NCBI RefSeq assembly: GCF_945957525.1
Contig: NZ_CAMFLA010000014.1
Location: 62,001 to 126,000 of the forward strand
Reading direction: 5' to 3'
DNA length: 64,000 nt
Origin: an uncultured Aquitalea sp.
Lineage (GTDB): Bacteria; Pseudomonadota; Gammaproteobacteria; Burkholderiales; Chromobacteriaceae
Position 1 is the first letter of the stretch. Each line of letters starts with the position of its first letter. Shown one piece after another: positions 1-64,000 of the stretch. The translations under genes and the position numbers were made by a program. The notes beneath the pieces were generated by a model. That model saw only the letters and a list, made by a program, of their open reading frames with translations. It ran no database searches and was not told where the DNA came from.

Positions 1-515
1 TCGGCAATACCCGGCGCCACGGTGGACAAGGTGGCCTGACCTGCATTGCCCAGGCCAATGAAGGCATGCATGATGCCCCACACCGTGCCGAACAGGCCGA
101 TATACGGGCTGACGGAACCCACCGTCGCCAGAAAGGCCGTGTGGCTGTCCAGCGTGTCCAGCTCGCGCTGGGCCGCGGCGCGCATGGCGCGGCGCGAGCC
201 GTCCATGATGTCCGACAGTTCCGCGCCTGTGCGGCCGCGTAGCTTGAGGAATTCGGCAAAACCGGACTGGAAGATGCGCTCCATGCCCAGCAGCTCGCCG
301 CGGCGGCCCGCGTCTTCGTACAGCCGGTTGAGATCGGCGCCGCTCCAGAAATTGCGCTCGAACTCATCGCTGTGCCGCTTGGCGGAGCGCAGTACCGATA
401 CCTTGCTGAAAATCAGCGCCCAGGACAGCACCGACATCAGCGCAAGGCCGGCCATCACCAGCTGCACCACCAGGCTGGCGTCCATGACCAGGCTCAGGAT
501 TGAAATCTGTTGCAC
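1..515 (-). CDS. tolQ: TolQ, Tol-Pal inner-membrane proton-channel subunit (partial, 3' end outside window)
   Basis: The first 171 codons of a MotA/TolQ/ExbB-family protein. TolQ forms an inner-membrane proton channel with TolR that energises TolA and Pal during outer-membrane constriction. The start is GTG at 515, preceded by a GGAAAG ribosome-binding site. It reads MQQISILSLVMDASLVVQLV, and a membrane helix spans roughly residues 16-36. The family core VGSVSPYIGLFGTVWGIMHA is intact near residues 135-155. The reading frame is still open at position 1. TolQ is preferred over ExbB because of the N-terminus, and because tsaC sits 28 bases upstream on the same strand rather than a tonB gene. 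Confidence 0.9.
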   Translation of the reverse strand, partial: MQQISILSLVMDASLVVQLVMAGLALMSVLSWALIFSKVSVLRSAKRHSDEFERNFWSGADLNRLYEDAGRRGELLGMERIFQSGFAEFLKLRGRTGAELSDIMDGSRRAMRAAAQRELDTLDSHTAFLATVGSVSPYIGLFGTVWGIMHAFIGLGNAGQATLSTVAPGIA

Positions 516-543
516 GATCTTTCCTTGTTGAACGGGCGGCGGC

Positions 544-1128
544 TCAGCGTAGCACGCGCCCGGTTGCGAAATCGATGATGGTGGAAGGTTTTCTGCGTTT
601 GCCGATGCGGCCCGGCAAGGTCAGTACCTGGCCGTCGAAGGCCTGGCGGCAGGCCCGCGCCGTTTTCAGCGAGCGCTGGCCGGCCCGGTTGGCCGACGTG
701 GACACCAGGGCGGTGCCCAGCGCCCGGCACAGCGCCGCCGCTTCGCCGTGAGCAGTCACCCGCACGGCGATCTTGTCGTGGCGGCCGCGCAAGGCGGGCG
801 GCACGCGACGCGAGGCCGGCAGCAGAAAGGTGTAGGGACCGGGCCAGTAGCGCGCAAGTTCCGCTTTCTGCGCGGCGGACAACGGCCGGATCAGATGACG
901 GATCTGCCCGATGTCGGCGGCAATCACGATCAGCCCCTTGTGATTGGGCCTGGCCTTGATGGCCAGCACGCGGCGAATGGCGCGCACATCGGTGGGCAGG
1001 CAGCCCAGTCCGAAGCAGGATTCGGTGGCATACGCCAGCACGCCGCCAGCACGCAACCGGCCGCGGGCCTGCCGGACCAGACCGACCTTCGGCAAACGGC
1101 GGGGGGACAACAGCGACGGCTTGGACAT
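544..1128 (-). CDS. tsaC: L-threonylcarbamoyladenylate synthase TsaC (Sua5/YciO/YrdC family)
   Basis: At 194 residues this matches the short TsaC form rather than the longer Sua5. TsaC makes threonylcarbamoyl-AMP from threonine, bicarbonate and ATP, the first step of t6A37 modification of ANN-decoding tRNAs. Visible family motifs are YATESCFGLG near residue 33, KARPNHKGLIVI near 58-70 and STSANRAG near 143. The gene lies just upstream of tolQ on the same strand and may be cotranscribed with it. A copy of the CTTCGGCMAACC word lies inside it at 1088-1097, where the complementary strand encodes RLPK. Confidence 0.9.
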   Translation of the reverse strand: MSKPSLLSPRRLPKVGLVRQARGRLRAGGVLAYATESCFGLGCLPTDVRAIRRVLAIKARPNHKGLIVIAADIGQIRHLIRPLSAAQKAELARYWPGPYTFLLPASRRVPPALRGRHDKIAVRVTAHGEAAALCRALGTALVSTSANRAGQRSLKTARACRQAFDGQVLTLPGRIGKRRKPSTIIDFATGRVLR

Positions 1129-1214
1129 CTCGATGGGCGGAGGAACGGCGAAAAACCGCTATTGTAGCGGCTGCCGGGCCATAACCGGAACTGCCGCGTC
1201 GTTTTGACTCGCGG

Positions 1215-1946
1215 TTAATCCTTCATATTGAGATAGCGGGCAACGATGCGCGCCATGGCGCCATCTTTCTGCATGCCGCGCAGCTGCTCGTTGAGTTGAT
1301 GCACTTGCGCGTCCGCCATGCCCACATTGCAGGCCAGATACATGAAGGTGGTGTTGAAAGTGAGCACCGGCTTGAGTTGGCTGGCGTGCTCGCGCGCCAC
1401 CAAATAAGCGCCCAGATATTTGCCGGTGGCCCAGAAGTCGATGCGACCGGCCAAGAGCTTGCGCACGTTTTGCTGGTCGGTACTGGCCAGATCCACATCA
1501 AAGCCTCGGTCTATCAAGTACTGGGACACCGCATCGCCGCTATAGCCGCCCAGGCGGTAAGGCCGCACTTCCTCCAGCGCCAGCACATTGTGACTGTTGT
1601 CGGCCCGGGCGTAGAGCACCCAGGGGTTTTCCACCAGCGGGCCTATCCATTTGAGCTGATGTTCCCGCGCGTCGGTGCGGGTGGTGGAGTAAACACAGGT
1701 ATTGGCGTCCAGCACGGCGGAATTGAAGGCGCGAATCCACGGCATGAGTTCGATGGTGTAACTGACGCCGGCGCGCTTGAGCAGCTCCTGCACGATTTCG
1801 GTGGACAGGCCGGAAACCTTGCCATTGCCGGCGGGCATGTTGAAGGGCGGATAGTCTTCAGTGAGCAAGCGCAGGCCGGCGGCCTCGACGGCCGCGGCGG
1901 ACAGGAAACAACTCAGCGCAATGCCGGCGATAAGGCGAATGGTCAT
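1215..1946 (-). CDS. Periplasmic solute-binding protein, family 3 (amino-acid type)
   Basis: A 243-residue secreted protein. The signal peptide has a hydrophobic core at residues 4-20 and is probably cleaved after AVEA. The mature start, GLRLLTEDYPPFNM, is the usual opening of family-3 extracellular binding proteins, followed by GLSTEIVQELLKRAG. The start at 1946 has an AAGGGG ribosome-binding site. No ABC permease or ATPase gene is adjacent, so it is an orphan binding protein. It could serve a distant transporter or a sensor, and the ligand cannot be told from sequence. Similar orphan proteins are common in Chromobacterium and Pseudomonas. Confidence 0.8.
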   Translation of the reverse strand: MTIRLIAGIALSCFLSAAAVEAAGLRLLTEDYPPFNMPAGNGKVSGLSTEIVQELLKRAGVSYTIELMPWIRAFNSAVLDANTCVYSTTRTDAREHQLKWIGPLVENPWVLYARADNSHNVLALEEVRPYRLGGYSGDAVSQYLIDRGFDVDLASTDQQNVRKLLAGRIDFWATGKYLGAYLVAREHASQLKPVLTFNTTFMYLACNVGMADAQVHQLNEQLRGMQKDGAMARIVARYLNMKD

Positions 1947-2015
1947 GTCGGCGCCCCTTCTGGTCAGACTGTTTATCCAGTGTAGTCGACCGGCCAGACA
2001 TGCAAAGCGCGGAAA

Positions 2016-2228
2016 CTAGCGCTGTAGATGATGCAGCGCCTTTGCCCCGGCCTCTCGCGGCGGCACGGCATGCCAGGCGCAGCAGCGGTTCACCGGCGTA
2101 TCGACACCGAACTGGCGGAACCAGTAGGCCACGCGATGCCAGCAGCGGCGTTCGTGACGAAGAAAACGGATCAGCGCGTGCAGCGGGTCGCCGGCATGGG
2201 GAGGCTGCAGAGTGGGCGTGGCGGGCAT
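2016..2228 (-). CDS. Possible small protein of unknown function (about 70 residues)
   Basis: The open frame reads MPATPTLQPPHAGDPLHALI, followed by an Arg/His/Trp-rich stretch (RFLRHERRCWHR) and paired cysteines (NRCCAWH). The ATG at 2228 has AAGGTG six bases upstream, and an in-frame GTG lies at 2237. It is on the same strand as the solute-binding protein, whose start is 70 bases downstream of this stop. I recognise no family. The composition may simply reflect GC-rich noise, so this is a weak call. Confidence 0.35.
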   Translation of the reverse strand: MPATPTLQPPHAGDPLHALIRFLRHERRCWHRVAYWFRQFGVDTPVNRCCAWHAVPPREAGAKALHHLQR

Positions 2229-2330
2229 GGCGATCACCTTGGCGTGATGTTCATGACACCACTGTAGTTGCCGCTGGGTGAAAGTCAGCTAAAAAAAACC
2301 GGTCCGGGCATAAAGATGTCATCAACGTCC

Positions 2331-2376
2331 TTCGGCCAACCCTGGCCTGATGCGCCGGGCGACAAGGTTTGCCGAA
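2331..2376. repeat. Inverted pair of the CTTCGGCMAACC word
   Basis: One copy on the plus strand (2331-2340, TTCGGCCAAC) faces one on the minus strand (2367-2376, TTCGGCAAAC read on that strand), with 26 bases between them. With flanks they read CCTTCGGCCAACC and GGTTTGCCGAAGG, complementary except at the C/A position. They sit beyond the 3' end of purD. Confidence 0.7.
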
Positions 2377-2387
2377 GGCGGCAAAAC

Positions 2388-2412
2388 AAAACAGCGCCGC
2401 AAGGGCGCTGTT
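2388..2412 (-). terminator. Rho-independent terminator of purD
   Basis: Read on the minus strand, the stem CAGCGCC/GGCGCTG (2392-2398 with 2404-2410) is followed by a T-rich tail, TTTTGTTTTG. It lies about 25 bases after the purD stop. Confidence 0.8.
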
Positions 2413-2436
2413 TGCAAGGCGGGGAAACGGCCGGAC

Positions 2437-3711
2437 TCAACGGCGGTTGATCGCCTTGTTGCCGATGTCCCGACGATACTGGCAGCCGTCGAAACGGATG
2501 CCTTCGGCCACGGCATAGGCCTTGGCTTGCGCCATCTTGACGCTGTCGCCCAGCCCCACCACGCACAGCACGCGGCCGCCACTGGTGAGCACCTGCTTAT
2601 CGTCGCCAAGGCTGGCGCCGGCGTGGAATACCATGCTGTCAGCGGTTTCCGCCGGCAGGCCGGTAATCACATCGCCCTTGCGCGGCGCATCCGGGTAGCC
2701 GGCGGCGGCCAGCACCACGCCCAAGGCCACGCGACGGTCCCAATCGGCTTCCGCATCACCCAGCTTGCCGTTGACGCCGGCTTCCAGCAGCACGGTGAAG
2801 TCGGACTTCAGGCGCGCCATGATGGGCTGGGTTTCCGGGTCGCCGAAGCGGCAGTTGAATTCGATGGTGAACGGGTTGCCGTCCTTGTCGATCATCAGGC
2901 CTGCGTAAAGGAAACCGGTATAAGCGTGGCCGTCCTTCTTCATGCCCTGCACGGTGGGCATGATGATTTCGCGCATCACGCGGTTGTGCACTTGCGGCGT
3001 CACCACCGGCGCCGGGCTGTAGGCGCCCATGCCGCCGGTATTGGGGCCCTTGTCGTCGTCCAGCAGGCGTTTGTGATCCTGGCTGGTGGCCATCGGCAGC
3101 ACGTTGTCGCCATCCACCATGACAATGAAACTAGCCTCTTCGCCTTCTAGGAAGTCCTCGATCACCACGCGCGCGCCGGCGCTGCCCATCTTGTTGCCCA
3201 CCAGCATGTCGTCGATGGCGGCATGCGCCTCATCCAGCGTCAGCGCCACCACCACGCCCTTGCCAGCGGCGAGACCGTCGGCCTTGATGACGATGGGCGC
3301 ACCCTTGCCGTCCACATAAGCGTGAGCGGCCGCAGCGTCGGTAAAGGTTTCATAGCCGGCGGTGGGAATGCCGTGACGCTTCATGAAGGCCTTGGCGAAG
3401 TCTTTGGAGCTTTCCAGCTGCGCGCAGTATTGCGTGGGGCCGAAAATCTTCAGACCGGCGGCGCGAAAAGCGTCCACCACGCCGGCGGCCAGCGGGGCCT
3501 CCGGGCCCACCACGGTCAGTTGCACGCCTTCGCGCTGGGCGAACGCCACCAGCTCGGCATTGCCGGATACGTCCACATTGGTGAGATTCGGGTCCAGCGC
3601 CGTGCCGGCGTTGCCGGGCGCGACAAACACTTTGGACACGCGAGCGGACTTGGCGATGCGCCAGGCCAGCGCGTGTTCGCGGCCGCCGGAGCCGATAACC
3701 AGAACTTTCAT
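2437..3711 (-). CDS. purD: Phosphoribosylamine-glycine ligase (GAR synthetase)
   Basis: Catalyses the ATP-dependent second step of de novo purine synthesis, phosphoribosylamine plus glycine to GAR. At 424 residues it has the normal family length. The N-terminal Rossmann-like motif MKVLVIGSGGREHALAW, the ATP-grasp stretch SQDHKRLLDDDKGPNTGGMG near residues 210-230 and FNCRFGDPETQ near 288 are all present. The ATG at 3711 has an AGGAAGGA ribosome-binding site. Together with purH upstream it supplies two pathway enzymes. A hypothetical membrane protein gene and two stem-loops separate the pair. Confidence 0.97.
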   Translation of the reverse strand: MKVLVIGSGGREHALAWRIAKSARVSKVFVAPGNAGTALDPNLTNVDVSGNAELVAFAQREGVQLTVVGPEAPLAAGVVDAFRAAGLKIFGPTQYCAQLESSKDFAKAFMKRHGIPTAGYETFTDAAAAHAYVDGKGAPIVIKADGLAAGKGVVVALTLDEAHAAIDDMLVGNKMGSAGARVVIEDFLEGEEASFIVMVDGDNVLPMATSQDHKRLLDDDKGPNTGGMGAYSPAPVVTPQVHNRVMREIIMPTVQGMKKDGHAYTGFLYAGLMIDKDGNPFTIEFNCRFGDPETQPIMARLKSDFTVLLEAGVNGKLGDAEADWDRRVALGVVLAAAGYPDAPRKGDVITGLPAETADSMVFHAGASLGDDKQVLTSGGRVLCVVGLGDSVKMAQAKAYAVAEGIRFDGCQYRRDIGNKAINRR

Positions 3712-3731
3712 CTTGTCGATCCTTCCTGAAT

Positions 3732-3778
3732 GGACAGCCTGGGCTGTCCGGTATGGGCGGGCCGTCGCGACGGCCCGC
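3732..3778. other. Two intercistronic stem-loops upstream of purD
   Basis: Two perfect inverted repeats lie in the 67-base gap before purD: GGACAGC/GCTGTCC (3732-3749) and an 11-base arm palindrome GCGGGCCGTCG/CGACGGCCCGC (3757-3778). Neither has a T-tail on the minus strand, so they look like RNA structures for partial termination or message processing rather than strong terminators. Confidence 0.5.
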
Positions 3779-4606
3779 TCAGAATTGGATATTCAGCTCT
3801 TGCGGGAAAGGGTATTCCCCTTGCCCGTTGGGCAACAGGCTGAGCTGCTTCGTCACCGCCCTGCCCTCCAGCTTGCCCCGCCAGCTGACTTGCAGCGGCC
3901 AGAAGTCGTCCGCAACCTGCTGCCAGCGCCATTCGACCTTGAGCGCGGTCAGCGGACACGCCGCGCTGCCTTGCTCGCCGCAGGCGCCGCTGTTGTCGGC
4001 CTCCGACACCAGCGTGCCCATTGAGCGGATCTTGCCGCCGTCGGCGCGGAAAAAATGCACATTGGTCGCGCTGTAACCCTGTTGCAGATAGCCGCCTTGC
4101 AACACCCAGCCCCACTGGCGCGGGCCCAACTGCGCCACCTTGGCAGAGCCGGCCATGCCGTTGGTGCCCATTTCCAGCTGTTCTTCCGCCGCCAGCCGGT
4201 ACTGCCCGTCGCGCAGGGCGAACAGCAGCATGCGGTTGACGCCGGAGGCGGCGAAGCTGTCCATGCCGTCGCCGGCCGATTCGGCGGTGTCGGCGTTCAG
4301 CGTGGTCAGCAGCCAGCCCTGGCCAGCCGCATCGCGCACCCGCACCAGCGGGCCGAACACGCCGACAAACTCGCCGCCGCCATTGCTGGCGCTGGCGTCG
4401 AATTTCCATTGCCCGGCTTTGCCGGCCGCCGCCATCTCGTGTTCTTCGCGATAGGCGGCAATGGCGGCTTCGGCCAGCCTGGCTTCATCCACCGGCGCGG
4501 CAAGGGGCTGCGGGGCGGGCGGCGTCGGCCACTCCAGCCACGCCACGCCGGCCAACAGGCCCACTACCAGCACAATGACGGCCATGCGACTGAACAGGGT
4601 TTTCAT
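3779..4606 (-). CDS. Membrane-anchored protein of unknown function between purH and purD
   Basis: A 275-residue protein with an uncleaved-looking N-terminal hydrophobic segment (residues 8-25, MAVIVLVVGLLAGVAWLEW), then a Pro/Ala-rich spacer and a soluble domain of about 220 residues that would lie in the periplasm. The domain is rich in Gly, Trp and Gln; a cysteine pair in SGACGEQGSAACPL could form a disulfide. I recognise no domain. Its place between two purine genes probably reflects cotranscription rather than a purine role, because a periplasmic protein cannot share their substrate pool. Confidence 0.75.
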   Translation of the reverse strand: MKTLFSRMAVIVLVVGLLAGVAWLEWPTPPAPQPLAAPVDEARLAEAAIAAYREEHEMAAAGKAGQWKFDASASNGGGEFVGVFGPLVRVRDAAGQGWLLTTLNADTAESAGDGMDSFAASGVNRMLLFALRDGQYRLAAEEQLEMGTNGMAGSAKVAQLGPRQWGWVLQGGYLQQGYSATNVHFFRADGGKIRSMGTLVSEADNSGACGEQGSAACPLTALKVEWRWQQVADDFWPLQVSWRGKLEGRAVTKQLSLLPNGQGEYPFPQELNIQF

Positions 4607-4661
4607 GTTTGCTCACGCGCCGAGCGGCCTGCCTTCGCAAGCCGCGCGGCGAGATGCGCTA

Positions 4662-6239
4662 TCAATGGCGGAAATGACGAACGCCGGTCAGCACCATGGC
4701 GATGCCGTGTTCGTCGGCGGCGGCGAAAACTTCTTCGTCGCGCATGGAGCCGCCCGGCTGGATGATGGCCTTGATACCCTGTTCGGCGATCACATCAATG
4801 CCGTCGCGGAACGGGAAGAAGGCGTCGGAGGAGGCCACCGCGCCTTGCAGGCTCAAACCGGCATCCTGCGCCTTGCGGGCGGCAATGCGGGTGGAGTCCA
4901 CACGGCTCATTTGGCCTGCGCCGATACCGGCGGTCTGACCGTTCTTGCAGAACACGATGGCATTGGACTTCACGTACTTGGCGACGCGCCAGGCAAACAG
5001 CAAATCGGACAGTTCTTGTGGGGTAGGCTGACGCTTGGTCACCACGCGCAGCTCTTCCAGGCTGACGTTGCGGATATCCGGGGTCTGCACCAGCACGCCG
5101 CCGCCCACGCGTTTCAGCTCAAAGCGGTTGGCGCCGGCTTCCAGCGGGATCTCCAGCACACGTACGTTCTTCTTGGCGGCGATGATGGCCTTGGCTTCTT
5201 CGGTGAAGGACGGGGCAATCAGCACTTCCAGGAACTGGCCGGTGACGGCTTCCACGGTTTCGGCATCCACCGGGCGGTTGAAGGCGATGATGCCGCCAAA
5301 GGCGCTGGTGGTATCGGTAGCGAAAGCCAGACGATAGGCGCTCAGAGTATCCGCCGCCACGGCCACGCCGCAGGGGTTGGCGTGCTTGACAATGACGCAA
5401 GCGGTGTCGTCGAAGGTCTTGACGGCTTCCCAGGCGGCGTCGGCGTCGGCGATGTTGTTGAAGGACAGTTCCTTGCCTTGCAGCTGACGGTAATTGGCGA
5501 TGGTGCCGGCGGCCGGGTCTAGGTCGCGGTAGAAGGCGGCGGCCTGATGCGGGTTTTCGCCGTAGCGCATGTCTTGAACTTTGACGAACTGGGCGTTCAG
5601 GCGATTCGGGAAGGCCACGCGTTCCGGCTTGCCGGCAGTGACGCCTTCGGCGAGGCTGGTCAGGTAGTTGGAAATCGCGCCATCGTAAGCGGCGGTATGG
5701 GTGAAGGCTTTCTTCGCCAGTTCGAAGCGGGTGCCGCGAGCCAGCTTGCCGTCGTTGGCTTTCAGCTCGGCAGCCAGGCCGGCATAGTCGGCCGCGTCGG
5801 TGACGATGGCCACATGCGCCCAGTTCTTGGCGGCGGAGCGCACCATGGTCGGACCGCCGATGTCGATGTTTTCGATGGCGTCTTCCAGCGTACAGTCAGC
5901 CTTGGCGATGGTGGCTTCAAACGGGTAGAGGTTCACGCACACCAGATCAATGTTGCCGATATCGTGCTCGGCCATCTTGGCCACGTGCTCGGGCAAATCG
6001 CGACGCCCCAGGATGCCGCCGTGCACTTTCGGGTGCAGGGTCTTGACGCGACCATCCAGCATTTCCGGGAAACCGGTGTAGTCCGACACCTCGGTCACCG
6101 GTACGCCGGCATCGGCCAGCAGTTTGGCGGTGCCGCCGGTGGACAGAATATGCACGCCCAGCGCAGCCAGCTCGCGGGCGAAATCCAGAATGCCGGTCTT
6201 GTCGGAGACGCTGATCAGGGCACGTTCGATTTTGGTCAT
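4662..6239 (-). CDS. purH: Bifunctional AICAR transformylase / IMP cyclohydrolase
   Basis: Carries out the last two steps of de novo purine synthesis, AICAR to FAICAR to IMP. At 525 residues it has the expected length. The N-terminal IMP cyclohydrolase domain begins [18 protein letters not shown] and contains STGGTAKLL. The C-terminal transformylase domain holds the catalytic Lys-His in IVKHANPCG near residue 285 and [12 protein letters not shown] near 485. It lies downstream of fis on the same strand, with a terminator between them, and upstream of the unknown membrane protein and purD. Confidence 0.97.
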
Positions 6240-6327
6240 GTTTCTCTACCGTGTTGTCTATAGATGGATGGAAAACGGTATGCCCCGCCGGGGTCGGCCG
6301 GCCGGGGCGCGCGGCGAGCGCGCAAAA

Positions 6328-6363
6328 AAACCGGCCATCCTGTGGTAACGGTATGGCCGGTTT
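6328..6363 (-). terminator. Rho-independent terminator of dusB-fis
   Basis: On the minus strand an 11-base stem AAACCGGCCAT/ATGGCCGGTTT (6353-6363 with 6328-6338) runs directly into a run of seven T. It lies 5 bases after the fis stop. Confidence 0.85.
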
Positions 6364-6367
6364 ATCT

Positions 6368-6628
6368 TCATATCAAATCATACGATTTCATTTTTTTGCG
6401 CAGCGTGTTGCGGTTCAAACCCAGCAACTCCGCTGCGCGGGTCTGGTTGCCCTGCGTATGCGTCAGCACCACCTCTATCAGGGGCTTTTCCACGCAGGCC
6501 AGCACCATGTCGTAAATGGAGGCGGGGTCCTCGCCGTCCAGATCACGGAAATACTGCTCCATCGCCAGTCGCACCGACTGGGAGATATGGTCGTTGTTTT
6601 GCATATTCTTGGTTTTATCTTCAAGCAT
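6368..6628 (-). CDS. fis: Fis nucleoid-associated DNA-binding protein
   Basis: An 86-residue Fis-family protein. The C-terminal helix-turn-helix GNQTRAAELLGLNRNTLRKK is nearly identical to the family signature, and EQYFRDLDGEDP is the usual N-terminal part. Fis bends DNA and modulates rRNA promoters, recombination and replication. ATG at 6628 gives 86 residues. An in-frame ATG at 6604 would give 78 residues, closer to the usual betaproteobacterial length, and neither has a strong ribosome-binding site. The gene follows dusB on the same strand, the arrangement known from enterobacteria, where dusB-fis is one operon. Confidence 0.95.
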   Translation of the reverse strand: MLEDKTKNMQNNDHISQSVRLAMEQYFRDLDGEDPASIYDMVLACVEKPLIEVVLTHTQGNQTRAAELLGLNRNTLRKKMKSYDLI

Positions 6629-6681
6629 GTTTGGTCAAGGCCGCCAGCTTGCGCTCACTGCCGGCGCGCCTTCCTGATCCC

Positions 6682-7710
6682 TCAAACGGCCTCCGCCGCC
6701 TCGTCCAGCCCCAGGCTGTCTTCGTACACCAGTCTCTCGGAAAACTGGCCCAGCCTGTCGAAATACTCCCCCACTGCCCGGCGTTGCGCGCCGGTGTCCT
6801 CCAGCTGATACATGGCTTGGCGAAAGACATTGCCGTCCCGCAGCCCTTTTGTATACCAGGCGATGTGCTTGCGGGCGATGCGGCAGCCCGAGTACTCGCC
6901 GTAAAAACCGTACAGATCATCCAGATGCTCCAGCATCACCTGGCGGATTTCCGCCACCGACGGCGGCGGCAACAGCTCGCCGGTGTCGAGGTAGTGCTGG
7001 ATCTCGCGAAAGATCCACGGCCTGCCCTGCGCCGCGCGGCCTATCATCACCGCGTCCGCGCCGGTGTGCTCCAGCACGTGCTCGGCCTTTTGCGGGCTGT
7101 CGATGTCGCCGTTGGCAATCAACGGAATGCTGATGGCCTGTTTCACCGCGCGCAGGGTGTCGTACTCCGCCTCGCCGCGATAAAGGTCTTCGCGGGTACG
7201 GCCATGCAAGGCCAGGGCCGCGATCCCGCAGTCTTCGGCCAACCTGGCCACGCGCAAGGCGTTGCGGTGTTCTCGACTCCAGCCGGTGCGGGTTTTCAGC
7301 GTTACCGGCACATCCACCGCCTTGACCACGGCCTCCAGAATGCGTCCCACCAGCGCTTCGTCGCGCAACAGGGCGGAACCGGCGGCCACATTGCACACCT
7401 TTTTGGCCGGACAACCCATGTTGATGTCGATGATCTGCGCGCCCTGCTCCACATTGACCCTGGCCGCCTCGGCCATTTGCGCCGGGTCCGATCCGGCGAT
7501 CTGCACCGAAATCGGCTCCACTTCGCCCTCGTGATCGGCGCGGCGCAAAGTCTTGGTGGTATGCCACAAGGCCTTGTTGGCGGTAATCATCTCGGACACG
7601 GCCATGGCGGCGCCCATCTTCTTGCACAGCATGCGGAAGGGTCTGTCCGTCACGCCGGCCATGGGCGCCACTATCAGCCGGTTTTTCAGGGTATAAGGAC
7701 CGATTCGCAT
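6682..7710 (-). CDS. dusB: tRNA-dihydrouridine synthase B
   Basis: An FMN- and NADPH-dependent enzyme that reduces a uridine in the D-loop of tRNAs. It has 342 residues. Family marks are APMAGVTDRPFR at the N-terminus, the catalytic cysteine in NMGCPAKKVCNV near residue 100, KTRTGW near 143, and NGDIDSP and GRAAQGRPWIF in the barrel's C-terminal half. It lies upstream of fis with a 53-base gap and probably leads that operon. A copy of CTTCGGCMAACC at 7234-7243 encodes LAED on the gene strand with a TTG leucine codon. Confidence 0.95.
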   Translation of the reverse strand: MRIGPYTLKNRLIVAPMAGVTDRPFRMLCKKMGAAMAVSEMITANKALWHTTKTLRRADHEGEVEPISVQIAGSDPAQMAEAARVNVEQGAQIIDINMGCPAKKVCNVAAGSALLRDEALVGRILEAVVKAVDVPVTLKTRTGWSREHRNALRVARLAEDCGIAALALHGRTREDLYRGEAEYDTLRAVKQAISIPLIANGDIDSPQKAEHVLEHTGADAVMIGRAAQGRPWIFREIQHYLDTGELLPPPSVAEIRQVMLEHLDDLYGFYGEYSGCRIARKHIAWYTKGLRDGNVFRQAMYQLEDTGAQRRAVGEYFDRLGQFSERLVYEDSLGLDEAAEAV

Positions 7711-7856
7711 CCGCTTTTCAGGGTCAAACGTACAGAAGGGCGGCCATTGTAATGCTTTTTTTTTGAGCAGTAAAAATCTTTTTGCTTATTTTTTGAGCAG
7801 GCTCGATAGCCGTAGGAAATCGGGGAAACATCTTCTTGAAACTGCTGGCGGGAATT
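7711..7856 (-). promoter_or_regulatory. AT-rich leader/promoter region of dusB-fis
   Basis: The 146 bases between rnpB and dusB contain several T- and A-tracts (around 7757-7798), in sharp contrast to the GC-rich surroundings. They probably hold the promoter of the dusB-fis operon and the end of the rnpB transcript. I cannot pick a convincing -35/-10 pair. Confidence 0.4.
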
Positions 7857-8236
7857 GGAAGTCAGCCGATAAGCCGGGTTCTGTCGTTGGACAGTCATTC
7901 CTCTAGGCCTGCCGTTGCCGGCAGGCTCAAGCAACCTACCCGGGGACAACGCGAGCCACGTTAGCGCCCCCCTATTTGGTCTTGCTCCTGATGGGGTTTA
8001 GCCTGCCGTCCGTGTTGCCACGTCCGCGGTGCGCTCTTACCGCACCTTTTCACCCTTGCCTGATCCGTCCGTCCGTCTTGCGACAGGCGGCGCGGCCATC
8101 GGCGGTTCAGCTCTCTGTTCCACTTTCCGTCGCCTCACGGCGCCCGGCCGTTAGCCGGCATCATGCTCTGCGGAGCCCGGACTTTCCTCCCCATTGCCCC
8201 TTGCGAGGCTTTGCGGCGACTGTCTGGCTGACTTCC
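7857..8236 (-). ncRNA. rnpB: RNase P RNA (M1, bacterial type A)
   Basis: Catalytic RNA that trims the 5' leader of pre-tRNAs. On the minus strand the 5' end GGAAGUCAGCC pairs with the 3' end GGCUGACUUCC to form helix P1. The conserved start CAGACAGUCGCCGCAAAGCC, the GAGGAAAGUCCGGGCUCC segment and the closing AACCCGGCUUAUCGG (pairing with tRNA CCA) are all readable. The length of about 380 nt fits. A TAGAAT -10 element lies about eight bases before the 5' end (8244-8249 on the plus strand). Open frames across this region are accidental. Confidence 0.97.
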
Positions 8237-8339
8237 AGCGCGCATTCTACCTGAAGCCCCGCAGGCCTGAGTATTTTTCCTTACATGCCAAGACCATTCA
8301 TTTATACTAACCCGCAATTTCCTAGGAACCTGGTTAATA

Positions 8340-11300
8340 ATGGAGCTCAACTCCGGCAAATTGTCGCGGCTGCAGCTATTCGGCACGCTGGCCATCGTTT
8401 TCATGCTGGCCCTGACGCTGTCCGGCTACTTCCTGCTGACCAGCTGGAGCGATTTCCGCACCCGCGAAGACCGGGTGGAACAGGACGCCTACCGTCGCGC
8501 CCGCGACTATCTGCAATCCTACAATCAGCACAGCGCGCAAACCTTGCTGGCCCTGCGCGACCACTCCTCGGACATTCTCAAGCAGCAACTCAAAGAACAG
8601 GTTGACCAGGCCTATGCCGTGGCCGACGGCATCTGGCGGCGCGAGCATGGCCGCTTGCCAGAGGCGCGCGTTCAACGACTGATCGTGGAAGCGCTGCGGC
8701 CGCTGCGCTTTTTCGATGGCCGAGGCTACTTTTTCATCGACACGCTGGATGGCCACTGCGTGTTGCTGCCGACCCAACCGGAGCGGGAGGGCAGTTCGCT
8801 GCTGGAAAACCGCGACGACCGCGGCCGCTACATCATGAAAACGCTGATCCAATCGGTGGCCAGTGGCGAAGGCATGGGCTTTTCCTCCTACCGCTGGTAT
8901 TTGCCGGGCACCCGGCAAATGTCGGAAAAGATCGCCTATTCGCGCCGTTTCGCTCCCTACGACTGGCTAATCGGCAGCGGCGAGTATCTGGCCAACGTCG
9001 ACAGCCGCCTGCAGCAGCAAGCGCTCACCCTGCTCTCGCGCATGCGGCTGGGCGAGGACAGCGACGACTTCATGGTGATCGACGACAGCGGCGCATTGTT
9101 GCTCTACCCGGCCAACCCCCTGTACGAGGGCAAGCACTACCTGGCCCTGCCGCCCGACACCCGCGCGCGGGTGCTGGACCTGATGGAAAAAGGCAAGCAG
9201 GGCGGCTTTGTCGAATACAGTTCGGGCGACGACCGGCCCGGCCAACAAACCGCCCACCTCGCCTATGCCAAAAAACTGCCGGGCTGGAACTGGACGCTGG
9301 TGACCAGCCTGCATGTGCAATCCATTCTGGACGACAGCGAAAAAGCGCGGCGGGAGCTTGACGAGCAGCTGCTGCGCCGCGTCTCCACCATTCTGTTGAT
9401 GACCCTGCTGGCCATGCTGGCCGCCGGCGCCTTCTCCTGGTTTTTCGTGCGCTGGATGAACGCCATGGTGGCGCGGTACCAAGCTGATCTGAGCCAGAGC
9501 CATCAAGAGTTGGAAGCCAGCGCGCGCGAGCTGCGCCTCAGTCACTTCATGATCGACAACGCCACCGATATGGTGGCCTTGCGCCGGGCCGAGGGCGAGC
9601 TGGTTTACGCCAACCGGGCGGCGCTGGAGAGTCTCGCAGACAATCAGGACCGCCGGCAGGTGTTGGCCGAAACGCTGTTTGCCTATCCCGAAGCCCGCCT
9701 GCCGCACACTTTCGAAGTAGCCATGCAGTGCGCGGACGGCGTGCGCCAGCTGGAAGTAACGGTCAGCGGCCTGCATTACCAGAACGAACGCTTCCTTTGC
9801 GCCACCGCGCGCGACATCACCCAGCGGCATCAGGCCGATTACCAGCTGCGACTGGCGGCAAAGGTGTTCGAGTCCAGCAACGAAGCCATTCTCATCACCG
9901 ACGCCGACAACCGCATCGTGGCGGTGAATCACGCCTTCTGCGTGATTACCGGCTTCAGCGAGAAAGAAGTCATGGGCGAAACCCCGGCGCTGCTGCGCTC
10001 CGGCCGCCACGATCCCCACTTCTACCGGCAGATGTGGGAAGGACTGACCCAGCGCGGGCAGTGGTCGGGTGAAGTGTGGAATCGCCGCAAAAACGGCGAG
10101 ATCTTCCCCGAATGGCTCAATATCAGCGTACTGACCGACTCTCAGGGCGATATCTCGCACTACGTGGCCCTGTTCACCGATATCTCGGAGCGCAAGGAGC
10201 ATGAGGCGCGCATCCAGCATCTGGCCGAATACGACACCCTCACCGACCTGCCCAACCGTCTCTTGATCAACGACCGGTTGCAACGCGCCATCCGCATGGC
10301 CACCTTGCAGGAGGGACGCGTGGCGGTGATGTTTGTGGATCTGGATCACTTCAAGAACATCAACGATACGCTGGGCCACAACAACGGCGACCTGCTGCTC
10401 AAGCAGGTGGCGGAGCGGCTGTGCGGCTCGGTGCGCGACATGGACACCGTGGGACGCACCGGCGGCGACGAGTTCGTGCTGATCCTGCCCAGCGTCGGCC
10501 AGGCGGAAGAGGCGGCGCAGGTGGCCGAACGCATCCTGCGCGCGATGAAGGAACCCTTCCGGCTGGATGGCGACACGCTAGTGGTCGGCTGCAGCATCGG
10601 CATCAGCCTGATGCCGGACGACGGCGACGATATCCAGACCTTGCTGATGAACGCCGATCTGGCGATGTACCACGCCAAGGCGCACGGCCGGAACACCTTC
10701 CGCTTCTACACGCGGGAAATGAACGCGCAAGTGGCCGAACGCATGCAGCTGGAAAACCGCCTGCACCGCGCCATGGAGAACGACGAGCTGTATCTGGTCT
10801 ATCAGCCGCAGTACGACATGGACGGCGCGGCGCTGCTGGGCTGCGAGGCCCTGCTGCGCTGGCAGGACCCGCAGGAAGGCCTGATCATGCCCGGCCGCTT
10901 CATCCCCGTGGCGGAAGAAAGCGGCATCATCGTCGAGTTGGGCGTGTGGGTATTGCAGCGCGCCTGCCGCCAGTTGGCCGAATGGCGCGCCGAAGGCCTG
11001 CCGCTGTCGCGGGTGGCAGTGAATGTCTCCGCCCGGCAACTGGCGCGCCACGACTTCATCGACACCGTGCGCAGCGCCCTGCAAACCTATCAGCTGCCCG
11101 GTCATCTGCTGGAAATCGAGGTGACCGAAAGCACGCTGATGGAAGACGCCGATTTCGCGGCTCGACAACTGGCCGTGCTCAAGGCTATGGGCGTGCGCTT
11201 GTCGGTGGATGATTTCGGCACAGGTTATTCCAGCCTCGCTTACCTTAAGCGCTTTGCGCCGGATACGGTGAAGATCGACCGTTCGTTCATATGCGATCTG

Positions 11301-11519
11301 CCGCAAGACAGCGACGACGCGGCGATCGTCACCGCCATCATCCAGCTGGCCAAGGCCTTGGGCATGCATACCCTGGCCGAGGGCGTGGAAAACGACCGGC
11401 AGCAGTCCTTCCTCACCGAGTTGGGTTGCGGCGGCATGCAAGGTTATCTGATGGGCGCGCCCTTGTCGGCCGACGCGCTGCGTCAACGTTTGCGCGAACT
11501 GCCCGCGGTATCGGTTTGA
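8340..11519 (+). CDS. Membrane-bound cache-PAS-PAS-GGDEF-EAL cyclic-di-GMP enzyme
   Basis: A 1059-residue signalling protein. A membrane helix at about residues 12-33 is followed by a periplasmic part with two cache-like units (RGYFFIDTLDG near 140, DWLIGSGEYL near 205, FMVIDDSGALLLYP near 240). A second helix spans about 347-370, then come two PAS domains (about 400-495 and 508-620), GGDEF (about 635-795) and EAL (about 810-1050). The cyclase motif GGDEF is intact, with an RxxD product-inhibition site (RDMD) five residues before it. The EAL domain keeps EALLRW, DDFGTGYSSL and KIDRSF. It could make and break c-di-GMP, with the balance set by a periplasmic ligand. It stands alone. Confidence 0.95.
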   Translation: MELNSGKLSRLQLFGTLAIVFMLALTLSGYFLLTSWSDFRTREDRVEQDAYRRARDYLQSYNQHSAQTLLALRDHSSDILKQQLKEQVDQAYAVADGIWRREHGRLPEARVQRLIVEALRPLRFFDGRGYFFIDTLDGHCVLLPTQPEREGSSLLENRDDRGRYIMKTLIQSVASGEGMGFSSYRWYLPGTRQMSEKIAYSRRFAPYDWLIGSGEYLANVDSRLQQQALTLLSRMRLGEDSDDFMVIDDSGALLLYPANPLYEGKHYLALPPDTRARVLDLMEKGKQGGFVEYSSGDDRPGQQTAHLAYAKKLPGWNWTLVTSLHVQSILDDSEKARRELDEQLLRRVSTILLMTLLAMLAAGAFSWFFVRWMNAMVARYQADLSQSHQELEASARELRLSHFMIDNATDMVALRRAEGELVYANRAALESLADNQDRRQVLAETLFAYPEARLPHTFEVAMQCADGVRQLEVTVSGLHYQNERFLCATARDITQRHQADYQLRLAAKVFESSNEAILITDADNRIVAVNHAFCVITGFSEKEVMGETPALLRSGRHDPHFYRQMWEGLTQRGQWSGEVWNRRKNGEIFPEWLNISVLTDSQGDISHYVALFTDISERKEHEARIQHLAEYDTLTDLPNRLLINDRLQRAIRMATLQEGRVAVMFVDLDHFKNINDTLGHNNGDLLLKQVAERLCGSVRDMDTVGRTGGDEFVLILPSVGQAEEAAQVAERILRAMKEPFRLDGDTLVVGCSIGISLMPDDGDDIQTLLMNADLAMYHAKAHGRNTFRFYTREMNAQVAERMQLENRLHRAMENDELYLVYQPQYDMDGAALLGCEALLRWQDPQEGLIMPGRFIPVAEESGIIVELGVWVLQRACRQLAEWRAEGLPLSRVAVNVSARQLARHDFIDTVRSALQTYQLPGHLLEIEVTESTLMEDADFAARQLAVLKAMGVRLSVDDFGTGYSSLAYLKRFAPDTVKIDRSFICDLPQDSDDAAIVTAIIQLAKALGMHTLAEGVENDRQQSFLTELGCGGMQGYLMGAPLSADALRQRLRELPAVSV

Positions 11520-11602
11520 ACCCTGCTGCGCCTTAGCGCGCCGGCAAGCAGGCCGGCCGCTTCGGCCAACCCTCCTCGCGGGCGCGCCGGGAGGGGGGAA
11601 GC

Positions 11603-11626
11603 AAAACCGGGCCTGCGCCCGGTTTT
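11603..11626 (+). terminator. Terminator after the GGDEF/EAL gene
   Basis: Ten-base stem AAAACCGGGC/GCCCGGTTTT with a four-base loop, 84 bases after the stop codon. It is near-symmetric and could act on both strands. Confidence 0.75.
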
Positions 11627-11958
11627 GTCAGATTATTGCCCTCTCGGCTTCTGGTCGGAAAGCGGAGCTCCCTTGCTGGGCAAGGTCGGATAGATGGGGT
11701 GCAAACAGGAACGCTGCGGCATCATCAAGCCACACCCGCCAACACCCCCCCTACCCCTGCATGACGCTTCCTTGTCATGCTGCCCATGCAGCCTGCCCCG
11801 CGTGCCTTGGCCCGGGACCTCCGCGAGGCGTTGTCAGCGGCGCCAAGAGTGGCTAACAAAATTCCCGATGCTGCGTTGCGCCTTGCCTCAGCCGTGAAGC
11901 TGATTTTTGTGGGCCGCGCTGAAGCAAATGGAAAGACCCGGCTTGAACGGGCCCGGCG
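11627..11958. other. Non-coding stretch between c-di-GMP gene and tamB, with a dispersed repeat
   Basis: No convincing gene lies in these 332 bases. The right half (about 11805-11915) holds a member of a dispersed intergenic repeat. It combines a GCGAGG...TTGTCAGCGGC segment shared with 36019-36052 and a GGCTAACAAAATT...GATGCTGCGTTGCGCC segment shared with 54909-54968. The left half (11627-11800) shows nothing recognisable. Confidence 0.6.
11851..11915 (+). repeat. GGCTAAC-type dispersed palindromic repeat, copy 1
   Basis: Shares the 16-mer GATGCTGCGTTGCGCC and the 12-mer CTCAGCCGTGAA with a copy near 54930. The left end GGCTAACAAAATT and the degraded right end ATTTTTGTGGGCC are the inverted termini. 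Confidence 0.65.
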
Positions 11959-14900
11959 CTAGTCAAAACGCAAGGTGTAGCGCGATTCCACCGAGGTATT
12001 GGTGCCGGCCCGCACCACCATCGACCAGTTTCGCGTCAGCTGATAAGCCAGCTTCACCGCCTGATCGGCGCTGGTGACGCCGTACTCGTAGCCCAGATAC
12101 AGCTCGCGCGTCAGCTGACGGCCCACCGTCACCACCTGCTCCGCCGGACTCACCGAACCGTCCGCCAGCGTTTTTTCCTTGCGGCTGGTCAGGCCCAGAT
12201 CATCAAAGAAACCCACCTGATCGTTGATGGAACCCGCTAGCATCAAGCCGGCAGCGGCGGCCAGCGCGTTGTCGTCGCGATCGCTGCTGGCGGCGTGCCC
12301 CAGCACCAGCCAGGCCAGCTTGTCCTTCTCCGACATCGACTCGTCCGCCACCAGCCGGATGCGCGGCGCGCTAGCGCTGCCCGACACTTCCACCCCAGCG
12401 CCCACCGGCGACAAATGGCGCTTGGCCACCACATTGAGCAAGGGGTTGTCCAGCGGGCCGACGAAAGTGATGATGCCCGTCTCGATATCCAGATCCTGGC
12501 CATAGGCCTTGTAACGGCCCCGCACTACCCGCACCTGACCGCGCGCCGCCGGCGGCAGGCCGGGGTTGGCCGATACCTTCACCACGCCGGTGAGGTCCAC
12601 ATCCAGGCCCTGACCGGCAAAGCGGAAGCGGTCGCCCAGGTCCAGATCCAGCGCCACCGTCAGCGGCAGGCTGGAGAAGGCGGAAGGCTCGGGCGGCTGA
12701 CGCCCCTTCACCACCACATCGTCGCCCAGACTTGGCGCGCCGAATTTGGGCAGATCCACCCGCCCCTGATCGGCGCGGATGCGGCCGGTCAGCGAAATTT
12801 TCTTGTCCAGCACCGCCAATTCCGCGCCGCCGGACACCACCAGCTTGCGGTTGGGTTTGTCGAACACGCTGAACTTGTCGAGGTTTACCTTCACATTAAC
12901 GTTGGGGTTGTCGGCCTGCAGATCCAGTGCGCCGGTAGCAGTGACCTCCCCCTTGCCGCCGGCAAAACGCAGGCGCTCCAGAATCAGGCTGCGGCCGGCC
13001 AGCCGCGCCTGCAGCACCCCTTCAGCCAGGCGGATGCCCGTCTTGTGGTCGGCCAGCATCAGATCGCGGCCGACAATCAGTCCGCTGCCCTGCGGCTGGG
13101 CGATCGGCCCGCTAAGCGCCAGGTTGGCCGAAAGCTGTCCGCCCAACTCCAGCGAAGGCGAGGCGAGCTTGGCGATGTCGCCCAGCGAAGGCACCGACAG
13201 CGCGGCGCTGGCCGACAGCGGGGTGCGGCCGTCGATCACCCCGTTGTTCCACGGCAAGCTGCCCTTGCCGTCCAGACGGGCGTAGCGGCTGTCCACCAGC
13301 GTGTCGAACAGCACCTGCCCGCCGTCAAAGCGCAGATTGACGCGCGCCTGCCGCAGGCCCAGCGGGCTGGTGCGGCCGCTGTCGCCCGGGATATTGATGT
13401 CGCCGGCGCTGCGATTGATCAACAGCGAACCTTGCGGGTGCGCGCCGTTGAGGTTGAGATCCCAATTGGCGTCAAATACCAGATTGTGTTCCAGCGGCAG
13501 ACTCACCAGCGGCGCCAGCTCCGCCAGACGGATGCCGTCGGCGCGGCCGCGACTGCTGAGGCTGCCATTGGCCTGACGCACAAACTCGTTCAGGCTGAGG
13601 CTGCCGCCCAGCAAGGCAAGGCGCGTGCTGCCCAGCTTCACGCGCTCCGGGCCGGCCTCCAGCGCCACCGGCGAGAGCAGGCTCAGCCCCGGCTTGCCCG
13701 TCAGCTCCAGCTTCTGCAGCATGCCCTGCCATTGCCCCCCATTGGCCGGCAGGCCGCCACTGGCCAGCAACTGCACGCCATAGGGGTGATCGGCCAGATG
13801 GATGCGGCCATCCAGTTGCAGCTGATGCCGCGCACGGGTGCCGCTGGCCTGGGCTCGCAGCTGATCGGCGACAAAGCCGCCGGCTTGCAGGGCATCAACC
13901 GCCAGCTGCAAACGGAAGGGGCTGGCGGCATCGGCCTGCACATTGCCGTCCAGATTCAAGCTCTGTACCGCCAGATTGCCGGGCAGGCGCAGCCGGCTGG
14001 CCTGCAAACGGGCACTGATCAGCGGCGCTTTGGGCGTACCCGCCAGCTCCACATCCCCCTTGATCAGGCCGGAGAATTCCTTGCCCAGCAAAGCCAGATT
14101 GGGGGCGTCCAGCGTCAGCTTGAGCTTGTCGCCGGGCGCGCCGTAAGCGCCGTTGGCCTGCAGGCGGTTGTCCGCCAGACGCAGGTCGGCCTGCAACTGG
14201 CGCAGCCGCTGCTCTTGCAGATCCAGCGTGGCCTGTCCGGTCAGCGGCGCGCCGGAAAGACGGCTGGGTGCGAACTGCAGCGCCAATTTGCCGGACAGCG
14301 GCTTGGCCAGCTGGCCGCTGGCCTTCAGCGTGGCGTTAAGATCGCCCACTGGCAAAGAGGGCGACACGCGGGACGGGTCCGCCTTACTCAACTTGCCATT
14401 CACTTCGAATTCCTGCTTGCCGGCCAGACCCAGCTTGCCGGTCAGCGACAGGCTACCCGCGCCGGCGCTGAAATCCAACTGGTGCAGCAAGAGGGTTTTG
14501 CCGGCCTTGTCCTGCGCAAAGCCCAATTGGGTAAGCAGCTGCAAGGTACGGCCATACAGCGTGGCCTTGATGTCCGGTCCGGCGGCCGGCCCGGATACGC
14601 GCAAAGTGCCTTTGATGGTGTCGTCCGGCGCGGCGGCGTGCAAAGAGCGCAAGCGCACGCCTTCCAGCAGCGCGGCCAGGTCCAGCGAGCCCGGCTCGGC
14701 CTTGCCGGTGATGTCGATCTGGCCATCGATCAGACGCGTCATCAAGCGGTCCAGATGCAAGCGCTTGTCGTCGGCGCTGAATTCGCCCACCGCCAGCGCT
14801 ATCGGCAACTTGCCGTCGGAGATCAGACCCGGCTCATTGTTGATGAGCGAGACGCCGCCTTTCACGCCCTGACCGGCCTGCGGTTCGGCATGCACGGCAA

Positions 14901-15786
14901 AGCCCAGCCGCGCCTGCGGCCAGCCAGGCATCAGCGCATGCGGGTTGACGCCGCCTACGCGCAGATCAAGCCGGGTGAAACGATTGTAGGGATTGATGGC
15001 GAAGGGTCGCAATTGACCATGCGCCTCGGCGAGTATGCCCTTGCCGTCTGCTTCGCCGTTGATGTCCAGCAGGCTGAGATTGCCGCCCAAGCGAACCGCC
15101 GCCCGCACCGCCACTTGCTCCAGCTCGCCGTTGGCTTTCAGTTCGCCGTGAATATCGAACGGCGCCTTGCCGGCCAGATCCAGGCTTGCCTGGGCATTGC
15201 CCCACGGCGTTTGCAACCGGGCATGCTCCAGTTGGTGACGACCGGTTTCATAGCGATAGGCCAGATCCAGCCCGTAAAAACGCAAATCGGACGGCAACAG
15301 CGTCAGGCTGGCCAGCTTGAGCTGGTCCACTTGCACATTCAGCGGCAACTCCAGCGATTTGGGCGCGCCGGTGGATGGCTTGCTCGGTCCGGGCCGGCTG
15401 CTCATCTTCACATTGCCCACGTCCAGCAAGGCCAGATGCAAGCGCCCGTGCCACAGGGCGGAAGGTTGCCAGTCCAGATGCGCGCGGTCGATGTCCAGAT
15501 CGGTGTCGGCGCTGCGCCAGCGCAGCTCGTGCAAGGTGAAACCCGACCACAGCGTGCCTTCGGCGCGCGCCGACAAGGCCTTGCCGGTAAGCGCGGGCAT
15601 TTGCGTCCACAACCAGGCAAAGCCGCTTTCGCTGCCCGTGAGCCAGCCAAGGGCCGACAGCAGGCCGGCAAACAGGACGGCCATGACCCACAACCAGCGA
15701 CGGCGCGGGCGCGCCGCGGGCGGCGTGGCGGGAGCTTCAGGCGGGTTGGCCGAAGGGGAAGCGGGCAAGTCGGTGTGTTGCGCCAT
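11959..15786 (-). CDS. tamB: Translocation and assembly module subunit TamB
   Basis: A 1275-residue inner-membrane-anchored AsmA-like protein that spans the periplasm as a long beta-groove and works with TamA on outer-membrane proteins and lipid transport. A signal anchor spans about residues 33-53 (WLWVMAVLFAGLLSALGWL). The body is repetitive, and the C-terminal TamB/DUF490 domain ends in a beta strand (SVESRYTLRFD). ATG at 15786 shares its A with the tamA stop (TGATG), showing translational coupling. A longer open frame reaches 15996 but overlaps tamA out of frame, so it is not the start. Two CTTCGGCMAACC copies lie inside (13123, 15745). Confidence 0.93.
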   Translation of the reverse strand: MAQHTDLPASPSANPPEAPATPPAARPRRRWLWVMAVLFAGLLSALGWLTGSESGFAWLWTQMPALTGKALSARAEGTLWSGFTLHELRWRSADTDLDIDRAHLDWQPSALWHGRLHLALLDVGNVKMSSRPGPSKPSTGAPKSLELPLNVQVDQLKLASLTLLPSDLRFYGLDLAYRYETGRHQLEHARLQTPWGNAQASLDLAGKAPFDIHGELKANGELEQVAVRAAVRLGGNLSLLDINGEADGKGILAEAHGQLRPFAINPYNRFTRLDLRVGGVNPHALMPGWPQARLGFAVHAEPQAGQGVKGGVSLINNEPGLISDGKLPIALAVGEFSADDKRLHLDRLMTRLIDGQIDITGKAEPGSLDLAALLEGVRLRSLHAAAPDDTIKGTLRVSGPAAGPDIKATLYGRTLQLLTQLGFAQDKAGKTLLLHQLDFSAGAGSLSLTGKLGLAGKQEFEVNGKLSKADPSRVSPSLPVGDLNATLKASGQLAKPLSGKLALQFAPSRLSGAPLTGQATLDLQEQRLRQLQADLRLADNRLQANGAYGAPGDKLKLTLDAPNLALLGKEFSGLIKGDVELAGTPKAPLISARLQASRLRLPGNLAVQSLNLDGNVQADAASPFRLQLAVDALQAGGFVADQLRAQASGTRARHQLQLDGRIHLADHPYGVQLLASGGLPANGGQWQGMLQKLELTGKPGLSLLSPVALEAGPERVKLGSTRLALLGGSLSLNEFVRQANGSLSSRGRADGIRLAELAPLVSLPLEHNLVFDANWDLNLNGAHPQGSLLINRSAGDINIPGDSGRTSPLGLRQARVNLRFDGGQVLFDTLVDSRYARLDGKGSLPWNNGVIDGRTPLSASAALSVPSLGDIAKLASPSLELGGQLSANLALSGPIAQPQGSGLIVGRDLMLADHKTGIRLAEGVLQARLAGRSLILERLRFAGGKGEVTATGALDLQADNPNVNVKVNLDKFSVFDKPNRKLVVSGGAELAVLDKKISLTGRIRADQGRVDLPKFGAPSLGDDVVVKGRQPPEPSAFSSLPLTVALDLDLGDRFRFAGQGLDVDLTGVVKVSANPGLPPAARGQVRVVRGRYKAYGQDLDIETGIITFVGPLDNPLLNVVAKRHLSPVGAGVEVSGSASAPRIRLVADESMSEKDKLAWLVLGHAASSDRDDNALAAAAGLMLAGSINDQVGFFDDLGLTSRKEKTLADGSVSPAEQVVTVGRQLTRELYLGYEYGVTSADQAVKLAYQLTRNWSMVVRAGTNTSVESRYTLRFD

Positions 15787-17549
15787 CAGAACGCCAGCCC
15801 CAGGCTCATGTTCCAGCGCAGGCGGCCATCTTTCTCCGCCTTGGCGATGTCGAAGGACAGCGGCGCCACCGGGCTGTACCAGCGCGCGCCCAAGCCGTTG
15901 CTGTGCTCCATCTTGTAGGTTTGCCAGCTGTCGGCGGCATTGCCGGCATCGTGGAACAGCGCCACGGCCCAGTCCTTGGCCACCGGAATCTGCCACTCCA
16001 GCGAGACGGTGCCGATCACGCGACCGCCCAGCACGGAACCATTCGGCCCGGGCAAACCCAGGCTCTGGTATTCATAACCGCGCACACTGTTTGCTCCGCC
16101 GGCGCGGAACAGCTGGGAAGTCGGCACATCGTTGCTGTCCTTGGTCCAGACCTGGCCGGCCTCGAAACGGGCGACAAACGTGCCCAGCTTGGGCAGCGGC
16201 GTCCAGTACCCCACCGCGCGGGAATAGGCGCGCACAAACTGGCTGGAGGTCAGCGCCGACCCCAGCGTGGTGGACAAGGTCACATCCAGCAGACGGCCGT
16301 TGCGCGGCCGCATGGTGTCGTCCACCGCGCGCTGGGTCCAGCCGAACACGCCCAGCAAGGCATAGGTGTCATTCTGGATGGTAGAACCGATTTCCTCGCT
16401 CTCGCGAATGAACTCGATGCCGAAACGGGCGTTGATATTGTCGCGCGCACGGATGCGCCAGGCGCCGGCGTCCACCGAGGTGGTCTTGATGCCCTGGATG
16501 TCGGTCTGCTTCCAGCGGGACGTGATGGAATGGGAGTAACCGTCCGCCTGGCGCGGAAAGCCCAGACCGAACGACACGTTCTTGTCGTTCTGTTTCCAGT
16601 CCACCAGCATGGAGCCGGTGAAACCGCGACGGAAAATATTGTAGTGGTCGTAGCCCAGGCGCACGCCGGGGCCATCGGAAGAATCGTACGTCAGGCCCAG
16701 CTCCAGCTTCTGGCGCGGGAATTCGGTCAGGCTGACATCCACCGGCACGCGATTGTCGGCATCCACCCGCGACATATCGGTGCTGACCACCACGCCGGAA
16801 TAATGCACGTCCTGTTCCAGAGCAGACTGATAATCCAGCAGCTTTTTCTGCTGGTAGGGATCGCCTTCCTTGAAGTCCGCCAAGCCCTCCGCCACTTTGG
16901 CCGGATAGCGCTGGTTGCCGGTGATGGACATTTTGCCGAAACGCACCAGCGGGCCGCTGTCCACAACCACCTCCAGCTCGCCCTTGCCGGTTTCCGGGTC
17001 CAGTTTCGCCTGGCTGGAGGTGATGCGCGCCAGTGGAAAACGGTCGGCTGTCAGCACGCGCACCACGGCGCGTTTGCTGGCGTCCCAGTCTGATTGCCGG
17101 TAGGGCGCGCCCATGGGCAGGCTCCAGGCCTCCAGCGCTTCGCCCAGACGGGCCGGGAAGTTGCCTTCCTGTCGGATGGTGCCGTCCAGTTTGATGGTAA
17201 CGTCGTCGATGATGACCGGCTCGCCCGGCTCTACCTTGACGGTGAAGCGCAGCGGAGCGGTTTCGCTGATGCTGATTTTGGGACGGAAGTAGCCCTCGGT
17301 TTCCAGCAGTTTGGCAGCCTCGGCCGGGGTTTCCTTTACCAGAGCGCGCAACTGGTAGTCGTCGATATCGGGATCTTTTTGCGCGGACACCAGCTCGAGG
17401 TTGTTCTTGAGCAGGTCGGCCAGGCCGGAAGGCGCGGCGACGTCCACCTGATAGTCCACCGCCGCCATGGCAGGCGCAGCCGCCAGTAGCGGCAGCAGGG
17501 CAAGGCGAAACGGGGTGGAAGAAGTGGAAATCGGCATGGTCACGGTCAT
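15786..17549 (-). CDS. tamA: Translocation and assembly module outer-membrane protein TamA
   Basis: A 587-residue Omp85-family protein. A signal peptide (cleaved near AMAAVDYQV) is followed by POTRA domains over about residues 35-265 and a 16-strand barrel that ends ...NMSLGLAF, with the terminal phenylalanine expected of BAM substrates. The barrel contains the conserved GGANSVRGYEYQSLG lid-loop motif near residue 490. TamA and TamB form one complex across the envelope, and the genes overlap by one base. ATG at 17549 is used here; ATG at 17537 is also possible because neither has a clear ribosome-binding site. Confidence 0.93.
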   Translation of the reverse strand: MTVTMPISTSSTPFRLALLPLLAAAPAMAAVDYQVDVAAPSGLADLLKNNLELVSAQKDPDIDDYQLRALVKETPAEAAKLLETEGYFRPKISISETAPLRFTVKVEPGEPVIIDDVTIKLDGTIRQEGNFPARLGEALEAWSLPMGAPYRQSDWDASKRAVVRVLTADRFPLARITSSQAKLDPETGKGELEVVVDSGPLVRFGKMSITGNQRYPAKVAEGLADFKEGDPYQQKKLLDYQSALEQDVHYSGVVVSTDMSRVDADNRVPVDVSLTEFPRQKLELGLTYDSSDGPGVRLGYDHYNIFRRGFTGSMLVDWKQNDKNVSFGLGFPRQADGYSHSITSRWKQTDIQGIKTTSVDAGAWRIRARDNINARFGIEFIRESEEIGSTIQNDTYALLGVFGWTQRAVDDTMRPRNGRLLDVTLSTTLGSALTSSQFVRAYSRAVGYWTPLPKLGTFVARFEAGQVWTKDSNDVPTSQLFRAGGANSVRGYEYQSLGLPGPNGSVLGGRVIGTVSLEWQIPVAKDWAVALFHDAGNAADSWQTYKMEHSNGLGARWYSPVAPLSFDIAKAEKDGRLRWNMSLGLAF

Positions 17550-17582
17550 CGGGAATCCGACCGATGGTATCCAAACTGGTTC

Positions 17583-17654
17583 CGTCTGGCGAGTGGGCGA
17601 GGTTCATTCGCACCCGCCGCGCGAAATCTTCCTTCGGCCAACCCTCGCCAGACG
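17583..17654. repeat. Long inverted repeat enclosing a CTTCGGCMAACC copy upstream of tamA
   Basis: Perfect 11-base arms CGTCTGGCGAG (17583-17593) and CTCGCCAGACG (17644-17654) flank 50 bases that include the word at 17633-17642. No T-tail follows on the minus strand, so this is not an ordinary terminator. Confidence 0.55.
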
Positions 17655-17672
17655 ACGGAAAAACGCAGTGTC

Positions 17673-18446
17673 TCAGGGCTGCCAGTTGTCGTAGGGGCCG
17701 TGTACCCGCGCATAGGCGCGGGCCAGTTCACCACTGGCGCGCGCGGCAGCGATCGCCTTGCTCAAGGCCTTGTTGACGAAGTCGCCGCGCCGGTTGCAGG
17801 ACAGGAACAGCACGTCCGGATAGTCGTCGTAATGCGCCCGGTGAATGCTGCCCAGCTTGAGCTTGCGAATCAGATAATCCGCTTCTTCCTGCGCCCAGAT
17901 CACGCCGTCGATACGTCCCTGATTAAGCATTTTCAGCGAGCGCTCCAGATCCACCACGCTATTGGTATGAAAACCCCAGTTGGTGGGCGGCGCATGCAGC
18001 TCGTACTTGTTGAGATTGGCCATATCCAGCAGGGCCGCTTTGTCCAGTTGCTTGGCCTTGTTGGTGTAGAGCACGAAGGTGACCTTGCCCAGCATCTCGC
18101 TGGAAAACTGGTAGGGCGTCTGGTTGTCCGCGCCGTCGCGGATTTTCATGATGGGGAAACGAAAATCCGCATTCTGGTCATTGGTGTCCAGATACACCCG
18201 CCGCACCGGCTCTATGCTCAGGCTGATGCGCCCCTCCGGATAATACTTCCCCACCGTTTTGATGAGGTTGGCGAAAGGGCTGTCGACCGTGTTTTCCAGT
18301 ACTACCGGCAGAAACACCGCAATGCCGTGAATGTCCGGCTGATTGAACTGAGCTGCGGTTTCCGGCGTGGCCGTGCCATTGCAGGCCAGCGCCAGCGGCG
18401 CGATGAACAGTAAAGCCGAAGCCAGGCGGACAGGCGTGAAAACCAT
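17673..18446 (-). CDS. Periplasmic solute-binding-like protein (family 3 fold)
   Basis: A 257-residue secreted protein. The start at 18446 is chosen because AAGGAG lies 6 bases upstream; a longer frame to 18500 has no such site. The signal peptide is MVFTPVRLASALLFIAPLAL, cleaved before ACNG or nearby. The rest resembles the transporter-substrate-binding fold seen in orphan family-3 proteins (MLNQGRIDGVIWAQEEADYL, ELARAYARVHGPYDNW), as in the gene at 1215-1946. No transporter genes adjoin it. Ligand unknown. It sits upstream of tamA on the same strand. Confidence 0.7.
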   Translation of the reverse strand: MVFTPVRLASALLFIAPLALACNGTATPETAAQFNQPDIHGIAVFLPVVLENTVDSPFANLIKTVGKYYPEGRISLSIEPVRRVYLDTNDQNADFRFPIMKIRDGADNQTPYQFSSEMLGKVTFVLYTNKAKQLDKAALLDMANLNKYELHAPPTNWGFHTNSVVDLERSLKMLNQGRIDGVIWAQEEADYLIRKLKLGSIHRAHYDDYPDVLFLSCNRRGDFVNKALSKAIAAARASGELARAYARVHGPYDNWQP

Positions 18447-18587
18447 GTTGCGCTCCTTGGCGGCCGGCTTTGCCGCGCGCAACCCTGGCGGGGCCGGCAC
18501 AACGCAAACGTCCGCAATATGGGAAAGGCGTTCTTCGGTCTAGCACATCCTTCGGCCAACTCAACGCTGCAACGCAACGGAACGGAA

Positions 18588-18616
18588 TAAAAAAAGCGGC
18601 GGGGAATGCCCGCCGC
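18588..18616 (-). terminator. Rho-independent terminator of the aceE-aceF-lpd operon
   Basis: On the minus strand the stem GCGGCGGG/CCCGCCGC (18609-18616 with 18596-18603, five-base loop) runs into seven T. It is 46 bases after the lpd stop. Confidence 0.9.
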
Positions 18617-18661
18617 AAGACTGAGAGAGATGGCCGCCCTGACGAGGCGGCGCAAGTACAA

Positions 18662-20461
18662 CTACTTTTTGCGCTGCGGCGGCAAGTCCGTGCAAGTGCC
18701 TTCGAACACCTCCGCCGCCATGCCGATGGACTCGCCCATGGTGGGGTGCGGGTGGATGGTCTTGGCGACGTCTTCCGCATCGCAACCCATTTCGATGGCC
18801 AGGCAAATCTCGCCGATCATGTCGCCCGCGTGCGGGCCGACGATGCCGCCGCCGATCACTTGGTGGGTGGCCGGGTCAAAGATCAGCTTGGTGAAGCCTT
18901 CATCGCGGCCATTGGCGATGGCGCGGCCGGAGGCCGCCCACGGGAAGACGGATTTCTCCACCTTCATGCCCTGCTTCTTGGCTTCGTCTTCGGTCATACC
19001 CACCCACGCCACTTCGGGGTCGGTATAGGCCACGCCCGGAATCACGCGCGCATCAAAGAAGGCTTTGTGGCCGGCGCAGTTTTCCGCCGCCACATGGCCT
19101 TCGTGCACGCCCTTGTGCGCCAGCATCGGCTGGCCGACGATGTCGCCGATGGCGAAGATGTGCGGCACATTGGTGCGCTGTTGCTTGTCCACCGGGATGA
19201 AACCGCGGTCGGTAACGGCGATGCCGGCGTTTTCCGCGCCCAGCAGCTTGCCATTGGGCGCGCGGCCGGTAGCGTACAGCACCAGGTCGTAGCGCTGCGG
19301 TTCCTTGGGCGCGCTGTCGCCTTCAAAGCTGACCCACACCCCGTCTTCCTTGGGCTCGATGCCCACGGTCTTGGTGTTCAGCATGATGTTGTCGAAACGG
19401 TGCGCGTTCCACTTCTGCCATACCTTCACCAGATCGCGATCCGCGCCCTGCATCAGGCCGTCCAGCATTTCCACCACGTCCAGGCGAGCGCCCAGCGTGG
19501 AATACACGGTGCCCATTTCCAGGCCGATGATGCCGCCGCCGATGATCAGCATCTTTTCCGGTACGGATTTCAGCTGCAAGGCACCGGTGGAGTCCACCAC
19601 GCGCGGATCATTCGGAATGAAGGGCAGCTTCACCACGCGGGAACCGGCGGCGATGATGGCGTTCTTGAACTTGACGATCTTCTTTTCGCCGCTTTCTTCG
19701 CGCCCGGCGCCGGTGGTGACCGACACTTCGAGATGATGCGGATCGATGAAGTGGCCGTTGCCGCGCACGATTTCCACCTTGCGCGCCTTGGCCATGCCGG
19801 CGAGACCGCCGGTCAGTTTGCCGATGACCTTTTCCTTGTAGCCGCGCAGGACGTCGATATCCACTTCCGGCTTGCCGAACTTGATGCCGTTGGCGGCCAG
19901 GTGGCTGACTTCGTCAATCACGGCGGCGTTGTGCAACAGCGCCTTGGACGGAATGCAACCCACATTCAGACACACGCCGCCCAGGGTGGAATAGCGCTCG
20001 ACAATGACCACCTTCAGGCCAAGGTCGGCGGCGCGGAAGGCGGCGGAGTAACCACCGGGGCCGCCGCCCAGCACCATCACATCGCATTCGATGTCGGCGC
20101 CGCCGCTATGGGTGGCGGCGATCGGGGCGCTTTGCGGGGCGAAACCGGCCTGGGTGGTGGCGGAGGCCACGCCGGTGCTTTCCACCGGTTTGGCTTCGGC
20201 CGGCGCAGCGCCAGCAACAGCAGCGGCTTCCACGATGACGATCACATCGCCCTCGCTGACCTTGCCGCCCACGGCGACTTTGACTTCCTTCACCACGCCG
20301 GCAGCTTCCGCCGGCACTTCCATGGTGGCCTTGTCGGTTTCCAGGGTGATCAGGCTGTCGTCCTTGCTCACCACGTCGCCCGGCTTCACGAAGACTTCGA
20401 TCACGTCCACATTGCTGTGGCCGCCGATGTCCGGGACTTTCAGTTCAATCAGATTGCTCAT
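18662..20461 (-). CDS. lpd: Dihydrolipoyl dehydrogenase (E3) with N-terminal lipoyl domain
   Basis: Re-oxidises dihydrolipoyl groups of the pyruvate dehydrogenase complex with NAD+. It has 599 residues. A lipoyl domain (residues 1-80, [11 protein letters not shown] near 45) and an Ala/Pro linker precede the flavoprotein body. The FAD motif [17 protein letters not shown] lies near 130, the redox disulfide [13 protein letters not shown] near 163, the NAD site [12 protein letters not shown] near 305 and the C-terminal HPHPTMGES near 575. ATG at 20461 is the true start; the open frame upstream is accidental. It is the last gene of the operon. Confidence 0.96.
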
Positions 20462-20595
20462 GGTTTTCCATCCGCAATATTGGGGGCCGGCGCAAGGCCG
20501 GCCGCCTCGAGTCTGGGCTTGATTCTGCAAGGCGGAAACCCGCCTGCTTCTCGCATGGCAAGACGGAGCGCCCCGGCGGGGGCCCCGCCCTGTGC

Positions 20596-22251
20596 TTACA
20601 GGATCAGACGGCGCACGTCGGAGAGCAGCTTGCCCAGATGCACGGTAAAGCGAGCGGCGGCCGCGCCGTCGATCACGCGGTGATCGAAGGACAGCGACAG
20701 CGGGCACATCAGGCGCGGCGCGAATTCCTTGCCGTTCCAGATCGGCTTGATCTGGCTCTTGCACACGCCAAGAATGGCCACTTCCGGCGCATTGATAATG
20801 GGCGTGAAGCTGCTGCCGCCAATACCGCCGAGGCTGGAGATGGTGAAGGTGGCGCCTTGCATGTCGGTCGGCTTCAGCTTGCCTTCGCGAGCCAAGCCGG
20901 ACAGCGTGGTCAGTTCCTGGGCGATTTCCTTCAGGCCCTTCTTGTCCGCGTCCTTGATCACCGGCACCACCAGACCATTCGGCGTGTCAGCGGCAAAGCC
21001 GATGTGGTAGTACTGCTTGAGCACTAGATTGTCGCCGTCCAGCGAGCTGTTGAACGCTGGGAAAGCCTTCAGGGTTTCGGCGGCGGCCTTGATGATGAAG
21101 GCCAGCGGGCTGATCTTCAGGCCCGACTTTTCCCACTCCTTGCCGATAGTCTTGCGGAAGTCTTCCAGCTCGGTGATGTCGCACTCGTCGTTGAACGTAA
21201 CGTGCGGAATCATGACCCAGTTGCGGCTGAGGTTGGCACCCGAAATCTTCTGGATGCGCGACAGCGGCTTGGTTTCCACCGGACCGAACTTGGCGAAATC
21301 CACCTTCGGCCACGGCAGCAGGTCCAGGCCCATGCCAGAACCGGCCGGCGCGGCGGCAGGCGCTGCCAGCGTGGCGGGGTTCTGCATCACGCCCTTCACG
21401 AAGGACTTCACGTCGGTATCGAGAATGCGACCCTTGCGGCCGGAACCCTTCACCCGCCCCAGATCCACACCCAGTTCGCGCGCCAGACGACGCACGGACG
21501 GGCCGGCATGGGCCTTGGAAAAGGCGGCTTCGTCGATAACCGGGGCCGGCACATTGGCCACCACCGGCGCAGCGGCGGCAACGGGGGCGGCGGCGGCAGG
21601 CGCGGCGACCGGAGCAGGCGCTGCAGCGGCCACCGGGGCGGCTGCGGCTGCGCCAACGGCCTCCACCACGACGATCAGATCGCCCTGGCTGACCTTGTCG
21701 CCCACTTTCACTTTCACTTCCAGCACCTTGCCGCCTGCGGTGGCGGGCACTTCCATGGTGGCCTTGTCGGTTTCCAGCGTGATCAGGCTGTCGTCTACAC
21801 TGATCATGTCGCCCGCCTTCACGGCCACTTCAATCACATCCACGCCGTTGTGGCCACCGATGTCCGGCACCACGATATCGACGCGGCCGGCAGCCGCAGG
21901 CGCGGCGGCAACCGCAGGCGCGGCGGCAACCGCTGCCGGCGCTGCAACCGGGGCGGCGGCAACAGGGGCGGCGGCCGGCGCGGCTTGTGCCGCCGGCGCT
22001 TCGGCGCTGGCGCCCACTTCGATCAGGGCGATCACATCGCCTTCGGACACCTTGCCGCCAACGGCGACCTTCACTTCGCGCACCACGCCGGCCTGGTCGG
22101 CGGGCACTTCCATGGTGGCTTTGTCGGTTTCCAGCGTGATCAGGCTATCGTCCACGGCCACGGTCTGACCCGGAGCGATGAACACTTCGATCACGTCTAC
22201 ATTGTTGTGCCCACCGATGTCGGGCACTTTCATTTCAATCAGCTTGCTCAT
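20596..22251 (-). CDS. aceF: Pyruvate dehydrogenase E2, dihydrolipoamide acetyltransferase
   Basis: The 551-residue core of the pyruvate dehydrogenase complex. It has two lipoyl domains, each with [12 protein letters not shown] around its modified lysine (near residues 42 and 163), joined by Ala/Pro-rich linkers. A peripheral-subunit-binding domain ([14 protein letters not shown] near 257) and the catalytic domain with [15 protein letters not shown] near 525 follow. The E. coli enzyme has three lipoyl domains, so two is the shorter form seen in many betaproteobacteria. It lies between aceE and lpd with gaps of about 100 and 134 bases. Confidence 0.96.
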
Positions 22252-22352
22252 GGCTTATCCACATCCTTGCGGGGCGAGGCGCGCCGCAGCGCGCCGCCGG
22301 TATCGGTAACAGCGGCCGGCAGCCTTTCGGCCAACCGGCTGACCATGCTTGC

Positions 22353-25016
22353 TTAAGCCTTCCAGCTCGGCAGCTTGTCCACGTTGATGCCGTACTTGGC
22401 GATGGCATCCTGCACGCGCGCGGCGTCGATCTTGCCTTCGCGGGCCAGCGCGGACAGCGCTGCCAGCGCCACGTAGTAGCGGTCCACCTCGAAGAACTCG
22501 CGCAGCTTGGCGCGGCTGTCGGAGCGACCGAAACCGTCAGTGCCCAGCACCACGTAACGACCCGGCACGTATTCGCGAATCTGGTCGGCGTAGTTGCGGA
22601 TGTAGTCGGTGGCGGCGATAAACGGGCCGCTGCGACCGGACAACTGCTGCTCGACGAAGCTCTGCTTGGCTGGCTCGGCCGGATGCAGCAGGTTGAAGCG
22701 GGCGGCTTCCATGCCGTCGCGGCGCAGTTCGTTGAAGGAAGTGACGCTCCAGATGTCCGAAGCGATGCCGAAATCGTTGCGCAGCAGATCGGCGGCGGCC
22801 ATCACTTCGCGCAGGATGGTGCCGGAGCCCATCAGCTGCACCTTCACCTGCGCGTCGCCGCCGTCTTTCAGCAGGTACATGCCCTTGATGATGCCCTGCT
22901 CGGCGCCTTGCGGCATGGCCGGGTGGGTGTAGTTCTCATTCATCAGGGTGATGTAATAGAAGATGTCTTCCTGCTCGCCGTACATGCGGCGCAGACCGTC
23001 CTGCAGGATCACGGCCAGCTCGTAGGAGAAGGTCGGGTCATAGGACACGCAGTTGGGAATCAGGCCAGCCTGGATATGGCTGTGGCCGTCTTCGTGCTGC
23101 AAACCTTCGCCGTTCAGCGTGGTGCGACCAGCCGTACCGCCCAGCATGAAACCGCGGGCGCGCATGTCACCGGCAGCCCAGGCCAGATCGCCGATGCGCT
23201 GGAAGCCGAACATCGAGTAATAGATGTAGAACGGAATCATCGGGATGCCGTGGTTGGCGTAGCTGGTGGCTGCGGCAATCCACGAGGACATCGCGCCCGG
23301 CTCGTTGATGCCTTCCTGCAGCATCTGGCCGTCCTTGGATTCCTTGTAGAACATCAATTGGTCGGCATCCTGCGGTACGTAGTTCTGACCCTGGCTGGAC
23401 CAGATGCCGTACTGGCGGAACATGCCTTCCATGCCGAAGGTGCGGGACTCGTCCGGCACGATGGGCACGATCTGCTTGCCGATGTTCTTGTCCTTGAGCA
23501 GCGTGCCCAGCATGCGCACAAAGGCCATGGTGGTGGAGTACTCGCGCTCGCCGGAGTCGCCCAGCTGGCTGTCGAACACGTGCAGGCCCGGCACGGCCAG
23601 CGGCGCCTTCACCGGACGGCGGGACGGCAGGAAACCACCCAGCGCGGCGCGGCGTTCACGCATGTATTTCATTTCCGGACTGTCTTCGGCCGGCTTGTAG
23701 TACGGCACGTTCGGCAGATCTTCATCGGAGATCGGGATACCGAAGCGGTCGCGGAATTTGCGCAGGCTGTCCAGATCCATTTTCTTGGCCTGGTGAGCGA
23801 TGTTTTGCGCTTCGCCGCTGGAACCCATGCCGTAACCCTTGATGGTCTTGGCCAGGATCACGGTGGGACGACCGTTGGCGTTGTGGGTGGCCTCGTGATA
23901 CGCGGCGTACACCTTGTGCGGATCATGACCGCCGCGGTTCAACGCCCAGATCTCGTCGTCGGACATATTGGCCACCATTTCGCGCAGCTCCGGGTATTTG
24001 CCGAAGAAATGTTCGCGAACGTAGGCGCCGTTCTTGGATTTGAAGGTCTGGTAATCGCCATCCACGCACTCGTCCATGCGCTTCTTCAGCAAACCCTTGG
24101 TGTCCATGGCCAGAAGCGGGTCCCAACGACTGCCCCACACTACCTTGATGACGTTCCAGCCGGAACCGCGGAAGTCGCCTTCCAGTTCCTGGATGATCTT
24201 GCCGTTGCCGCGCACCGGTCCGTCCAGACGCTGCAGGTTGCAGTTGATGACGAAGATCAGGTTGTCCAGGCCTTCGCGGGCCGCCAGCGCGATCGCGCCG
24301 AGGGATTCCGGCTCGTCCATTTCGCCGTCGCCACAGAAGCACCAGACCTTGCGGCCCGGGGTGCGGGCCAGACCGCGGCTTTCCAGATACTTGAGGAAGC
24401 GAGCCTGGTAAATGGCCATCAACGGGCCAAGGCCCATGGACACGGTGGGAAACTGCCAGAAGTCGTCCATCAGCCACGGGTGCGGATAGGAAGACAAGCC
24501 GTTGCCGTCCACTTCCTGACGGAAGCTGTCCAGCTGCTCTTCAGTCAGACGGCCTTCTAGGAAAGCGCGGGAATACACGCCCGGCGCAATATGGCCCTGG
24601 AAATAGATCAGATCGCCGTCTTGCTCGTCGTTGGGGGCGCGCCAGAAGTGATTGAAGCCCACATCGTAGAGAGTGGCGGAAGACTGGAAGGAGGCGATGT
24701 GGCCGCCCAGCTCCAGGTTTTTCTTGCCGGCGCGCAGCACCAGGGCCGCGGCGTTCCAGCGGTTGATAGAGCGGATGCGGTGCTCCATCTCATGATTGCC
24801 CGGGGACTTCTGCTCTTTGCCCACGGGGATGGTGTTCTGATAAGCGGTGGTTGCGTCGAACGGCAGGTGCGCGCCGCGGCGACGGGTGCGTTCAACCATG
24901 GTTTCCAGCAGATAGTGCGCGCGTTCGGCACCCTCGGCGTCCAGCACGGACTCCAGGGCTTCGGTCCATTCCTGGGTTTCCAGCGGATCGATATCGTCAG
25001 GGAAGGTTGCAGCCAT
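22353..25016 (-). CDS. aceE: Pyruvate dehydrogenase E1 component (homodimeric type)
   Basis: A thiamine-diphosphate enzyme that decarboxylates pyruvate and acetylates the lipoyl groups of AceF. At 887 residues it is the large homodimeric form. The TPP motif runs from GDGEMDEPESLGAI near residue 229 to VINCNLQRLDGPV near 258. GLQHEDGHSHI and AATDYIRNYADQIREYV near the C-terminus are typical of this form. The start at 25016 has a GGATGAG element upstream. It is first in the operon, behind an AT-rich promoter region with a palindrome at 25131-25142. Confidence 0.97.
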   Translation of the reverse strand: MAATFPDDIDPLETQEWTEALESVLDAEGAERAHYLLETMVERTRRRGAHLPFDATTAYQNTIPVGKEQKSPGNHEMEHRIRSINRWNAAALVLRAGKKNLELGGHIASFQSSATLYDVGFNHFWRAPNDEQDGDLIYFQGHIAPGVYSRAFLEGRLTEEQLDSFRQEVDGNGLSSYPHPWLMDDFWQFPTVSMGLGPLMAIYQARFLKYLESRGLARTPGRKVWCFCGDGEMDEPESLGAIALAAREGLDNLIFVINCNLQRLDGPVRGNGKIIQELEGDFRGSGWNVIKVVWGSRWDPLLAMDTKGLLKKRMDECVDGDYQTFKSKNGAYVREHFFGKYPELREMVANMSDDEIWALNRGGHDPHKVYAAYHEATHNANGRPTVILAKTIKGYGMGSSGEAQNIAHQAKKMDLDSLRKFRDRFGIPISDEDLPNVPYYKPAEDSPEMKYMRERRAALGGFLPSRRPVKAPLAVPGLHVFDSQLGDSGEREYSTTMAFVRMLGTLLKDKNIGKQIVPIVPDESRTFGMEGMFRQYGIWSSQGQNYVPQDADQLMFYKESKDGQMLQEGINEPGAMSSWIAAATSYANHGIPMIPFYIYYSMFGFQRIGDLAWAAGDMRARGFMLGGTAGRTTLNGEGLQHEDGHSHIQAGLIPNCVSYDPTFSYELAVILQDGLRRMYGEQEDIFYYITLMNENYTHPAMPQGAEQGIIKGMYLLKDGGDAQVKVQLMGSGTILREVMAAADLLRNDFGIASDIWSVTSFNELRRDGMEAARFNLLHPAEPAKQSFVEQQLSGRSGPFIAATDYIRNYADQIREYVPGRYVVLGTDGFGRSDSRAKLREFFEVDRYYVALAALSALAREGKIDAARVQDAIAKYGINVDKLPSWKA

Positions 25017-25323
25017 ATCTCATCCTCACATCGGGGGTGAACGGGGCGCTGCCTCGTGGACAACGCCCGCTTTATTGTGTTTCCGGATCGAAAACGAAAA
25101 AACGAACCGTACTCGATTGGCCCAGATTATAAACGATCGTTTTCGCAAGAAAAATGTTCGCTTCTGAAAAACCGTACCAATGAGCGGCAGTGTATAGTTT
25201 CACGAGCGGACAAAGGAATAGGCAATTAGGGTTTTCACTCGATATTTGCCCGTTTTTTCAACATGTTGCGGCGCATCATGTTGTTTTTTTGCGATAGCCC
25301 CGCTACAGCGAAAAACAGCCGGG
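25017..25323 (-). promoter_or_regulatory. Promoter region of aceE
   Basis: The 307 bases between bepA and aceE are AT-rich. On the minus strand a perfect TATAAT lies at 25131-25126. It is bordered upstream by the 12-base palindrome AAACGATCGTTT (25131-25142), well placed to be an operator. The remainder (25150-25323) has further A/T tracts and no recognisable gene. Confidence 0.5.
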
Positions 25324-26772
25324 TCACTTGCCGGCCGTTTTCTTCTCTTCCTTCAGCAGCTTTTCAACTTCGCGCATGCGCGCCTCGATGGAGGAACGCA
25401 GGTAGAAGTCGTCGCCCTTGGCCTGACTGGCGAACTGGTACTGCTCAAGCGCCGCCTCGTAACGACGTTCAAAGTACAAGGCGTTGCCCAGCGCCCAGTG
25501 ATAGCGCTGCGGTTCACGATCGGCGTAGAGCGCGGCCTCGCGACGATACAAGGGCGCATCGGTCGGACGGGTGGTTTGCAGTTCGCGCAACATGGCCAGG
25601 GCCGCGCTCCGGTTATTACTATCGATCAGGACATCCAGTTCGGCCAGTTGCAACGGTGCGTTGTTGCGGAAGACGGCCTGGCCGCGTTGCAGCGCGGCGC
25701 GGGCGGCCGTCCAGTCGCCGGCTTCGCGATCGATGGCGGCTTCCTGTCCGAACAGCATGGGATCGGACGGCAATTTGCTGCGCGCCTTGGCCAGCGCCTC
25801 CCGCGCGGCAGCCACATTGCGGGACGCCAGTTGGGCACGGGAGAGCCCGTACCAGGCAGCCCCTTCGCTGAGGTACTGGCCCTTGTCCAGCATGGTCTTG
25901 TAATAGCGCACCGCCTCTTCAGGTTGCATGCCGGTCACGCGGATCTTTTCCCTCACCAGCAAATAGGCCGTGCTGTCGGCCTTCATCTTTACCGGGTACT
26001 CCAGCGCGCGGTTCTGCGCTTCGCTGATGCGCTCCACCGTTACCGGGTGAGTGCGCAGGAAAGCGAAAGCGCTGTTGTCGCTGTAACGGTTAGCGTTTTC
26101 CAGGCGCTGGAAGAAGGCCGGCATGGCGCGCACGTCGTAGCCGCCCTGCGCCAGATACTGCATGCCGACGCGGTCCGCTTCGCGTTCGAAATCGCGCGAA
26201 TAGGCCAGTTGGTTGGAAATCTGCAAACCCAGCCCCGCGGACAGCGCGCCCACCGAGCCCTGGCCGCCGCCGGCGCGCGAGGCCAGCACAGCCGCCAGCA
26301 CGGTGCCCAGCAACAACAACGGGCTGGTGGCGTCGTTGGCGGCTTTCATGCGCGCCATGTGGCGCTGGGTGACGTGGGCGGTTTCATGGCCCACCACGGA
26401 GGCCAGCTCGCCTTCACTCTGGGTGGTGAGGATCAGCCCTTCGTTGATGCCGATGTAGCCGCCCGGCATGGCGAAGGCGTTGATGGCTTTGTCGTTGACG
26501 ACAAAGTAGGTCAGCCGCAGGCCGGGCATGCGCACCTGCGAGGACAGGCGATGGCCCAGATCATTGATATAGGCGGTGGCTTCCGGATCATCCAGCACAT
26601 CGCCGGCGTCCATCATGGCGCGCATGAAATCGCGCCCCAGCTTTGCCTCATCGGCCATGGAGAGGGCGGTGTCGGCATTGTCGCCGAGGTCGGGCAGATC
26701 GATGGCGTAGACGGCGGGGACTTGAATCAGCGAGACGGCCAGCATGGTGGCCAGAAGCGTTTTTTTCATCAT
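25324..26772 (-). CDS. bepA: BepA/YfgC-like periplasmic M48 metalloprotease with TPR tail
   Basis: A 482-residue secreted zinc protease. BepA of E. coli degrades or chaperones stalled outer-membrane proteins such as LptD at the BAM complex. Signal peptide residues 1-24 (MMKKTLLATMLAVSLI...VYA); M48 domain with HETAH near residue 136 and the third ligand in FEREADRVGMQYL near 196; then TPR-like helices to a Lys-rich end. The start is placed at the tandem ATG 26772/26769 because the signal peptide begins there; the longer frame to 26916 runs into the SulP gene. Confidence 0.9.
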   Translation of the reverse strand: MMKKTLLATMLAVSLIQVPAVYAIDLPDLGDNADTALSMADEAKLGRDFMRAMMDAGDVLDDPEATAYINDLGHRLSSQVRMPGLRLTYFVVNDKAINAFAMPGGYIGINEGLILTTQSEGELASVVGHETAHVTQRHMARMKAANDATSPLLLLGTVLAAVLASRAGGGQGSVGALSAGLGLQISNQLAYSRDFEREADRVGMQYLAQGGYDVRAMPAFFQRLENANRYSDNSAFAFLRTHPVTVERISEAQNRALEYPVKMKADSTAYLLVREKIRVTGMQPEEAVRYYKTMLDKGQYLSEGAAWYGLSRAQLASRNVAAAREALAKARSKLPSDPMLFGQEAAIDREAGDWTAARAALQRGQAVFRNNAPLQLAELDVLIDSNNRSAALAMLRELQTTRPTDAPLYRREAALYADREPQRYHWALGNALYFERRYEAALEQYQFASQAKGDDFYLRSSIEARMREVEKLLKEEKKTAGK

Positions 26773-26876
26773 GGAAGGTAGGAGCCGTGGCTGCGTGGGA
26801 AAGTTGCACGGCCCGAACCGGCCGCGCCGACGACAGGCCATAGCATAGCCAGATGCCGCCGCGCCGCCAATGATGC

Positions 26877-28583
26877 CTAGATATGGTAGTCGGGCGAAGG
26901 CGTCAGACGCTGCCACGCCTGCTGCAGGGAGAGATGGGTGCGGCCGGCAAAGCGGCGGCCCAGCCCGGCGCGCTCCATGACGTCCATCACCGGGCCTTTC
27001 ACCTCCGCCAGATGCAGGACAATGCCGCGCTCGGCCAGAGTGCGATCCAGCTCTTCCAGCATCAACAACGCGGTGGTGTCGATGCGGTTGACCGCGCTCA
27101 TCACCAGCACCAGCTGCCTACAGGACGGCATCCCGGCGGCTTTGCCGATCAGCGCCAGACGCACCTGCCGCGCGTTGGCGAAATACAGGCTTTCATCCAC
27201 CCGCAGCGTCAGCACGCCGGGCAGCCCCTCCACCGCATGGCGCAGGCGATTGCGAAAATGCTGGGTGCCGGGCACCCGCCCCAGCTCGGCGATGTGCGGC
27301 CGGCTGCCGCGCCAGAGCAAAGCGGCCAGCGACACCGCCATGCCGGCCACGATGCCGCTATCCACGCCCAATAACAGCACCAGCAAGAAGGTCAGCAACC
27401 AGGCGGCGGCGTCCGCCTTGTCGCTGCGCCAAGCCAGCCTCAACGCATCCAGCCGCACCATGCCGGCCACCGCGCTGATGATGGTGGCCGCCAACACGGA
27501 TAAAGGCAACGTCGCCAAAGCACCAGCGGCAAACAGCATGGCCAGCGCCATGCCGAAGGCAGTAATCAGCGAGGAGAGCTGGCTTTGCGCGCCGGCATCG
27601 GCGTTCACCACCGAACGCGTCAGCCCGCCGGTTATCGGGAAGCCGCCGCACAAGCCGCTGCCGATATTGCAGGCGCCCAGCGCCAGCAGTTCGCGATCGG
27701 GATCGATCTGCTCGCCGCGCCGCGCCGCCAGCATCTGCGCTACCGACAAGCTTTGCACATAGTTGATCAGGCCGATGAAAAACGCCGGCAGCAGCAAATC
27801 CGCCCATTGCCCCGCCTCCAGCGCAGGCCAGCGCAGGCCCGGCAAGCCGGCGGGCACCTCGCCCACCAGCGGCAAGCGCCCTGTCAGCCCCCAGCCGGAT
27901 ACCAGCAGCATGCTGACTGCGACGGCCAGCGTCGGCGCACAACGCACCCACAACACGGCACGCGCAGCGGATAGCCCCAAGACTTGCAGCAACGGTTGGC
28001 CGAAGCGCCGGGCCAGGGTCAGAAAAGCCAGCGTCGCCGCGCCAAAAGCCAGCGCCAGCCCGTTGGCCTTCGGCAAACCTTGCCACAGTCCCGTGGCCAG
28101 GGCCGGCAGGGAGGCGCCGCCGCGCACGCCGGCAAGCGCGGATAATTGGGACAGCAGGATGATGAGCGCGGACGCCGATGTAAACGCCGCCAACACCGGT
28201 TGCGAGAGAAAATCCGCCATGAAACCCAACCTGGCGAAACCCAGCGCCAGCAAGATCAGGCCGGACAATACCGCCAGCCCGACCGCCAGCGCCAGATAAT
28301 CGCCCGAGCCCGGTTCCGCCAGCCGGCTGAGACTGGCCGCCACCAGCAAGGAGGTAACCGCCATCGGTCCGACGGATTGCGCCCGCCCCTGCCCCAGCAC
28401 CGCGTAGATCAGCAGCGGGGCAAGACTGGCGTAAAGGCCGAATTGGGGCGGCAAACCCGCCAATAGCGCATAGGCCAGGCCCTGAGGCACCAGCAACAGC
28501 GTCACCAACACGCCAGCGCTCAGGTCGCCGGCCAGCCATTCGCGCCGATAGTCGCGCAGCCAGTCCGGCAAGAGGCGGATCAT
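26877..28583 (-). CDS. SulP-family anion transporter with STAS domain
   Basis: A 568-residue SLC26/SulP transporter with about 12-14 membrane helices (residues 20-425). It contains the family motif PQGLAYALLAGLPPQFGLYAS near 30-50 and a cytoplasmic STAS domain (about 440-555, RVDESLYFANARQVR and VNRIDTTALLMLEELD). Substrate is likely sulfate or another inorganic anion, not decidable from sequence. ATG at 28583 overlaps the stop of the YeeE gene by four bases (ATGA); a GTG at 28592 is an alternative. The coupling suggests a sulfur-related role. Two CTTCGGCMAACC copies lie inside (27995, 28069). Confidence 0.85.
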   Translation of the reverse strand: MIRLLPDWLRDYRREWLAGDLSAGVLVTLLLVPQGLAYALLAGLPPQFGLYASLAPLLIYAVLGQGRAQSVGPMAVTSLLVAASLSRLAEPGSGDYLALAVGLAVLSGLILLALGFARLGFMADFLSQPVLAAFTSASALIILLSQLSALAGVRGGASLPALATGLWQGLPKANGLALAFGAATLAFLTLARRFGQPLLQVLGLSAARAVLWVRCAPTLAVAVSMLLVSGWGLTGRLPLVGEVPAGLPGLRWPALEAGQWADLLLPAFFIGLINYVQSLSVAQMLAARRGEQIDPDRELLALGACNIGSGLCGGFPITGGLTRSVVNADAGAQSQLSSLITAFGMALAMLFAAGALATLPLSVLAATIISAVAGMVRLDALRLAWRSDKADAAAWLLTFLLVLLLGVDSGIVAGMAVSLAALLWRGSRPHIAELGRVPGTQHFRNRLRHAVEGLPGVLTLRVDESLYFANARQVRLALIGKAAGMPSCRQLVLVMSAVNRIDTTALLMLEELDRTLAERGIVLHLAEVKGPVMDVMERAGLGRRFAGRTHLSLQQAWQRLTPSPDYHI

Positions 28584-28999
28584 TTCACCCACTTGGCCAA
28601 GGGGTGATACAGCAGCATGCCGGTCAGCATGGCCGCGACAAACAGCAAGCCCTTGCCGGACAACATCCCGGCCAGCACCAACGCCGGTCCTGGGCAGATA
28701 CCAACCAGCCCCCAGCCCACGCCAAACAACAGGCTGCCCATCACCAGCCTGGGCGTCAGCGCACGGGTATCGGGCAGCGACATCGGCTCACCCAGCAAGG
28801 AGCGCTCGCGCCGCCCAGCTACTCGAAAAGCGGAAAAGCCCACGCCGATCGCGCCGGCCATCACCAGCGCCAGGCTGGGGTCCCAAGCGCCGGCCAGATC
28901 AAGAAAACCGCTGACCTTGGCCGGATCGGCCATGCCGGACAACAGCAAGCCCAAACCGAACAGCAGGCCGGCCACAAAGGCGGAAAGTATCTTGCTCAT
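28580..28999 (-). CDS. YeeE/YedE (DUF395/DUF6691) half-transporter, second subunit
   Basis: A 139-residue membrane protein with about four helices. It carries the motif VGWGLVGICPGPALV near residue 97, where cysteine and glycines line the pore of YeeE-type sulfur transporters. Short YeeE/YedE proteins come as pairs (PmpA/PmpB-like) and are linked to sulfane-sulfur or thiosulfate movement. It follows the first subunit by three bases and overlaps the SulP gene by four. Confidence 0.88.
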   Translation of the reverse strand: MSKILSAFVAGLLFGLGLLLSGMADPAKVSGFLDLAGAWDPSLALVMAGAIGVGFSAFRVAGRRERSLLGEPMSLPDTRALTPRLVMGSLLFGVGWGLVGICPGPALVLAGMLSGKGLLFVAAMLTGMLLYHPLAKWVK

Positions 29000-29002
29000 G
29001 GC

Positions 29003-29434
29003 TTACCCCAACACATGGCGAATAAGAAAAACCGTCGCGAAGCCCGCCCCCATGAAACTCAGCGTGGCCACCAGCGAGCGCGGCGACAGCCGCGACAGGC
29101 CGCAAACACCGTGTCCGCTGGTGCAGCCGGACGCCAGCCGCGTACCCGCGCCCACCAGCAAACCGGCCACGATCAGCAACAGCGGCGACGCCTCGATGCG
29201 CACCACGGGCCAGGGACCGACCGCGAACAACCACGCCAGCGGCGCTAGCAACAGGCCGCCCGTAAACGCCAGCCGCCACGGCCAGCCGCTCTGCCGGTCC
29301 AACAAACCGCCCACAATGCCGCTGATGCCGGCGATGCGGCCGTTCAGCAACACCAGCCAGGCGGCGGCAAGACCGATCAGCACACCGCCAGCCAGCGAGG
29401 CGTAAGGCGTGAAACTGTTCCAAGCTATTTGCAT
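29003..29434 (-). CDS. YeeE/YedE (DUF395) half-transporter, first subunit
   Basis: A 143-residue membrane protein with about four helices, carrying the motif [15 protein letters not shown] near residues 103-117, the cysteine-bearing signature of the YeeE/YedE family. ATG at 29434 begins [17 protein letters not shown]; the frame extends further up but overlaps the regulator. The pair of half-transporters lies directly behind a BigR-like regulator, as in bigR operons of Xylella and Agrobacterium, where these genes respond to hydrogen sulfide. Confidence 0.88.
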
Positions 29435-29448
29435 ATCGAATCCTTGCG

Positions 29449-29778
29449 TCAGTCCGCCGCCGTTTGGGCGACGGTGGGGGCATCGTCCCCGCAGAACAAG
29501 CCGTGCAGGGCGTTGAGCATCACCATGGCTTCCGCGCTGGCTATGCTGTAGTAAATCCATTTGCCTTCGCGGCGCGTCGCCACCAGGCCCTCGTTGCGCA
29601 AGACGCCCAGTTGTTGCGACAGGGTGGGTTGCTTGATGCCGGTGAGCTTTTCCAGCTCCGACACCGCTTTTTCACCATCCACCAATTGGCACAGCAACAA
29701 GAGCCGGTCTTCATTGGCCAGGCTTTTCAGCAAAGCGGATGCCCGGCTGGCGTTGTCGCGCAGAATGTTCAAATCCAT
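29449..29778 (-). CDS. bigR: ArsR-family repressor, BigR/SqrR-like persulfide sensor
   Basis: A 109-residue winged-helix regulator ([20 protein letters not shown], recognition helix [20 protein letters not shown]). It has Cys30 and Cys96 in the chosen numbering, 66 apart, the same spacing as the Cys42/Cys108 pair that senses persulfide in BigR and SqrR. The start is ATG 29778 because a full AGGAGG lies six bases before it; upstream ATGs lack a site. It is divergent from the persulfide dioxygenase gene and first in an operon with two YeeE genes and sulP. It probably represses both directions from the palindrome at 29825-29848. Confidence 0.85.
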
Positions 29779-29824
29779 GATGGCCTCCTGATCGGCCAGT
29801 GCTTTATGGTCTTGGGTTGTCATT

Positions 29825-29848
29825 ACATTATATTTCTCAATATAATGT
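29825..29848. promoter_or_regulatory. Candidate operator of the BigR-like repressor
   Basis: A perfect inverted repeat with arms ACATTATATT and AATATAATGT around a four-base spacer. It sits midway between the divergent regulator and persulfide dioxygenase genes. A further AATATA half site follows at about 29855. It overlaps the only AT-rich, promoter-like DNA in the gap. BigR operators are AT-rich inverted repeats of this kind. Confidence 0.7.
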
Positions 29849-29894
29849 TTTTCAATATACCGAATGCCGCGCCGTCCCCAGCAAGGAGAACGCC

Positions 29895-30755
29895 ATGACA
29901 CCGCAGATCGCTTCGTTTTTCGACCCCGCCACCTGGACGGTTTCCTACGTGGTGTACGACCGGCATGGCGGCCGCGCCGCTATTGTCGATCCGGTGCTGG
30001 ATTACGACCCCAAATCGGGCCGCACCAGCACGCGCGGCGCGGCGGCCATCCGTGATTTTATCCGCGAACACAACCTGACCGTAGACTGGATACTGGAAAC
30101 TCACGCCCACGCAGACCATCTGTCGGCCGCGGCCTGGCTGCAACGCGAAACCGGCGGCAAAACTGCCATCGGCGACGGCATTGGCCAGGTGCAAGCCATT
30201 TTCAAAGGCATTTTCCATCTTGAAGCGGACTTCGCCACTGACGGGCGTCAGTTCGACCATCTTTTCGCCGATCGCGAATCCTTCCATGTTGGCGAGCTGC
30301 AAGGTGAGGCGCTGTTCGTTCCCGGCCACACCCCGGCCGACATGGCCTACCGCATCGGCGACGCGGTATTCGTCGGCGACACACTGTTCATGCCGGATGT
30401 CGGCAGCGCCCGCTGCGATTTCCCCGGCGGCGACGCCGCCACGCTGTACCATTCCGCACGACGCCTGCTGTCGCTGCCGCCGGACACCCGGCTGTTCATG
30501 TGCCACGACTACCCACCCGCGCACCGCGAGCCGCAGTGGCAGACCACGGTAGCCGAGCAGCGCGCCGGCAACATCCACCTGCACGACGGTGTCAGCGAGG
30601 CTGAATTTGTACAGCTGCGCCAGGCGCGCGACGCCACGCTGGAGATGCCGGTGCTGATCCTGCCTGCCGTACAGATCAACATCCGCGCCGGCCAACTGCC
30701 GCCGCCGGAAGCCAATGGCGCGCGTTATCTGAAAATCCCTCTCGACCTGCTGTAG
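29895..30755 (+). CDS. Metallo-beta-lactamase-fold persulfide dioxygenase (ETHE1/Blh-like)
   Basis: A 286-residue non-haem iron hydrolase-fold protein that oxidises glutathione persulfide to sulfite. Metal motif THAHADH at residues 69-75, later ligands in VPGHTPADMAY, GDTLFMPDVG and MCHDY. Length and the DPVLDYDPKSGRTS stretch match the Blh/ETHE1-like group rather than glyoxalase II. ATG at 29895 has AAGGAG 8 bases upstream; a longer frame from 29799 crosses the operator and is rejected. Divergent from the BigR-like regulator, it forms the enzymatic half of the sulfide/persulfide detoxification module. Confidence 0.92.
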   Translation: MTPQIASFFDPATWTVSYVVYDRHGGRAAIVDPVLDYDPKSGRTSTRGAAAIRDFIREHNLTVDWILETHAHADHLSAAAWLQRETGGKTAIGDGIGQVQAIFKGIFHLEADFATDGRQFDHLFADRESFHVGELQGEALFVPGHTPADMAYRIGDAVFVGDTLFMPDVGSARCDFPGGDAATLYHSARRLLSLPPDTRLFMCHDYPPAHREPQWQTTVAEQRAGNIHLHDGVSEAEFVQLRQARDATLEMPVLILPAVQINIRAGQLPPPEANGARYLKIPLDLL

Positions 30756-30804
30756 ACTCGAACGCGTGTTTGACTCTTACTAGCGGGCGCGCCCGCGCCC
30801 TGCC

Positions 30805-31794
30805 ATGACCACCACCCTGCCCGCCGCCCCCGCCCGTCTGACGCAAGACACCCGCCAACCCGCTTTCGGCGTTTACGCCGGTGTCGTGCCAGAGTTGGAC
30901 TGGCAGCCGTTGCCGCTGTCCTTCGGCCAACGTCTGCTGGCGCCGATGCGCCACAAGCGCTGGCAGTACGTGGCCGTTGCCCATCGCGACTTTGTCTTTG
31001 CCGCCGCGGTGGTGGACGCCGGCTGGATAGGCAGCGCTTTCGCCTATCTGTTTGATCGGCGCAGCGGCACGCTGTTGGCCGACTTGTCCGCCAATAGTCC
31101 GCCGCTGTCCCGCCCCCGGCTGGCGCGCCGGCCCTTTGGCGATGCCGGCTTCGCACACGGCGGGCTGACGCTGGCCTTCCGCCGCGAAGACGACAGGCTG
31201 GCCCTGGAGCTGGCCGGCAAAGGTCTGAGCGCCGCCGCCCACATCGCCTTGCCCGCGCAAGAACAGGTGCTTGCCGCCATCGCCCCTGGGGACTGGCTGG
31301 CGCACGCCACCCATAAAACCTCCGCGTTGCCGGTAAGCGGCTTTGTCGACTGTGGGGGCCAACGTTTCTCTCTGGACGGCGGCCACGCCAGTCTGGACTG
31401 CTCCGACGGCCTGCTGGCGCGCGAAACCGGCTGGCACTGGGCCAGCGCCCACGGCCCGGATATCGGCTTCAATCTGCAAGCCGGTTATATGGGCGACGCC
31501 GAAAACGCGGTGTGGCTGAATGGGCACATTTTCCGCACTGCAGCAGCACGCTTCCGTTTCGACTCGCACAAGCCGCTGTCGACGTGGCATATTGATACCG
31601 AAGACGGGCTGGTATCCCTCACTTTCACGCCGGAAGGCGCGCGCAGCCAGAATCAGAATCTGCTGATCGCCGCCAGCCGCTATATCCAGCCAGTCGGCCG
31701 TTTCGACGGCAGCGTCACCCACCCCGACACGGGCGCCAAGCATCTTGTCTCCGCGCTCTGTGGCGTCACCGAGGACCACTTTTCCCGCTGGTAG
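30805..31794 (+). CDS. DUF2804 family protein
   Basis: A 329-residue soluble protein resembling the DUF2804 family, recognised by its N-terminal FGVYAGVVPELDW, the stretch HKRWQYVAVAHRDFVFAAAV near residue 50 and DCSDGLLARETGWHWASAHG near 200. No catalytic role is established for the family; lipocalin-like folds acting on lipids have been suggested for relatives. It lies 49 bases after the persulfide dioxygenase and 5 bases before an acetyltransferase on the same strand. Confidence 0.75.
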   Translation: MTTTLPAAPARLTQDTRQPAFGVYAGVVPELDWQPLPLSFGQRLLAPMRHKRWQYVAVAHRDFVFAAAVVDAGWIGSAFAYLFDRRSGTLLADLSANSPPLSRPRLARRPFGDAGFAHGGLTLAFRREDDRLALELAGKGLSAAAHIALPAQEQVLAAIAPGDWLAHATHKTSALPVSGFVDCGGQRFSLDGGHASLDCSDGLLARETGWHWASAHGPDIGFNLQAGYMGDAENAVWLNGHIFRTAAARFRFDSHKPLSTWHIDTEDGLVSLTFTPEGARSQNQNLLIAASRYIQPVGRFDGSVTHPDTGAKHLVSALCGVTEDHFSRW

Positions 31795-31799
31795 CTCCC

Positions 31800-32234
31800 A
31801 TGCTGATATCGATTCGCCCCGCCAGTCACCAGGATGTTTCCATGCTGACCGCCCTGTCGGAAGAGTTCGGCTATGCCGCAGACCCCATCGCGCTGGCCAA
31901 TCGCCTGACCCTGCTCCTGGGCAGCCCGGACCTGCATCAGCTGTGGGTGGCCGAAGTGGACGGCGAAACCGCGGGCTGGATTCACGGCTTCTGGCGGCCG
32001 CTGCTGGAATCACCGGCAGCCGTGGAGGTGGGCGGACTGGCGGTAGGTGAACGCTGGCGACGTCAGGGCGTGGGCGCGGCGTTGCTGGCCACTTGCGAGA
32101 ACTGGGCGCGCAGCAAGGGCGCCACGCTGATCACGCTGCGCTCTGCCGCCTACGGCGAAGACATTCCCGACTTCTACGCAGAACAAGGCTATCAACCGGG
32201 AACGAATCAGAATATTTTCAGAAAGCAGCTGTAA
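31800..32234 (+). CDS. GNAT-family N-acetyltransferase
   Basis: A 144-residue single-domain acetyltransferase. The acetyl-CoA loop is VGERWRRQGVGAALLATCE near residues 81-99 (R-x-x-G-x-G form), and the C-terminal part is DIPDFYAEQGYQPG. Substrate unknown. Five bases separate it from the DUF2804 gene, so the two are probably cotranscribed. Confidence 0.85.
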   Translation: MLISIRPASHQDVSMLTALSEEFGYAADPIALANRLTLLLGSPDLHQLWVAEVDGETAGWIHGFWRPLLESPAAVEVGGLAVGERWRRQGVGAALLATCENWARSKGATLITLRSAAYGEDIPDFYAEQGYQPGTNQNIFRKQL

Positions 32235-32366
32235 TTTCCAGGCTTGCCATCGGGCAGCCGCATCTCGTCAGCGCGCGCTCTTGTCTTGCGACAAATGTTT
32301 TCCCATCCACGCCAACCCGGCTACCATAGCCGGCGCCGGGCATCGGTTTCCTGCAGAAAATCAAGA

Positions 32367-32417
32367 AACACCACCAAAAGTGGTGTTAGCATGGCGCCCC
32401 GTTAGAGCAAATCATCT
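32367..32417. promoter_or_regulatory. Two inverted repeats in the carbonic anhydrase leader
   Basis: AACACCAC/GTGGTGTT (32367-32374 with 32380-32387, five-base spacer) is followed by GTTAGA/TCTAAC (32401-32406 with 32415-32420). Together they occupy the 80 bases before the ribosome-binding site. They could be operators or leader RNA hairpins. No T-tail is present. Confidence 0.4.
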
Positions 32418-32446
32418 AACCGAAATCTTTCAAGGAGTTGAAGCGC

Positions 32447-33037
32447 ATGGGTGTGCTGACTACCATTCTCGAGCACAATCGGGCCTTCGTCGATAACCGC
32501 GAATACGAGCAGTTCAAGACCGACAAATTTCCCGACAAGGGCCTGGCGGTGCTGGCCTGCATGGATGCGCGGCTGGTGGAGTTGCTGCCCAAGGCCATGG
32601 GCCTGAAAAACGGCGACGCCAAGCTGATCAAGAACGCCGGCGCGCTGATCACCCACCCCTGGGGTTCGGTGATGCGCAGCCTGATCGTGGCCGTCTATGA
32701 GCTGCGCGCGGAAGAAATCTGCGTGGTGGCGCACCGCGACTGCGGCATGCGCGCCATTGACCCCACCAAGGTGCTGGCTCACGCGGTGGAGCGCGGCATC
32801 AGTGAAGAAACCATCGCCACCTTGCGCGCCGCCGGCATTGATCTGGACACCTGGCTGCAAGGCTTCGACAACGTGGCCGACAGCGTTCGCCACTCGGTGC
32901 AGACCATCCGCAACCATCCGCTGATGCCGAAAGACATCCCGGTGCACGGCATGGTGATTCACCCATCCACCGGCCGGCTGGAGCTCCTTATCGACGGTTA
33001 CACCGGCAAGGCCCCGGAAGCCAACCCGCAAGCATGA
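32447..33037 (+). CDS. Beta-class carbonic anhydrase
   Basis: A 196-residue zinc enzyme that interconverts CO2 and bicarbonate. Zinc ligands are visible as Cys38 in ACMDAR, His96 and Cys99 in AHRDCG, with the Asp40/Arg42 dyad. The short form with a C-terminal extension resembles the type III (Rv1284-like) subgroup. ATG 32447 is preferred over the in-frame TTG nine bases earlier because AAGGAG then sits at normal distance. The stop overlaps nadD by four bases. Confidence 0.9.
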   Translation: MGVLTTILEHNRAFVDNREYEQFKTDKFPDKGLAVLACMDARLVELLPKAMGLKNGDAKLIKNAGALITHPWGSVMRSLIVAVYELRAEEICVVAHRDCGMRAIDPTKVLAHAVERGISEETIATLRAAGIDLDTWLQGFDNVADSVRHSVQTIRNHPLMPKDIPVHGMVIHPSTGRLELLIDGYTGKAPEANPQA

Positions 33038-33669
33038 GCTCGCTGGGCCTGTTCGGCGGCACCTTCGACCCCATCCATCTGGGGCATCTGCGCCTGGCTG
33101 AAGCGTTCCGCGACGAACTGGCGCTGGACGAGGTGCGGCTGATTCCGGCCGGGCAACCCTATCACCGCGCGCAAGGCCCCGCTGCCAGCGCCACCGACCG
33201 GCTTACCATGACCCGGCTAGCAATTGAGGGTTTGCCGCGGCTTTGCGTGGACGACCGCGAAACGCGGCGGGAGCGCCCCGCCTACACCATCGACACGCTG
33301 GAAGAAATCCGCGCCGACATCGGCGCCGAACCGGCCCTGTGGTTGCTGATCGGCGGCGACTCGCTGGCCGGTCTCGGCAGCTGGCGCCGCTGGACCGAAT
33401 TATTCTCGCTGGCCAATATCGCCGTGGCGCTGCGTCCCGGCTTCAGCGCCGAGGCCTTGCCCGAGCCTGTGAGACGGGAATGGTTGTCGCGCCAAGTGAT
33501 TGATTTTCCAAACAGCACCGCTTCCGGTACAATGCGCCCCCTGGCGCTGCCTCCCCGCGACATTTCCGCTACCGACATCCGTCGGCGCCTGCGGCACGGA
33601 GACGCACCGGAAGAGTTCATCAGCGCCCCCGTGCTCGCCTATATCCGCGAACGCGGTCTATACCTCTAA
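33034..33669 (+). CDS. nadD: Nicotinate-nucleotide adenylyltransferase
   Basis: Forms deamido-NAD from nicotinate mononucleotide and ATP. 211 residues. The nucleotidyltransferase motif GGTFDPIHLGHLRLAE lies at residues 7-22 and the C-terminal ISATDIRRRL near 184. It overlaps the carbonic anhydrase stop (ATGA) and precedes rsfS and rlmH, the standard nadD-rsfS-rlmH order. Confidence 0.96.
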   Translation: MSSLGLFGGTFDPIHLGHLRLAEAFRDELALDEVRLIPAGQPYHRAQGPAASATDRLTMTRLAIEGLPRLCVDDRETRRERPAYTIDTLEEIRADIGAEPALWLLIGGDSLAGLGSWRRWTELFSLANIAVALRPGFSAEALPEPVRREWLSRQVIDFPNSTASGTMRPLALPPRDISATDIRRRLRHGDAPEEFISAPVLAYIRERGLYL

Positions 33670-33749
33670 CTCAGGCGAAGCGGCCTTCGGCCAACCTTCG
33701 CCACGCGCCGGCCAGCCGTCCTCCGTGACAAAGCTCGCCGGTTAGCTCA

Positions 33750-33782
33750 GCGCCGCCCGGTCGGGCGGCAAACGATCTTTTT
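33750..33782 (+). terminator. Possible terminator after nadD
   Basis: Stem GCCGCCCG/CGGGCGGC (33752-33769 region) followed after seven bases by CTTTTT. The spacing to the T run is longer than ideal. A CTTCGGCMAACC copy lies just before it at 33686-33695. Confidence 0.45.
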
Positions 33783-33839
33783 CGGTACCTCTGGACTGAT
33801 GCCGCCGCCATGTACCGTCAGCCGAAAGCAAAGGACAAC

Positions 33840-34208
33840 ATGGAAGTACAAGACATCGTCAAACTGGCAGTGGAAGCCCTGGAAGACGTCAAGGGCAAGG
33901 ACATTGTCGAGATGGACACCAGCAAGCTGACCTCGCTGTTCCAGCACCTGATCGTCGCCACCGGCGACTCCAACCGTCAGGTCAAAGCGCTGGCCAACAA
34001 CGTGGCCGTCACCCTGAAAGAAGCCGGCATCGAGCTGGTGGGCACCGAAGGCGAAGAGTCCGGTGAATGGGTGTTGGTGGACGCCGGCGACGTGGTGGTG
34101 CACGTGATGCTGCCCGCCGTGCGCGACTACTACGATCTGGAAGCCCTGTGGGGCGGCCAGAAGCCCAGCTTTACCCCGGCCGGCGGCCGTCCCTGGAACG
34201 CCGCCTGA
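33840..34208 (+). CDS. rsfS: Ribosome silencing factor RsfS
   Basis: A 122-residue protein that binds ribosomal protein uL14 on the 50S subunit and blocks 70S assembly in starvation. Family motifs: GKDIVEMDTSKLTSLFQHLIVATGDSNRQVKALA and the strand GDVVVHVMLPAVRDYYDLEALWG, read in sections. ATG at 33840 has an AAAGGAC site; the frame extending to 33810 lacks one. It sits between nadD and rlmH. Confidence 0.95.
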   Translation: MEVQDIVKLAVEALEDVKGKDIVEMDTSKLTSLFQHLIVATGDSNRQVKALANNVAVTLKEAGIELVGTEGEESGEWVLVDAGDVVVHVMLPAVRDYYDLEALWGGQKPSFTPAGGRPWNAA

Positions 34209-34276
34209 TCTCCGGCGCGCCCTGTCGTTGACGCGCTCAGGCCCGTCAACGCCTCGCGCCTGTGGTCGGACCCCTC

Positions 34277-34304
34277 TTGGCCGAAGCCCGTGCGCTTCGG
34301 CCAA
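34277..34304. terminator. Perfect hairpin built from two inverted CTTCGGCMAACC words
   Basis: Arms TTGGCCGAAGC (34277-34287) and GCTTCGGCCAA (34294-34304) with a six-base loop, 68 bases after the rsfS stop. The short CTTGTTC that follows is a poor T-tail. In Neisseria and Haemophilus, inverted uptake sequences often double as terminators; this would be the analogous arrangement. Confidence 0.6.
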
Positions 34305-34387
34305 CTTGTTCATAGCCGCGCTCCGGTCTGGCTTTGCCATGCCGCCTTGCGCGGATTTTCCCGCAGGTTCTCATCAGGTCTGACGCC

Positions 34388-34858
34388 ATGAAACTCACCA
34401 TTCTCGCTGTCGGCACCAAAATGCCGCGCTGGGTAGACGACGCCTACCAAGATTACGCCAAGCGTTTTGGCCGCGACGTGACGCTGGAGTTGAAAGAAAT
34501 CAAACCGGAGAAGCGCGGCGGCGGCGTCACGGCGGAAAAGGGCATTGCCGCCGAACACGAGCGCCTGGTCGCCGCCATTCCGCCGCGCTCGCGGCTGGTG
34601 GTGATGGACGAACGCGGCCGCAACTGGACCTCCGTCAAGTTGGCCGAAGGACTGAAAGGCTGGATGGAAGGCGGCGACGACGTCTGCTTCATCATCGGTG
34701 GCGCGGATGGCCTGTCCGACGAGCTGAAGGCGCGCGCCGACGTACTGCTGCAACTCTCCGCCATGACCTTGCCGCACGGCATGGTGCGGGTGATGCTGGC
34801 CGAACAGATCTACCGCGCCTGGTCCATCCTCAACAATCACCCCTACCACCGCGAATAA
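34388..34858 (+). CDS. rlmH: 23S rRNA pseudouridine(1915) N3-methyltransferase
   Basis: A 156-residue SPOUT methyltransferase that modifies pseudouridine 1915 of 23S r[23 protein letters not shown] at the N-terminus, [18 protein letters not shown] near 103-120 and the C-terminal [18 protein letters not shown] are diagnostic. ATG at 34388 fits family length. A CTTCGGCMAACC copy at 34639-34648 encodes KLAEG with a TTG leucine. Confidence 0.96.
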
Positions 34859-34870
34859 TCCCTGCGCGGC

Positions 34871-35317
34871 TCAGGCTGGCGGCAACACCACAAACACGCC
34901 GCTCATACGGGCGCAACACGCACCCTGCTCGTCTTCCAGTCTCACTGACAAGGCGATGCGCCCCTTGCGACCACGTCGCACTGCGCGCAGCAGTTTGTCC
35001 CAATCCTCCTCGTCCACCGCTTCCGTGCTTGCCCTCACCGCGCTGGCCGCCGGCAGCAGATAGTCCATCTCGCTGCGCTGGACCACAATATGACCGGACA
35101 GCCCTGAACCAAGCAGCCGTACATGCGCCCATCCCCAGGCGCACAACAACGCCACAGCCGACAGGCTGCCGCCGAACATCGTACCGCCATGGTTGATATT
35201 GGCCGGCAAAGGCGCCCACACGCTGACGCCAGTGCCTCCCGCGTCCAGCACCTCCACCTGCATGGCGCGGCTGAGCGGAATGTTGTCCAACAAGTACTGC
35301 TGCAGGGTTTCTCGCAT
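34871..35317 (-). CDS. Thioesterase domain protein (YiiD C-terminal type)
   Basis: A 148-residue hotdog-fold protein: IPLSRAMQVEVLDAGGTGVS at the N-terminus and NINHGGTMFGGSLSAVALLCAWGW near 45-68, resembling the putative thioesterase domain found at the C-terminus of YiiD. Substrate unknown, presumably an acyl-CoA. ATG at 35317 is chosen because the frame upstream crosses the divergent promoter region and the YcnI gene. It converges with rlmH. Confidence 0.8.
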   Translation of the reverse strand: MRETLQQYLLDNIPLSRAMQVEVLDAGGTGVSVWAPLPANINHGGTMFGGSLSAVALLCAWGWAHVRLLGSGLSGHIVVQRSEMDYLLPAASAVRASTEAVDEEDWDKLLRAVRRGRKGRIALSVRLEDEQGACCARMSGVFVVLPPA

Positions 35318-35339
35318 GAAACGGCTTTCTCGTAGTGGC

Positions 35340-35356
35340 TGCGACAATTTGTCGCA
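35340..35356. promoter_or_regulatory. 17-base perfect palindrome upstream of the thioesterase gene
   Basis: TGCGACAATTTGTCGCA, an 8-1-8 palindrome 22 bases before the thioesterase start and next to the Fur-type box. It resembles an operator of an unidentified dimeric regulator. Confidence 0.45.
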
Positions 35357-35361
35357 CATAT

Positions 35362-35376
35362 TGAGAATCATTCTCA
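35362..35376. promoter_or_regulatory. Fur-type iron box between thioesterase and YcnI-like genes
   Basis: TGAGAATCATTCTCA is a perfect 7-1-7 palindrome matching the core of the Fur consensus (GATAATGATAATCATTATC; GAGAATCATTCTC is a common functional variant). It lies 45 bases before the ycnI-like start, so iron-dependent repression of one or both divergent genes is likely. Confidence 0.65.
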
Positions 35377-35420
35377 TGTAAACTGTTGCTTTGTCAGACT
35401 CTACCTCAAGCATCAGAAAA

Positions 35421-35927
35421 ATGAAAAAACTCGCCCTGCTCGCTTTGCTGGCCGCCCCGGCCTTCGCCCACGTGTCTCTGGACAATCCCAATGCCGCCAC
35501 CGGCAGCTATTACAAGGCCGTGCTGAAAGTGCCGCATGGCTGCGACGGCAGCGCTACCACCGGTGTCAGCATCGAGCTGCCGCCGGGCCTGCAACTGGCT
35601 CACCCCATGCCCAAGGCAGGCTGGAAACTGGATATCGTGCGCCAGCCGGTTACCCCTTTCGACAATCACGGCACGCTGGTCAAAGAAGATGTGACCCGCA
35701 TCAGCTGGAGCGACGGCAACCTGCCGGACGACCAGTACGATGAGTTTGCCTTCCAGACGCGCGTCGCCGCGCAACCGGGCAAAGTATTCATCAAAGTGCG
35801 GCAGCAATGCGCCCAAGGCGCAACCGACTGGGTGCAGATTCCGGCCGAAGGCCAGGATGCCCATGCGCTGAAGAGCCCGGCAGCGGCACTGACCGTAACC
35901 CCGGCCGGAGAGGTGCATCACCACTAA
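35421..35927 (+). CDS. YcnI-like (DUF1775) periplasmic copper-binding protein
   Basis: A 168-residue secreted protein. The signal peptide MKKLALLALLAAPAFA, if cut after residue 16, leaves a mature N-terminal histidine (HVSLDNP). In Bacillus YcnI the mature N-terminal histidine is part of a mononuclear copper site. The DUF1775 body includes KVPHGCDGSATTGVSIELPP and WKLDIVRQPV. The C-terminus ends EVHHH, perhaps a further metal ligand. The start at 35421 is chosen by the signal peptide. The Fur-type box upstream ties it to metal status. Confidence 0.85.
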   Translation: MKKLALLALLAAPAFAHVSLDNPNAATGSYYKAVLKVPHGCDGSATTGVSIELPPGLQLAHPMPKAGWKLDIVRQPVTPFDNHGTLVKEDVTRISWSDGNLPDDQYDEFAFQTRVAAQPGKVFIKVRQQCAQGATDWVQIPAEGQDAHALKSPAAALTVTPAGEVHHH

Positions 35928-35955
35928 AACCCACTGGCAATCCCCCCGACCCGGC

Positions 35956-36053
35956 ATTGCGCCGCCTCGTCGTACTGCGCGTACGGCCTGCGGCGGCGCG
36001 GCGTAGATCTGGGGCGCGGCGAGGTTTTGTCAGCGGCTCCAAGCGCGCTGACT
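35956..36053 (+). repeat. Dispersed palindromic repeat with GTAC-N5-GTAC core
   Basis: The palindrome GCCGCCTCGTCGTAC...GTACGGCCTGCGGC (five-base loop, about 35959-35993) is followed by GCGAGG...TTGTCAGCGGC (36019-36052), which is shared with 11823-11856. A variant of the GTAC palindrome lies near 39772-39805. It lies between ycnI and its terminator. Confidence 0.6.
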
Positions 36054-36094
36054 CATGCCGCCTCCCGGCAGCCCGGACGGGTTTGCCGAAGAAG

Positions 36095-36120
36095 AAGGGC
36101 CGCTTGCGCGGCCCTTTTGT
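36095..36120 (+). terminator. Rho-independent terminator of the YcnI-like gene
   Basis: Nine-base stem AAGGGCCGC/GCGGCCCTT with TTGC loop and TTTTGT tail. A CTTCGGCMAACC copy (36081-36090, minus) abuts its 5' side. Confidence 0.85.
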
Positions 36121-36184
36121 CTCCTGCAGACAACACTCGCAGCGTCCTCAAACCCTTCGGAACGCCTAAGCCGCCCGCTTTTGT

Positions 36185-36580
36185 TCAGCCTTTGTTGAAA
36201 AAGCCCTTGAGCAGGTCCAGGCCCTGCGACAGCGCATCGCTGCCTTGCGGCAGTTGACCGTTGGGCGTCATGCTGTCCACCGCTTGCGGCAGCACCTGAG
36301 CGATCTGTTCCGACAGCTGCTGCGGGTCCAGACCGAAACGCGAGGCCAAGGCGGAAACCTGCTCATTACCGAGCACCGCCTGGATCTGCTCGGCACTCAC
36401 CGGCAGGTTCTCGCCACTGCCCACCCAGGACGACACCAGCTCGCCCAGCCCACCGCTCTGAAACTGCTGCAACAGGCCGGCCACGCCACCCTGCTGGTTC
36501 AGTAATTCGCCCACCGCGCCGGCCGCGCCGCCGGCATTGTCGCCGCCCAACAGGCCGCCCAATTGATCGAAGAGGCTCAT
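36185..36580 (-). CDS. YidB-like DUF937 protein
   Basis: A 131-residue protein, rich in Gly and Gln in its N-terminal half (MSLFDQLGGLLGGDNAGG, LLNQQGGVAGLLQQFQSGGL). The rest resembles YidB: GENLPVSAEQIQAVLGNEQV and LASRFGLDPQQLSEQIAQVL. The family's function is not established. It has no signal peptide. It converges with the YcnI-like gene and is divergent from the transglycosylase. Confidence 0.85.
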   Translation of the reverse strand: MSLFDQLGGLLGGDNAGGAAGAVGELLNQQGGVAGLLQQFQSGGLGELVSSWVGSGENLPVSAEQIQAVLGNEQVSALASRFGLDPQQLSEQIAQVLPQAVDSMTPNGQLPQGSDALSQGLDLLKGFFNKG

Positions 36581-36692
36581 ACGCTTCCTTTCGCTTTAAA
36601 ATGAGATCATGAAAAGTGTTTGCAAAATTACCACGAAAAATCAGTACAATAGCGCCTTAGTCATCGTCAAGACGGTTTGATCTTCTTAAAAA

Positions 36693-37490
36693 ATGCGCCT
36701 GATTCACTGCTTTGCCGCTCTGCTGGCGGCTGTTTTCGCCACCAGCGTACATGCCGATCTTTATGGTTTCGTGGATGCCGACGGGCAGGTCCACCTGGCC
36801 AACCGCAAGATCGACGAGCGCTACCAGCTCTACCAGAAGTCGGTTTCCGTCGGCGCTGCCGATGCGACTGCCGCCTTGAGCGATGCCACCACGCCCGGCC
36901 TCGGCGCCACGTTGAGCCTGGACGCGCCGCGTCCGGTCAGCCCGGCGGTGGAAGGCCTGAAACCCGCCCCCGCCCCGGTGTACAACGCCAAACTCGCCGC
37001 CCAGTACACCCGTCTGATCAACCAGACCGCGCGCGAGTTCAAGCTGGACGCCAACCTCCTGCACTCCATCGTTACCGTTGAATCCGGCTACAACCCGCAA
37101 GCCCTGTCGCCCAAGGGCGCGGTGGGCCTGATGCAGGTGATACCCGCCACCGGTGAACGCTTTGGCGTTACCGAATTGTCCGATCCCAAGCAGAATCTGC
37201 GCGCCGGTGCGCGCTACCTGCGCTTTCTGCTCGGCCTGTTCAACAACGATCTGCCGCTGGCGGTAGCCGCTTACAACGCCGGCGAAGGTGCCGTGCAGAA
37301 ATACCGCAATACCATCCCGCCTTACGACGAAACCCGCGACTACGTCGCCAAGGTGCTGGCGTCCTACGAGAAACGCACCGGCGTCAGCTACCAGCGCCAG
37401 TCGCCGCTGCAACCGGCCAACCGTCGCGTGCGCGCCGTCATCATGCCCGCCATAGCCATGCCGGCCGGTACGGACGGCAGCGCGCTGTAA
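36693..37490 (+). CDS. Lytic transglycosylase (SLT domain)
   Basis: A 265-residue secreted murein lytic transglycosylase. The signal peptide is MRLIHCFAALLAAVFATSVHA. A DUF4124-like segment (DLYGFVDADGQVHLANRKID) precedes the SLT domain with catalytic Glu in IVTVESGYNPQALSPKGAVG near residue 130, GLMQVIPATG near 148 and AAYNAGEGAV near 193. It cleaves the MurNAc-GlcNAc bond. A strong terminator follows. Confidence 0.92.
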   Translation: MRLIHCFAALLAAVFATSVHADLYGFVDADGQVHLANRKIDERYQLYQKSVSVGAADATAALSDATTPGLGATLSLDAPRPVSPAVEGLKPAPAPVYNAKLAAQYTRLINQTAREFKLDANLLHSIVTVESGYNPQALSPKGAVGLMQVIPATGERFGVTELSDPKQNLRAGARYLRFLLGLFNNDLPLAVAAYNAGEGAVQKYRNTIPPYDETRDYVAKVLASYEKRTGVSYQRQSPLQPANRRVRAVIMPAIAMPAGTDGSAL

Positions 37491-37516
37491 GCTCATCGAC
37501 GTACCGCAGACAAGCA

Positions 37517-37550
37517 AAAGGCCTTCTCGCGAAGGCCTTTGTTTTTTGTT
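37517..37550 (+). terminator. Rho-independent terminator of the lytic transglycosylase gene
   Basis: Ten-base stem AAAGGCCTTC/GAAGGCCTTT with TCGC loop and GTTTTTTG tail. Confidence 0.92.
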
Positions 37551-37587
37551 GTATTGGGCATTGGTATGACTGCCCGCCCACTCGTCT

Positions 37588-37884
37588 TTAAAGTTGCACG
37601 CCGATGATCTCGCCCAACGGCTCGGCAAGATCCCGATAATTGGCCCTATGGTCGAAAACGCCCAGTAGACCGGGATAAGCATCAGGAGTGTGCATGATCT
37701 GGTTGCCCTTGCGCGACGACAGCTTGTGTATGCGCAGAATGCGTCCATCCCAATGCACGATGCGGGGTTCTTCCGCCACCAACAATACTTCCAGAGCCTG
37801 ATGAATGATTTCTACCAAAACGACCTTGCTGCGGGTCCTGCTCTCTCCCGCAGACGCTGCAACATGAACTACCTCGTCTAGCAT
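37588..37884 (-). CDS. Small protein of unknown function in an AT-rich island
   Basis: A 98-residue protein starting MLDEVVHVAASAGESRTRSK. ATG 37884 has AAAAGG five bases upstream; the open frame continues to 38034 but through AT-rich non-coding-looking DNA. It includes RIVHWDGRILRIHKLSSRKG and a hydrophobic C-terminus. I recognise no family. Its upstream DNA (37885-38020) is markedly AT-rich compared with the window, which may mean recent acquisition or just a promoter region. Confidence 0.55.
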   Translation of the reverse strand: MLDEVVHVAASAGESRTRSKVVLVEIIHQALEVLLVAEEPRIVHWDGRILRIHKLSSRKGNQIMHTPDAYPGLLGVFDHRANYRDLAEPLGEIIGVQL

Positions 37885-38019
37885 AGCGCCTTTTCTTAAG
37901 CAAAACGTAACAAATGATTTCACTGGCCACTTAATGATAGGCCAGCCCAAAACGATAAACAACAGATGTTTAAACCAAAAATAATCAACATGATAATAAA
38001 ACGGGACAGCCTTTAAAAT

Positions 38020-38050
38020 GAAAATGGCCGACATAAGCCGGCCATTAAAG
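38020..38050 (-). terminator. Rho-independent terminator of holA
   Basis: On the minus strand the stem AATGGCCG/CGGCCATT (38039-38046 with 38023-38030) is followed by TTTCATTTT, 25 bases after the holA stop. Confidence 0.85.
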
Positions 38051-38070
38051 ATATCTGTCTTTTTTCTGCA

Positions 38071-39075
38071 TCATGCCGACAACAAGGTTGCCAGCGATCG
38101 GATCGAATGCCAAGGATCGTTGCCGTCCACACCCTTGATTTGCTGGTCGATACGGGCGCACTCCGCCAGCGCGGTCATCAGCTTGCGCGGACCGATGCGG
38201 CGCAATGCCGGCTCCGCCAAGCGTTGCTTGTCGCCCCACAAACGCAGTTCGCGGGCCAGATCGCGCACTTGCCTGCCTTCCTTGAGCCCCTGACGCAAAC
38301 GCAGCAGCATGCGCACGTCTTCGGTAAATGACCACAATACCAGCACCGGCGACTCGCCTTCGGCCAGCAAGCCATCCAGCATGCGCTGCACCCGCGCCGT
38401 ATCGCCGGACAGCCAGGCTTCGGACAAGTGGAAAACATCGAAACGCGCAACATTGGCCACCGCCTCGCGCACTTGCTCCAAGCTGACTTCACCGGGGGGA
38501 TGCAGCAAGGCCAGCTTGTCCACTTCCTGTCGCGCAGCCAGCAGGTTGCCCTCCACCCGGTCGGCAAAGAACTCCAGCGCTTCAGCGGGCAGGCTTTGCC
38601 CCTGCCGCTTCATGCGCCGAGCGATCCAGCCCGGCAACTCTTGCCGGCCCACAGTGCGGGCCTCCACCACCACGGCGGACTTTTCCAGCGCGGAGAACCA
38701 TTTGGACTGCTGTTGCGCGCGCTCCAGCTTGGGCAGGGTAATCAGGGTGACCGTGTCGTCCGGCGGCGCTTCGGCCAACCTTTGCAAGGCCTCGCCGCCC
38801 TCGCTGCCCGGCTTACCGCCGGGAATGCGAATCTCCAGCAGCTTGAGCGAGGCAAACAAGGACACGCTGCTCATGGCGTCGCGCAGCTGCGACCAGTCGA
38901 AGCCGGCCTCCACCGTCAGCACTTCGCGCTCCTGATAGCCCATGTCGCGAGACTGCGCACGAACCAGATCCGCGGCCTCCAGCGCCAGCAACGCCTCATC
39001 GCCGTGAATCACGTACAAGGGCGCGAGGCCGCGCGACAACGCGGCCTCCAGCGCATCAGGGCTGAGTTGCGGCAT
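38071..39075 (-). CDS. holA: DNA polymerase III subunit delta
   Basis: The clamp-loader wrench subunit that opens the beta sliding clamp. 334 residues, normal length. It shows LYVIHGDEALLALEAADLVR near residue 17, LRDAMSSVSLFASLKLLEIR near 61 and the AAA+-like lid with ALEFFADRVEGNLLAARQEVDKLAL in sections near 165. Its start lies inside the end of lptE (20-base overlap), the common lptE-holA pairing. A CTTCGGCMAACC copy at 38770-38779 encodes RLAEA. Confidence 0.95.
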   Translation of the reverse strand: MPQLSPDALEAALSRGLAPLYVIHGDEALLALEAADLVRAQSRDMGYQEREVLTVEAGFDWSQLRDAMSSVSLFASLKLLEIRIPGGKPGSEGGEALQRLAEAPPDDTVTLITLPKLERAQQQSKWFSALEKSAVVVEARTVGRQELPGWIARRMKRQGQSLPAEALEFFADRVEGNLLAARQEVDKLALLHPPGEVSLEQVREAVANVARFDVFHLSEAWLSGDTARVQRMLDGLLAEGESPVLVLWSFTEDVRMLLRLRQGLKEGRQVRDLARELRLWGDKQRLAEPALRRIGPRKLMTALAECARIDQQIKGVDGNDPWHSIRSLATLLSA

Positions 39076-39613
39076 TCGGCTTCAGGCTTTGCGGTCCGGA
39101 CGGAGACATGCCAGCCGGGCGCTTGAGGTAGGACAGTCGACGCGCAATCTGCTCGGCCGCGTCGCGGCGGGCATCCGCCCACAGAGAGGCTTCCTCCTGC
39201 TCCTTGCCCAGCACATCGCTGTCGGAGTAGTTCATGTTGCGACGAACCACCACCTGCAGATCCGGCCCCAGTTCCGCGCCGCCCATGGTCACTCGCACCA
39301 CGGCGCGGTAGGTCAGCTGGTATTCGTTGACCTTGCCGCCGGAGTTGATGGTGCCCACATCCTTGGACTGGCCTTCATCCACCACCGCCACGACGGCTTC
39401 CGCCTGTTGCGGGCTGCCCGCAATCGTCAGCTGAGGGTTGCGCGCCAATTCGTCATGCAGCGCGCCGGCAATCTGCGCGTTGCCGGTTTCCAGATAAACA
39501 CTGGAGAACGGCAAGGGCCGCACCTGGCCGCCCAGGCCCTTGAGATGAAAACCGCAGGCGCTCAGCAACAGCGCGCTGGCCGCCAGCAACAGCAACGACG
39601 CCAGTCGTTTCAT
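39056..39613 (-). CDS. lptE: LPS-assembly lipoprotein LptE
   Basis: A 185-residue outer-membrane lipoprotein that plugs the LptD barrel for lipopolysaccharide export. The signal peptide ends in the lipobox LLSAC at residues 17-21, followed by GFHLKGLGG, typical of LptE. The start at 39613 has GGAGATA upstream; the longer frame to 39793 has no signal. It sits between leuS and holA, the conserved gamma/beta order leuS-lptE-holA. Confidence 0.93.
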   Translation of the reverse strand: MKRLASLLLLAASALLLSACGFHLKGLGGQVRPLPFSSVYLETGNAQIAGALHDELARNPQLTIAGSPQQAEAVVAVVDEGQSKDVGTINSGGKVNEYQLTYRAVVRVTMGGAELGPDLQVVVRRNMNYSDSDVLGKEQEEASLWADARRDAAEQIARRLSYLKRPAGMSPSGPQSLKPNAATQP

Positions 39614-39746
39614 GTCGGGTATCTCCGTTTCGGCCCGCTCGGGTTTTTCCTGGGGCCGCATACTGAAAAAAAGGCCACGCGTCGCCGTTGCAACGGACGA
39701 CGCGAACGCCCCTCGGGCGCACAGCCTTGCTTGGAACCACCAACAA

Positions 39747-39812
39747 TACCTCGCCGAGGCCCTGAACCAAGACGCGCCGCAGGCAGTACACAAAGTACGG
39801 CAGGCGGCGCAA
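39747..39812 (-). repeat. Dispersed palindromic repeat with GTAC-N5-GTAC core, second copy
   Basis: Arms GCCGCAGGCAGTAC and GTACGGCAGGCGGC around ACAAA (about 39772-39805), related to the palindrome at 35959-35993. It is in the leuS-lptE spacer, and CTCGCCGAGGCCCTG next to it resembles flanks of the other repeats. Confidence 0.6.
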
Positions 39813-39841
39813 GGCAGGATCAGGGGGTTGGCTGGCGGGTC

Positions 39842-42619
<2,778 letters not shown>

Positions 42620-43024
42620 TCACGGGCAGGGGCGGCGCGTCCAGCCGCGCTCCTCGCCGCGCCGGCAGCGGAAGTCCTCTTCCACGCCGACAATGCGCCA
42701 CGCGCCGTCGCGCCAATCCAGCGCCAGGCGCTGGCGCACGGCAGCCAGACTGTCGTCCATCAAGCCATCGCGCACAATCTCCATCCGGACGCTGTCGAAG
42801 GCTTCCGGCTCGCTTTGCTGGACGAGGCTCAGGGTGCGGTAGTCGAAACGGCCATGCTGCCCGAGGCGGGCGTGAACGAAACGCAAGGCAAGCTCGGCGG
42901 GCAATTCGCCCGGCTGACCGACAAAAGGCAAGCGCCCTTCATCGGTGTAAGCCTGCGCAGGCAGAGACAGGCCTGCGCTGAGCAGCAGCGCCGCCAGGCA
43001 AGCGGGAATAGAAAAGCGGTTCAT
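42620..43024 (-). CDS. Secreted protein of unknown function
   Basis: A 134-residue protein with a clear signal peptide (MNRFSIPACLAALLLSAGLSLPAQA) and a small soluble domain containing ALRFVHARLGQHGRFDYRTL and LALDWRDGAWRIVGVEEDFR. The last part has two cysteines (RCRRGEERGW...PCP) that may pair. No known domain recognised. It lies 13 bases after the iminopeptidase stop on the same strand. Confidence 0.75.
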   Translation of the reverse strand: MNRFSIPACLAALLLSAGLSLPAQAYTDEGRLPFVGQPGELPAELALRFVHARLGQHGRFDYRTLSLVQQSEPEAFDSVRMEIVRDGLMDDSLAAVRQRLALDWRDGAWRIVGVEEDFRCRRGEERGWTRRPCP

Positions 43025-43037
43025 GCAAAACAGACCG

Positions 43038-43997
43038 TCAACCCCAGGCCGGGTTCACTCCGCCATGGCGTTTGCAGGCCTCCAGCTCGCCCATCAACGC
43101 CGACAGAATGCCCTCCTCCCACACAGAGTGCCCAGCGGCTTCCACCATGCGGAAACGGGCCTGCGGCCAGGCGGCGGCCAGATCCGCCGCATTGGCCGGC
43201 GGGCAGACGATATCGTAACGCCCCTGCACGATGACGGCCGGGATGTGGCGAATGCGGTGGATGCCGTCCAGCAATGCCGCCTCCGGCAGGAAGATGCGAT
43301 TGACGAAGTAATGCGCCTCCAGCCGCGCCAGCGACAGAGAAACGTACTCGCTGGCGGCCCGCTCCATGGCGTCACGATTGGGCAGCAGCGCCACACAAGC
43401 GCCTTCGTAGCGGCCCCAGGCGCGGCAGGCCGGCAGATGTACGGCCGGATCAGGGTCAGTCAGGCGACGGTAATAGGATGCCAGCAAGTCGCCGCGTTCC
43501 TCCGGCGGCAACGCTTCGGCAAACCTTTTGGCTTCTTCCGGGAAAAACTGCCCCATGCCGTGCAGGAACCAGTTCACCTCGCGCTCGCGCCCCAAAAAGA
43601 TGCCGCGCAAGAACAGGCCGGTCACCCGCTCCGGATGCGTCTGTGCATAAGCCAGCGCCAGCGTGCTGCCCCAAGAACCGCCAAACACCAGCCAGCGCTC
43701 AATGCCGAGATGGCGTCGCAGCGCTTCGATATCGGCCACGAGGTGCGCGGTGGTATTGTCCCGCAGCTCGCCGCGCGGCACCGACCTCCCGCTGCCGCGC
43801 TGATCGAACAGCACGGCGCGGTACCAGGCAGGGTCAAACAACTGACGGCACATGGGCGAACAACCGTCGCCCGGCCCGCCATGCAGGTAAAGAATCGGCG
43901 CGCCGTCCGGACTGCCGCACTCCTCCCAATACAACTGATGCAGGCCATCCACCGGCAGCATGCCGTGGCGGAAGGGTTCTATCGGGGGGTAAAGCAT
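43038..43997 (-). CDS. pip: Proline iminopeptidase
   Basis: A 319-residue alpha/beta-hydrolase (peptidase S33) that removes N-terminal proline. Oxyanion LHGGPGDGCSP near residue 38, FDQRGSGRS near 63, nucleophile elbow GGSWGSTLALAYAQTHP near 105, late Asp in GRYDIVCPP and catalytic His in EAAGHSVWE. No signal peptide, so cytoplasmic. A CTTCGGCMAACC copy at 43515-43524 encodes RFAEA. Confidence 0.95.
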   Translation of the reverse strand: MLYPPIEPFRHGMLPVDGLHQLYWEECGSPDGAPILYLHGGPGDGCSPMCRQLFDPAWYRAVLFDQRGSGRSVPRGELRDNTTAHLVADIEALRRHLGIERWLVFGGSWGSTLALAYAQTHPERVTGLFLRGIFLGREREVNWFLHGMGQFFPEEAKRFAEALPPEERGDLLASYYRRLTDPDPAVHLPACRAWGRYEGACVALLPNRDAMERAASEYVSLSLARLEAHYFVNRIFLPEAALLDGIHRIRHIPAVIVQGRYDIVCPPANAADLAAAWPQARFRMVEAAGHSVWEEGILSALMGELEACKRHGGVNPAWG

Positions 43998-44045
43998 GCG
44001 CGGCTCCGCAAATCGACAAGGGATGGCGTTGATGGTGTCACGCCC

Positions 44046-44510
44046 TCAATCGCTCAGCAAGACCGACTGGAGACAGGCCCACTCCTCCGCCGTCACCGGC
44101 GTGATGGACAGCCGGTTGCCGCGCTTGAGGACCTGCATGGACTGCAAGGCCGGATGCTGGCGCAACTCAGCCGGCGTCACCAGCCGCGTTTTGCGGATGA
44201 AACGCACATCCACGCAAACCCAGCGCGGCTTGCCGGGCGTGGAGGTCGGGTCGTAATAGGGGCTGGCGGGGTCGAACTGGCTAGAATCCGGGTGCGCCAG
44301 GCAAGCCACCTCGGCAATGCCGGCGATGCCCGGTTGCGGGCAGCTGGAATGCCAGAACAGCAAGAGGTCGCCTGGCCGCATGACGTCGCGCATGAAATTG
44401 CGCGCCTGATAATTGCGCACGCCGGTCCATTCAAAGGCGCGATCCGGCTCGGCGGCAAGGTGATCGATGCCGACTTCGTCCGGCTCCGATTTCATCAGCC
44501 AATAGTTCAT
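44046..44510 (-). CDS. EVE domain protein
   Basis: A 154-residue single-domain EVE (PUA-like) protein: MNYWLMKSEPDEVGIDHLA, then the GVRNYQARNFMRDVMRPGDL stretch and LLFWHSSCPQPGIAGIAEV. EVE domains bind modified bases and are linked to RNA or DNA modification; its own role is not known. ATG 44510 is chosen over an in-frame TTG six bases up. Confidence 0.92.
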   Translation of the reverse strand: MNYWLMKSEPDEVGIDHLAAEPDRAFEWTGVRNYQARNFMRDVMRPGDLLLFWHSSCPQPGIAGIAEVACLAHPDSSQFDPASPYYDPTSTPGKPRWVCVDVRFIRKTRLVTPAELRQHPALQSMQVLKRGNRLSITPVTAEEWACLQSVLLSD

Positions 44511-44648
44511 GGACAAACTTTCTTAACGACTGGAAGCCCGAATTTACCATTGCACATGATTGGCTCGCACTTGCTTGACATCTCCCGGCCACACTGGCCG
44601 CAAGACAACCGGCCCATGCAGCCGAACCTCACCCCAGGGAGAACCAAC

Positions 44649-44798
44649 ATGAAAAGCCTTCTGCTCGCCTTGCTTGCCGCCGCCTCACTGAGCGCCTGCG
44701 TCATCGCGCCGCCGCGCGTCGCCTATCGCGGCCCGGAAATCCGTCCGGTGGAAGTGGTGCCGGTCATCGTGCCTGAACATCGCTACTGGGGACGCTGA
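44649..44798 (+). CDS. Small lipoprotein (49 residues)
   Basis: Too short for most gene finders but convincing. ATG 44649 follows an AGGGAGAA ribosome-binding site. The signal MKSLLLALLAAASLSAC has a lipobox LSAC (residues 14-17). The mature part, of about 33 residues, is VIAPPRVAYRGPEIRPVEVV followed by PVIVPEHRYWGR. A TTGACA-like -35 lies near 44575. Function unknown; likely outer-membrane-attached. Confidence 0.75.
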   Translation: MKSLLLALLAAASLSACVIAPPRVAYRGPEIRPVEVVPVIVPEHRYWGR

Positions 44799-44858
44799 GC
44801 GCTGTACGGCCTCAGTCGGCATCGGAGGGGGGCTTGACCGGAAATCGACCAGACCGGT

Positions 44859-45275
44859 TCAACGGAATACATCGCTCAGGACATCGGCGATGATCTGCGC
44901 GCCGATACGCACCAAAATCAGATCCGCGCCGGCCTGCCGCCATTCGTAGCCCGGATGCGCGGGCAAGCGATCAAGGTAGGGCTGCGGCAGCGCCTTCTTG
45001 GCGATGCCCGGCGGCAGCGGTTTGCCGCGCGCCAGATTCTTGCGGATGCCCGGCGGCAAAGGCTTCACATGCGCAGAAGGCAAACCGGTCTCCCGCAGCA
45101 AGGCATGGGCGGCTGCGGCACTGATGCCGGCGCGGACCAAGTCCTCGGTGCCTTGTTGCTGATCCGGTTTACCGCCGCGACCGTGCTTGCCCTTGCCTTC
45201 CGGCGGATTGGCAACAGCGGCGGCTGTCGTCAGCGCCAAGGTCAGGCCTAGTAAAATTGAAGTGGAATAACGCAT
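44859..45275 (-). CDS. CigR/RcnB-like periplasmic protein
   Basis: A 138-residue secreted protein with an N-terminal signal (MRYSTSILLGLTLALTTAAAVA). A Gly/Lys-rich linker is followed by two copies of a PLPPGI-K motif (KPLPPGIRKNLARGKPLPPG and IAKKALPQPYLDRLP), the hallmark of the CigR/RcnB group, and a C-terminal IGAQIIADVLSDVFR. CigR of Salmonella is called an anti-virulence regulator; the biochemical role is unclear. ATG at 45275 has AAGGAGAG upstream. Confidence 0.8.
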   Translation of the reverse strand: MRYSTSILLGLTLALTTAAAVANPPEGKGKHGRGGKPDQQQGTEDLVRAGISAAAAHALLRETGLPSAHVKPLPPGIRKNLARGKPLPPGIAKKALPQPYLDRLPAHPGYEWRQAGADLILVRIGAQIIADVLSDVFR

Positions 45276-45452
45276 CAAAACTCTCCTTGCTTCTGCGCAG
45301 CGCCCGTCCAGACCTGTTTGCGCTCGGCACCGCCTGCATGGCGAGGCCATCGAATCCGGCAAGCCGGGGGAATGGCTGAGCAAGCAGAATGGACGTAACG
45401 CCACCAGCACTGCGCATGCGGTGCCCACAAATGCTGCGGCTGTGGAGCAAGT
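45276..45452. other. Intergenic spacer with nothing recognisable
   Basis: 177 bases between the CigR-like gene and the 5-FTHF cyclo-ligase. I see no gene, terminator or repeat. Confidence 0.5.
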
Positions 45453-46055
45453 TCAGAAACGGCGCAGGCCGGACTCGGTAAGCAGACAGTCTAGTCGCAC
45501 ATCCCAGGGTTCGCGAGGCACGGCAGTCACCACTTGGCAATCAAACGCCACCCCCACCAGCAGAGGTTTGCCAAAGACGGCATGACGACGACGAAAAGCC
45601 AGCGTGCTGTCGTAAAAACCACCGCCCTGCCCCATGCGGTAGCCATCGCGATCCACCGCCAGCAAAGGCACGAACAACACATCCAGCCGCTCGGCGCGCA
45701 AACGCGGCCCGGCATATTCCCAGATACGGTAACGCGGGTGCAGATGCCAAAGATCGGCCGCGCCCAAACGATTGAACCAGAGGCGGCGGCCGCGCGCCGG
45801 AATCTGCGGCAGATACACTTCAGCGCCGCGCCACAGCGCCGCGTTCATCAGAGAGAAAAGATCCAGTTCGGAGCCGGCGGCAAGGTAGCCGCCAAGGCGC
45901 TTGCCGCGCTTGAGCAAGCGGGAAGCATGACGGGCGATGCGATGCGCGGCGTCGCGCCGATAGGCCGGCGACAGCGCTATGCGCGCGCGGCGTATTTGCC
46001 GGCGCAGTGCTTGCTTGTCTGCAACGAGGGAGATGGGCTCGGGATGGGAAGCCAT
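45453..46055 (-). CDS. fau: 5-formyltetrahydrofolate cyclo-ligase
   Basis: Converts 5-formyl-THF to 5,10-methenyl-THF with ATP. 200 residues. It shows DKQALRRQIRRARIALSP at the N-terminus, GYLAAGSELDLFSLM near 60 and the family signature MGQGGGFYDSTLA near 143. ATG 46055 is chosen because the frame upstream (to 46235) covers 6S RNA. In many proteobacteria this gene (ygfA) follows 6S RNA and is read from the same transcript, linking it to stress persistence. Confidence 0.93.
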   Translation of the reverse strand: MASHPEPISLVADKQALRRQIRRARIALSPAYRRDAAHRIARHASRLLKRGKRLGGYLAAGSELDLFSLMNAALWRGAEVYLPQIPARGRRLWFNRLGAADLWHLHPRYRIWEYAGPRLRAERLDVLFVPLLAVDRDGYRMGQGGGFYDSTLAFRRRHAVFGKPLLVGVAFDCQVVTAVPREPWDVRLDCLLTESGLRRF

Positions 46056-46063
46056 CGGAAGAG

Positions 46064-46246
46064 AGACCCCCGCGAGTGTCGTTCTGGCAAAATTCGCTTG
46101 TACCCTGTTTCCAGGGAGGGCCGCCTGCCAGACATTTCGGGCGCGTCCTCGAAGGGACGCGACACGCCCATGTCTAACGCTGGCAGCCAAAAGCGAACGC
46201 ATTGGTACAAAGGAATTGTGTGCCTTCACGAACACCGCAGGGGATA
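46064..46246 (-). ncRNA. ssrS: 6S RNA
   Basis: About 183 nt between zapA and the cyclo-ligase gene. On the minus strand CCCCUGCGGUGUUCGU near the 5' end pairs with ACGACACUCGCGGGG near the 3' end to form the closing stem. UGCCAG/AGACAU with AUGUCUGGCA and a terminal hairpin GGGCG...CGCCC continue the rod. This gives the long interrupted hairpin with central bubble that mimics an open promoter and binds sigma-70 RNA polymerase. The zapA-ssrS-fau neighbourhood is the standard one. Confidence 0.9.
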
Positions 46247-46275
46247 GACTGACCTGTGTGTCCGCCAGCGAAAAC

Positions 46276-46587
46276 TCAGAACAGAGCTTGCTGGCTTTCG
46301 CGAAGCGCGGTGTCCGCCGCCTCGCTCATGTTGCGTATTTTACGCTGGAACGCCGCCATTTCCAAGCCTTCGCCCACTTTGGTGCGCAAAAGATCGTGCG
46401 CGATGTTCAGCGCGGCCATGATGGCGATCTTGTCGGCGTCCATCACTTTGGCGTGCTGCTGGATCATTTCGATCTTGCCTTCCAGCAGACGCACCGCCTC
46501 TTGCAGGGTTTCGCGTTCGTCAGGCGGCGTGGCGATGGTGAAGTGACGACCAAGAAGTTCGATGTCTACCTGTACCGGCTCGCTCAT
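46276..46587 (-). CDS. zapA: Cell division protein ZapA
   Basis: A 103-residue FtsZ-ring-associated protein. QVDIELLGRHFTIATPPDER is the N-terminal sheet, followed by a coiled helix (LLEGKIEMIQQHAKVMDADK, IAIMAALNIAHDLL). Its start overlaps the zapB-like gene by four bases (ATGA). 6S RNA lies immediately downstream. Confidence 0.95.
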   Translation of the reverse strand: MSEPVQVDIELLGRHFTIATPPDERETLQEAVRLLEGKIEMIQQHAKVMDADKIAIMAALNIAHDLLRTKVGEGLEMAAFQRKIRNMSEAADTALRESQQALF

Positions 46588-46811
46588 TGCGCACTCCCTT
46601 CGCCATCGCCAGGCTCTTCAGCCTTGGGCAGGCGTTCCACCAGCGCAGCCACGCGGCTGCGGGTTTCGTTCACGCGAAAGTTCAGCTCGGCGTTTTCCTT
46701 CAGCGCTTCGGCCAGCGCCTGGGCAAAACGGCCGTTCTGGGTTTCCAGTTCCTTGATGCGGGCGATGAGCGCCTGCACGCGGGATTCGAGGTATTCCAGT
46801 TCCTTGTCCAT
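46584..46811 (-). CDS. zapB: ZapB-like coiled-coil protein
   Basis: A 75-residue protein, almost wholly coiled coil (MDKELEYLESRVQALIARIK, ELETQNGRFAQALAEALKEN), of the small family found upstream of zapA in betaproteobacteria. By analogy it cross-links ZapA and FtsZ. It overlaps zapA by four bases. The name rests on position and predicted structure more than on sequence identity. Confidence 0.8.
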   Translation of the reverse strand: MDKELEYLESRVQALIARIKELETQNGRFAQALAEALKENAELNFRVNETRSRVAALVERLPKAEEPGDGEGSAQ

Positions 46812-46832
46812 GGCGGCGAGGATAACGGTCGG

Positions 46833-47708
46833 CTAATCCAGCGTCAAACCCAGTTGGCGTCTGGCCGTGTCCAGCGTGCGACAGACTGTGGCCGCGCCAT
46901 CCACCAGCCGCGGGCCGGGAATGCTGACGACATCGGCATCCAGCGCGTAACGCGCGCCTTTGGCCACGGCGGGAATGACGTTCCAGCGGTCCCACATGGC
47001 CAGCATGTCGCGATGTGACACCAGCATCACTTGTGGCTGCGCCGCGACAACCGCCTCCATGCTCACTTGCGGCGCGGGCAGCGGCAAAGCGGCAAAGACG
47101 TTGCGGCCGCCGCACAGGGTGATCATTGGTCCCATGAAGCTTTTGTCGCTCACCGTAAAGATGGGCGCGCTGCTGACCTGATAAAACACCGACACCGGCG
47201 GGCGGGCGGCATAGCGCTGACGCAGCCCGGCCAGCCGGCCCAGATAGGCGTCGGCCGCGCTCTTCGCCCGGGACGAGCCGGCCAGTTCGCCCAGCTGACG
47301 CATTTCACTGGCCACATCCTCCAACCTGAGCGGATGACTGATGTAGACCGCCACTCCCATATCGCGCAGGCGCGCCAGTTCGCGCGGGTTGCCGCCGTCC
47401 TGCCAGGCCACCACCAGATCGGGCTTGAGCCTGAGAATGGCTTCGAGACTGACGCCACTGTAGCCCCCCACGCGGGGCAGCGATTTCGCCGCTGGCGGGG
47501 TGTTGCTGTAGTCCACCGTGCCCACCAATTGCTTGCCCGCGCCGACTGCATAGAGCATTTCGGTAGTATGCGGGGCAAGAGAGACGATGCGTCGCGCCGG
47601 CTGCGCCAGTGCGACGGTCTGGCCGGCGGCATCCTTGACGGAGACGGCTGCCCGCGCCGGGCCGGCAAACCCGGTCAGCAGGCAAAGCATCAGAAAACAA
47701 CGGGTCAT
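46833..47708 (-). CDS. btuF: Cobalamin-binding periplasmic protein BtuF-like
   Basis: A 291-residue periplasmic binding protein of helical-backbone type. Signal peptide residues 1-20 (MTRCFLMLCLLTGFAGPARA). ARRIVSLAPHTTEMLYAVGA near residue 38, LRLKPDLVVAW near 93 and CGGRNVFAALPLPAPQVSME near 200 are BtuF features. It delivers B12 to BtuCD, but no btuC or btuD is in the window. ATG 47708 overlaps the cobU stop by four bases (ATGA), so it is the last gene of a btuB-cobU-btuF operon under the riboswitch. Confidence 0.88.
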   Translation of the reverse strand: MTRCFLMLCLLTGFAGPARAAVSVKDAAGQTVALAQPARRIVSLAPHTTEMLYAVGAGKQLVGTVDYSNTPPAAKSLPRVGGYSGVSLEAILRLKPDLVVAWQDGGNPRELARLRDMGVAVYISHPLRLEDVASEMRQLGELAGSSRAKSAADAYLGRLAGLRQRYAARPPVSVFYQVSSAPIFTVSDKSFMGPMITLCGGRNVFAALPLPAPQVSMEAVVAAQPQVMLVSHRDMLAMWDRWNVIPAVAKGARYALDADVVSIPGPRLVDGAATVCRTLDTARRQLGLTLD

Positions 47709-48238
47709 GAGTGTGCAGTCTGTTTCAGCGCCAGCGGCAAGCCGCAGGCCATCAGGGTGACGTGATCGCATTGGGCGGCCAGGTCCTGATTGAGTTTGCC
47801 GAGCAAATCGCCATAGCGGCGCGCCATGGCGCTGACCGGCATGGCGCCCCAGCCGATTTCATTGGTGACGATCAAGAGCTGCCCTTGCAGGCTGGCGACG
47901 GCTTCCAGCAGCAGGGCGCGCTCTTCGGCAAACCCTGCCGCGTCCAGTTCGTCTTTATCGTCGAAAAAGCGGATCAGCCACATGCCGAGACAATCCACCA
48001 GCAGCAGGCCATCCTCTTGGTCGTGGCGCAAGAGCTCGGCGGCCAGAGCTCGCTCTGCCTCAACCCAGCGCCAGTGCGCCGGGCGGTGGCGGCGATGCTC
48101 GCGCACGCGTTCGGCAAACTCTTCATCGCGTACTTCCGCCGTGGCCACATAGCACACCGGGCCGTCGTGACGGGCGGCCAACTGTTCGGCGTAACGGCTC
48201 TTGCCGGAGCGGGAACCGCCGGTGATGAGATGCAACAT
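47705..48238 (-). CDS. cobU: Adenosylcobinamide kinase / adenosylcobinamide-phosphate guanylyltransferase
   Basis: A 177-residue bifunctional enzyme (CobU/CobP). P-loop ITGGSRSGKSRYAEQLA at residues 4-20, then VCYVATAEVRDEEFAERVRE and LLVDCLGMWLIRFF. It phosphorylates adenosylcobinamide and transfers GMP to it for nucleotide-loop assembly. ATG 48238 has GGGAGC upstream. It contains two CTTCGGCMAACC copies (47924, 48110), both encoding FAE with TTT. Confidence 0.95.
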   Translation of the reverse strand: MLHLITGGSRSGKSRYAEQLAARHDGPVCYVATAEVRDEEFAERVREHRRHRPAHWRWVEAERALAAELLRHDQEDGLLLVDCLGMWLIRFFDDKDELDAAGFAEERALLLEAVASLQGQLLIVTNEIGWGAMPVSAMARRYGDLLGKLNQDLAAQCDHVTLMACGLPLALKQTAHS

Positions 48239-48311
48239 GTCCGCTCCCGGGATGGAAATCAACAAACTGGCTGAACGCCGCCGCGCGAGGCGGCGTTCAG
48301 CGCGCGGACGA

Positions 48312-50180
48312 TCAGTCGCCCTGGTAGTTCACGCCGATGAAACCGCCCAGCCCTTGGGTATTGTAGCCGTAGGCGGTGGTGTACTGACGCTCGAACAGAT
48401 TGGTGATGCGCGCATTGGCGCTCCAGTTCTTGTCGATGCGGTAGTTGGCGTAGAGGTTGGTGAGGCTGTAGCCGCCCAGCCAGATATCCTGACCGATGCT
48501 GTAGTTCACATCGCGGCGCTTGGCGCTGGCCGACCACTCGATGCCGGTGGTGAGCTTGCCCCAGTCATAGCTGGCGGCCAGTTGGCCGAAGGCGCGCGCG
48601 CGGCGCTGCAGTTGCTTGTGATTGGTATCGTCCAGCGGGTCCTGGTAGGTGGCGGAGCCGGACAGATCCCAATTGCCCCAGCTGCTGGATGCGGCCAGCG
48701 TCACACCGGTAATGGTGGCCTGGTTCACATTCATCATGGTGCCGTGGTAGGTAACAGGATCGCTCACATAGGTGATGAGATTGTCGACGCTGTTGTGGAA
48801 AGCCGTCACCGAGGCCTTGGTGGCGCCGGCATGATAGCTCAAGGCCACTTCGCTGTTGCGCGAGGTTTCCGGCTTCAGGTTGGGATTGCCCGAGTAATAA
48901 CCGTCATCCGGATAATAGAGATCGTTGAACGTAGGCGCCTTGTAGGCTGTGCCGAAGCTGGCGCGCGCGGTCAGGGTATCGGTCAGGCGATAGCCGTAGC
49001 CGACGAGGCCGGTGGTCTTGCCGCCGAATTGCTCGTCCTGATCGTGGCGCAGGTTAGCTTGCAGCAGGTTTGCGCCGAATTCACCGGTATAGCCGGCAAA
49101 GAAAGCGGTATTGTGGCGCTCGGTTGTGGTCAGCGTACTTTGGGTATCCACGCGCTGCTGGGTGTAGTCCGCGCCCAACAGGAAGCTGCCGATGGCGGTT
49201 TTCACGTCGTTTTGCCACAGCCAGTCGTTCTGGCTGGTTTCAAACAGACTGTTGCGCTTGACCATGTTGCCGCCGGTCCAGGTTTCCTGGCGGTCCGCGC
49301 TGCGGCTGTAGCGCAGGGTGCTGGTCCAGTCGCTGGTGAAGGCGTTTTTGGATTCCAGCGCCAAACCGGTCTGGCGGGTGCGCTGCAAGTCTTCGCCCAG
49401 TACGGTGGACGAAGCGTCGTAGCCCACGCGGCCAAACGACTGGAAGGCGCGGAAGCTCAGGTCGTGCCCGGCGGCCAGCGTCTGGGTGAGATTGGCGGTA
49501 TAGGCCAGATTGCGGTTGCCGTCGCGGTCCGGGTTGTAGCTGTAGGTATTGTTTTTATTGGTGGCCGAGATGCCGTCGGTGGTCTGCTGGCTGAGTTGCA
49601 GGCTAAAGGCGGTGTTGTCCACCTTGCCGTCCACGCCGCCGCCCACTTTCACCATGCCGTGATCGCCCGCCCCGATATTGAAATTGACGCGCGGCTTGCC
49701 GCCGCCCTGGCGGGTGAAGATCTGGATAACGCCGCCGATGGCGTCCGCGCCGTACAGGCTGGAACCATTGCCGCGCAGGATTTCAACGCGGTCCACCATG
49801 GCCAGCGGGATGTTTTCCAGCGCGGTGGTGCCAGCGGTGGCCGACACGATGCGCACGCCATCAATCAGCACCACGGTGTGCTTGGACTCGGCACCGCGAA
49901 TGAAAACGGACGACTGGCTGCCCACGCCGCCATTGCTCACCACTTCCAGCCCCGGTTGACGGGCCAGCAGTTGCGGCAAGGTGGAAACGCTGCTGCTGTC
50001 GATGTCCTCACGCGTGATCACGCTGACATCGGACAGGGTCTTGCTGACCGCTTGCGGCTGACGGGTGGCGGTTACCACCACCTCTTCTGCCTGGAATTGC
50101 GGCGTAGCGGACTGAGCAGCGGCCGCGCCGGCAGCGCAGGCCAGCGACACCAGCATGGCGGTTTGTTTGATTTTGAACAT
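48312..50180 (-). CDS. btuB: TonB-dependent vitamin B12 receptor BtuB
   Basis: A 622-residue outer-membrane receptor. Signal peptide ends AAGAAAA; TonB box-like EEVVVTATR at mature start; plug domain with STLPQLLARQPGLEVVSNGG and RGAESKHTVVLIDGVRI; 22-strand barrel; final residues FIGVNYQGD. ATG 50180 has GGGAGTG upstream. A cobalamin riboswitch precedes it, which supports the B12 assignment over other siderophore receptors. A CTTCGGCMAACC copy is at 48581-48590. Confidence 0.93.
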   Translation of the reverse strand: MFKIKQTAMLVSLACAAGAAAAQSATPQFQAEEVVVTATRQPQAVSKTLSDVSVITREDIDSSSVSTLPQLLARQPGLEVVSNGGVGSQSSVFIRGAESKHTVVLIDGVRIVSATAGTTALENIPLAMVDRVEILRGNGSSLYGADAIGGVIQIFTRQGGGKPRVNFNIGAGDHGMVKVGGGVDGKVDNTAFSLQLSQQTTDGISATNKNNTYSYNPDRDGNRNLAYTANLTQTLAAGHDLSFRAFQSFGRVGYDASSTVLGEDLQRTRQTGLALESKNAFTSDWTSTLRYSRSADRQETWTGGNMVKRNSLFETSQNDWLWQNDVKTAIGSFLLGADYTQQRVDTQSTLTTTERHNTAFFAGYTGEFGANLLQANLRHDQDEQFGGKTTGLVGYGYRLTDTLTARASFGTAYKAPTFNDLYYPDDGYYSGNPNLKPETSRNSEVALSYHAGATKASVTAFHNSVDNLITYVSDPVTYHGTMMNVNQATITGVTLAASSSWGNWDLSGSATYQDPLDDTNHKQLQRRARAFGQLAASYDWGKLTTGIEWSASAKRRDVNYSIGQDIWLGGYSLTNLYANYRIDKNWSANARITNLFERQYTTAYGYNTQGLGGFIGVNYQGD

Positions 50181-50408
50181 GCGAAACACACTCCCTGAAT
50201 GAAAATGATCCGGCGGACGTTGAGTCCACCGTTCAGGAGAGCGAAGAGGAACGGCTTGCGCCACGAAATTCTCAAGGACAACTTGGCCTTGTCAGGCCGG
50301 CAGGTGTCTGTCGGATCGCCTCCCCGCGATACTCCAGCGACGGCCTGCTTTCCAGGCAGGCCCGGGAACCGGCGCAAGTGTGCCGCGCGCCTGCGCGGCC
50401 CTGGCTTT

Positions 50409-50598
50409 GGTTCCATTTGCAGGCCGGTCTCCGGGCTGGGTCTTGCGGGATCGCGCCTTCCCGTTCTTGCGGAACAGTGGCGTGTTGCGACACCTGGGCC
50501 TTGCGGCCAGACCTTACCGTTGCGGGGGCAGCGCCGGCTTTTCACCGGCTTCCCGTTTCATTCCTCGCCTCATGACAACTCATGAAGCGTGGAACACC
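50409..50598 (-). ncRNA. Cobalamin (AdoCbl) riboswitch
   Basis: About 190 nt on the minus strand. Conserved elements in order: P1 start GGUGUUCCA, ACGGGAAGCCGGUG, the B12 box-like GCCCCCGCAACGGUAA, CGCCACUGUUCCGC, GGGAAGGCG, AGCCCGGAGACCGGCC, and UGGAACC closing P1. It controls btuB-cobU-btuF by binding adenosylcobalamin. A 228-nt leader remains between it and the btuB start, enough for an expression platform. Confidence 0.95.
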
Positions 50599-50609
50599 TG
50601 CAGCCGGCG

Positions 50610-50615
50610 ATTATA
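50610..50615 (-). promoter_or_regulatory. -10 element of the btuB riboswitch transcript
   Basis: A perfect TATAAT on the minus strand, 11 bases before the P1 start of the riboswitch. Confidence 0.6.
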
Positions 50616-50795
50616 ACGCATGCGACCGCCGCGCCGCAGAGAAAACCCGCGCCGCGCCAGCACAGTCTTGCAATGCAACGCCGGGCTGTGACTTTGCCGT
50701 CGGCGCAAAATGCACCTGCTCCCGGATTCCGGCTTGCCCCCTCCCCGGCCTTGGCATAGAGTCGCAACCTGACCTCAATCCTTGCCCGCACCCTC

Positions 50796-51836
50796 ATGAC
50801 CGCCACCACCGCACTGCCCCGCCCCGACCTTGCCGCTTACAACGCCGCCCGCGCCCGCCAATCCGTTCTCACCAAGCCCGCCGGCAGCCTGGGCGTGCTG
50901 GAGGACGTGGCCTGCCGTTTTGCCGCCTGGCAAGGCAAAACCTGCCCGGACGCCATCAAGCCGGCCATTACCGTGTTTGCCGGCGACCATGGCGTCACGG
51001 AGGAAGGCGTGTCCGCCTACCCCTCGGTAGTTACCGGCGAAATGGTGAAGAATTTCGTCGCCGGCGGCGCGGCCATCTGCGTGCTGGCGCGCGCGCTGGA
51101 GGCGCGGCTGGAAGTGGTGGACGCCGGCGTGATGAGCCCGCTGGACGGCCTCCCCATCGTGCACGCCCGCGTGCGCGCCGCTTCGGCCAACCTTGCCGTC
51201 GGCCCTGCCATGAGCCTGAGCGAAGCGCAAGCGGCGCTGGACGTGGGCCGCGACGCAGCCCGTCGCGCGGTAACAGCCGGCGCCAATTTACTGATCGCCG
51301 GCGACATGGGCATTGGCAACACCACGCCGTCCGCCGCGCTGATCTGCCATTTGGCCGGCCAGGACGCCGATGCCATCGTCGGCCGCGGCACCGGCATCGA
51401 CGACGCCACGCTGATCAACAAACGCCGGGTGGTGAAGCAAGCGCTGGCGCGACTGGCCGGCCAGCAACAGGACGGTCTCACTGTCTTGGCCGAGCTGGGC
51501 GGGCTGGAAATCGCCGCCATGGCCGGTTTTTATCTGGAAGGCGCGCAACTGGGCGTGCCCTCGCTGGTGGACGGGTTCATTGCCAGCGCCGCCGCGCTGG
51601 CCGCCCGCGCCATCGAGCCGACCGTGGCCGACTGGCTGCTGGCCAGCCACCGCTCGGAAGAAACCGGCCATGCGCTGGCGCTGCAAGCGCTGGGGCTGAC
51701 GCCGCTGGTGGCGCTGGGCATGCGTCTGGGCGAAGGCTCGGGCGCGGCCGCCAGCGTGCCGCTGCTGCAACTGGCCATCCGCCTGCACAACGAGATGGCG
51801 ACGTTTGCCGAAGCCGGCGTCACGGAAAAAGCCTGA
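50796..51836 (+). CDS. cobT: Nicotinate-nucleotide-dimethylbenzimidazole phosphoribosyltransferase
   Basis: A 346-residue enzyme that activates the lower ligand DMB to alpha-ribazole phosphate. LTKPAGSLGVLEDVACRFAA near residue 27, VFAGDHGVTEEGVSAYPS near 61, GDMGIGNTTPSAAL near 168 and the catalytic Glu in LRLGEGSGAA (here MRLGEGSGAA) near 311 are all present. First of cobT-cobC-cobS, each overlapping the next. Divergent from the btuB operon. CTTCGGCMAACC copies at 51182 and 51803. Confidence 0.96.
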   Translation: MTATTALPRPDLAAYNAARARQSVLTKPAGSLGVLEDVACRFAAWQGKTCPDAIKPAITVFAGDHGVTEEGVSAYPSVVTGEMVKNFVAGGAAICVLARALEARLEVVDAGVMSPLDGLPIVHARVRAASANLAVGPAMSLSEAQAALDVGRDAARRAVTAGANLLIAGDMGIGNTTPSAALICHLAGQDADAIVGRGTGIDDATLINKRRVVKQALARLAGQQQDGLTVLAELGGLEIAAMAGFYLEGAQLGVPSLVDGFIASAAALAARAIEPTVADWLLASHRSEETGHALALQALGLTPLVALGMRLGEGSGAAASVPLLQLAIRLHNEMATFAEAGVTEKA

Positions 51837-52438
51837 TGAACCCCTACACGCTGACCCTGCTGCGCCACGGTGAGATCGACCACGAAGGCCGGCTGATCGG
51901 CCGTACCGACCTGCCGCTCAACGACCTTGGCTGCGAGCAGATGGCGCGCAGCTGGCACAAGCTCAACCAGCTGGCCCCGGTCACCTGCATGGCCAGCTCC
52001 ACCTTGCAGCGCTGCCGCGAGTTCGCCGTGCACCAGGCGCTGCACGGCTCGCTGCCGCTGAAAGTGGATGCGCGCTTCGCCGAATTCGATTTTGGCGACT
52101 GGGACGGCATGTCGCGCGAGACGCTCTCCGGCCAGCATCCCGAATGGGGCCGCAAAGTGGCGGAAAACGGACTGGTGCCGCCGGGCGGCGAAAGCTATGA
52201 GGCTTTCCGCACCCGGGTGCTCACCGCCTTCAGCGAATGGATGCAGGGCGCGCGCGGCAGCCACCGCGTGCTGGTGAGTCATGGCGGCGTCATCACCGTG
52301 CTGCTAGCCGAACTCCTGGGCGCGGATTTCGCCATCGCCAAGCTGATGACCGTGCAACGCGGCGGCTTCGCGCAGCTGTCGATACTGGAAGGCCACCCGG
52401 CCTATCTGATGCATCTGGAAGGGCCGGGTGAAGCATGA
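51836..52438 (+). CDS. cobC: Alpha-ribazole phosphatase (histidine phosphatase family)
   Basis: A 200-residue phosphohistidine phosphatase: LLRHGEIDHEGRLIGRTDLP near residue 8 (RHG), and the second histidine in VLVSHGGVI near 145. It removes the phosphate of alpha-ribazole 5'-phosphate (or cobalamin 5'-phosphate). The ATG shares its A with the cobT stop; the stop overlaps cobS by four bases. The position within cobT-cobS favours CobC over a general phosphoglycerate mutase. Confidence 0.9.
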   Translation: MNPYTLTLLRHGEIDHEGRLIGRTDLPLNDLGCEQMARSWHKLNQLAPVTCMASSTLQRCREFAVHQALHGSLPLKVDARFAEFDFGDWDGMSRETLSGQHPEWGRKVAENGLVPPGGESYEAFRTRVLTAFSEWMQGARGSHRVLVSHGGVITVLLAELLGADFAIAKLMTVQRGGFAQLSILEGHPAYLMHLEGPGEA

Positions 52439-53181
52439 ACGAGGCTCCCGCTTCGCCGCGCTGGTGGCAATCGCTGATTTTGGCCGTGCAATTCCTCACC
52501 CGCCTGCCCACGCCGCAGCTCAAGGTGTTCCGTGCGGAGTGGCTGGCCCACAGCGCGCGCTGGTTCGCGCTGGTGGGCTTGCTGCTGGGCGCGCTGCTGT
52601 GGGGTGCGGTGTGGCTGGGTCTGCGCCACGACCCCTGGCTGGCGGCGCTGGCCGGCCTGTTGCTATGGGTGGGCGTGACCGGCGGTCTGCATCTGGACGG
52701 GCTAGCGGATCTGTCCGATGCGCTGGGCGCGGCCCATCGCTCGCGCGAGCGTTTTCTGGCCGTGCTGAAAGACCCGCATGTGGGCAGTTTCGGCGTCATC
52801 GCGCTGGCAACGGCGCTGATCAGCAAAACACTGTTGCTGATGCTGAACGCCAGCGGGCCACATCTTGCCGGTCTGTTGTTGATTCCCGCCTGGGCGCGGC
52901 TGTTTGCCGTCAGCTGGTCGGCCACCCTGCCCTCGCTGGCGCCCGGCAGCGGCGAGCGGTTTGCCTGGCAACCGCAATGGTTTGCTCAGGCCGTATCGGC
53001 CATGGCGCTGGCCGGCTTGTCCGCCTGGCTCGCGCCGGCGCTGCTGCTGGCGCCGCTGGCCGGGCTGTTCTGGTGGGGCTGGCTCAAGCGCAAGCTGGGC
53101 GGCATGACCGGCGACTGTCTCGGCGCAGGCATCGAAGTGTGTGAAATCCTGTTGCTGGCGCTGTTGCTGCTGCCGGTATGA
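52435..53181 (+). CDS. cobS: Adenosylcobinamide-GDP ribazoletransferase (cobalamin synthase)
   Basis: A 248-residue membrane protein that joins adenosylcobinamide-GDP and alpha-ribazole. FLTRLPTPQLKVF near residue 20, GGLHLDGLADLSDALGAAH near 83, the phosphate-binding KDPHVGSFGVIAL near 118 and GMTGDCLGAGIEVCEILLL near the C-terminus are the family signatures. About six membrane helices. Last gene of cobTCS. Confidence 0.95.
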   Translation: MNEAPASPRWWQSLILAVQFLTRLPTPQLKVFRAEWLAHSARWFALVGLLLGALLWGAVWLGLRHDPWLAALAGLLLWVGVTGGLHLDGLADLSDALGAAHRSRERFLAVLKDPHVGSFGVIALATALISKTLLLMLNASGPHLAGLLLIPAWARLFAVSWSATLPSLAPGSGERFAWQPQWFAQAVSAMALAGLSAWLAPALLLAPLAGLFWWGWLKRKLGGMTGDCLGAGIEVCEILLLALLLLPV

Positions 53182-53295
53182 ATTCTCCCGGCTTCGGCCA
53201 ACCTTCCTTCGCTTGTCAAAACCCTGACACGTGATCGTCACGTTGCGGTGATGCCAGCGCACGATACTGCGCTCATGCCACAGCGGGAGAAGGTG

Positions 53296-53772
53296 ATGAC
53301 GCGTCACGATGCGCACATTGAAATCAGCCATGATCCGGCGCGGCTGGATCGCGCCATGATCCTGAACTTTTTGCGCGGCACGCACTGGGCCGGCGACCTG
53401 ACGGCGGAGAAACTGGACACCGCCCTCCGCCACTCGCTGGCGATCGGCGCCTACATCGACGGTCAGCAAGCCGGTTTCGCCCGCGTCATTACCGATTACG
53501 CCAGCTTCGCTTATCTCTCCGATGTGTTCGTGCTGCCGGCCTGGCGCGGTTGCGGCATTGGCCAGCGCTTGGTGCAAACCGCGATCGATCACCCTGAGCT
53601 GCAGCAGTTGCGGCGCTTTCTGCTGGTATCGCGTGACGCGCGGCCGTTTTACCGTCAGCTGGGCTTTGTCCCGCTCTCGCGCGGCGAACAGTATCTGGAA
53701 TTGAAAACGCGGACGTCGCATGACCGTCCGCGCAAGCTGCGCGCCGTCTGGCCCTTTTTCAAGGCTGCGTGA
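53296..53772 (+). CDS. GNAT-family N-acetyltransferase
   Basis: A 158-residue acetyltransferase: FVLPAWRGCGIGQRLVQTAI near residue 77 is the acetyl-CoA loop and ARPFYRQLGFVPL near 120 the usual C-terminal strand. ATG 53296 has GGAGAAGG just upstream; the frame from 53248 has no site. Its 3' end overlaps the convergent DUF3298-like gene by 14 bases. Substrate unknown. Confidence 0.85.
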   Translation: MTRHDAHIEISHDPARLDRAMILNFLRGTHWAGDLTAEKLDTALRHSLAIGAYIDGQQAGFARVITDYASFAYLSDVFVLPAWRGCGIGQRLVQTAIDHPELQQLRRFLLVSRDARPFYRQLGFVPLSRGEQYLELKTRTSHDRPRKLRAVWPFFKAA

Positions 53773-54892
53773 CGCCCAGAGCGCCGGGATGCTGGTTCAC
53801 CAGCTTCCACGGCAGCACGCTCCATTCCGGGTATTCGCAAGCGCGCGCTACCCGCGGGAAAGACGGCCCCACATACAGGCCCTTGGGCGTGAGATACCAG
53901 CTGACAAATTGCCATACCGACGGATCGTTGTAATCGCAACCCTCAGGGTCGGACACCATGTCCTTGGGGTGTTGTTGTTTCATGGCGCGCTGCAGCCAGG
54001 GGCCCAACGTTTTTTCTTCGTATTGGTAGTCCACGCGGCTGCCGTCTGTCTTGCGCGGCAATCTGACCTCAGCCTTGCCCAGCCAGAGCAAGTCTTCCAG
54101 TTGCAATTCCTTGCCGGTTTTCAGATCCAGATTGATGGGGTTGTCGCCAAAATCGGGATGCGCGCCGCCGCAGTAATAGCTGGTGAATACGCTGGCGCTG
54201 AAGAAGCGGCCATTGATGAAGCGCGGGGTGATGGTTTGCTCATAATCGCCGCCGCCGGACGAGCGCGCCGCGCCGCCCATGCAGCCGAAGTAGCCGCTGA
54301 CCTCGCGCCACTGCCGTTCGGCCAGCATGCGATTGAGGCGCGTCAGCGTGTCGGCGGGCAAGCCGTCCTGCACGCGGAAGAGAGTGATCTTGCTCACCGG
54401 CTCTTCCATCCATTGCAGGTTGTAGCCGTTGAATTTCTGCGTTTTGCCGGGTTTGAACACCAGCCCGCTCAAACGGGCGTAATCATAGGCGGACTCCTGC
54501 TTTGCCACTGCGGAAGCGGGGTCGAAGGGCCTCAGCGCGGCCACATCCAGCGGCACCAGTTCCATGGCCAAAGCAGTCTTGGCCTTGGGGCCTTTCCATT
54601 CGCCCACCCAGCCCTTGCCTTGTGGCTTGAGCACAATATCGATGCGCTCGCTGTCGTAGGGCAGGTTCTCGCCCAGGCTGAGCGCGCCGTCAGCGCCGCG
54701 CTTGCCGCTCAAAGCGATATCGGCGTGGTATTTGCGGTAGAAGTAGCGCCCGTCCACTTGGCCGTCCTGGCCCACGTCGAACTCCATGACGATGGGCGCG
54801 TTGCCCACCCGCCCCTGATACACCTGCGCGCCAGCCTGCACCGCGCCCGTTGCCAACAGCAGGAAGCCGCCCATGATATGCCTTGTTTTCAT
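53759..54892 (-). CDS. Secreted protein with DUF3298/RsiV-like C-terminal half
   Basis: A 377-residue protein with a signal peptide (MKTRHIMGGFLLLATGAVQAGA). The N-terminal half is a beta-rich domain (QVYQGRVGNAPIVMEFDVGQ). The C-terminal half has TPRFINGRFFSASVFTSYYC, GGAHPDFGDNPINLDLKTGK and LYVGPSFPRVARACEYPEW, resembling the PdaC/RsiV-like DUF3298 layout. Function unknown; a lysozyme-inhibitor or peptidoglycan-related role is conceivable but unproven. Confidence 0.75.
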   Translation of the reverse strand: MKTRHIMGGFLLLATGAVQAGAQVYQGRVGNAPIVMEFDVGQDGQVDGRYFYRKYHADIALSGKRGADGALSLGENLPYDSERIDIVLKPQGKGWVGEWKGPKAKTALAMELVPLDVAALRPFDPASAVAKQESAYDYARLSGLVFKPGKTQKFNGYNLQWMEEPVSKITLFRVQDGLPADTLTRLNRMLAERQWREVSGYFGCMGGAARSSGGGDYEQTITPRFINGRFFSASVFTSYYCGGAHPDFGDNPINLDLKTGKELQLEDLLWLGKAEVRLPRKTDGSRVDYQYEEKTLGPWLQRAMKQQHPKDMVSDPEGCDYNDPSVWQFVSWYLTPKGLYVGPSFPRVARACEYPEWSVLPWKLVNQHPGALGVTQP

Positions 54893-54908
54893 TCGCTTTC
54901 CTTTCGAG

Positions 54909-54968
54909 CGGCTAACCCATTCCTGATGCTGCGTTGCGCCTCAGCCGTGAATCCGATTTTGTTAGCCG
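54909..54968. repeat. GGCTAAC-type dispersed palindromic repeat, copy 2
   Basis: A 60-base element with perfect 8-base inverted ends CGGCTAAC and GTTAGCCG. Inside it shares GATGCTGCGTTGCGCC and CTCAGCCGTGAA with 11851-11915. It lies just upstream of the secreted-protein gene. Confidence 0.65.
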
Positions 54969-55028
54969 TTCTTTGTTCCGCCGGCAAAAGCGCGTAGAGG
55001 CCCTGAGCTTTTGTAGGCGGGTCTTATC

Positions 55029-55072
55029 AAAAAAAAACAGCGCCAGACCCTTTGGAGGCCTGACGCTGCGGC
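55029..55072 (-). terminator. Rho-independent terminator of speB
   Basis: On the minus strand CAGCGTCAGGCC pairs with GGTCTGGCGCTG (two imperfect pairs) and is followed by a run of nine T. A CTTCGGCMAACC copy lies between it and the speB stop (55076-55085). Confidence 0.88.
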
Positions 55073-55088
55073 GGGTTCGGCAAACAGC

Positions 55089-56054
55089 TTACAGCTTGCC
55101 GGCCAGCTTGCGGTTGCGCATCAGGCACAGCATGTCACAGGCCAGGTGCGCGGCGGCAATCGCGGTGACTTCGCTTTGGTCGTAGGCCGGGGCCACTTCC
55201 ACCACGTCCATGCCGACGATATTGAGGTCGCCCAGATTGCGGACGATCTTCAAGGCTTGCGCGCTGGTCAGGCCGCCGGGCACCGGCGTACCGGTACCCG
55301 GCGCGGCGGACGGGTCCAGACAGTCGATATCGAAGGTCAGGTACACCGGATGGTCGCCGATCACCTCCTTGATGCGGGCGATGGTGGCGTCCACGCCATT
55401 GTCGTGCACCCACGGCGCGTCCAGCACGTTCAGACCCATGAAGTCGTCGTTCCAAGTGCGGATGCCCACTTGCACCGACTTGGCCGGGTCGATCAGGCCT
55501 TCCTTCACCGCCTTGTAAAACATGGTGCCGTGATTGAGGCTGTCCGGCTCGTCGTCCGGCCAAGTGTCGCAGTGCGCGTCAAAGTGCAACAGGGCCAGCG
55601 GCTTGCCGTACTTCTCGGCGTGCGCGATCAACAGCGGGTAGGTGACGAAGTGGTCGCCGCCAAAGGTCAGCATCTTGGCGCCGGAGGCCAGGATGTGTCG
55701 GGCGTGCTCGATGATGGACGGCTTGATGGTCAGCGGGTTGTGCGCATCGAACCAGCAATCGCCGTAGTCGATCACGGCCAGATCGTCGAAGGGGTCAAAG
55801 CCCCAGGGGAAGGGCTTGAGTTCGGCCAGCTGCACGCTGGCGGCGCGGATGGCCTGCGGGCCCATGCGCGCGCCGGAGCGGAAGGTGGTGGACAGGTCCA
55901 GCGGAATGCCGGACACCACCACATCGGCGCCGCTCAAATCGCGGCTGTAGTTGCGGCGCATGAAAGACAGCACGCCGGCATAGGTGTTTTCAATGGAAGA
56001 GCCGTACAGGCCCTGACGGCGGATGGCGCCGTCGCCCTTGATGATTTCAGACAT
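55089..56054 (-). CDS. speB: Agmatinase (ureohydrolase family)
   Basis: A 321-residue manganese ureohydrolase that turns agmatine into putrescine and urea. Metal-binding motifs: GGDHFVTYP near residue 133, LLHFDAHCDTW near 155 and LTFDIDCLDPSAAPGTGTP near 236. ATG 56054 has GGAGAG seven bases upstream. Guanidinobutyrase is a possible alternative in the same family. No speA is adjacent. Confidence 0.9.
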   Translation of the reverse strand: MSEIIKGDGAIRRQGLYGSSIENTYAGVLSFMRRNYSRDLSGADVVVSGIPLDLSTTFRSGARMGPQAIRAASVQLAELKPFPWGFDPFDDLAVIDYGDCWFDAHNPLTIKPSIIEHARHILASGAKMLTFGGDHFVTYPLLIAHAEKYGKPLALLHFDAHCDTWPDDEPDSLNHGTMFYKAVKEGLIDPAKSVQVGIRTWNDDFMGLNVLDAPWVHDNGVDATIARIKEVIGDHPVYLTFDIDCLDPSAAPGTGTPVPGGLTSAQALKIVRNLGDLNIVGMDVVEVAPAYDQSEVTAIAAAHLACDMLCLMRNRKLAGKL

Positions 56055-56286
56055 GAACTCTCCGTCAGAGAAGAGTACGCCGGCCATGCCACGCCCCATT
56101 TTCATGCAAAATGAATGATGATTTAATGGTGCGAAACCGACGATTGCCGTCCATCTTGCACAGCCGACGGGTTAAGGCTGCCGCGCCCCACGGCGCGGAA
56201 CCGGCAGTGTGCCGCGAGTGCGGCCGCTGTTCAAGGTTTGCCGAAGACGGCGATGCGTAATCGCCACGCCGCAGACAGGAAACCCC

Positions 56287-57411
56287 ATGACCGAAAACGC
56301 CGAAAACCGCATCCAGCCGGGTTTTACCCCATCGCCCGCCCCCGCCGCGCCGCCGCCCGCCGCGCCGCTGCGCTTTACCTTCAGCGGCGACGGCGCGGAG
56401 TTCTTCCGCATCTGGTTCGTCAATATCCTGTTATCCATCCTCACGCTGGGCATCTACTCCGCCTGGGGCAAAGTGCGCACGCAAAAGTACCTGTACGGCC
56501 ACACCCGCTTTGCCGGTTCCGGCTTCGACTACCACGGCAAACCACTGGCCATTCTCAAGGGTCGCGCGCTGATTGTCGGCGTGATCGTGCTGCTGGCCGT
56601 GGCCAAGCAGGTATCGCCGCTGCTGGAGCTGGGCATGTATCTGGGTCTGGCGCTGTTTCTGCCGTGGGCGGTCACCGCCGCCATGCGCTTCCGTTTGCGC
56701 AATACCAGTTGGCGCCAGATGCGCTTCAATTTCCGCGCCACCACGTGGGAAACCTCCAGCCAGATCGCCATGAATATCGTCATCGTGGTGCTGACGCTGG
56801 GCTTTGGCCTGCCCTACGCCCGCCACCGGCTGCATCAGTTTCTGGTGGGACACAGCTGGTTCGGCAACGCGCGCTTCGACATGAGCCGCTGCGTGCGCGA
56901 ATACTACGGCGTATGGTTCAAGGGCATCCTGATGGCCATTGGCGCTTCGGTAGCCTTGGTTGTCGTCGGCCTGATCTTCACCTTCGGACTAGGCATTGTC
57001 AGCGGTGGCGGTAAAACAGCGTTCGGTATCGGCATCGTGCTTTATGTAGTGCTGGCCTACCTGTTTTTACTGGTGATGTGGATGTCGGTGGGCCAGATCA
57101 TCCACGACGGCTTCAGCAACGCCATGTGGAACCACACCGTACTCAACAGCGATGGCCGCCTGCACCGCTTCCAGAGCGGCATGACGCTGGGCGGGCTGGC
57201 CAGGCTGCACGCCGGCAACGCCATCCTGATTTTGCTGTCGGCCGGCTTTTACTATCCTTTTGCCAAATTGCGGGTGCTGGACTACAGATTAAGCAATCTG
57301 ACCGTTTTTCCCGATGACAACCTTGACGCCATCCGCGCCCGCCCCCTGAGCGACAATGCCGCGCTGGGCGACGCCGCCGCGGACGGTTTCGAACTGGATC
57401 TGGGCCTATGA
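56287..57411 (+). CDS. YjgN-like DUF898 membrane protein
   Basis: A 374-residue inner-membrane protein with a Pro/Ala-rich N-terminus and about six to seven membrane helices. FTFSGDGAEFFRIWFVNILL at residues 32-51 and GIYSAWGKVRTQKYLYGHTR at about 57-76 are family hallmarks. Function unknown. ATG 56287 has CAGGAAA upstream. It overlaps the M48 protease gene by four bases (ATGA); such DUF898-protease pairs recur in proteobacteria. Confidence 0.88.
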   Translation: MTENAENRIQPGFTPSPAPAAPPPAAPLRFTFSGDGAEFFRIWFVNILLSILTLGIYSAWGKVRTQKYLYGHTRFAGSGFDYHGKPLAILKGRALIVGVIVLLAVAKQVSPLLELGMYLGLALFLPWAVTAAMRFRLRNTSWRQMRFNFRATTWETSSQIAMNIVIVVLTLGFGLPYARHRLHQFLVGHSWFGNARFDMSRCVREYYGVWFKGILMAIGASVALVVVGLIFTFGLGIVSGGGKTAFGIGIVLYVVLAYLFLLVMWMSVGQIIHDGFSNAMWNHTVLNSDGRLHRFQSGMTLGGLARLHAGNAILILLSAGFYYPFAKLRVLDYRLSNLTVFPDDNLDAIRARPLSDNAALGDAAADGFELDLGL

Positions 57412-58409
57412 GCTTGCCGGGCAGTTATCTGGATGGCCGCAGCCCCGTGCCGCGGCCGGTGATGCTGGAACGGGACCACCACCAGCTGGTATTCACGGAC
57501 GGCGTGAAGACGCATCGCTATCCCGCCGGCCAAGTGGATTTCGAAACCGGCCTGCCCGGGCTGCCCGACAAGCTGCGCCTGCCGGACGGCGGCGTGATTG
57601 AAGTGGCGCAACAACACCGCTGCCGCCACATGGCGGGCGGACCGCCGCCATGGGAGCGCCTCTTGGCATGGCTGCACGGCGGCTGGACCATCCTGGTGGT
57701 ATTGCTGATCGCCACCGTGGCGGCGGTGTGGTTCGCCTACCGCGACGGCCTGCCCTGGCTGGCGGCCAAGGTGGTACGGCAAACACCGGTCGCCATGGAA
57801 AAACAGATGGCAGAGCAAACCATGGCCCTGCTGAACAAAACCGTCAATCTGCGTCCCTCCGGCCTCAGCGACGCCCGCCAGCGCCAGCTGCAAGGCCTGC
57901 TGGATCAGGTCAAACCCGCCAATAGTCCCTATCACTACGAACTGACGCTGGTGGATTCCGCCGACATCGGCCCCAACGCTTTCGCCCTGCCGGGCGGGCA
58001 CGTGCTCATGACCGATCAACTGGTGCGAGCCGCCAAATCCGACGACGAAATCATGGCGGTGCTAGCGCATGAGGCCGGCCACGTGGAAAACCGGCATGGC
58101 CTGCGCAGCGTGGTGCAATATGGCGGCGTATCGCTAGCCATTACCTTGCTGACCGGCGACAGCACCTCCATGCTGGCGCTGGCCCCGGCCCTGCTGGCCG
58201 ACATGAAATACTCAAGGGATTTTGAACGCGAAGCAGACCATTTCGCCTTCACGCAGCTGGAAGCCCGCCATGTTTCGCCTTGCGTGCTGGGGCAATTTCT
58301 GCAGCGCATGAGCGGCCGCGACGACGGTTCGGCCAACCTGCTGGCCAGCCATCCGTCAACCGAAGAGCGCAGCCACCCCAACGGGGCACAGTGCCCGGCA
58401 GGCGGTTGA
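57408..58409 (+). CDS. M48 family membrane metalloprotease
   Basis: A 333-residue protein: a cytoplasmic N-terminal domain of about 85 residues, one membrane helix (about 89-110, GGWTILVVLLIATVAAVWFA), then a periplasmic M48 domain with HEAGH near residue 221 and FEREADHFAFTQLE near 273. Last part ends soon after HPSTEERSHP, with no TPR repeats. It is coupled to the DUF898 gene and may act on a shared membrane substrate. CTTCGGCMAACC copy at 58328. Confidence 0.88.
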   Translation: MSLPGSYLDGRSPVPRPVMLERDHHQLVFTDGVKTHRYPAGQVDFETGLPGLPDKLRLPDGGVIEVAQQHRCRHMAGGPPPWERLLAWLHGGWTILVVLLIATVAAVWFAYRDGLPWLAAKVVRQTPVAMEKQMAEQTMALLNKTVNLRPSGLSDARQRQLQGLLDQVKPANSPYHYELTLVDSADIGPNAFALPGGHVLMTDQLVRAAKSDDEIMAVLAHEAGHVENRHGLRSVVQYGGVSLAITLLTGDSTSMLALAPALLADMKYSRDFEREADHFAFTQLEARHVSPCVLGQFLQRMSGRDDGSANLLASHPSTEERSHPNGAQCPAGG

Positions 58410-58435
58410 AACACGGTTGCCTCCCGTGCTCATGA

Positions 58436-59230
58436 CTATCGTCCTTGCCGGCCCTGCTGCAGGTGATGCCACCACCAGCGCCAGCGCAGACGCATGTCGT
58501 ACCACACCGGCCGCAAACCAAGCGTAAACAGCAAGGCCGCCAGCGGCAGCGTGAAGGCGTAGCCCAGATGCTTGAAGCCCAGCGCGCCCACCACGCCGCC
58601 GGCGAAGAAGGACAGCAGAATCATCAGGTAGACGAACAAGCGGTTGCGGTTGGCCTGCACTGCCTTGACGCGCGGATTCTGCCCCCGGTTGAAATAGCTC
58701 ATTTTGGTCAGTTCGATGCCAATGTCAGTGGCGATGCCGGTCATGTGCGTGGAGCGCAGCAAGCCGCCGGACAGCTTGGTCACGATGGTGTTGTGCATGC
58801 CCATGATGAAACACAGCAGCATCACCGTCACCGGCGTAAAAAACCCGCGATGCAGCGACAAGACAGCGCCCAGCAGGCCGAACACCAGCAGCAGGCCGGC
58901 CTCCTCCATCATCGACACGCCATAGCCGCCGCGCAGGCGCTGACGCCGCGCCCACAGGATCAGCCAGGTGGAGTGCATGGCGCCCAGCACAAAACACACC
59001 AGCATCACCAACAGCGACAGCGCCAGCCGCACCTCGCCCAGTGCCAGATGATCCGCCATGCCGGACACGATGCCGGACATGTGCGAGGTGTAACGATGCA
59101 CGGCGAGAAAGCCGCCGGCGTTGAGCGCACCGGCAATGAAGGCCATGGACGCGCCCAGCTGACGCAGGGTGCGATCGTTGAAGCTGCCCCGGTCCAGCAG
59201 GCGGGTGATATTGGATGAGTGGCGCGACAT
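58436..59230 (-). CDS. YoaK-like DUF1275 membrane protein
   Basis: A 264-residue inner-membrane protein with about six helices. FIAGALNAGGFLAVHRYTSH near residue 33, MSGIVSGMADHLALG near 53 and GMHNTIVTKLSGGLLRSTHM near 146 are DUF1275 hallmarks. Transport is assumed for the family but the substrate is unknown. ATG 59230 is chosen over the in-frame TTG at 59242. Confidence 0.88.
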   Translation of the reverse strand: MSRHSSNITRLLDRGSFNDRTLRQLGASMAFIAGALNAGGFLAVHRYTSHMSGIVSGMADHLALGEVRLALSLLVMLVCFVLGAMHSTWLILWARRQRLRGGYGVSMMEEAGLLLVFGLLGAVLSLHRGFFTPVTVMLLCFIMGMHNTIVTKLSGGLLRSTHMTGIATDIGIELTKMSYFNRGQNPRVKAVQANRNRLFVYLMILLSFFAGGVVGALGFKHLGYAFTLPLAALLFTLGLRPVWYDMRLRWRWWWHHLQQGRQGR

Positions 59231-59341
59231 GGGTATCTGCAAAATGGACAGCGGCAGCTCAGGGCTGCCGCTGGGTCATCATCCGTCGCCAGACGGCGTC
59301 AGGCAAGCCCCATCAAGCCGGGGTTTGCCGAAGAACAAGGG

Positions 59342-60223
59342 TTAACGACAGGCTTGCAGCGCAATCCCCGGCGTCAGGCGCCTCTGCAGCGCGCGCAGTT
59401 TGTCGGCCTGCTGCGGGTCCAGCCCCTTGAATGTCAGCAGCGTGGCATTGGACTTCTGCCCCTTCTGTTGCATGGCCGCCTTGTCGAAGCCGGCAGCCTT
59501 GATCTTGGCCACCATGGCCTTGGCGGCGTCTTCCTTGCCAAACAGGCCCAGCGACACGCTGCCCTTGAAGTCTTCATTGCTGACAATGTAATTGTCGAAG
59601 CCCTTGTCTTTCAGCTCGGCGGACAAGGTCTGGGTTTCCGAGCGGGTAGCCAGCGGCGGGTGGTAGACCCAGAACTTGCCATTGCCCTTGGTTTCTCCCT
59701 TGTCGCTTTCCACCAGCTGTTCCGGCTTCAGATGCAGCGAGGGCAAGCCGCCCTTCACCCGCTGCAGCAGATGGCTTTCCAGCGCGCCCCAGTCATAGCA
59801 GGCCAACTCGGGCTTGGCGTCCTGCTTAGTCTCGGCCTTGCCGGCGGGTTTGCTATCCGCTTTGGCGTCCGTCTTGGCCGGCTTTTTGTCGTCGACGGGC
59901 TTTTTCTCGTCTTTCGCCGGCTTGTCTGCCGCCGGTTTATCGGCCTTGGCGGCGGAGGCGGCTTCCGGCTTGATCGCGCCCGCAGCAGAAGCATCCGCCT
60001 TGCCCAGTTCGGCAGCGGTCGGTTTTTCCGTGGCGGGCATGGAAGCGGCAGCCGGGGCGCTGGCCTCCGGCGCCGAGGCCGGCTTCCAGTCGGCCGGCAG
60101 CAGCTTGACCTGATTGGGACTGATTTCCTGCGCATGCGCGTCGCCCACGGGCCGCTGCTTCAAGGAACCGTAGCCCGCCACCAGCAGGTTGAGCACCACC
60201 ACCACTACCAGAAACCACTTCAT
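59342..60223 (-). CDS. SPOR-domain protein downstream of coaX
   Basis: A 293-residue protein with a membrane anchor (residues 3-19), a long Ala/Lys/Pro-rich, low-complexity linker (about 45-140), and a C-terminal SPOR domain (ATRSETQTLSAELKDKGFDN, SLGLFGKEDAAKAMVAKIKA). SPOR domains bind denuded septal peptidoglycan. It overlaps coaX by four bases. The birA-coaX-SPOR order is a known Neisseriales arrangement. Confidence 0.88.
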   Translation of the reverse strand: MKWFLVVVVVLNLLVAGYGSLKQRPVGDAHAQEISPNQVKLLPADWKPASAPEASAPAAASMPATEKPTAAELGKADASAAGAIKPEAASAAKADKPAADKPAKDEKKPVDDKKPAKTDAKADSKPAGKAETKQDAKPELACYDWGALESHLLQRVKGGLPSLHLKPEQLVESDKGETKGNGKFWVYHPPLATRSETQTLSAELKDKGFDNYIVSNEDFKGSVSLGLFGKEDAAKAMVAKIKAAGFDKAAMQQKGQKSNATLLTFKGLDPQQADKLRALQRRLTPGIALQACR

Positions 60224-60936
60224 GTCGACTCTGCCACTCTCAATAGTCCTGTCAGGACCAGATTATCCACGATACGCGCCGGCGCCGCGAGTTGCGGGGC
60301 CAGCAAGGCGGCGTCGCCACCAGTCAGCATCACCTCGGGCAAGGCGCGGCCGGTACGTTCGGCCAACTGTCGCCGCATGTTCTCTATGGCGCCGCATTGC
60401 GCCGCCATCACGCCGCTGGCCAAGGCCGCCTCCGTGCCCTGCGGGAAGTTTTCCAGCTGGCCAGCAGGGCGATCCAGCTGGGCGGTGCCGCGCGCCAGAC
60501 TGCTCAACATCAACTGCCTGCCGGGCAAAATATAACCGCCCAAGTAGTCGCCCTCGGCGGTCAGCGCCTCCACGGTCAGCGCCGTGCCCGCACAGGCCAC
60601 CACCACATCGTCCCGACACAGGCTGCGCGCACCCAGCACCGCCAGCCAGCGGTCGGCCCCCTGCTCGGCGGGGTTACGATAATGATTGCGCACATCGCCA
60701 AATTCGGCCGCGCTGCGCACCCAGCGCCACGGGCAAGCAGCCGCCGCTTGCAAGGCCGCGGTTACTTCCGGCCTGGCCACGCTGGCGCCGGCGGCCCGGG
60801 TCAGCGGCCATGCCGCCCATTGCGGCTTGAGGGCGGCGATATCGGCATGCGCCACCGCGCCCTGCGCCACCCAGTCGCGACCATCGTGCACTGCCCATTT
60901 CACCCGGCTGTTGCCGGCGTCCACCAGCAGTCTCAT
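60220..60936 (-). CDS. coaX: Type III pantothenate kinase
   Basis: A 238-residue ASKHA-fold kinase for the first step of CoA synthesis. LLVDAGNSRVKWAVHDG at the N-terminus, EQGADRWLAVLGARSL near 93 (substrate-binding GADR), and VVACAGTALTVEALTAEGDY near 111 are typical. It overlaps birA and the SPOR gene by four bases each. CTTCGGCMAACC copy at 60358-60367. Confidence 0.95.
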   Translation of the reverse strand: MRLLVDAGNSRVKWAVHDGRDWVAQGAVAHADIAALKPQWAAWPLTRAAGASVARPEVTAALQAAAACPWRWVRSAAEFGDVRNHYRNPAEQGADRWLAVLGARSLCRDDVVVACAGTALTVEALTAEGDYLGGYILPGRQLMLSSLARGTAQLDRPAGQLENFPQGTEAALASGVMAAQCGAIENMRRQLAERTGRALPEVMLTGGDAALLAPQLAAPARIVDNLVLTGLLRVAEST

Positions 60937-61898
60937 GCGCGGCTCCGCAAACTGACTTCACCTACATGGAACACGCGCACGCCGTCGGTGGTTTCTACCA
61001 GCAGCGCGCCGTTTTCCGCCACGCCGCGCGCTACGCCGTCCACCGGCTCGCCATGAGAGAACGACAGCCGCACCGGCGCGTTGTGGTGGCTGGACCAGCG
61101 CATCCACTCCTCCTGAAACGGCGCGAAACCTTCGCGATTGAATTGCTCCAGCACGGCGGCCAGCTCGTTCAGCACCTCCGCCAGCAAGGTGTTTCGGCCA
61201 ACGTGAATGCCCACATCGCTCAGCGCGGCTACGGGTTGATCCACCTCGCCCGGCGCGCTGACATTGAGACCGATGCCGATCACAACAGCCGCCGGGCCCA
61301 GCGCGTCGCCGGACAGTTCGATCAGAATGCCGGCCAGCTTGCGACCGGACAGCAATACATCATTGGGCCACTTCAATTGCACCGGCGCGCCAAGGCGCAG
61401 CATGGCGCGCGCCAGCGCGATGCCCACCACCAGCGACAGGCCGGCCAGCTGCGCCAACCCGCGATCAAAGCGCCACAGCAAAGAGAAGGTCAGCCCCGCG
61501 CCCAGCTTCATTTGCCAGCGCCGCCCCAGCCGCCCCCGGCCTGCGGTCTGCATCTCCGCCGCCAGCACCAGGCCGTGCAAGCCGCCATTGGCGGCGCGGG
61601 CGGTCAGCTGGGTATTGGTGGAATCGGTCCGCTCAGCCACCGCCAGCGTAAAAACGTCCGCCGCGTCCGGCGACAGCGCCTCGCGCACGCGGGCCACATC
61701 CAGCCATTCAAAGGCTTCGGCCAACTTGTAGCCCTGCCCGCGCACGCTGAACACGGTCAGGCCCAGTTCTTCGGTAATAGCGTGCACCGCCTGCCAGACC
61801 AGTGTGCGGGAACAGCCCAACTCGCGCGCCATGTCTTCGCCGGAGTGAAAACGCCCGTCGGTCAGCAGGCGCAGCACGGCAAAAGCGTGCTCGCTCAC
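60933..61898 (-). CDS. birA: Biotin-[acetyl-CoA carboxylase] ligase / biotin repressor
   Basis: A 321-residue bifunctional protein. An N-terminal winged helix (LLTDGRFHSGEDMARELGCS) precedes the ligase domain with TAGRGRLGRRW near residue 118, LKWPNDVLLSGRKLAGILIE near 168 and a C-terminal SH3-like domain. It biotinylates AccB and may repress biotin genes. It overlaps rfaE2 and coaX by four bases each. CTTCGGCMAACC copies at 61193 and 61716. Confidence 0.95.
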   Translation of the reverse strand: MSEHAFAVLRLLTDGRFHSGEDMARELGCSRTLVWQAVHAITEELGLTVFSVRGQGYKLAEAFEWLDVARVREALSPDAADVFTLAVAERTDSTNTQLTARAANGGLHGLVLAAEMQTAGRGRLGRRWQMKLGAGLTFSLLWRFDRGLAQLAGLSLVVGIALARAMLRLGAPVQLKWPNDVLLSGRKLAGILIELSGDALGPAAVVIGIGLNVSAPGEVDQPVAALSDVGIHVGRNTLLAEVLNELAAVLEQFNREGFAPFQEEWMRWSSHHNAPVRLSFSHGEPVDGVARGVAENGALLVETTDGVRVFHVGEVSLRSRA

Positions 61899-62395
61899 GC
61901 CTTGCCCTCGTTGGCGCGGATCTTGCGGATGGTCTGGGTAGTGGAGGTGTCAAACAGGAAAGGAATGGAGTGCACGCTGCCGCCGCGCGCCAGCGTCTCT
62001 GCGCTGCCGACGATGCGGTCTATGCTCCAGTCGCCGCCTTTGACCAGCACATCGGGCTGCACCAATGCGATGAGGTCAGCCGGCGTATCGGTATCGAACC
62101 AGGTCACCAGGCTGACGCTTTCCAGCGACGCCAGCACAGCGGCGCGATTGAGTTCGTTGTTGATGGGACGATCCTCGCCCTTGCCCTGCCTCTTGACCGA
62201 GGCATCGGTATTCAGCCCCACCACCAGCGACGCGCCCAGCGCGCGCGCCTGAGCAAGATAGGTCACATGACCGCGGTGCAGGATGTCGAAACAGCCGTTG
62301 GTAAACACGATGGGGCGCGGCAACGCGGCTAGCTTGGCGGCCAGCTGCTCGGCATCGGCGATTTTGTCTTCGAATGCGGGGGCGGGATACGACAT
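61895..62395 (-). CDS. rfaE2: D-glycero-beta-D-manno-heptose 1-phosphate adenylyltransferase
   Basis: A 166-residue stand-alone cytidylyltransferase-fold enzyme (the C-terminal part of E. coli HldE) that makes ADP-heptose for lipopolysaccharide core. FTNGCFDILHRGHVTYLAQA near residue 30 with HRGH and VLVKGGDWSIDRIVGSAETL near 115. ATG 62395 has AAGGAAA upstream. It overlaps birA by four bases. Confidence 0.93.
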   Translation of the reverse strand: MSYPAPAFEDKIADAEQLAAKLAALPRPIVFTNGCFDILHRGHVTYLAQARALGASLVVGLNTDASVKRQGKGEDRPINNELNRAAVLASLESVSLVTWFDTDTPADLIALVQPDVLVKGGDWSIDRIVGSAETLARGGSVHSIPFLFDTSTTQTIRKIRANEGKA

Positions 62396-62432
62396 GGATT
62401 TCCTTGCGACTGAGAGCCTGACGGACAGAAAC

Positions 62433-62470
62433 GCCAACAGGGGGAGGTAGCATACCATCCCCCTGTTGGC
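62433..62470 (-). terminator. Terminator of the pilY1-pilin operon
   Basis: Perfect 13-base arms GCCAACAGGGGGA and TCCCCCTGTTGGC (62433-62445, 62458-62470), 24 bases after the pilin stop. The T-tail on the minus strand is short (CGTTTCTG). Confidence 0.7.
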
Positions 62471-62493
62471 TATCCCAAATCAGCCGGCTGCGC

Positions 62494-62892
62494 TCAACGC
62501 CAACAATTGGCGACAGTATCGCTTGCCGCCGTCTTCGTACCAAGATTGTCCAGCGACAGCGCGCCGCAGCCATCGTTCTGATAAGACGAACTGGGCGTTG
62601 CGGTAATGGTGAACGTACTGCTAGTGGCATTGGTGCTGATTGAATATGCCGTGTTTCCGTTTGAGGTGGTCACCGTCGTGGCGCTCTGACTGGCGTTGTA
62701 GCTGTTGTTCATGGTGAACCAGCGCTCTTGCTCCTGCGCCATCTGCGTCAACGTGGTTTCCGCCTGCGCCCGCCGCCCTCTCATCACATAAGCGGAGTAC
62801 GACGGGTAGGCAATCGCTGCGAGTATGCCCACTACCGCTACGGTAACTATCAGTTCGATCAAGGTAAAACCCTTTCCCGATCGCTTCGTCAT
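62494..62892 (-). CDS. Type IV pilin / minor pilin of the PilE-ComP family
   Basis: A 132-residue prepilin. Short positively charged leader MTKRSGKG, cleavage before FTLIELIVTVAVVGILAAIA, with Glu5 of the mature protein. The mature protein has the PilE/PilA helical spine and SGKGFTLIEL-type processing site. The C-terminal part contains two cysteines (DGCGALSLDNL and ANCWR), giving a disulfide D-region. This family includes the PilE major pilin and the DNA-binding ComP of Neisseria. It follows pilY1 by 14 bases, as minor pilin genes do. AGAAGGAA ribosome-binding site. Confidence 0.9.
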   Translation of the reverse strand: MTKRSGKGFTLIELIVTVAVVGILAAIAYPSYSAYVMRGRRAQAETTLTQMAQEQERWFTMNNSYNASQSATTVTTSNGNTAYSISTNATSSTFTITATPSSSYQNDGCGALSLDNLGTKTAASDTVANCWR

Positions 62893-62906
62893 TGCATTTC
62901 CTTCTT

Positions 62907-64000
62907 TTACCAGGACTGGATGATTTCACGCCAGGCCAGCCGACCCGACCCGCTGGTTGAGCTGTTGACCCGTTTACAAGTACCCAAACCGCCCGAACCT
63001 GCCTCGCAGACCCATTCGATCCCGTTCTGATCGACAAGTCTCAGCGCCTTGCTGCTGCTGATACCGCTTGAAGTGCTCGGCTTGAAACGTGAGGCTTGGG
63101 CATCGGAACCATCAATATTGCCGTCGCCATTCGTGTCGTACACCGCATACGTCGTCATTGCACCGTTGAAAATACTGACGTCCGTCAACCAGGTGTCGCC
63201 GCCATTGGAACAACCCGTCGTATCGGGAATGATGCTGGTAAAGCGCACGGTTGCGCGATTGCGCAACTCCGGCGCCGCTATCACGCGCTCATTGGTGGTC
63301 AAAGGCATATACCAACCATTGTTGGTACTGCCCAGCGTATTGGTTGAAGTAGTCACATAGGTACCACCCGAGGTGCCGGAAACCGTCGTGCCAATGGTCT
63401 GCTTGACCAGACTGCCGGTCAACGTATTGCCCACCGCAGTACCGGTATCACGTATGCCGTACAGGGACTGGGTCGACTCGGTCCGGTCGCTGTCAGACAG
63501 GAACATGCCGGTGCCGAACAGCACCATATAGCCCTTGGTGGCGTCGCGCGTCACCACCGGCTGCGCGGTAATGGGCTGCCGGACATCCAGTGCCGTATCG
63601 TTGCTCTTGAGCCCGTAAGCGGTGAACAGCAATTGACTGGTGTAACCGGAATACGTCGCCGAGGTCAGGTTGATCTTCCACAGGTTGCCATTGATATCGC
63701 CAGCGTAGGCATAGTCGACCTTGCCATCACCGTTGACATCGGCAGCAAACGGCGTGCTAAGCCCGTTAGGCGTAATGGTCTGACCGGTCTGGTCAGGCAG
63801 ATCGATCCGGAAATAATTGGTGTTGAGCTGCCATGCGTCACCAATTTTTTTATCCAGATAGAGGATGAACAAAGAGGCACCGCCGCCGCTAGCGCTGTTG
63901 TTATAACCATTCGCCAACAACACGGCTGGTCGACCATTCTGCAAGCGGACAATCTGCGGCTCGCCAATGGTGACACCCAACCTGCTGTCATCCGTGCTGG
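62907..64000 (-). CDS. pilY1: PilY1-type pilus tip protein (C-terminal part; 5' end outside window)
   Basis: At least 364 residues of a PilY1 C-terminal beta-propeller, which caps type IV pili and modulates retraction and adhesion. The calcium-binding loop DVNGDGKVDYAYAGDINGNL is intact, with GEPQIVRLQNGRPAVLLANG upstream and TGMFLSDSDR beyond. A second Asp/Asn loop, YDTNGDGNIDGSDAQ, lies nearer the C-terminus. The frame is open to the end of the window. An apparent internal start near 63980 is TTG and is not the true N-terminus. Confidence 0.92.
   Translation of the reverse strand, partial: STDDSRLGVTIGEPQIVRLQNGRPAVLLANGYNNSASGGGASLFILYLDKKIGDAWQLNTNYFRIDLPDQTGQTITPNGLSTPFAADVNGDGKVDYAYAGDINGNLWKINLTSATYSGYTSQLLFTAYGLKSNDTALDVRQPITAQPVVTRDATKGYMVLFGTGMFLSDSDRTESTQSLYGIRDTGTAVGNTLTGSLVKQTIGTTVSGTSGGTYVTTSTNTLGSTNNGWYMPLTTNERVIAAPELRNRATVRFTSIIPDTTGCSNGGDTWLTDVSIFNGAMTTYAVYDTNGDGNIDGSDAQASRFKPSTSSGISSSKALRLVDQNGIEWVCEAGSGGLGTCKRVNSSTSGSGRLAWREIIQSW

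Follow-up and report, generated by a model that had tools for sequence, protein, structure and literature searches.

DNA uptake sequences (DUS) have been described in eight dialects, all of which belong to Neisseriaceae and have a CTG core at positions +6 to +8 in common (PMC3630211, PMC12061091); published work regards this core as essential. The published 12-mers include AGGCTGCCTGAA (sim), AGGCAGCCTGAA (king) and AAGCAGCCTGCA (king3) (PMC10715097), as well as AGGCTACCTGAA (eik), ATGCCGTCTGAA and AGGCCGTCTGAA (PMC12061091). The receptor of the DUS in Neisseria is the pilin ComP (Berry 2016, PMC4906244), and another minor pilin, ComN/PpdA, has been proposed as the receptor of the USS of Pasteurellaceae (PMC12616744). 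In a survey from 2013, no obvious DUS was reported for five genomes, including two of Chromobacterium and one of Pseudogulbenkiania (Frye 2013, PMC3630211). Among the papers listed in our literature search, none reported the word described below, or a DUS in Chromobacteriaceae, with the proviso that the word might appear in Table S1D of that survey, where 10-mers in excess are given for genomes of Chromobacterium, Pseudogulbenkiania, Lutiella and Laribacter (PMC3630211).

Here we analyzed a stretch of 64,000 nucleotides from an uncultured Aquitalea sp. (hereafter the window), in which the word TTCGGC(C/A)AAC is dispersed. The other strand reads AGGTT(G/T)GCCGAAG with the ten-letter core GTTKGCCGAA, where the G/T choice falls at +4. 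Judging from its counts, its sharp definition, its dialects in relatives, its near-absence from one prophage and the accompanying ComP-type pilin, this word is probably a DUS, and we put the probability of this reading at about 0.83.

Like the DUS of Neisseriaceae, the word is 10–12 bases long, occurs in about 2,000 copies on both strands, has dialects that follow lineages, favours A and G at −2 and −1, shares G(+1), C(+6) and G(+8) with the six dialects compared, and is accompanied by a ComP-type pilin. Unlike them, it has the core CCG instead of CTG, allows G or T at +4 within one genome, and belongs to another family, where nine congeners lack it. AG-simDUS AGGCTGCCTGAA matches AGGTTGGCCGAA in register at 9/12 letters, the differences being at +2, +5 and +7, the last of these inside the core. 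A match of 9/12 or better is reached by 0.8% of random 12-mers, given six DUS, five offsets and two orientations, while for the 10-mer core in register 7/10 letters agree and 2.9% of random words do as well. The likeness to the six dialects compared is moderate. AA-king3DUS AAGCAGCCTGCA has a C at +9, as does one of the dialects reported below (GTTGGCCGCA), but differs at most inner letters. The Pasteurellaceae USS AAGTGCGGT has the same kind of genomic distribution but unrelated letters, and its core was not among the top over-represented words listed for the window and a 464 kb genome sample. The initial annotation of this DNA had stated that no named uptake word has such a sequence; this holds for the CCG core, although the letters and the layout do resemble the DUS.

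Abundance and placement of the word

The window contains 35 exact copies of TTCGGC(C/A)AAC on both strands, of which 23 have C at the variable letter and 12 have A, spanning positions 1088 (first start) to 61725 (last end; Table 1). This recount is identical to that of the initial annotation, and its estimate of well below one copy by chance was borne out by 100 dinucleotide shuffles, which gave a mean of 0.34 and at most 3 copies. Measured against a second-order Markov model, the most over-represented 9-mers of the window were those of the word, TCGGCCAAC being seen 26 times against 1.85 expected, and TTCGGCCAAC was the commonest 10-mer. Twelve of the 35 copies are located outside called genes and 23 inside, as judged from crude gene calls to which two genes were added by hand. 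Copies in spacers were thus present as annotated initially, though their number had been given as 13.

Table 1. Exact copies of the word in the window, with strand and location relative to called genes
Sequence	Position	Strand	Location
GTTTGCCGAA	1088..1097	-	within called gene
GTTGGCCGAA	2331..2340	-	outside called genes; inverted pair with 2367, 36 bp apart
GTTTGCCGAA	2367..2376	+	outside called genes; inverted-pair partner of 2331
GTTGGCCGAA	7234..7243	-	within dusB-type gene 6682-7710
GTTGGCCGAA	9662..9671	+	within called gene
GTTGGCCGAA	10973..10982	+	within called gene
GTTGGCCGAA	11561..11570	-	outside called genes
GTTGGCCGAA	13123..13132	+	within tamB-like gene 11959-15996
GTTGGCCGAA	15745..15754	+	within tamB-like gene 11959-15996
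GTTGGCCGAA	17633..17642	-	outside called genes
GTTGGCCGAA	18551..18560	-	outside called genes
GTTGGCCGAA	22326..22335	-	outside called genes
GTTGGCCGAA	27995..28004	+	within called gene; inverted pair with 28069
GTTTGCCGAA	28069..28078	-	within called gene; inverted-pair partner of 27995
GTTGGCCGAA	30922..30931	-	within called gene
GTTGGCCGAA	33686..33695	-	outside called genes
GTTGGCCGAA	34296..34305	-	outside called genes
GTTGGCCGAA	34639..34648	+	within called gene
GTTTGCCGAA	36081..36090	+	outside called genes
GTTGGCCGAA	38770..38779	-	within holA-type gene 38071-39075
GTTTGCCGAA	41249..41258	-	within called gene
GTTTGCCGAA	43515..43524	-	within called gene
GTTTGCCGAA	47924..47933	-	within called gene
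GTTTGCCGAA	48110..48119	-	within called gene
GTTGGCCGAA	48581..48590	+	within called gene
GTTGGCCGAA	51182..51191	-	within called gene
GTTTGCCGAA	51803..51812	+	within called gene
GTTGGCCGAA	53193..53202	-	outside called genes
GTTTGCCGAA	55076..55085	-	outside called genes
GTTTGCCGAA	56236..56245	+	within called gene
GTTGGCCGAA	58328..58337	-	within called gene
GTTTGCCGAA	59323..59332	+	outside called genes
GTTGGCCGAA	60358..60367	-	within called gene
GTTGGCCGAA	61193..61202	-	within called gene
GTTGGCCGAA	61716..61725	-	within called gene

In the whole 4.05 Mb genome, TTCGGC(C/A)AAC was found 1,984 times (1,008 and 976 copies by strand), of which 1,368 are GTTGGCCGAA and the remaining 616 are GTTTGCCGAA, as compared to 29 copies (16 and 13) of the reversed control pattern. 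A 464 kb sample, consisting of the window and twenty stretches of 20 kb, was used for finer counts. By excess over the second-order Markov model, GTTGGCCGAA ranked first among all 10-mers of this sample (155 seen, 3.0 expected) and GTTTGCCGAA third (68 seen, 1.75 expected), and the 10-mer ranked between them is the word itself in an overlapping register. Furthermore, synonymous-codon shuffling within each of the 357 crudely called genes of the sample left 12.2 copies (sd 3.8, maximum 20, 30 shuffles), whereas 164 were seen. The abundance of the word thus exceeds both the Markov and the codon-usage expectations, and the proposal that the DNA word rather than the protein is selected was upheld by these protein-preserving shuffles. 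Sixty of the 223 copies in the sample lie outside called genes and 163 inside. Since 22% of the sequence is uncalled and the caller misses some real genes, any preference for spacers is slight at most.

Aligned in the GTTKGCCGAA orientation, the 223 copies prefer A at −2 (0.52), G at −1 (0.46) and G at +11 (0.74), so that the flanking C...C of the initial annotation was partly right, and conservation ends at about 13 bases. Other one-letter variants occur in 0 to 16 copies each, most of them close to a third-order expectation, with a few in mild excess, such as GTTTGCCGAT (13 against 2.2).

Along the genome, 92 bins of 5 kb held on average 2.39 copies with a variance of 1.56, and the five bins below 55% GC averaged 0.6 copies. 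The strand bias was mild, with 142 against 96 copies in favour of the G-rich strand (60:40 by GC skew in 23 stretches of unordered contigs). A Mu-like prophage at the start of contig C4, recognized up to 26.5 kb by GemA, Gp27, portal, F, I protein, capsid E and tape measure genes, was nearly devoid of the word. The first 35 kb of this contig contain one copy, located within a chemotaxis gene, where the genome density would predict about 17 (about 13 for 26.5 kb), and the next 25 kb contain 15. The depletion in prophages that the initial annotation had asked about was therefore seen in this one prophage, which was picked out as the emptiest of the twenty stretches. Only six neighbouring pairs within 120 bp were present among the 223 copies, three of them tight hairpins and two of these with a T run, and the case for a use of inverted word pairs as terminators is weak.

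The word in relatives

Within the family, a word is present in 23 of 61 genomes, as one of three dialects that follow lineage and have CCG at +6 to +8 in common. GTTKGCCGAA is carried by the genome of the window and by genera g2 (3/3 genomes; 1,132, 922 and 205 copies), g3 (2/2; 2,190 and 604), g6 (1,281) and g10 (1,888), GTTGGCCGAG by both genomes of g4, and GTTGGCCGCA by all 13 of g5. In the other 38 genomes (nine of g1, 19 of g7, six of g8 and four of g9), none of the three dialects exceeds 92 copies. We take g7 to be probably Chromobacterium. None of the nine other genomes of the window's own genus carries the word, one of these being 61% complete, and the eight near-complete ones have 62 to 90 copies. 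The expectation that relatives would share the word was accordingly borne out in six other genera, where the word or a one-letter dialect is enriched, and failed among the congeners. Counts in word-less genomes were often two to three times, and in some about five times, those of the reversed control; for instance, G024 has 87 copies of GTTKGCCGAA against 16 and 92 of GTTGGCCGAG against 21, and G033 has 85 of GTTGGCCGAG against 17. In view of this excess, remnants of a former tag may persist in these genomes.

Among 300 genomes of the order, only that of the window and G014 had more than 47 copies of GTTGGCCGAA, the 291 genomes of other families having at most 47. The nearest named PurH among the matches listed were those of Pseudogulbenkiania (92%) and Crenobacter (90%). 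The loose pattern GTTKGCCGMR showed a modest excess at most in six named genomes, with 372 copies against 105 for the control in a Pseudogulbenkiania MAG and 270 against 131 in Crenobacter; the GAG and GCA dialects were searched for in the family and, within this pattern, in these six named genomes only. At orthologous sites of the Pseudogulbenkiania MAG, 0/4 aligned copies were kept, which is uninformative since this genome is itself poor in the word.

No replacement word stood out in the 12 of 38 word-less genomes that were sampled (31 to 80 kb each); for the same word count, 15 kb of Neisseria iguanae sufficed to bring out the known DUS immediately. The frequent words ATGGTGCCG (G024), CTGGAAACC (G001) and CACCATCACC (G010) were rejected as other tags, their copies being mostly clustered in one stretch. 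Some samples of word-bearing genomes were themselves poor in the word: G026 had no copy in 20 kb, and G018 had none in one 20 kb contig end and 24 in 40 kb elsewhere.

A ComP-type pilin as the putative receptor

A ComP-type pilin was found in all 23 word-bearing genomes. It was also found in 34 of the 38 word-less genomes and was missing in four, so that ComP alone is no predictor of the word. In the genome of the window, a pilin encoded on contig C9 has the ComP_DUS domain and a ComP-like pilin fold, and its best PDB matches are ComP. By sequence and fold, this pilin is orthologous to the DUS receptor of Neisseria. Three further ComP_DUS matches are present in the genome, on C6, on C12 and in the window (62494-62892), and the PDB comparison covered the C9 and window pilins. 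The window pilin had no ComP among 17 PDB matches, its closest minor pilin being PilE of Pseudomonas aeruginosa, and the adjoining gene is, we presume, PilY1-like; for these two reasons it was dropped as a receptor candidate.

ComP of Neisseriaceae has a DD region with two disulfides (four Cys), whereas the second, DD-region disulfide is absent here. Only the C-terminal Cys pair is present, and the beta1 cysteine was absent from 56/56 ComPs of the family, so that there is no DD region. The motif N[TVA]Dx[GD] in the beta1-beta2 loop, chosen post hoc from the alignment, was present in 22/23 ComPs of word-bearing genomes, the exception being G018, and in 0/33 of word-less ones, an association whose weight is limited by the fact that the tree explains the word-less label with only two changes. 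This loop probably helps to read the word. ComP in word-less genomes may bind DNA without preference, or may recognize a rarer tag below the reach of our samples. Two word-bearing drafts, G088 and G089, had no match for ComEC.

Discussion

The initial annotation had proposed a DUS-like word for the recognition of kin DNA, and the counts, the relatives, the prophage depletion and the ComP-type pilin all speak for such a role. On the other side stand the missing CTG core and DD region, the ComP-type pilins of word-less genomes, the post hoc choice of the loop motif, the two drafts without a ComEC match, the weak signals for spacers and terminators, the moderate likeness to known DUS and the mild strand bias, for which this reading gives no account. 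The best reading appears to be a new, CTG-less branch of the DUS, and the system is probably homologous to that of Neisseriaceae. Since the tests revealed neither a CTG core nor a DD region, we classed the word as a variant uptake sequence in its own right and not as a dialect of the Neisseriaceae DUS. In the proposed mechanism, the minor pilin ComP in the type IV pilus would bind the word on free DNA, pilus retraction and ComEC would draw the bound DNA in, and the incoming DNA would be recombined, so that biased uptake and recombination would let the word accumulate and DNA of kin would be preferred.

Conceivably, the word is an uptake sequence read by another protein, such as another minor pilin, while the ComP-type pilin has a different role. 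The persistence of ComP-type pilins in word-less genomes, the lack of the loop motif in word-bearing G018 and the three additional ComP_DUS matches, two of which (C6 and C12) lie outside the PDB comparison, fit this idea. Nevertheless, it is ComP that the C9 pilin matches best, the window pilin is closer to P. aeruginosa PilE, and the ComP-type match accompanies every word-bearing genome and is missing in four word-less ones, which makes a different receptor unlikely. Much the same distribution, dispersed, numerous, mildly strand-biased and nearly absent from one prophage, could also be produced by a chromosome-maintenance word, be it Chi, KOPS, a SlmA/Noc-type site or a nucleoid-protein site. 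Such sites are not expected to change from genus to genus or to be absent from congeners, whereas the dialects of this word shift between genera and nine congeners lack it. Together with the near-equal strands genome-wide (in contigs that are not replichore-ordered), the non-palindromic sequence and the likeness to the DUS, this renders a maintenance role very improbable.

An origin as the relic of a mobile repeat (REP, MITE), or a role as transcription terminators, is scarcely credible: hairpins do arise from a few inverted pairs, and a T run accompanies two of them, but the motif is short and sharp, close pairs are rare, and most copies lie in called genes in both the sample and the window. 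An artefact of codon usage or base composition, to which the initial placement of copies on Leu-Ala-Glu type stretches might have pointed, is already refuted by the synonymous shuffles, the reversed control and the low counts in the eight near-complete congeners.

With the word taken as a DUS, a wider scenario can be drawn, to which we give slightly less than even odds. ComP-based tagged uptake would predate the split between Neisseriaceae and the neighbouring family, with the CTG core, like the DD region, as a late trait of Neisseriaceae and specificity residing largely in the beta1-beta2 loop. The tag would have been lost, and the receptor kept, in entire genera, apparently including Chromobacterium, and the genome of the window would be a lone keeper or regainer in a tag-less genus. 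Three dialects in a second clade, together with its diverged ComP and its tag-less close relatives, would offer a natural experiment on the co-evolution of tag and receptor and make it directly testable how self-preferring transformation arose and was lost.

The pilin locus and related pilins

The PilE-type minor pilin encoded in the window scored positive for ComP_DUS, the domain of the Neisseria uptake-sequence receptor ComP, and its PDB matches included P. aeruginosa PilE; ComP was absent from these matches. The adjoining gene is one that we take to be PilY1-like. In five other genomes (G001, G003, G004, G006 and G018), an additional ComP-like pilin with a differing loop was present, as exemplified by the stretches L197 (G001) and L181 (G018). 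In G081, a genome of the word-less group g8, the ComP-type gene (C1:465063-465458) contained an in-frame TGA.

Coordinates of the features discussed and of RNA features in the window
Feature	Sequence	Position	Strand	Remark
RNase P RNA	window	7854-8235	-	
6S RNA	window	46063-46246	-	
Cobalamin riboswitch	window	50405-50616	-	
PilE-type minor pilin gene	window	62494-62892	-	ComP_DUS match
Presumed PilY1-like gene	window	62907-63998	-	adjoins minor pilin gene
Methyl-accepting chemotaxis gene	L125 (G000:C4:1-20000)	12246-13502	-	amid Mu-like prophage genes

Distribution of the word and its dialects

Across the window and the sampled stretches L119-L138, L210 and L211, the GTTKGCCGAA form was found 142 times on the G-rich strand and 96 times on the opposite strand. 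The sole copy in L125 was located within the chemotaxis gene, which is perhaps recent host cargo of the Mu-like prophage. Two other frequent words, ATGGTGCCG and CACCATCACC, were locally clustered (L103, 6078-10401; L213, 10394-11910), and these clusters probably represent repetitive genes.

With 604 copies of GTTKGCCGAA and 165 of the dialect GTTGGCCGAG, genome G020 perhaps reflects a dialect mixture or decay. In two word-less g8 genomes, GTTGGCCGAG slightly exceeded the reversed-pattern control (92 versus 21 in G024 and 85 versus 17 in G033), and it is possible that this small excess is the remnant of an old tag.
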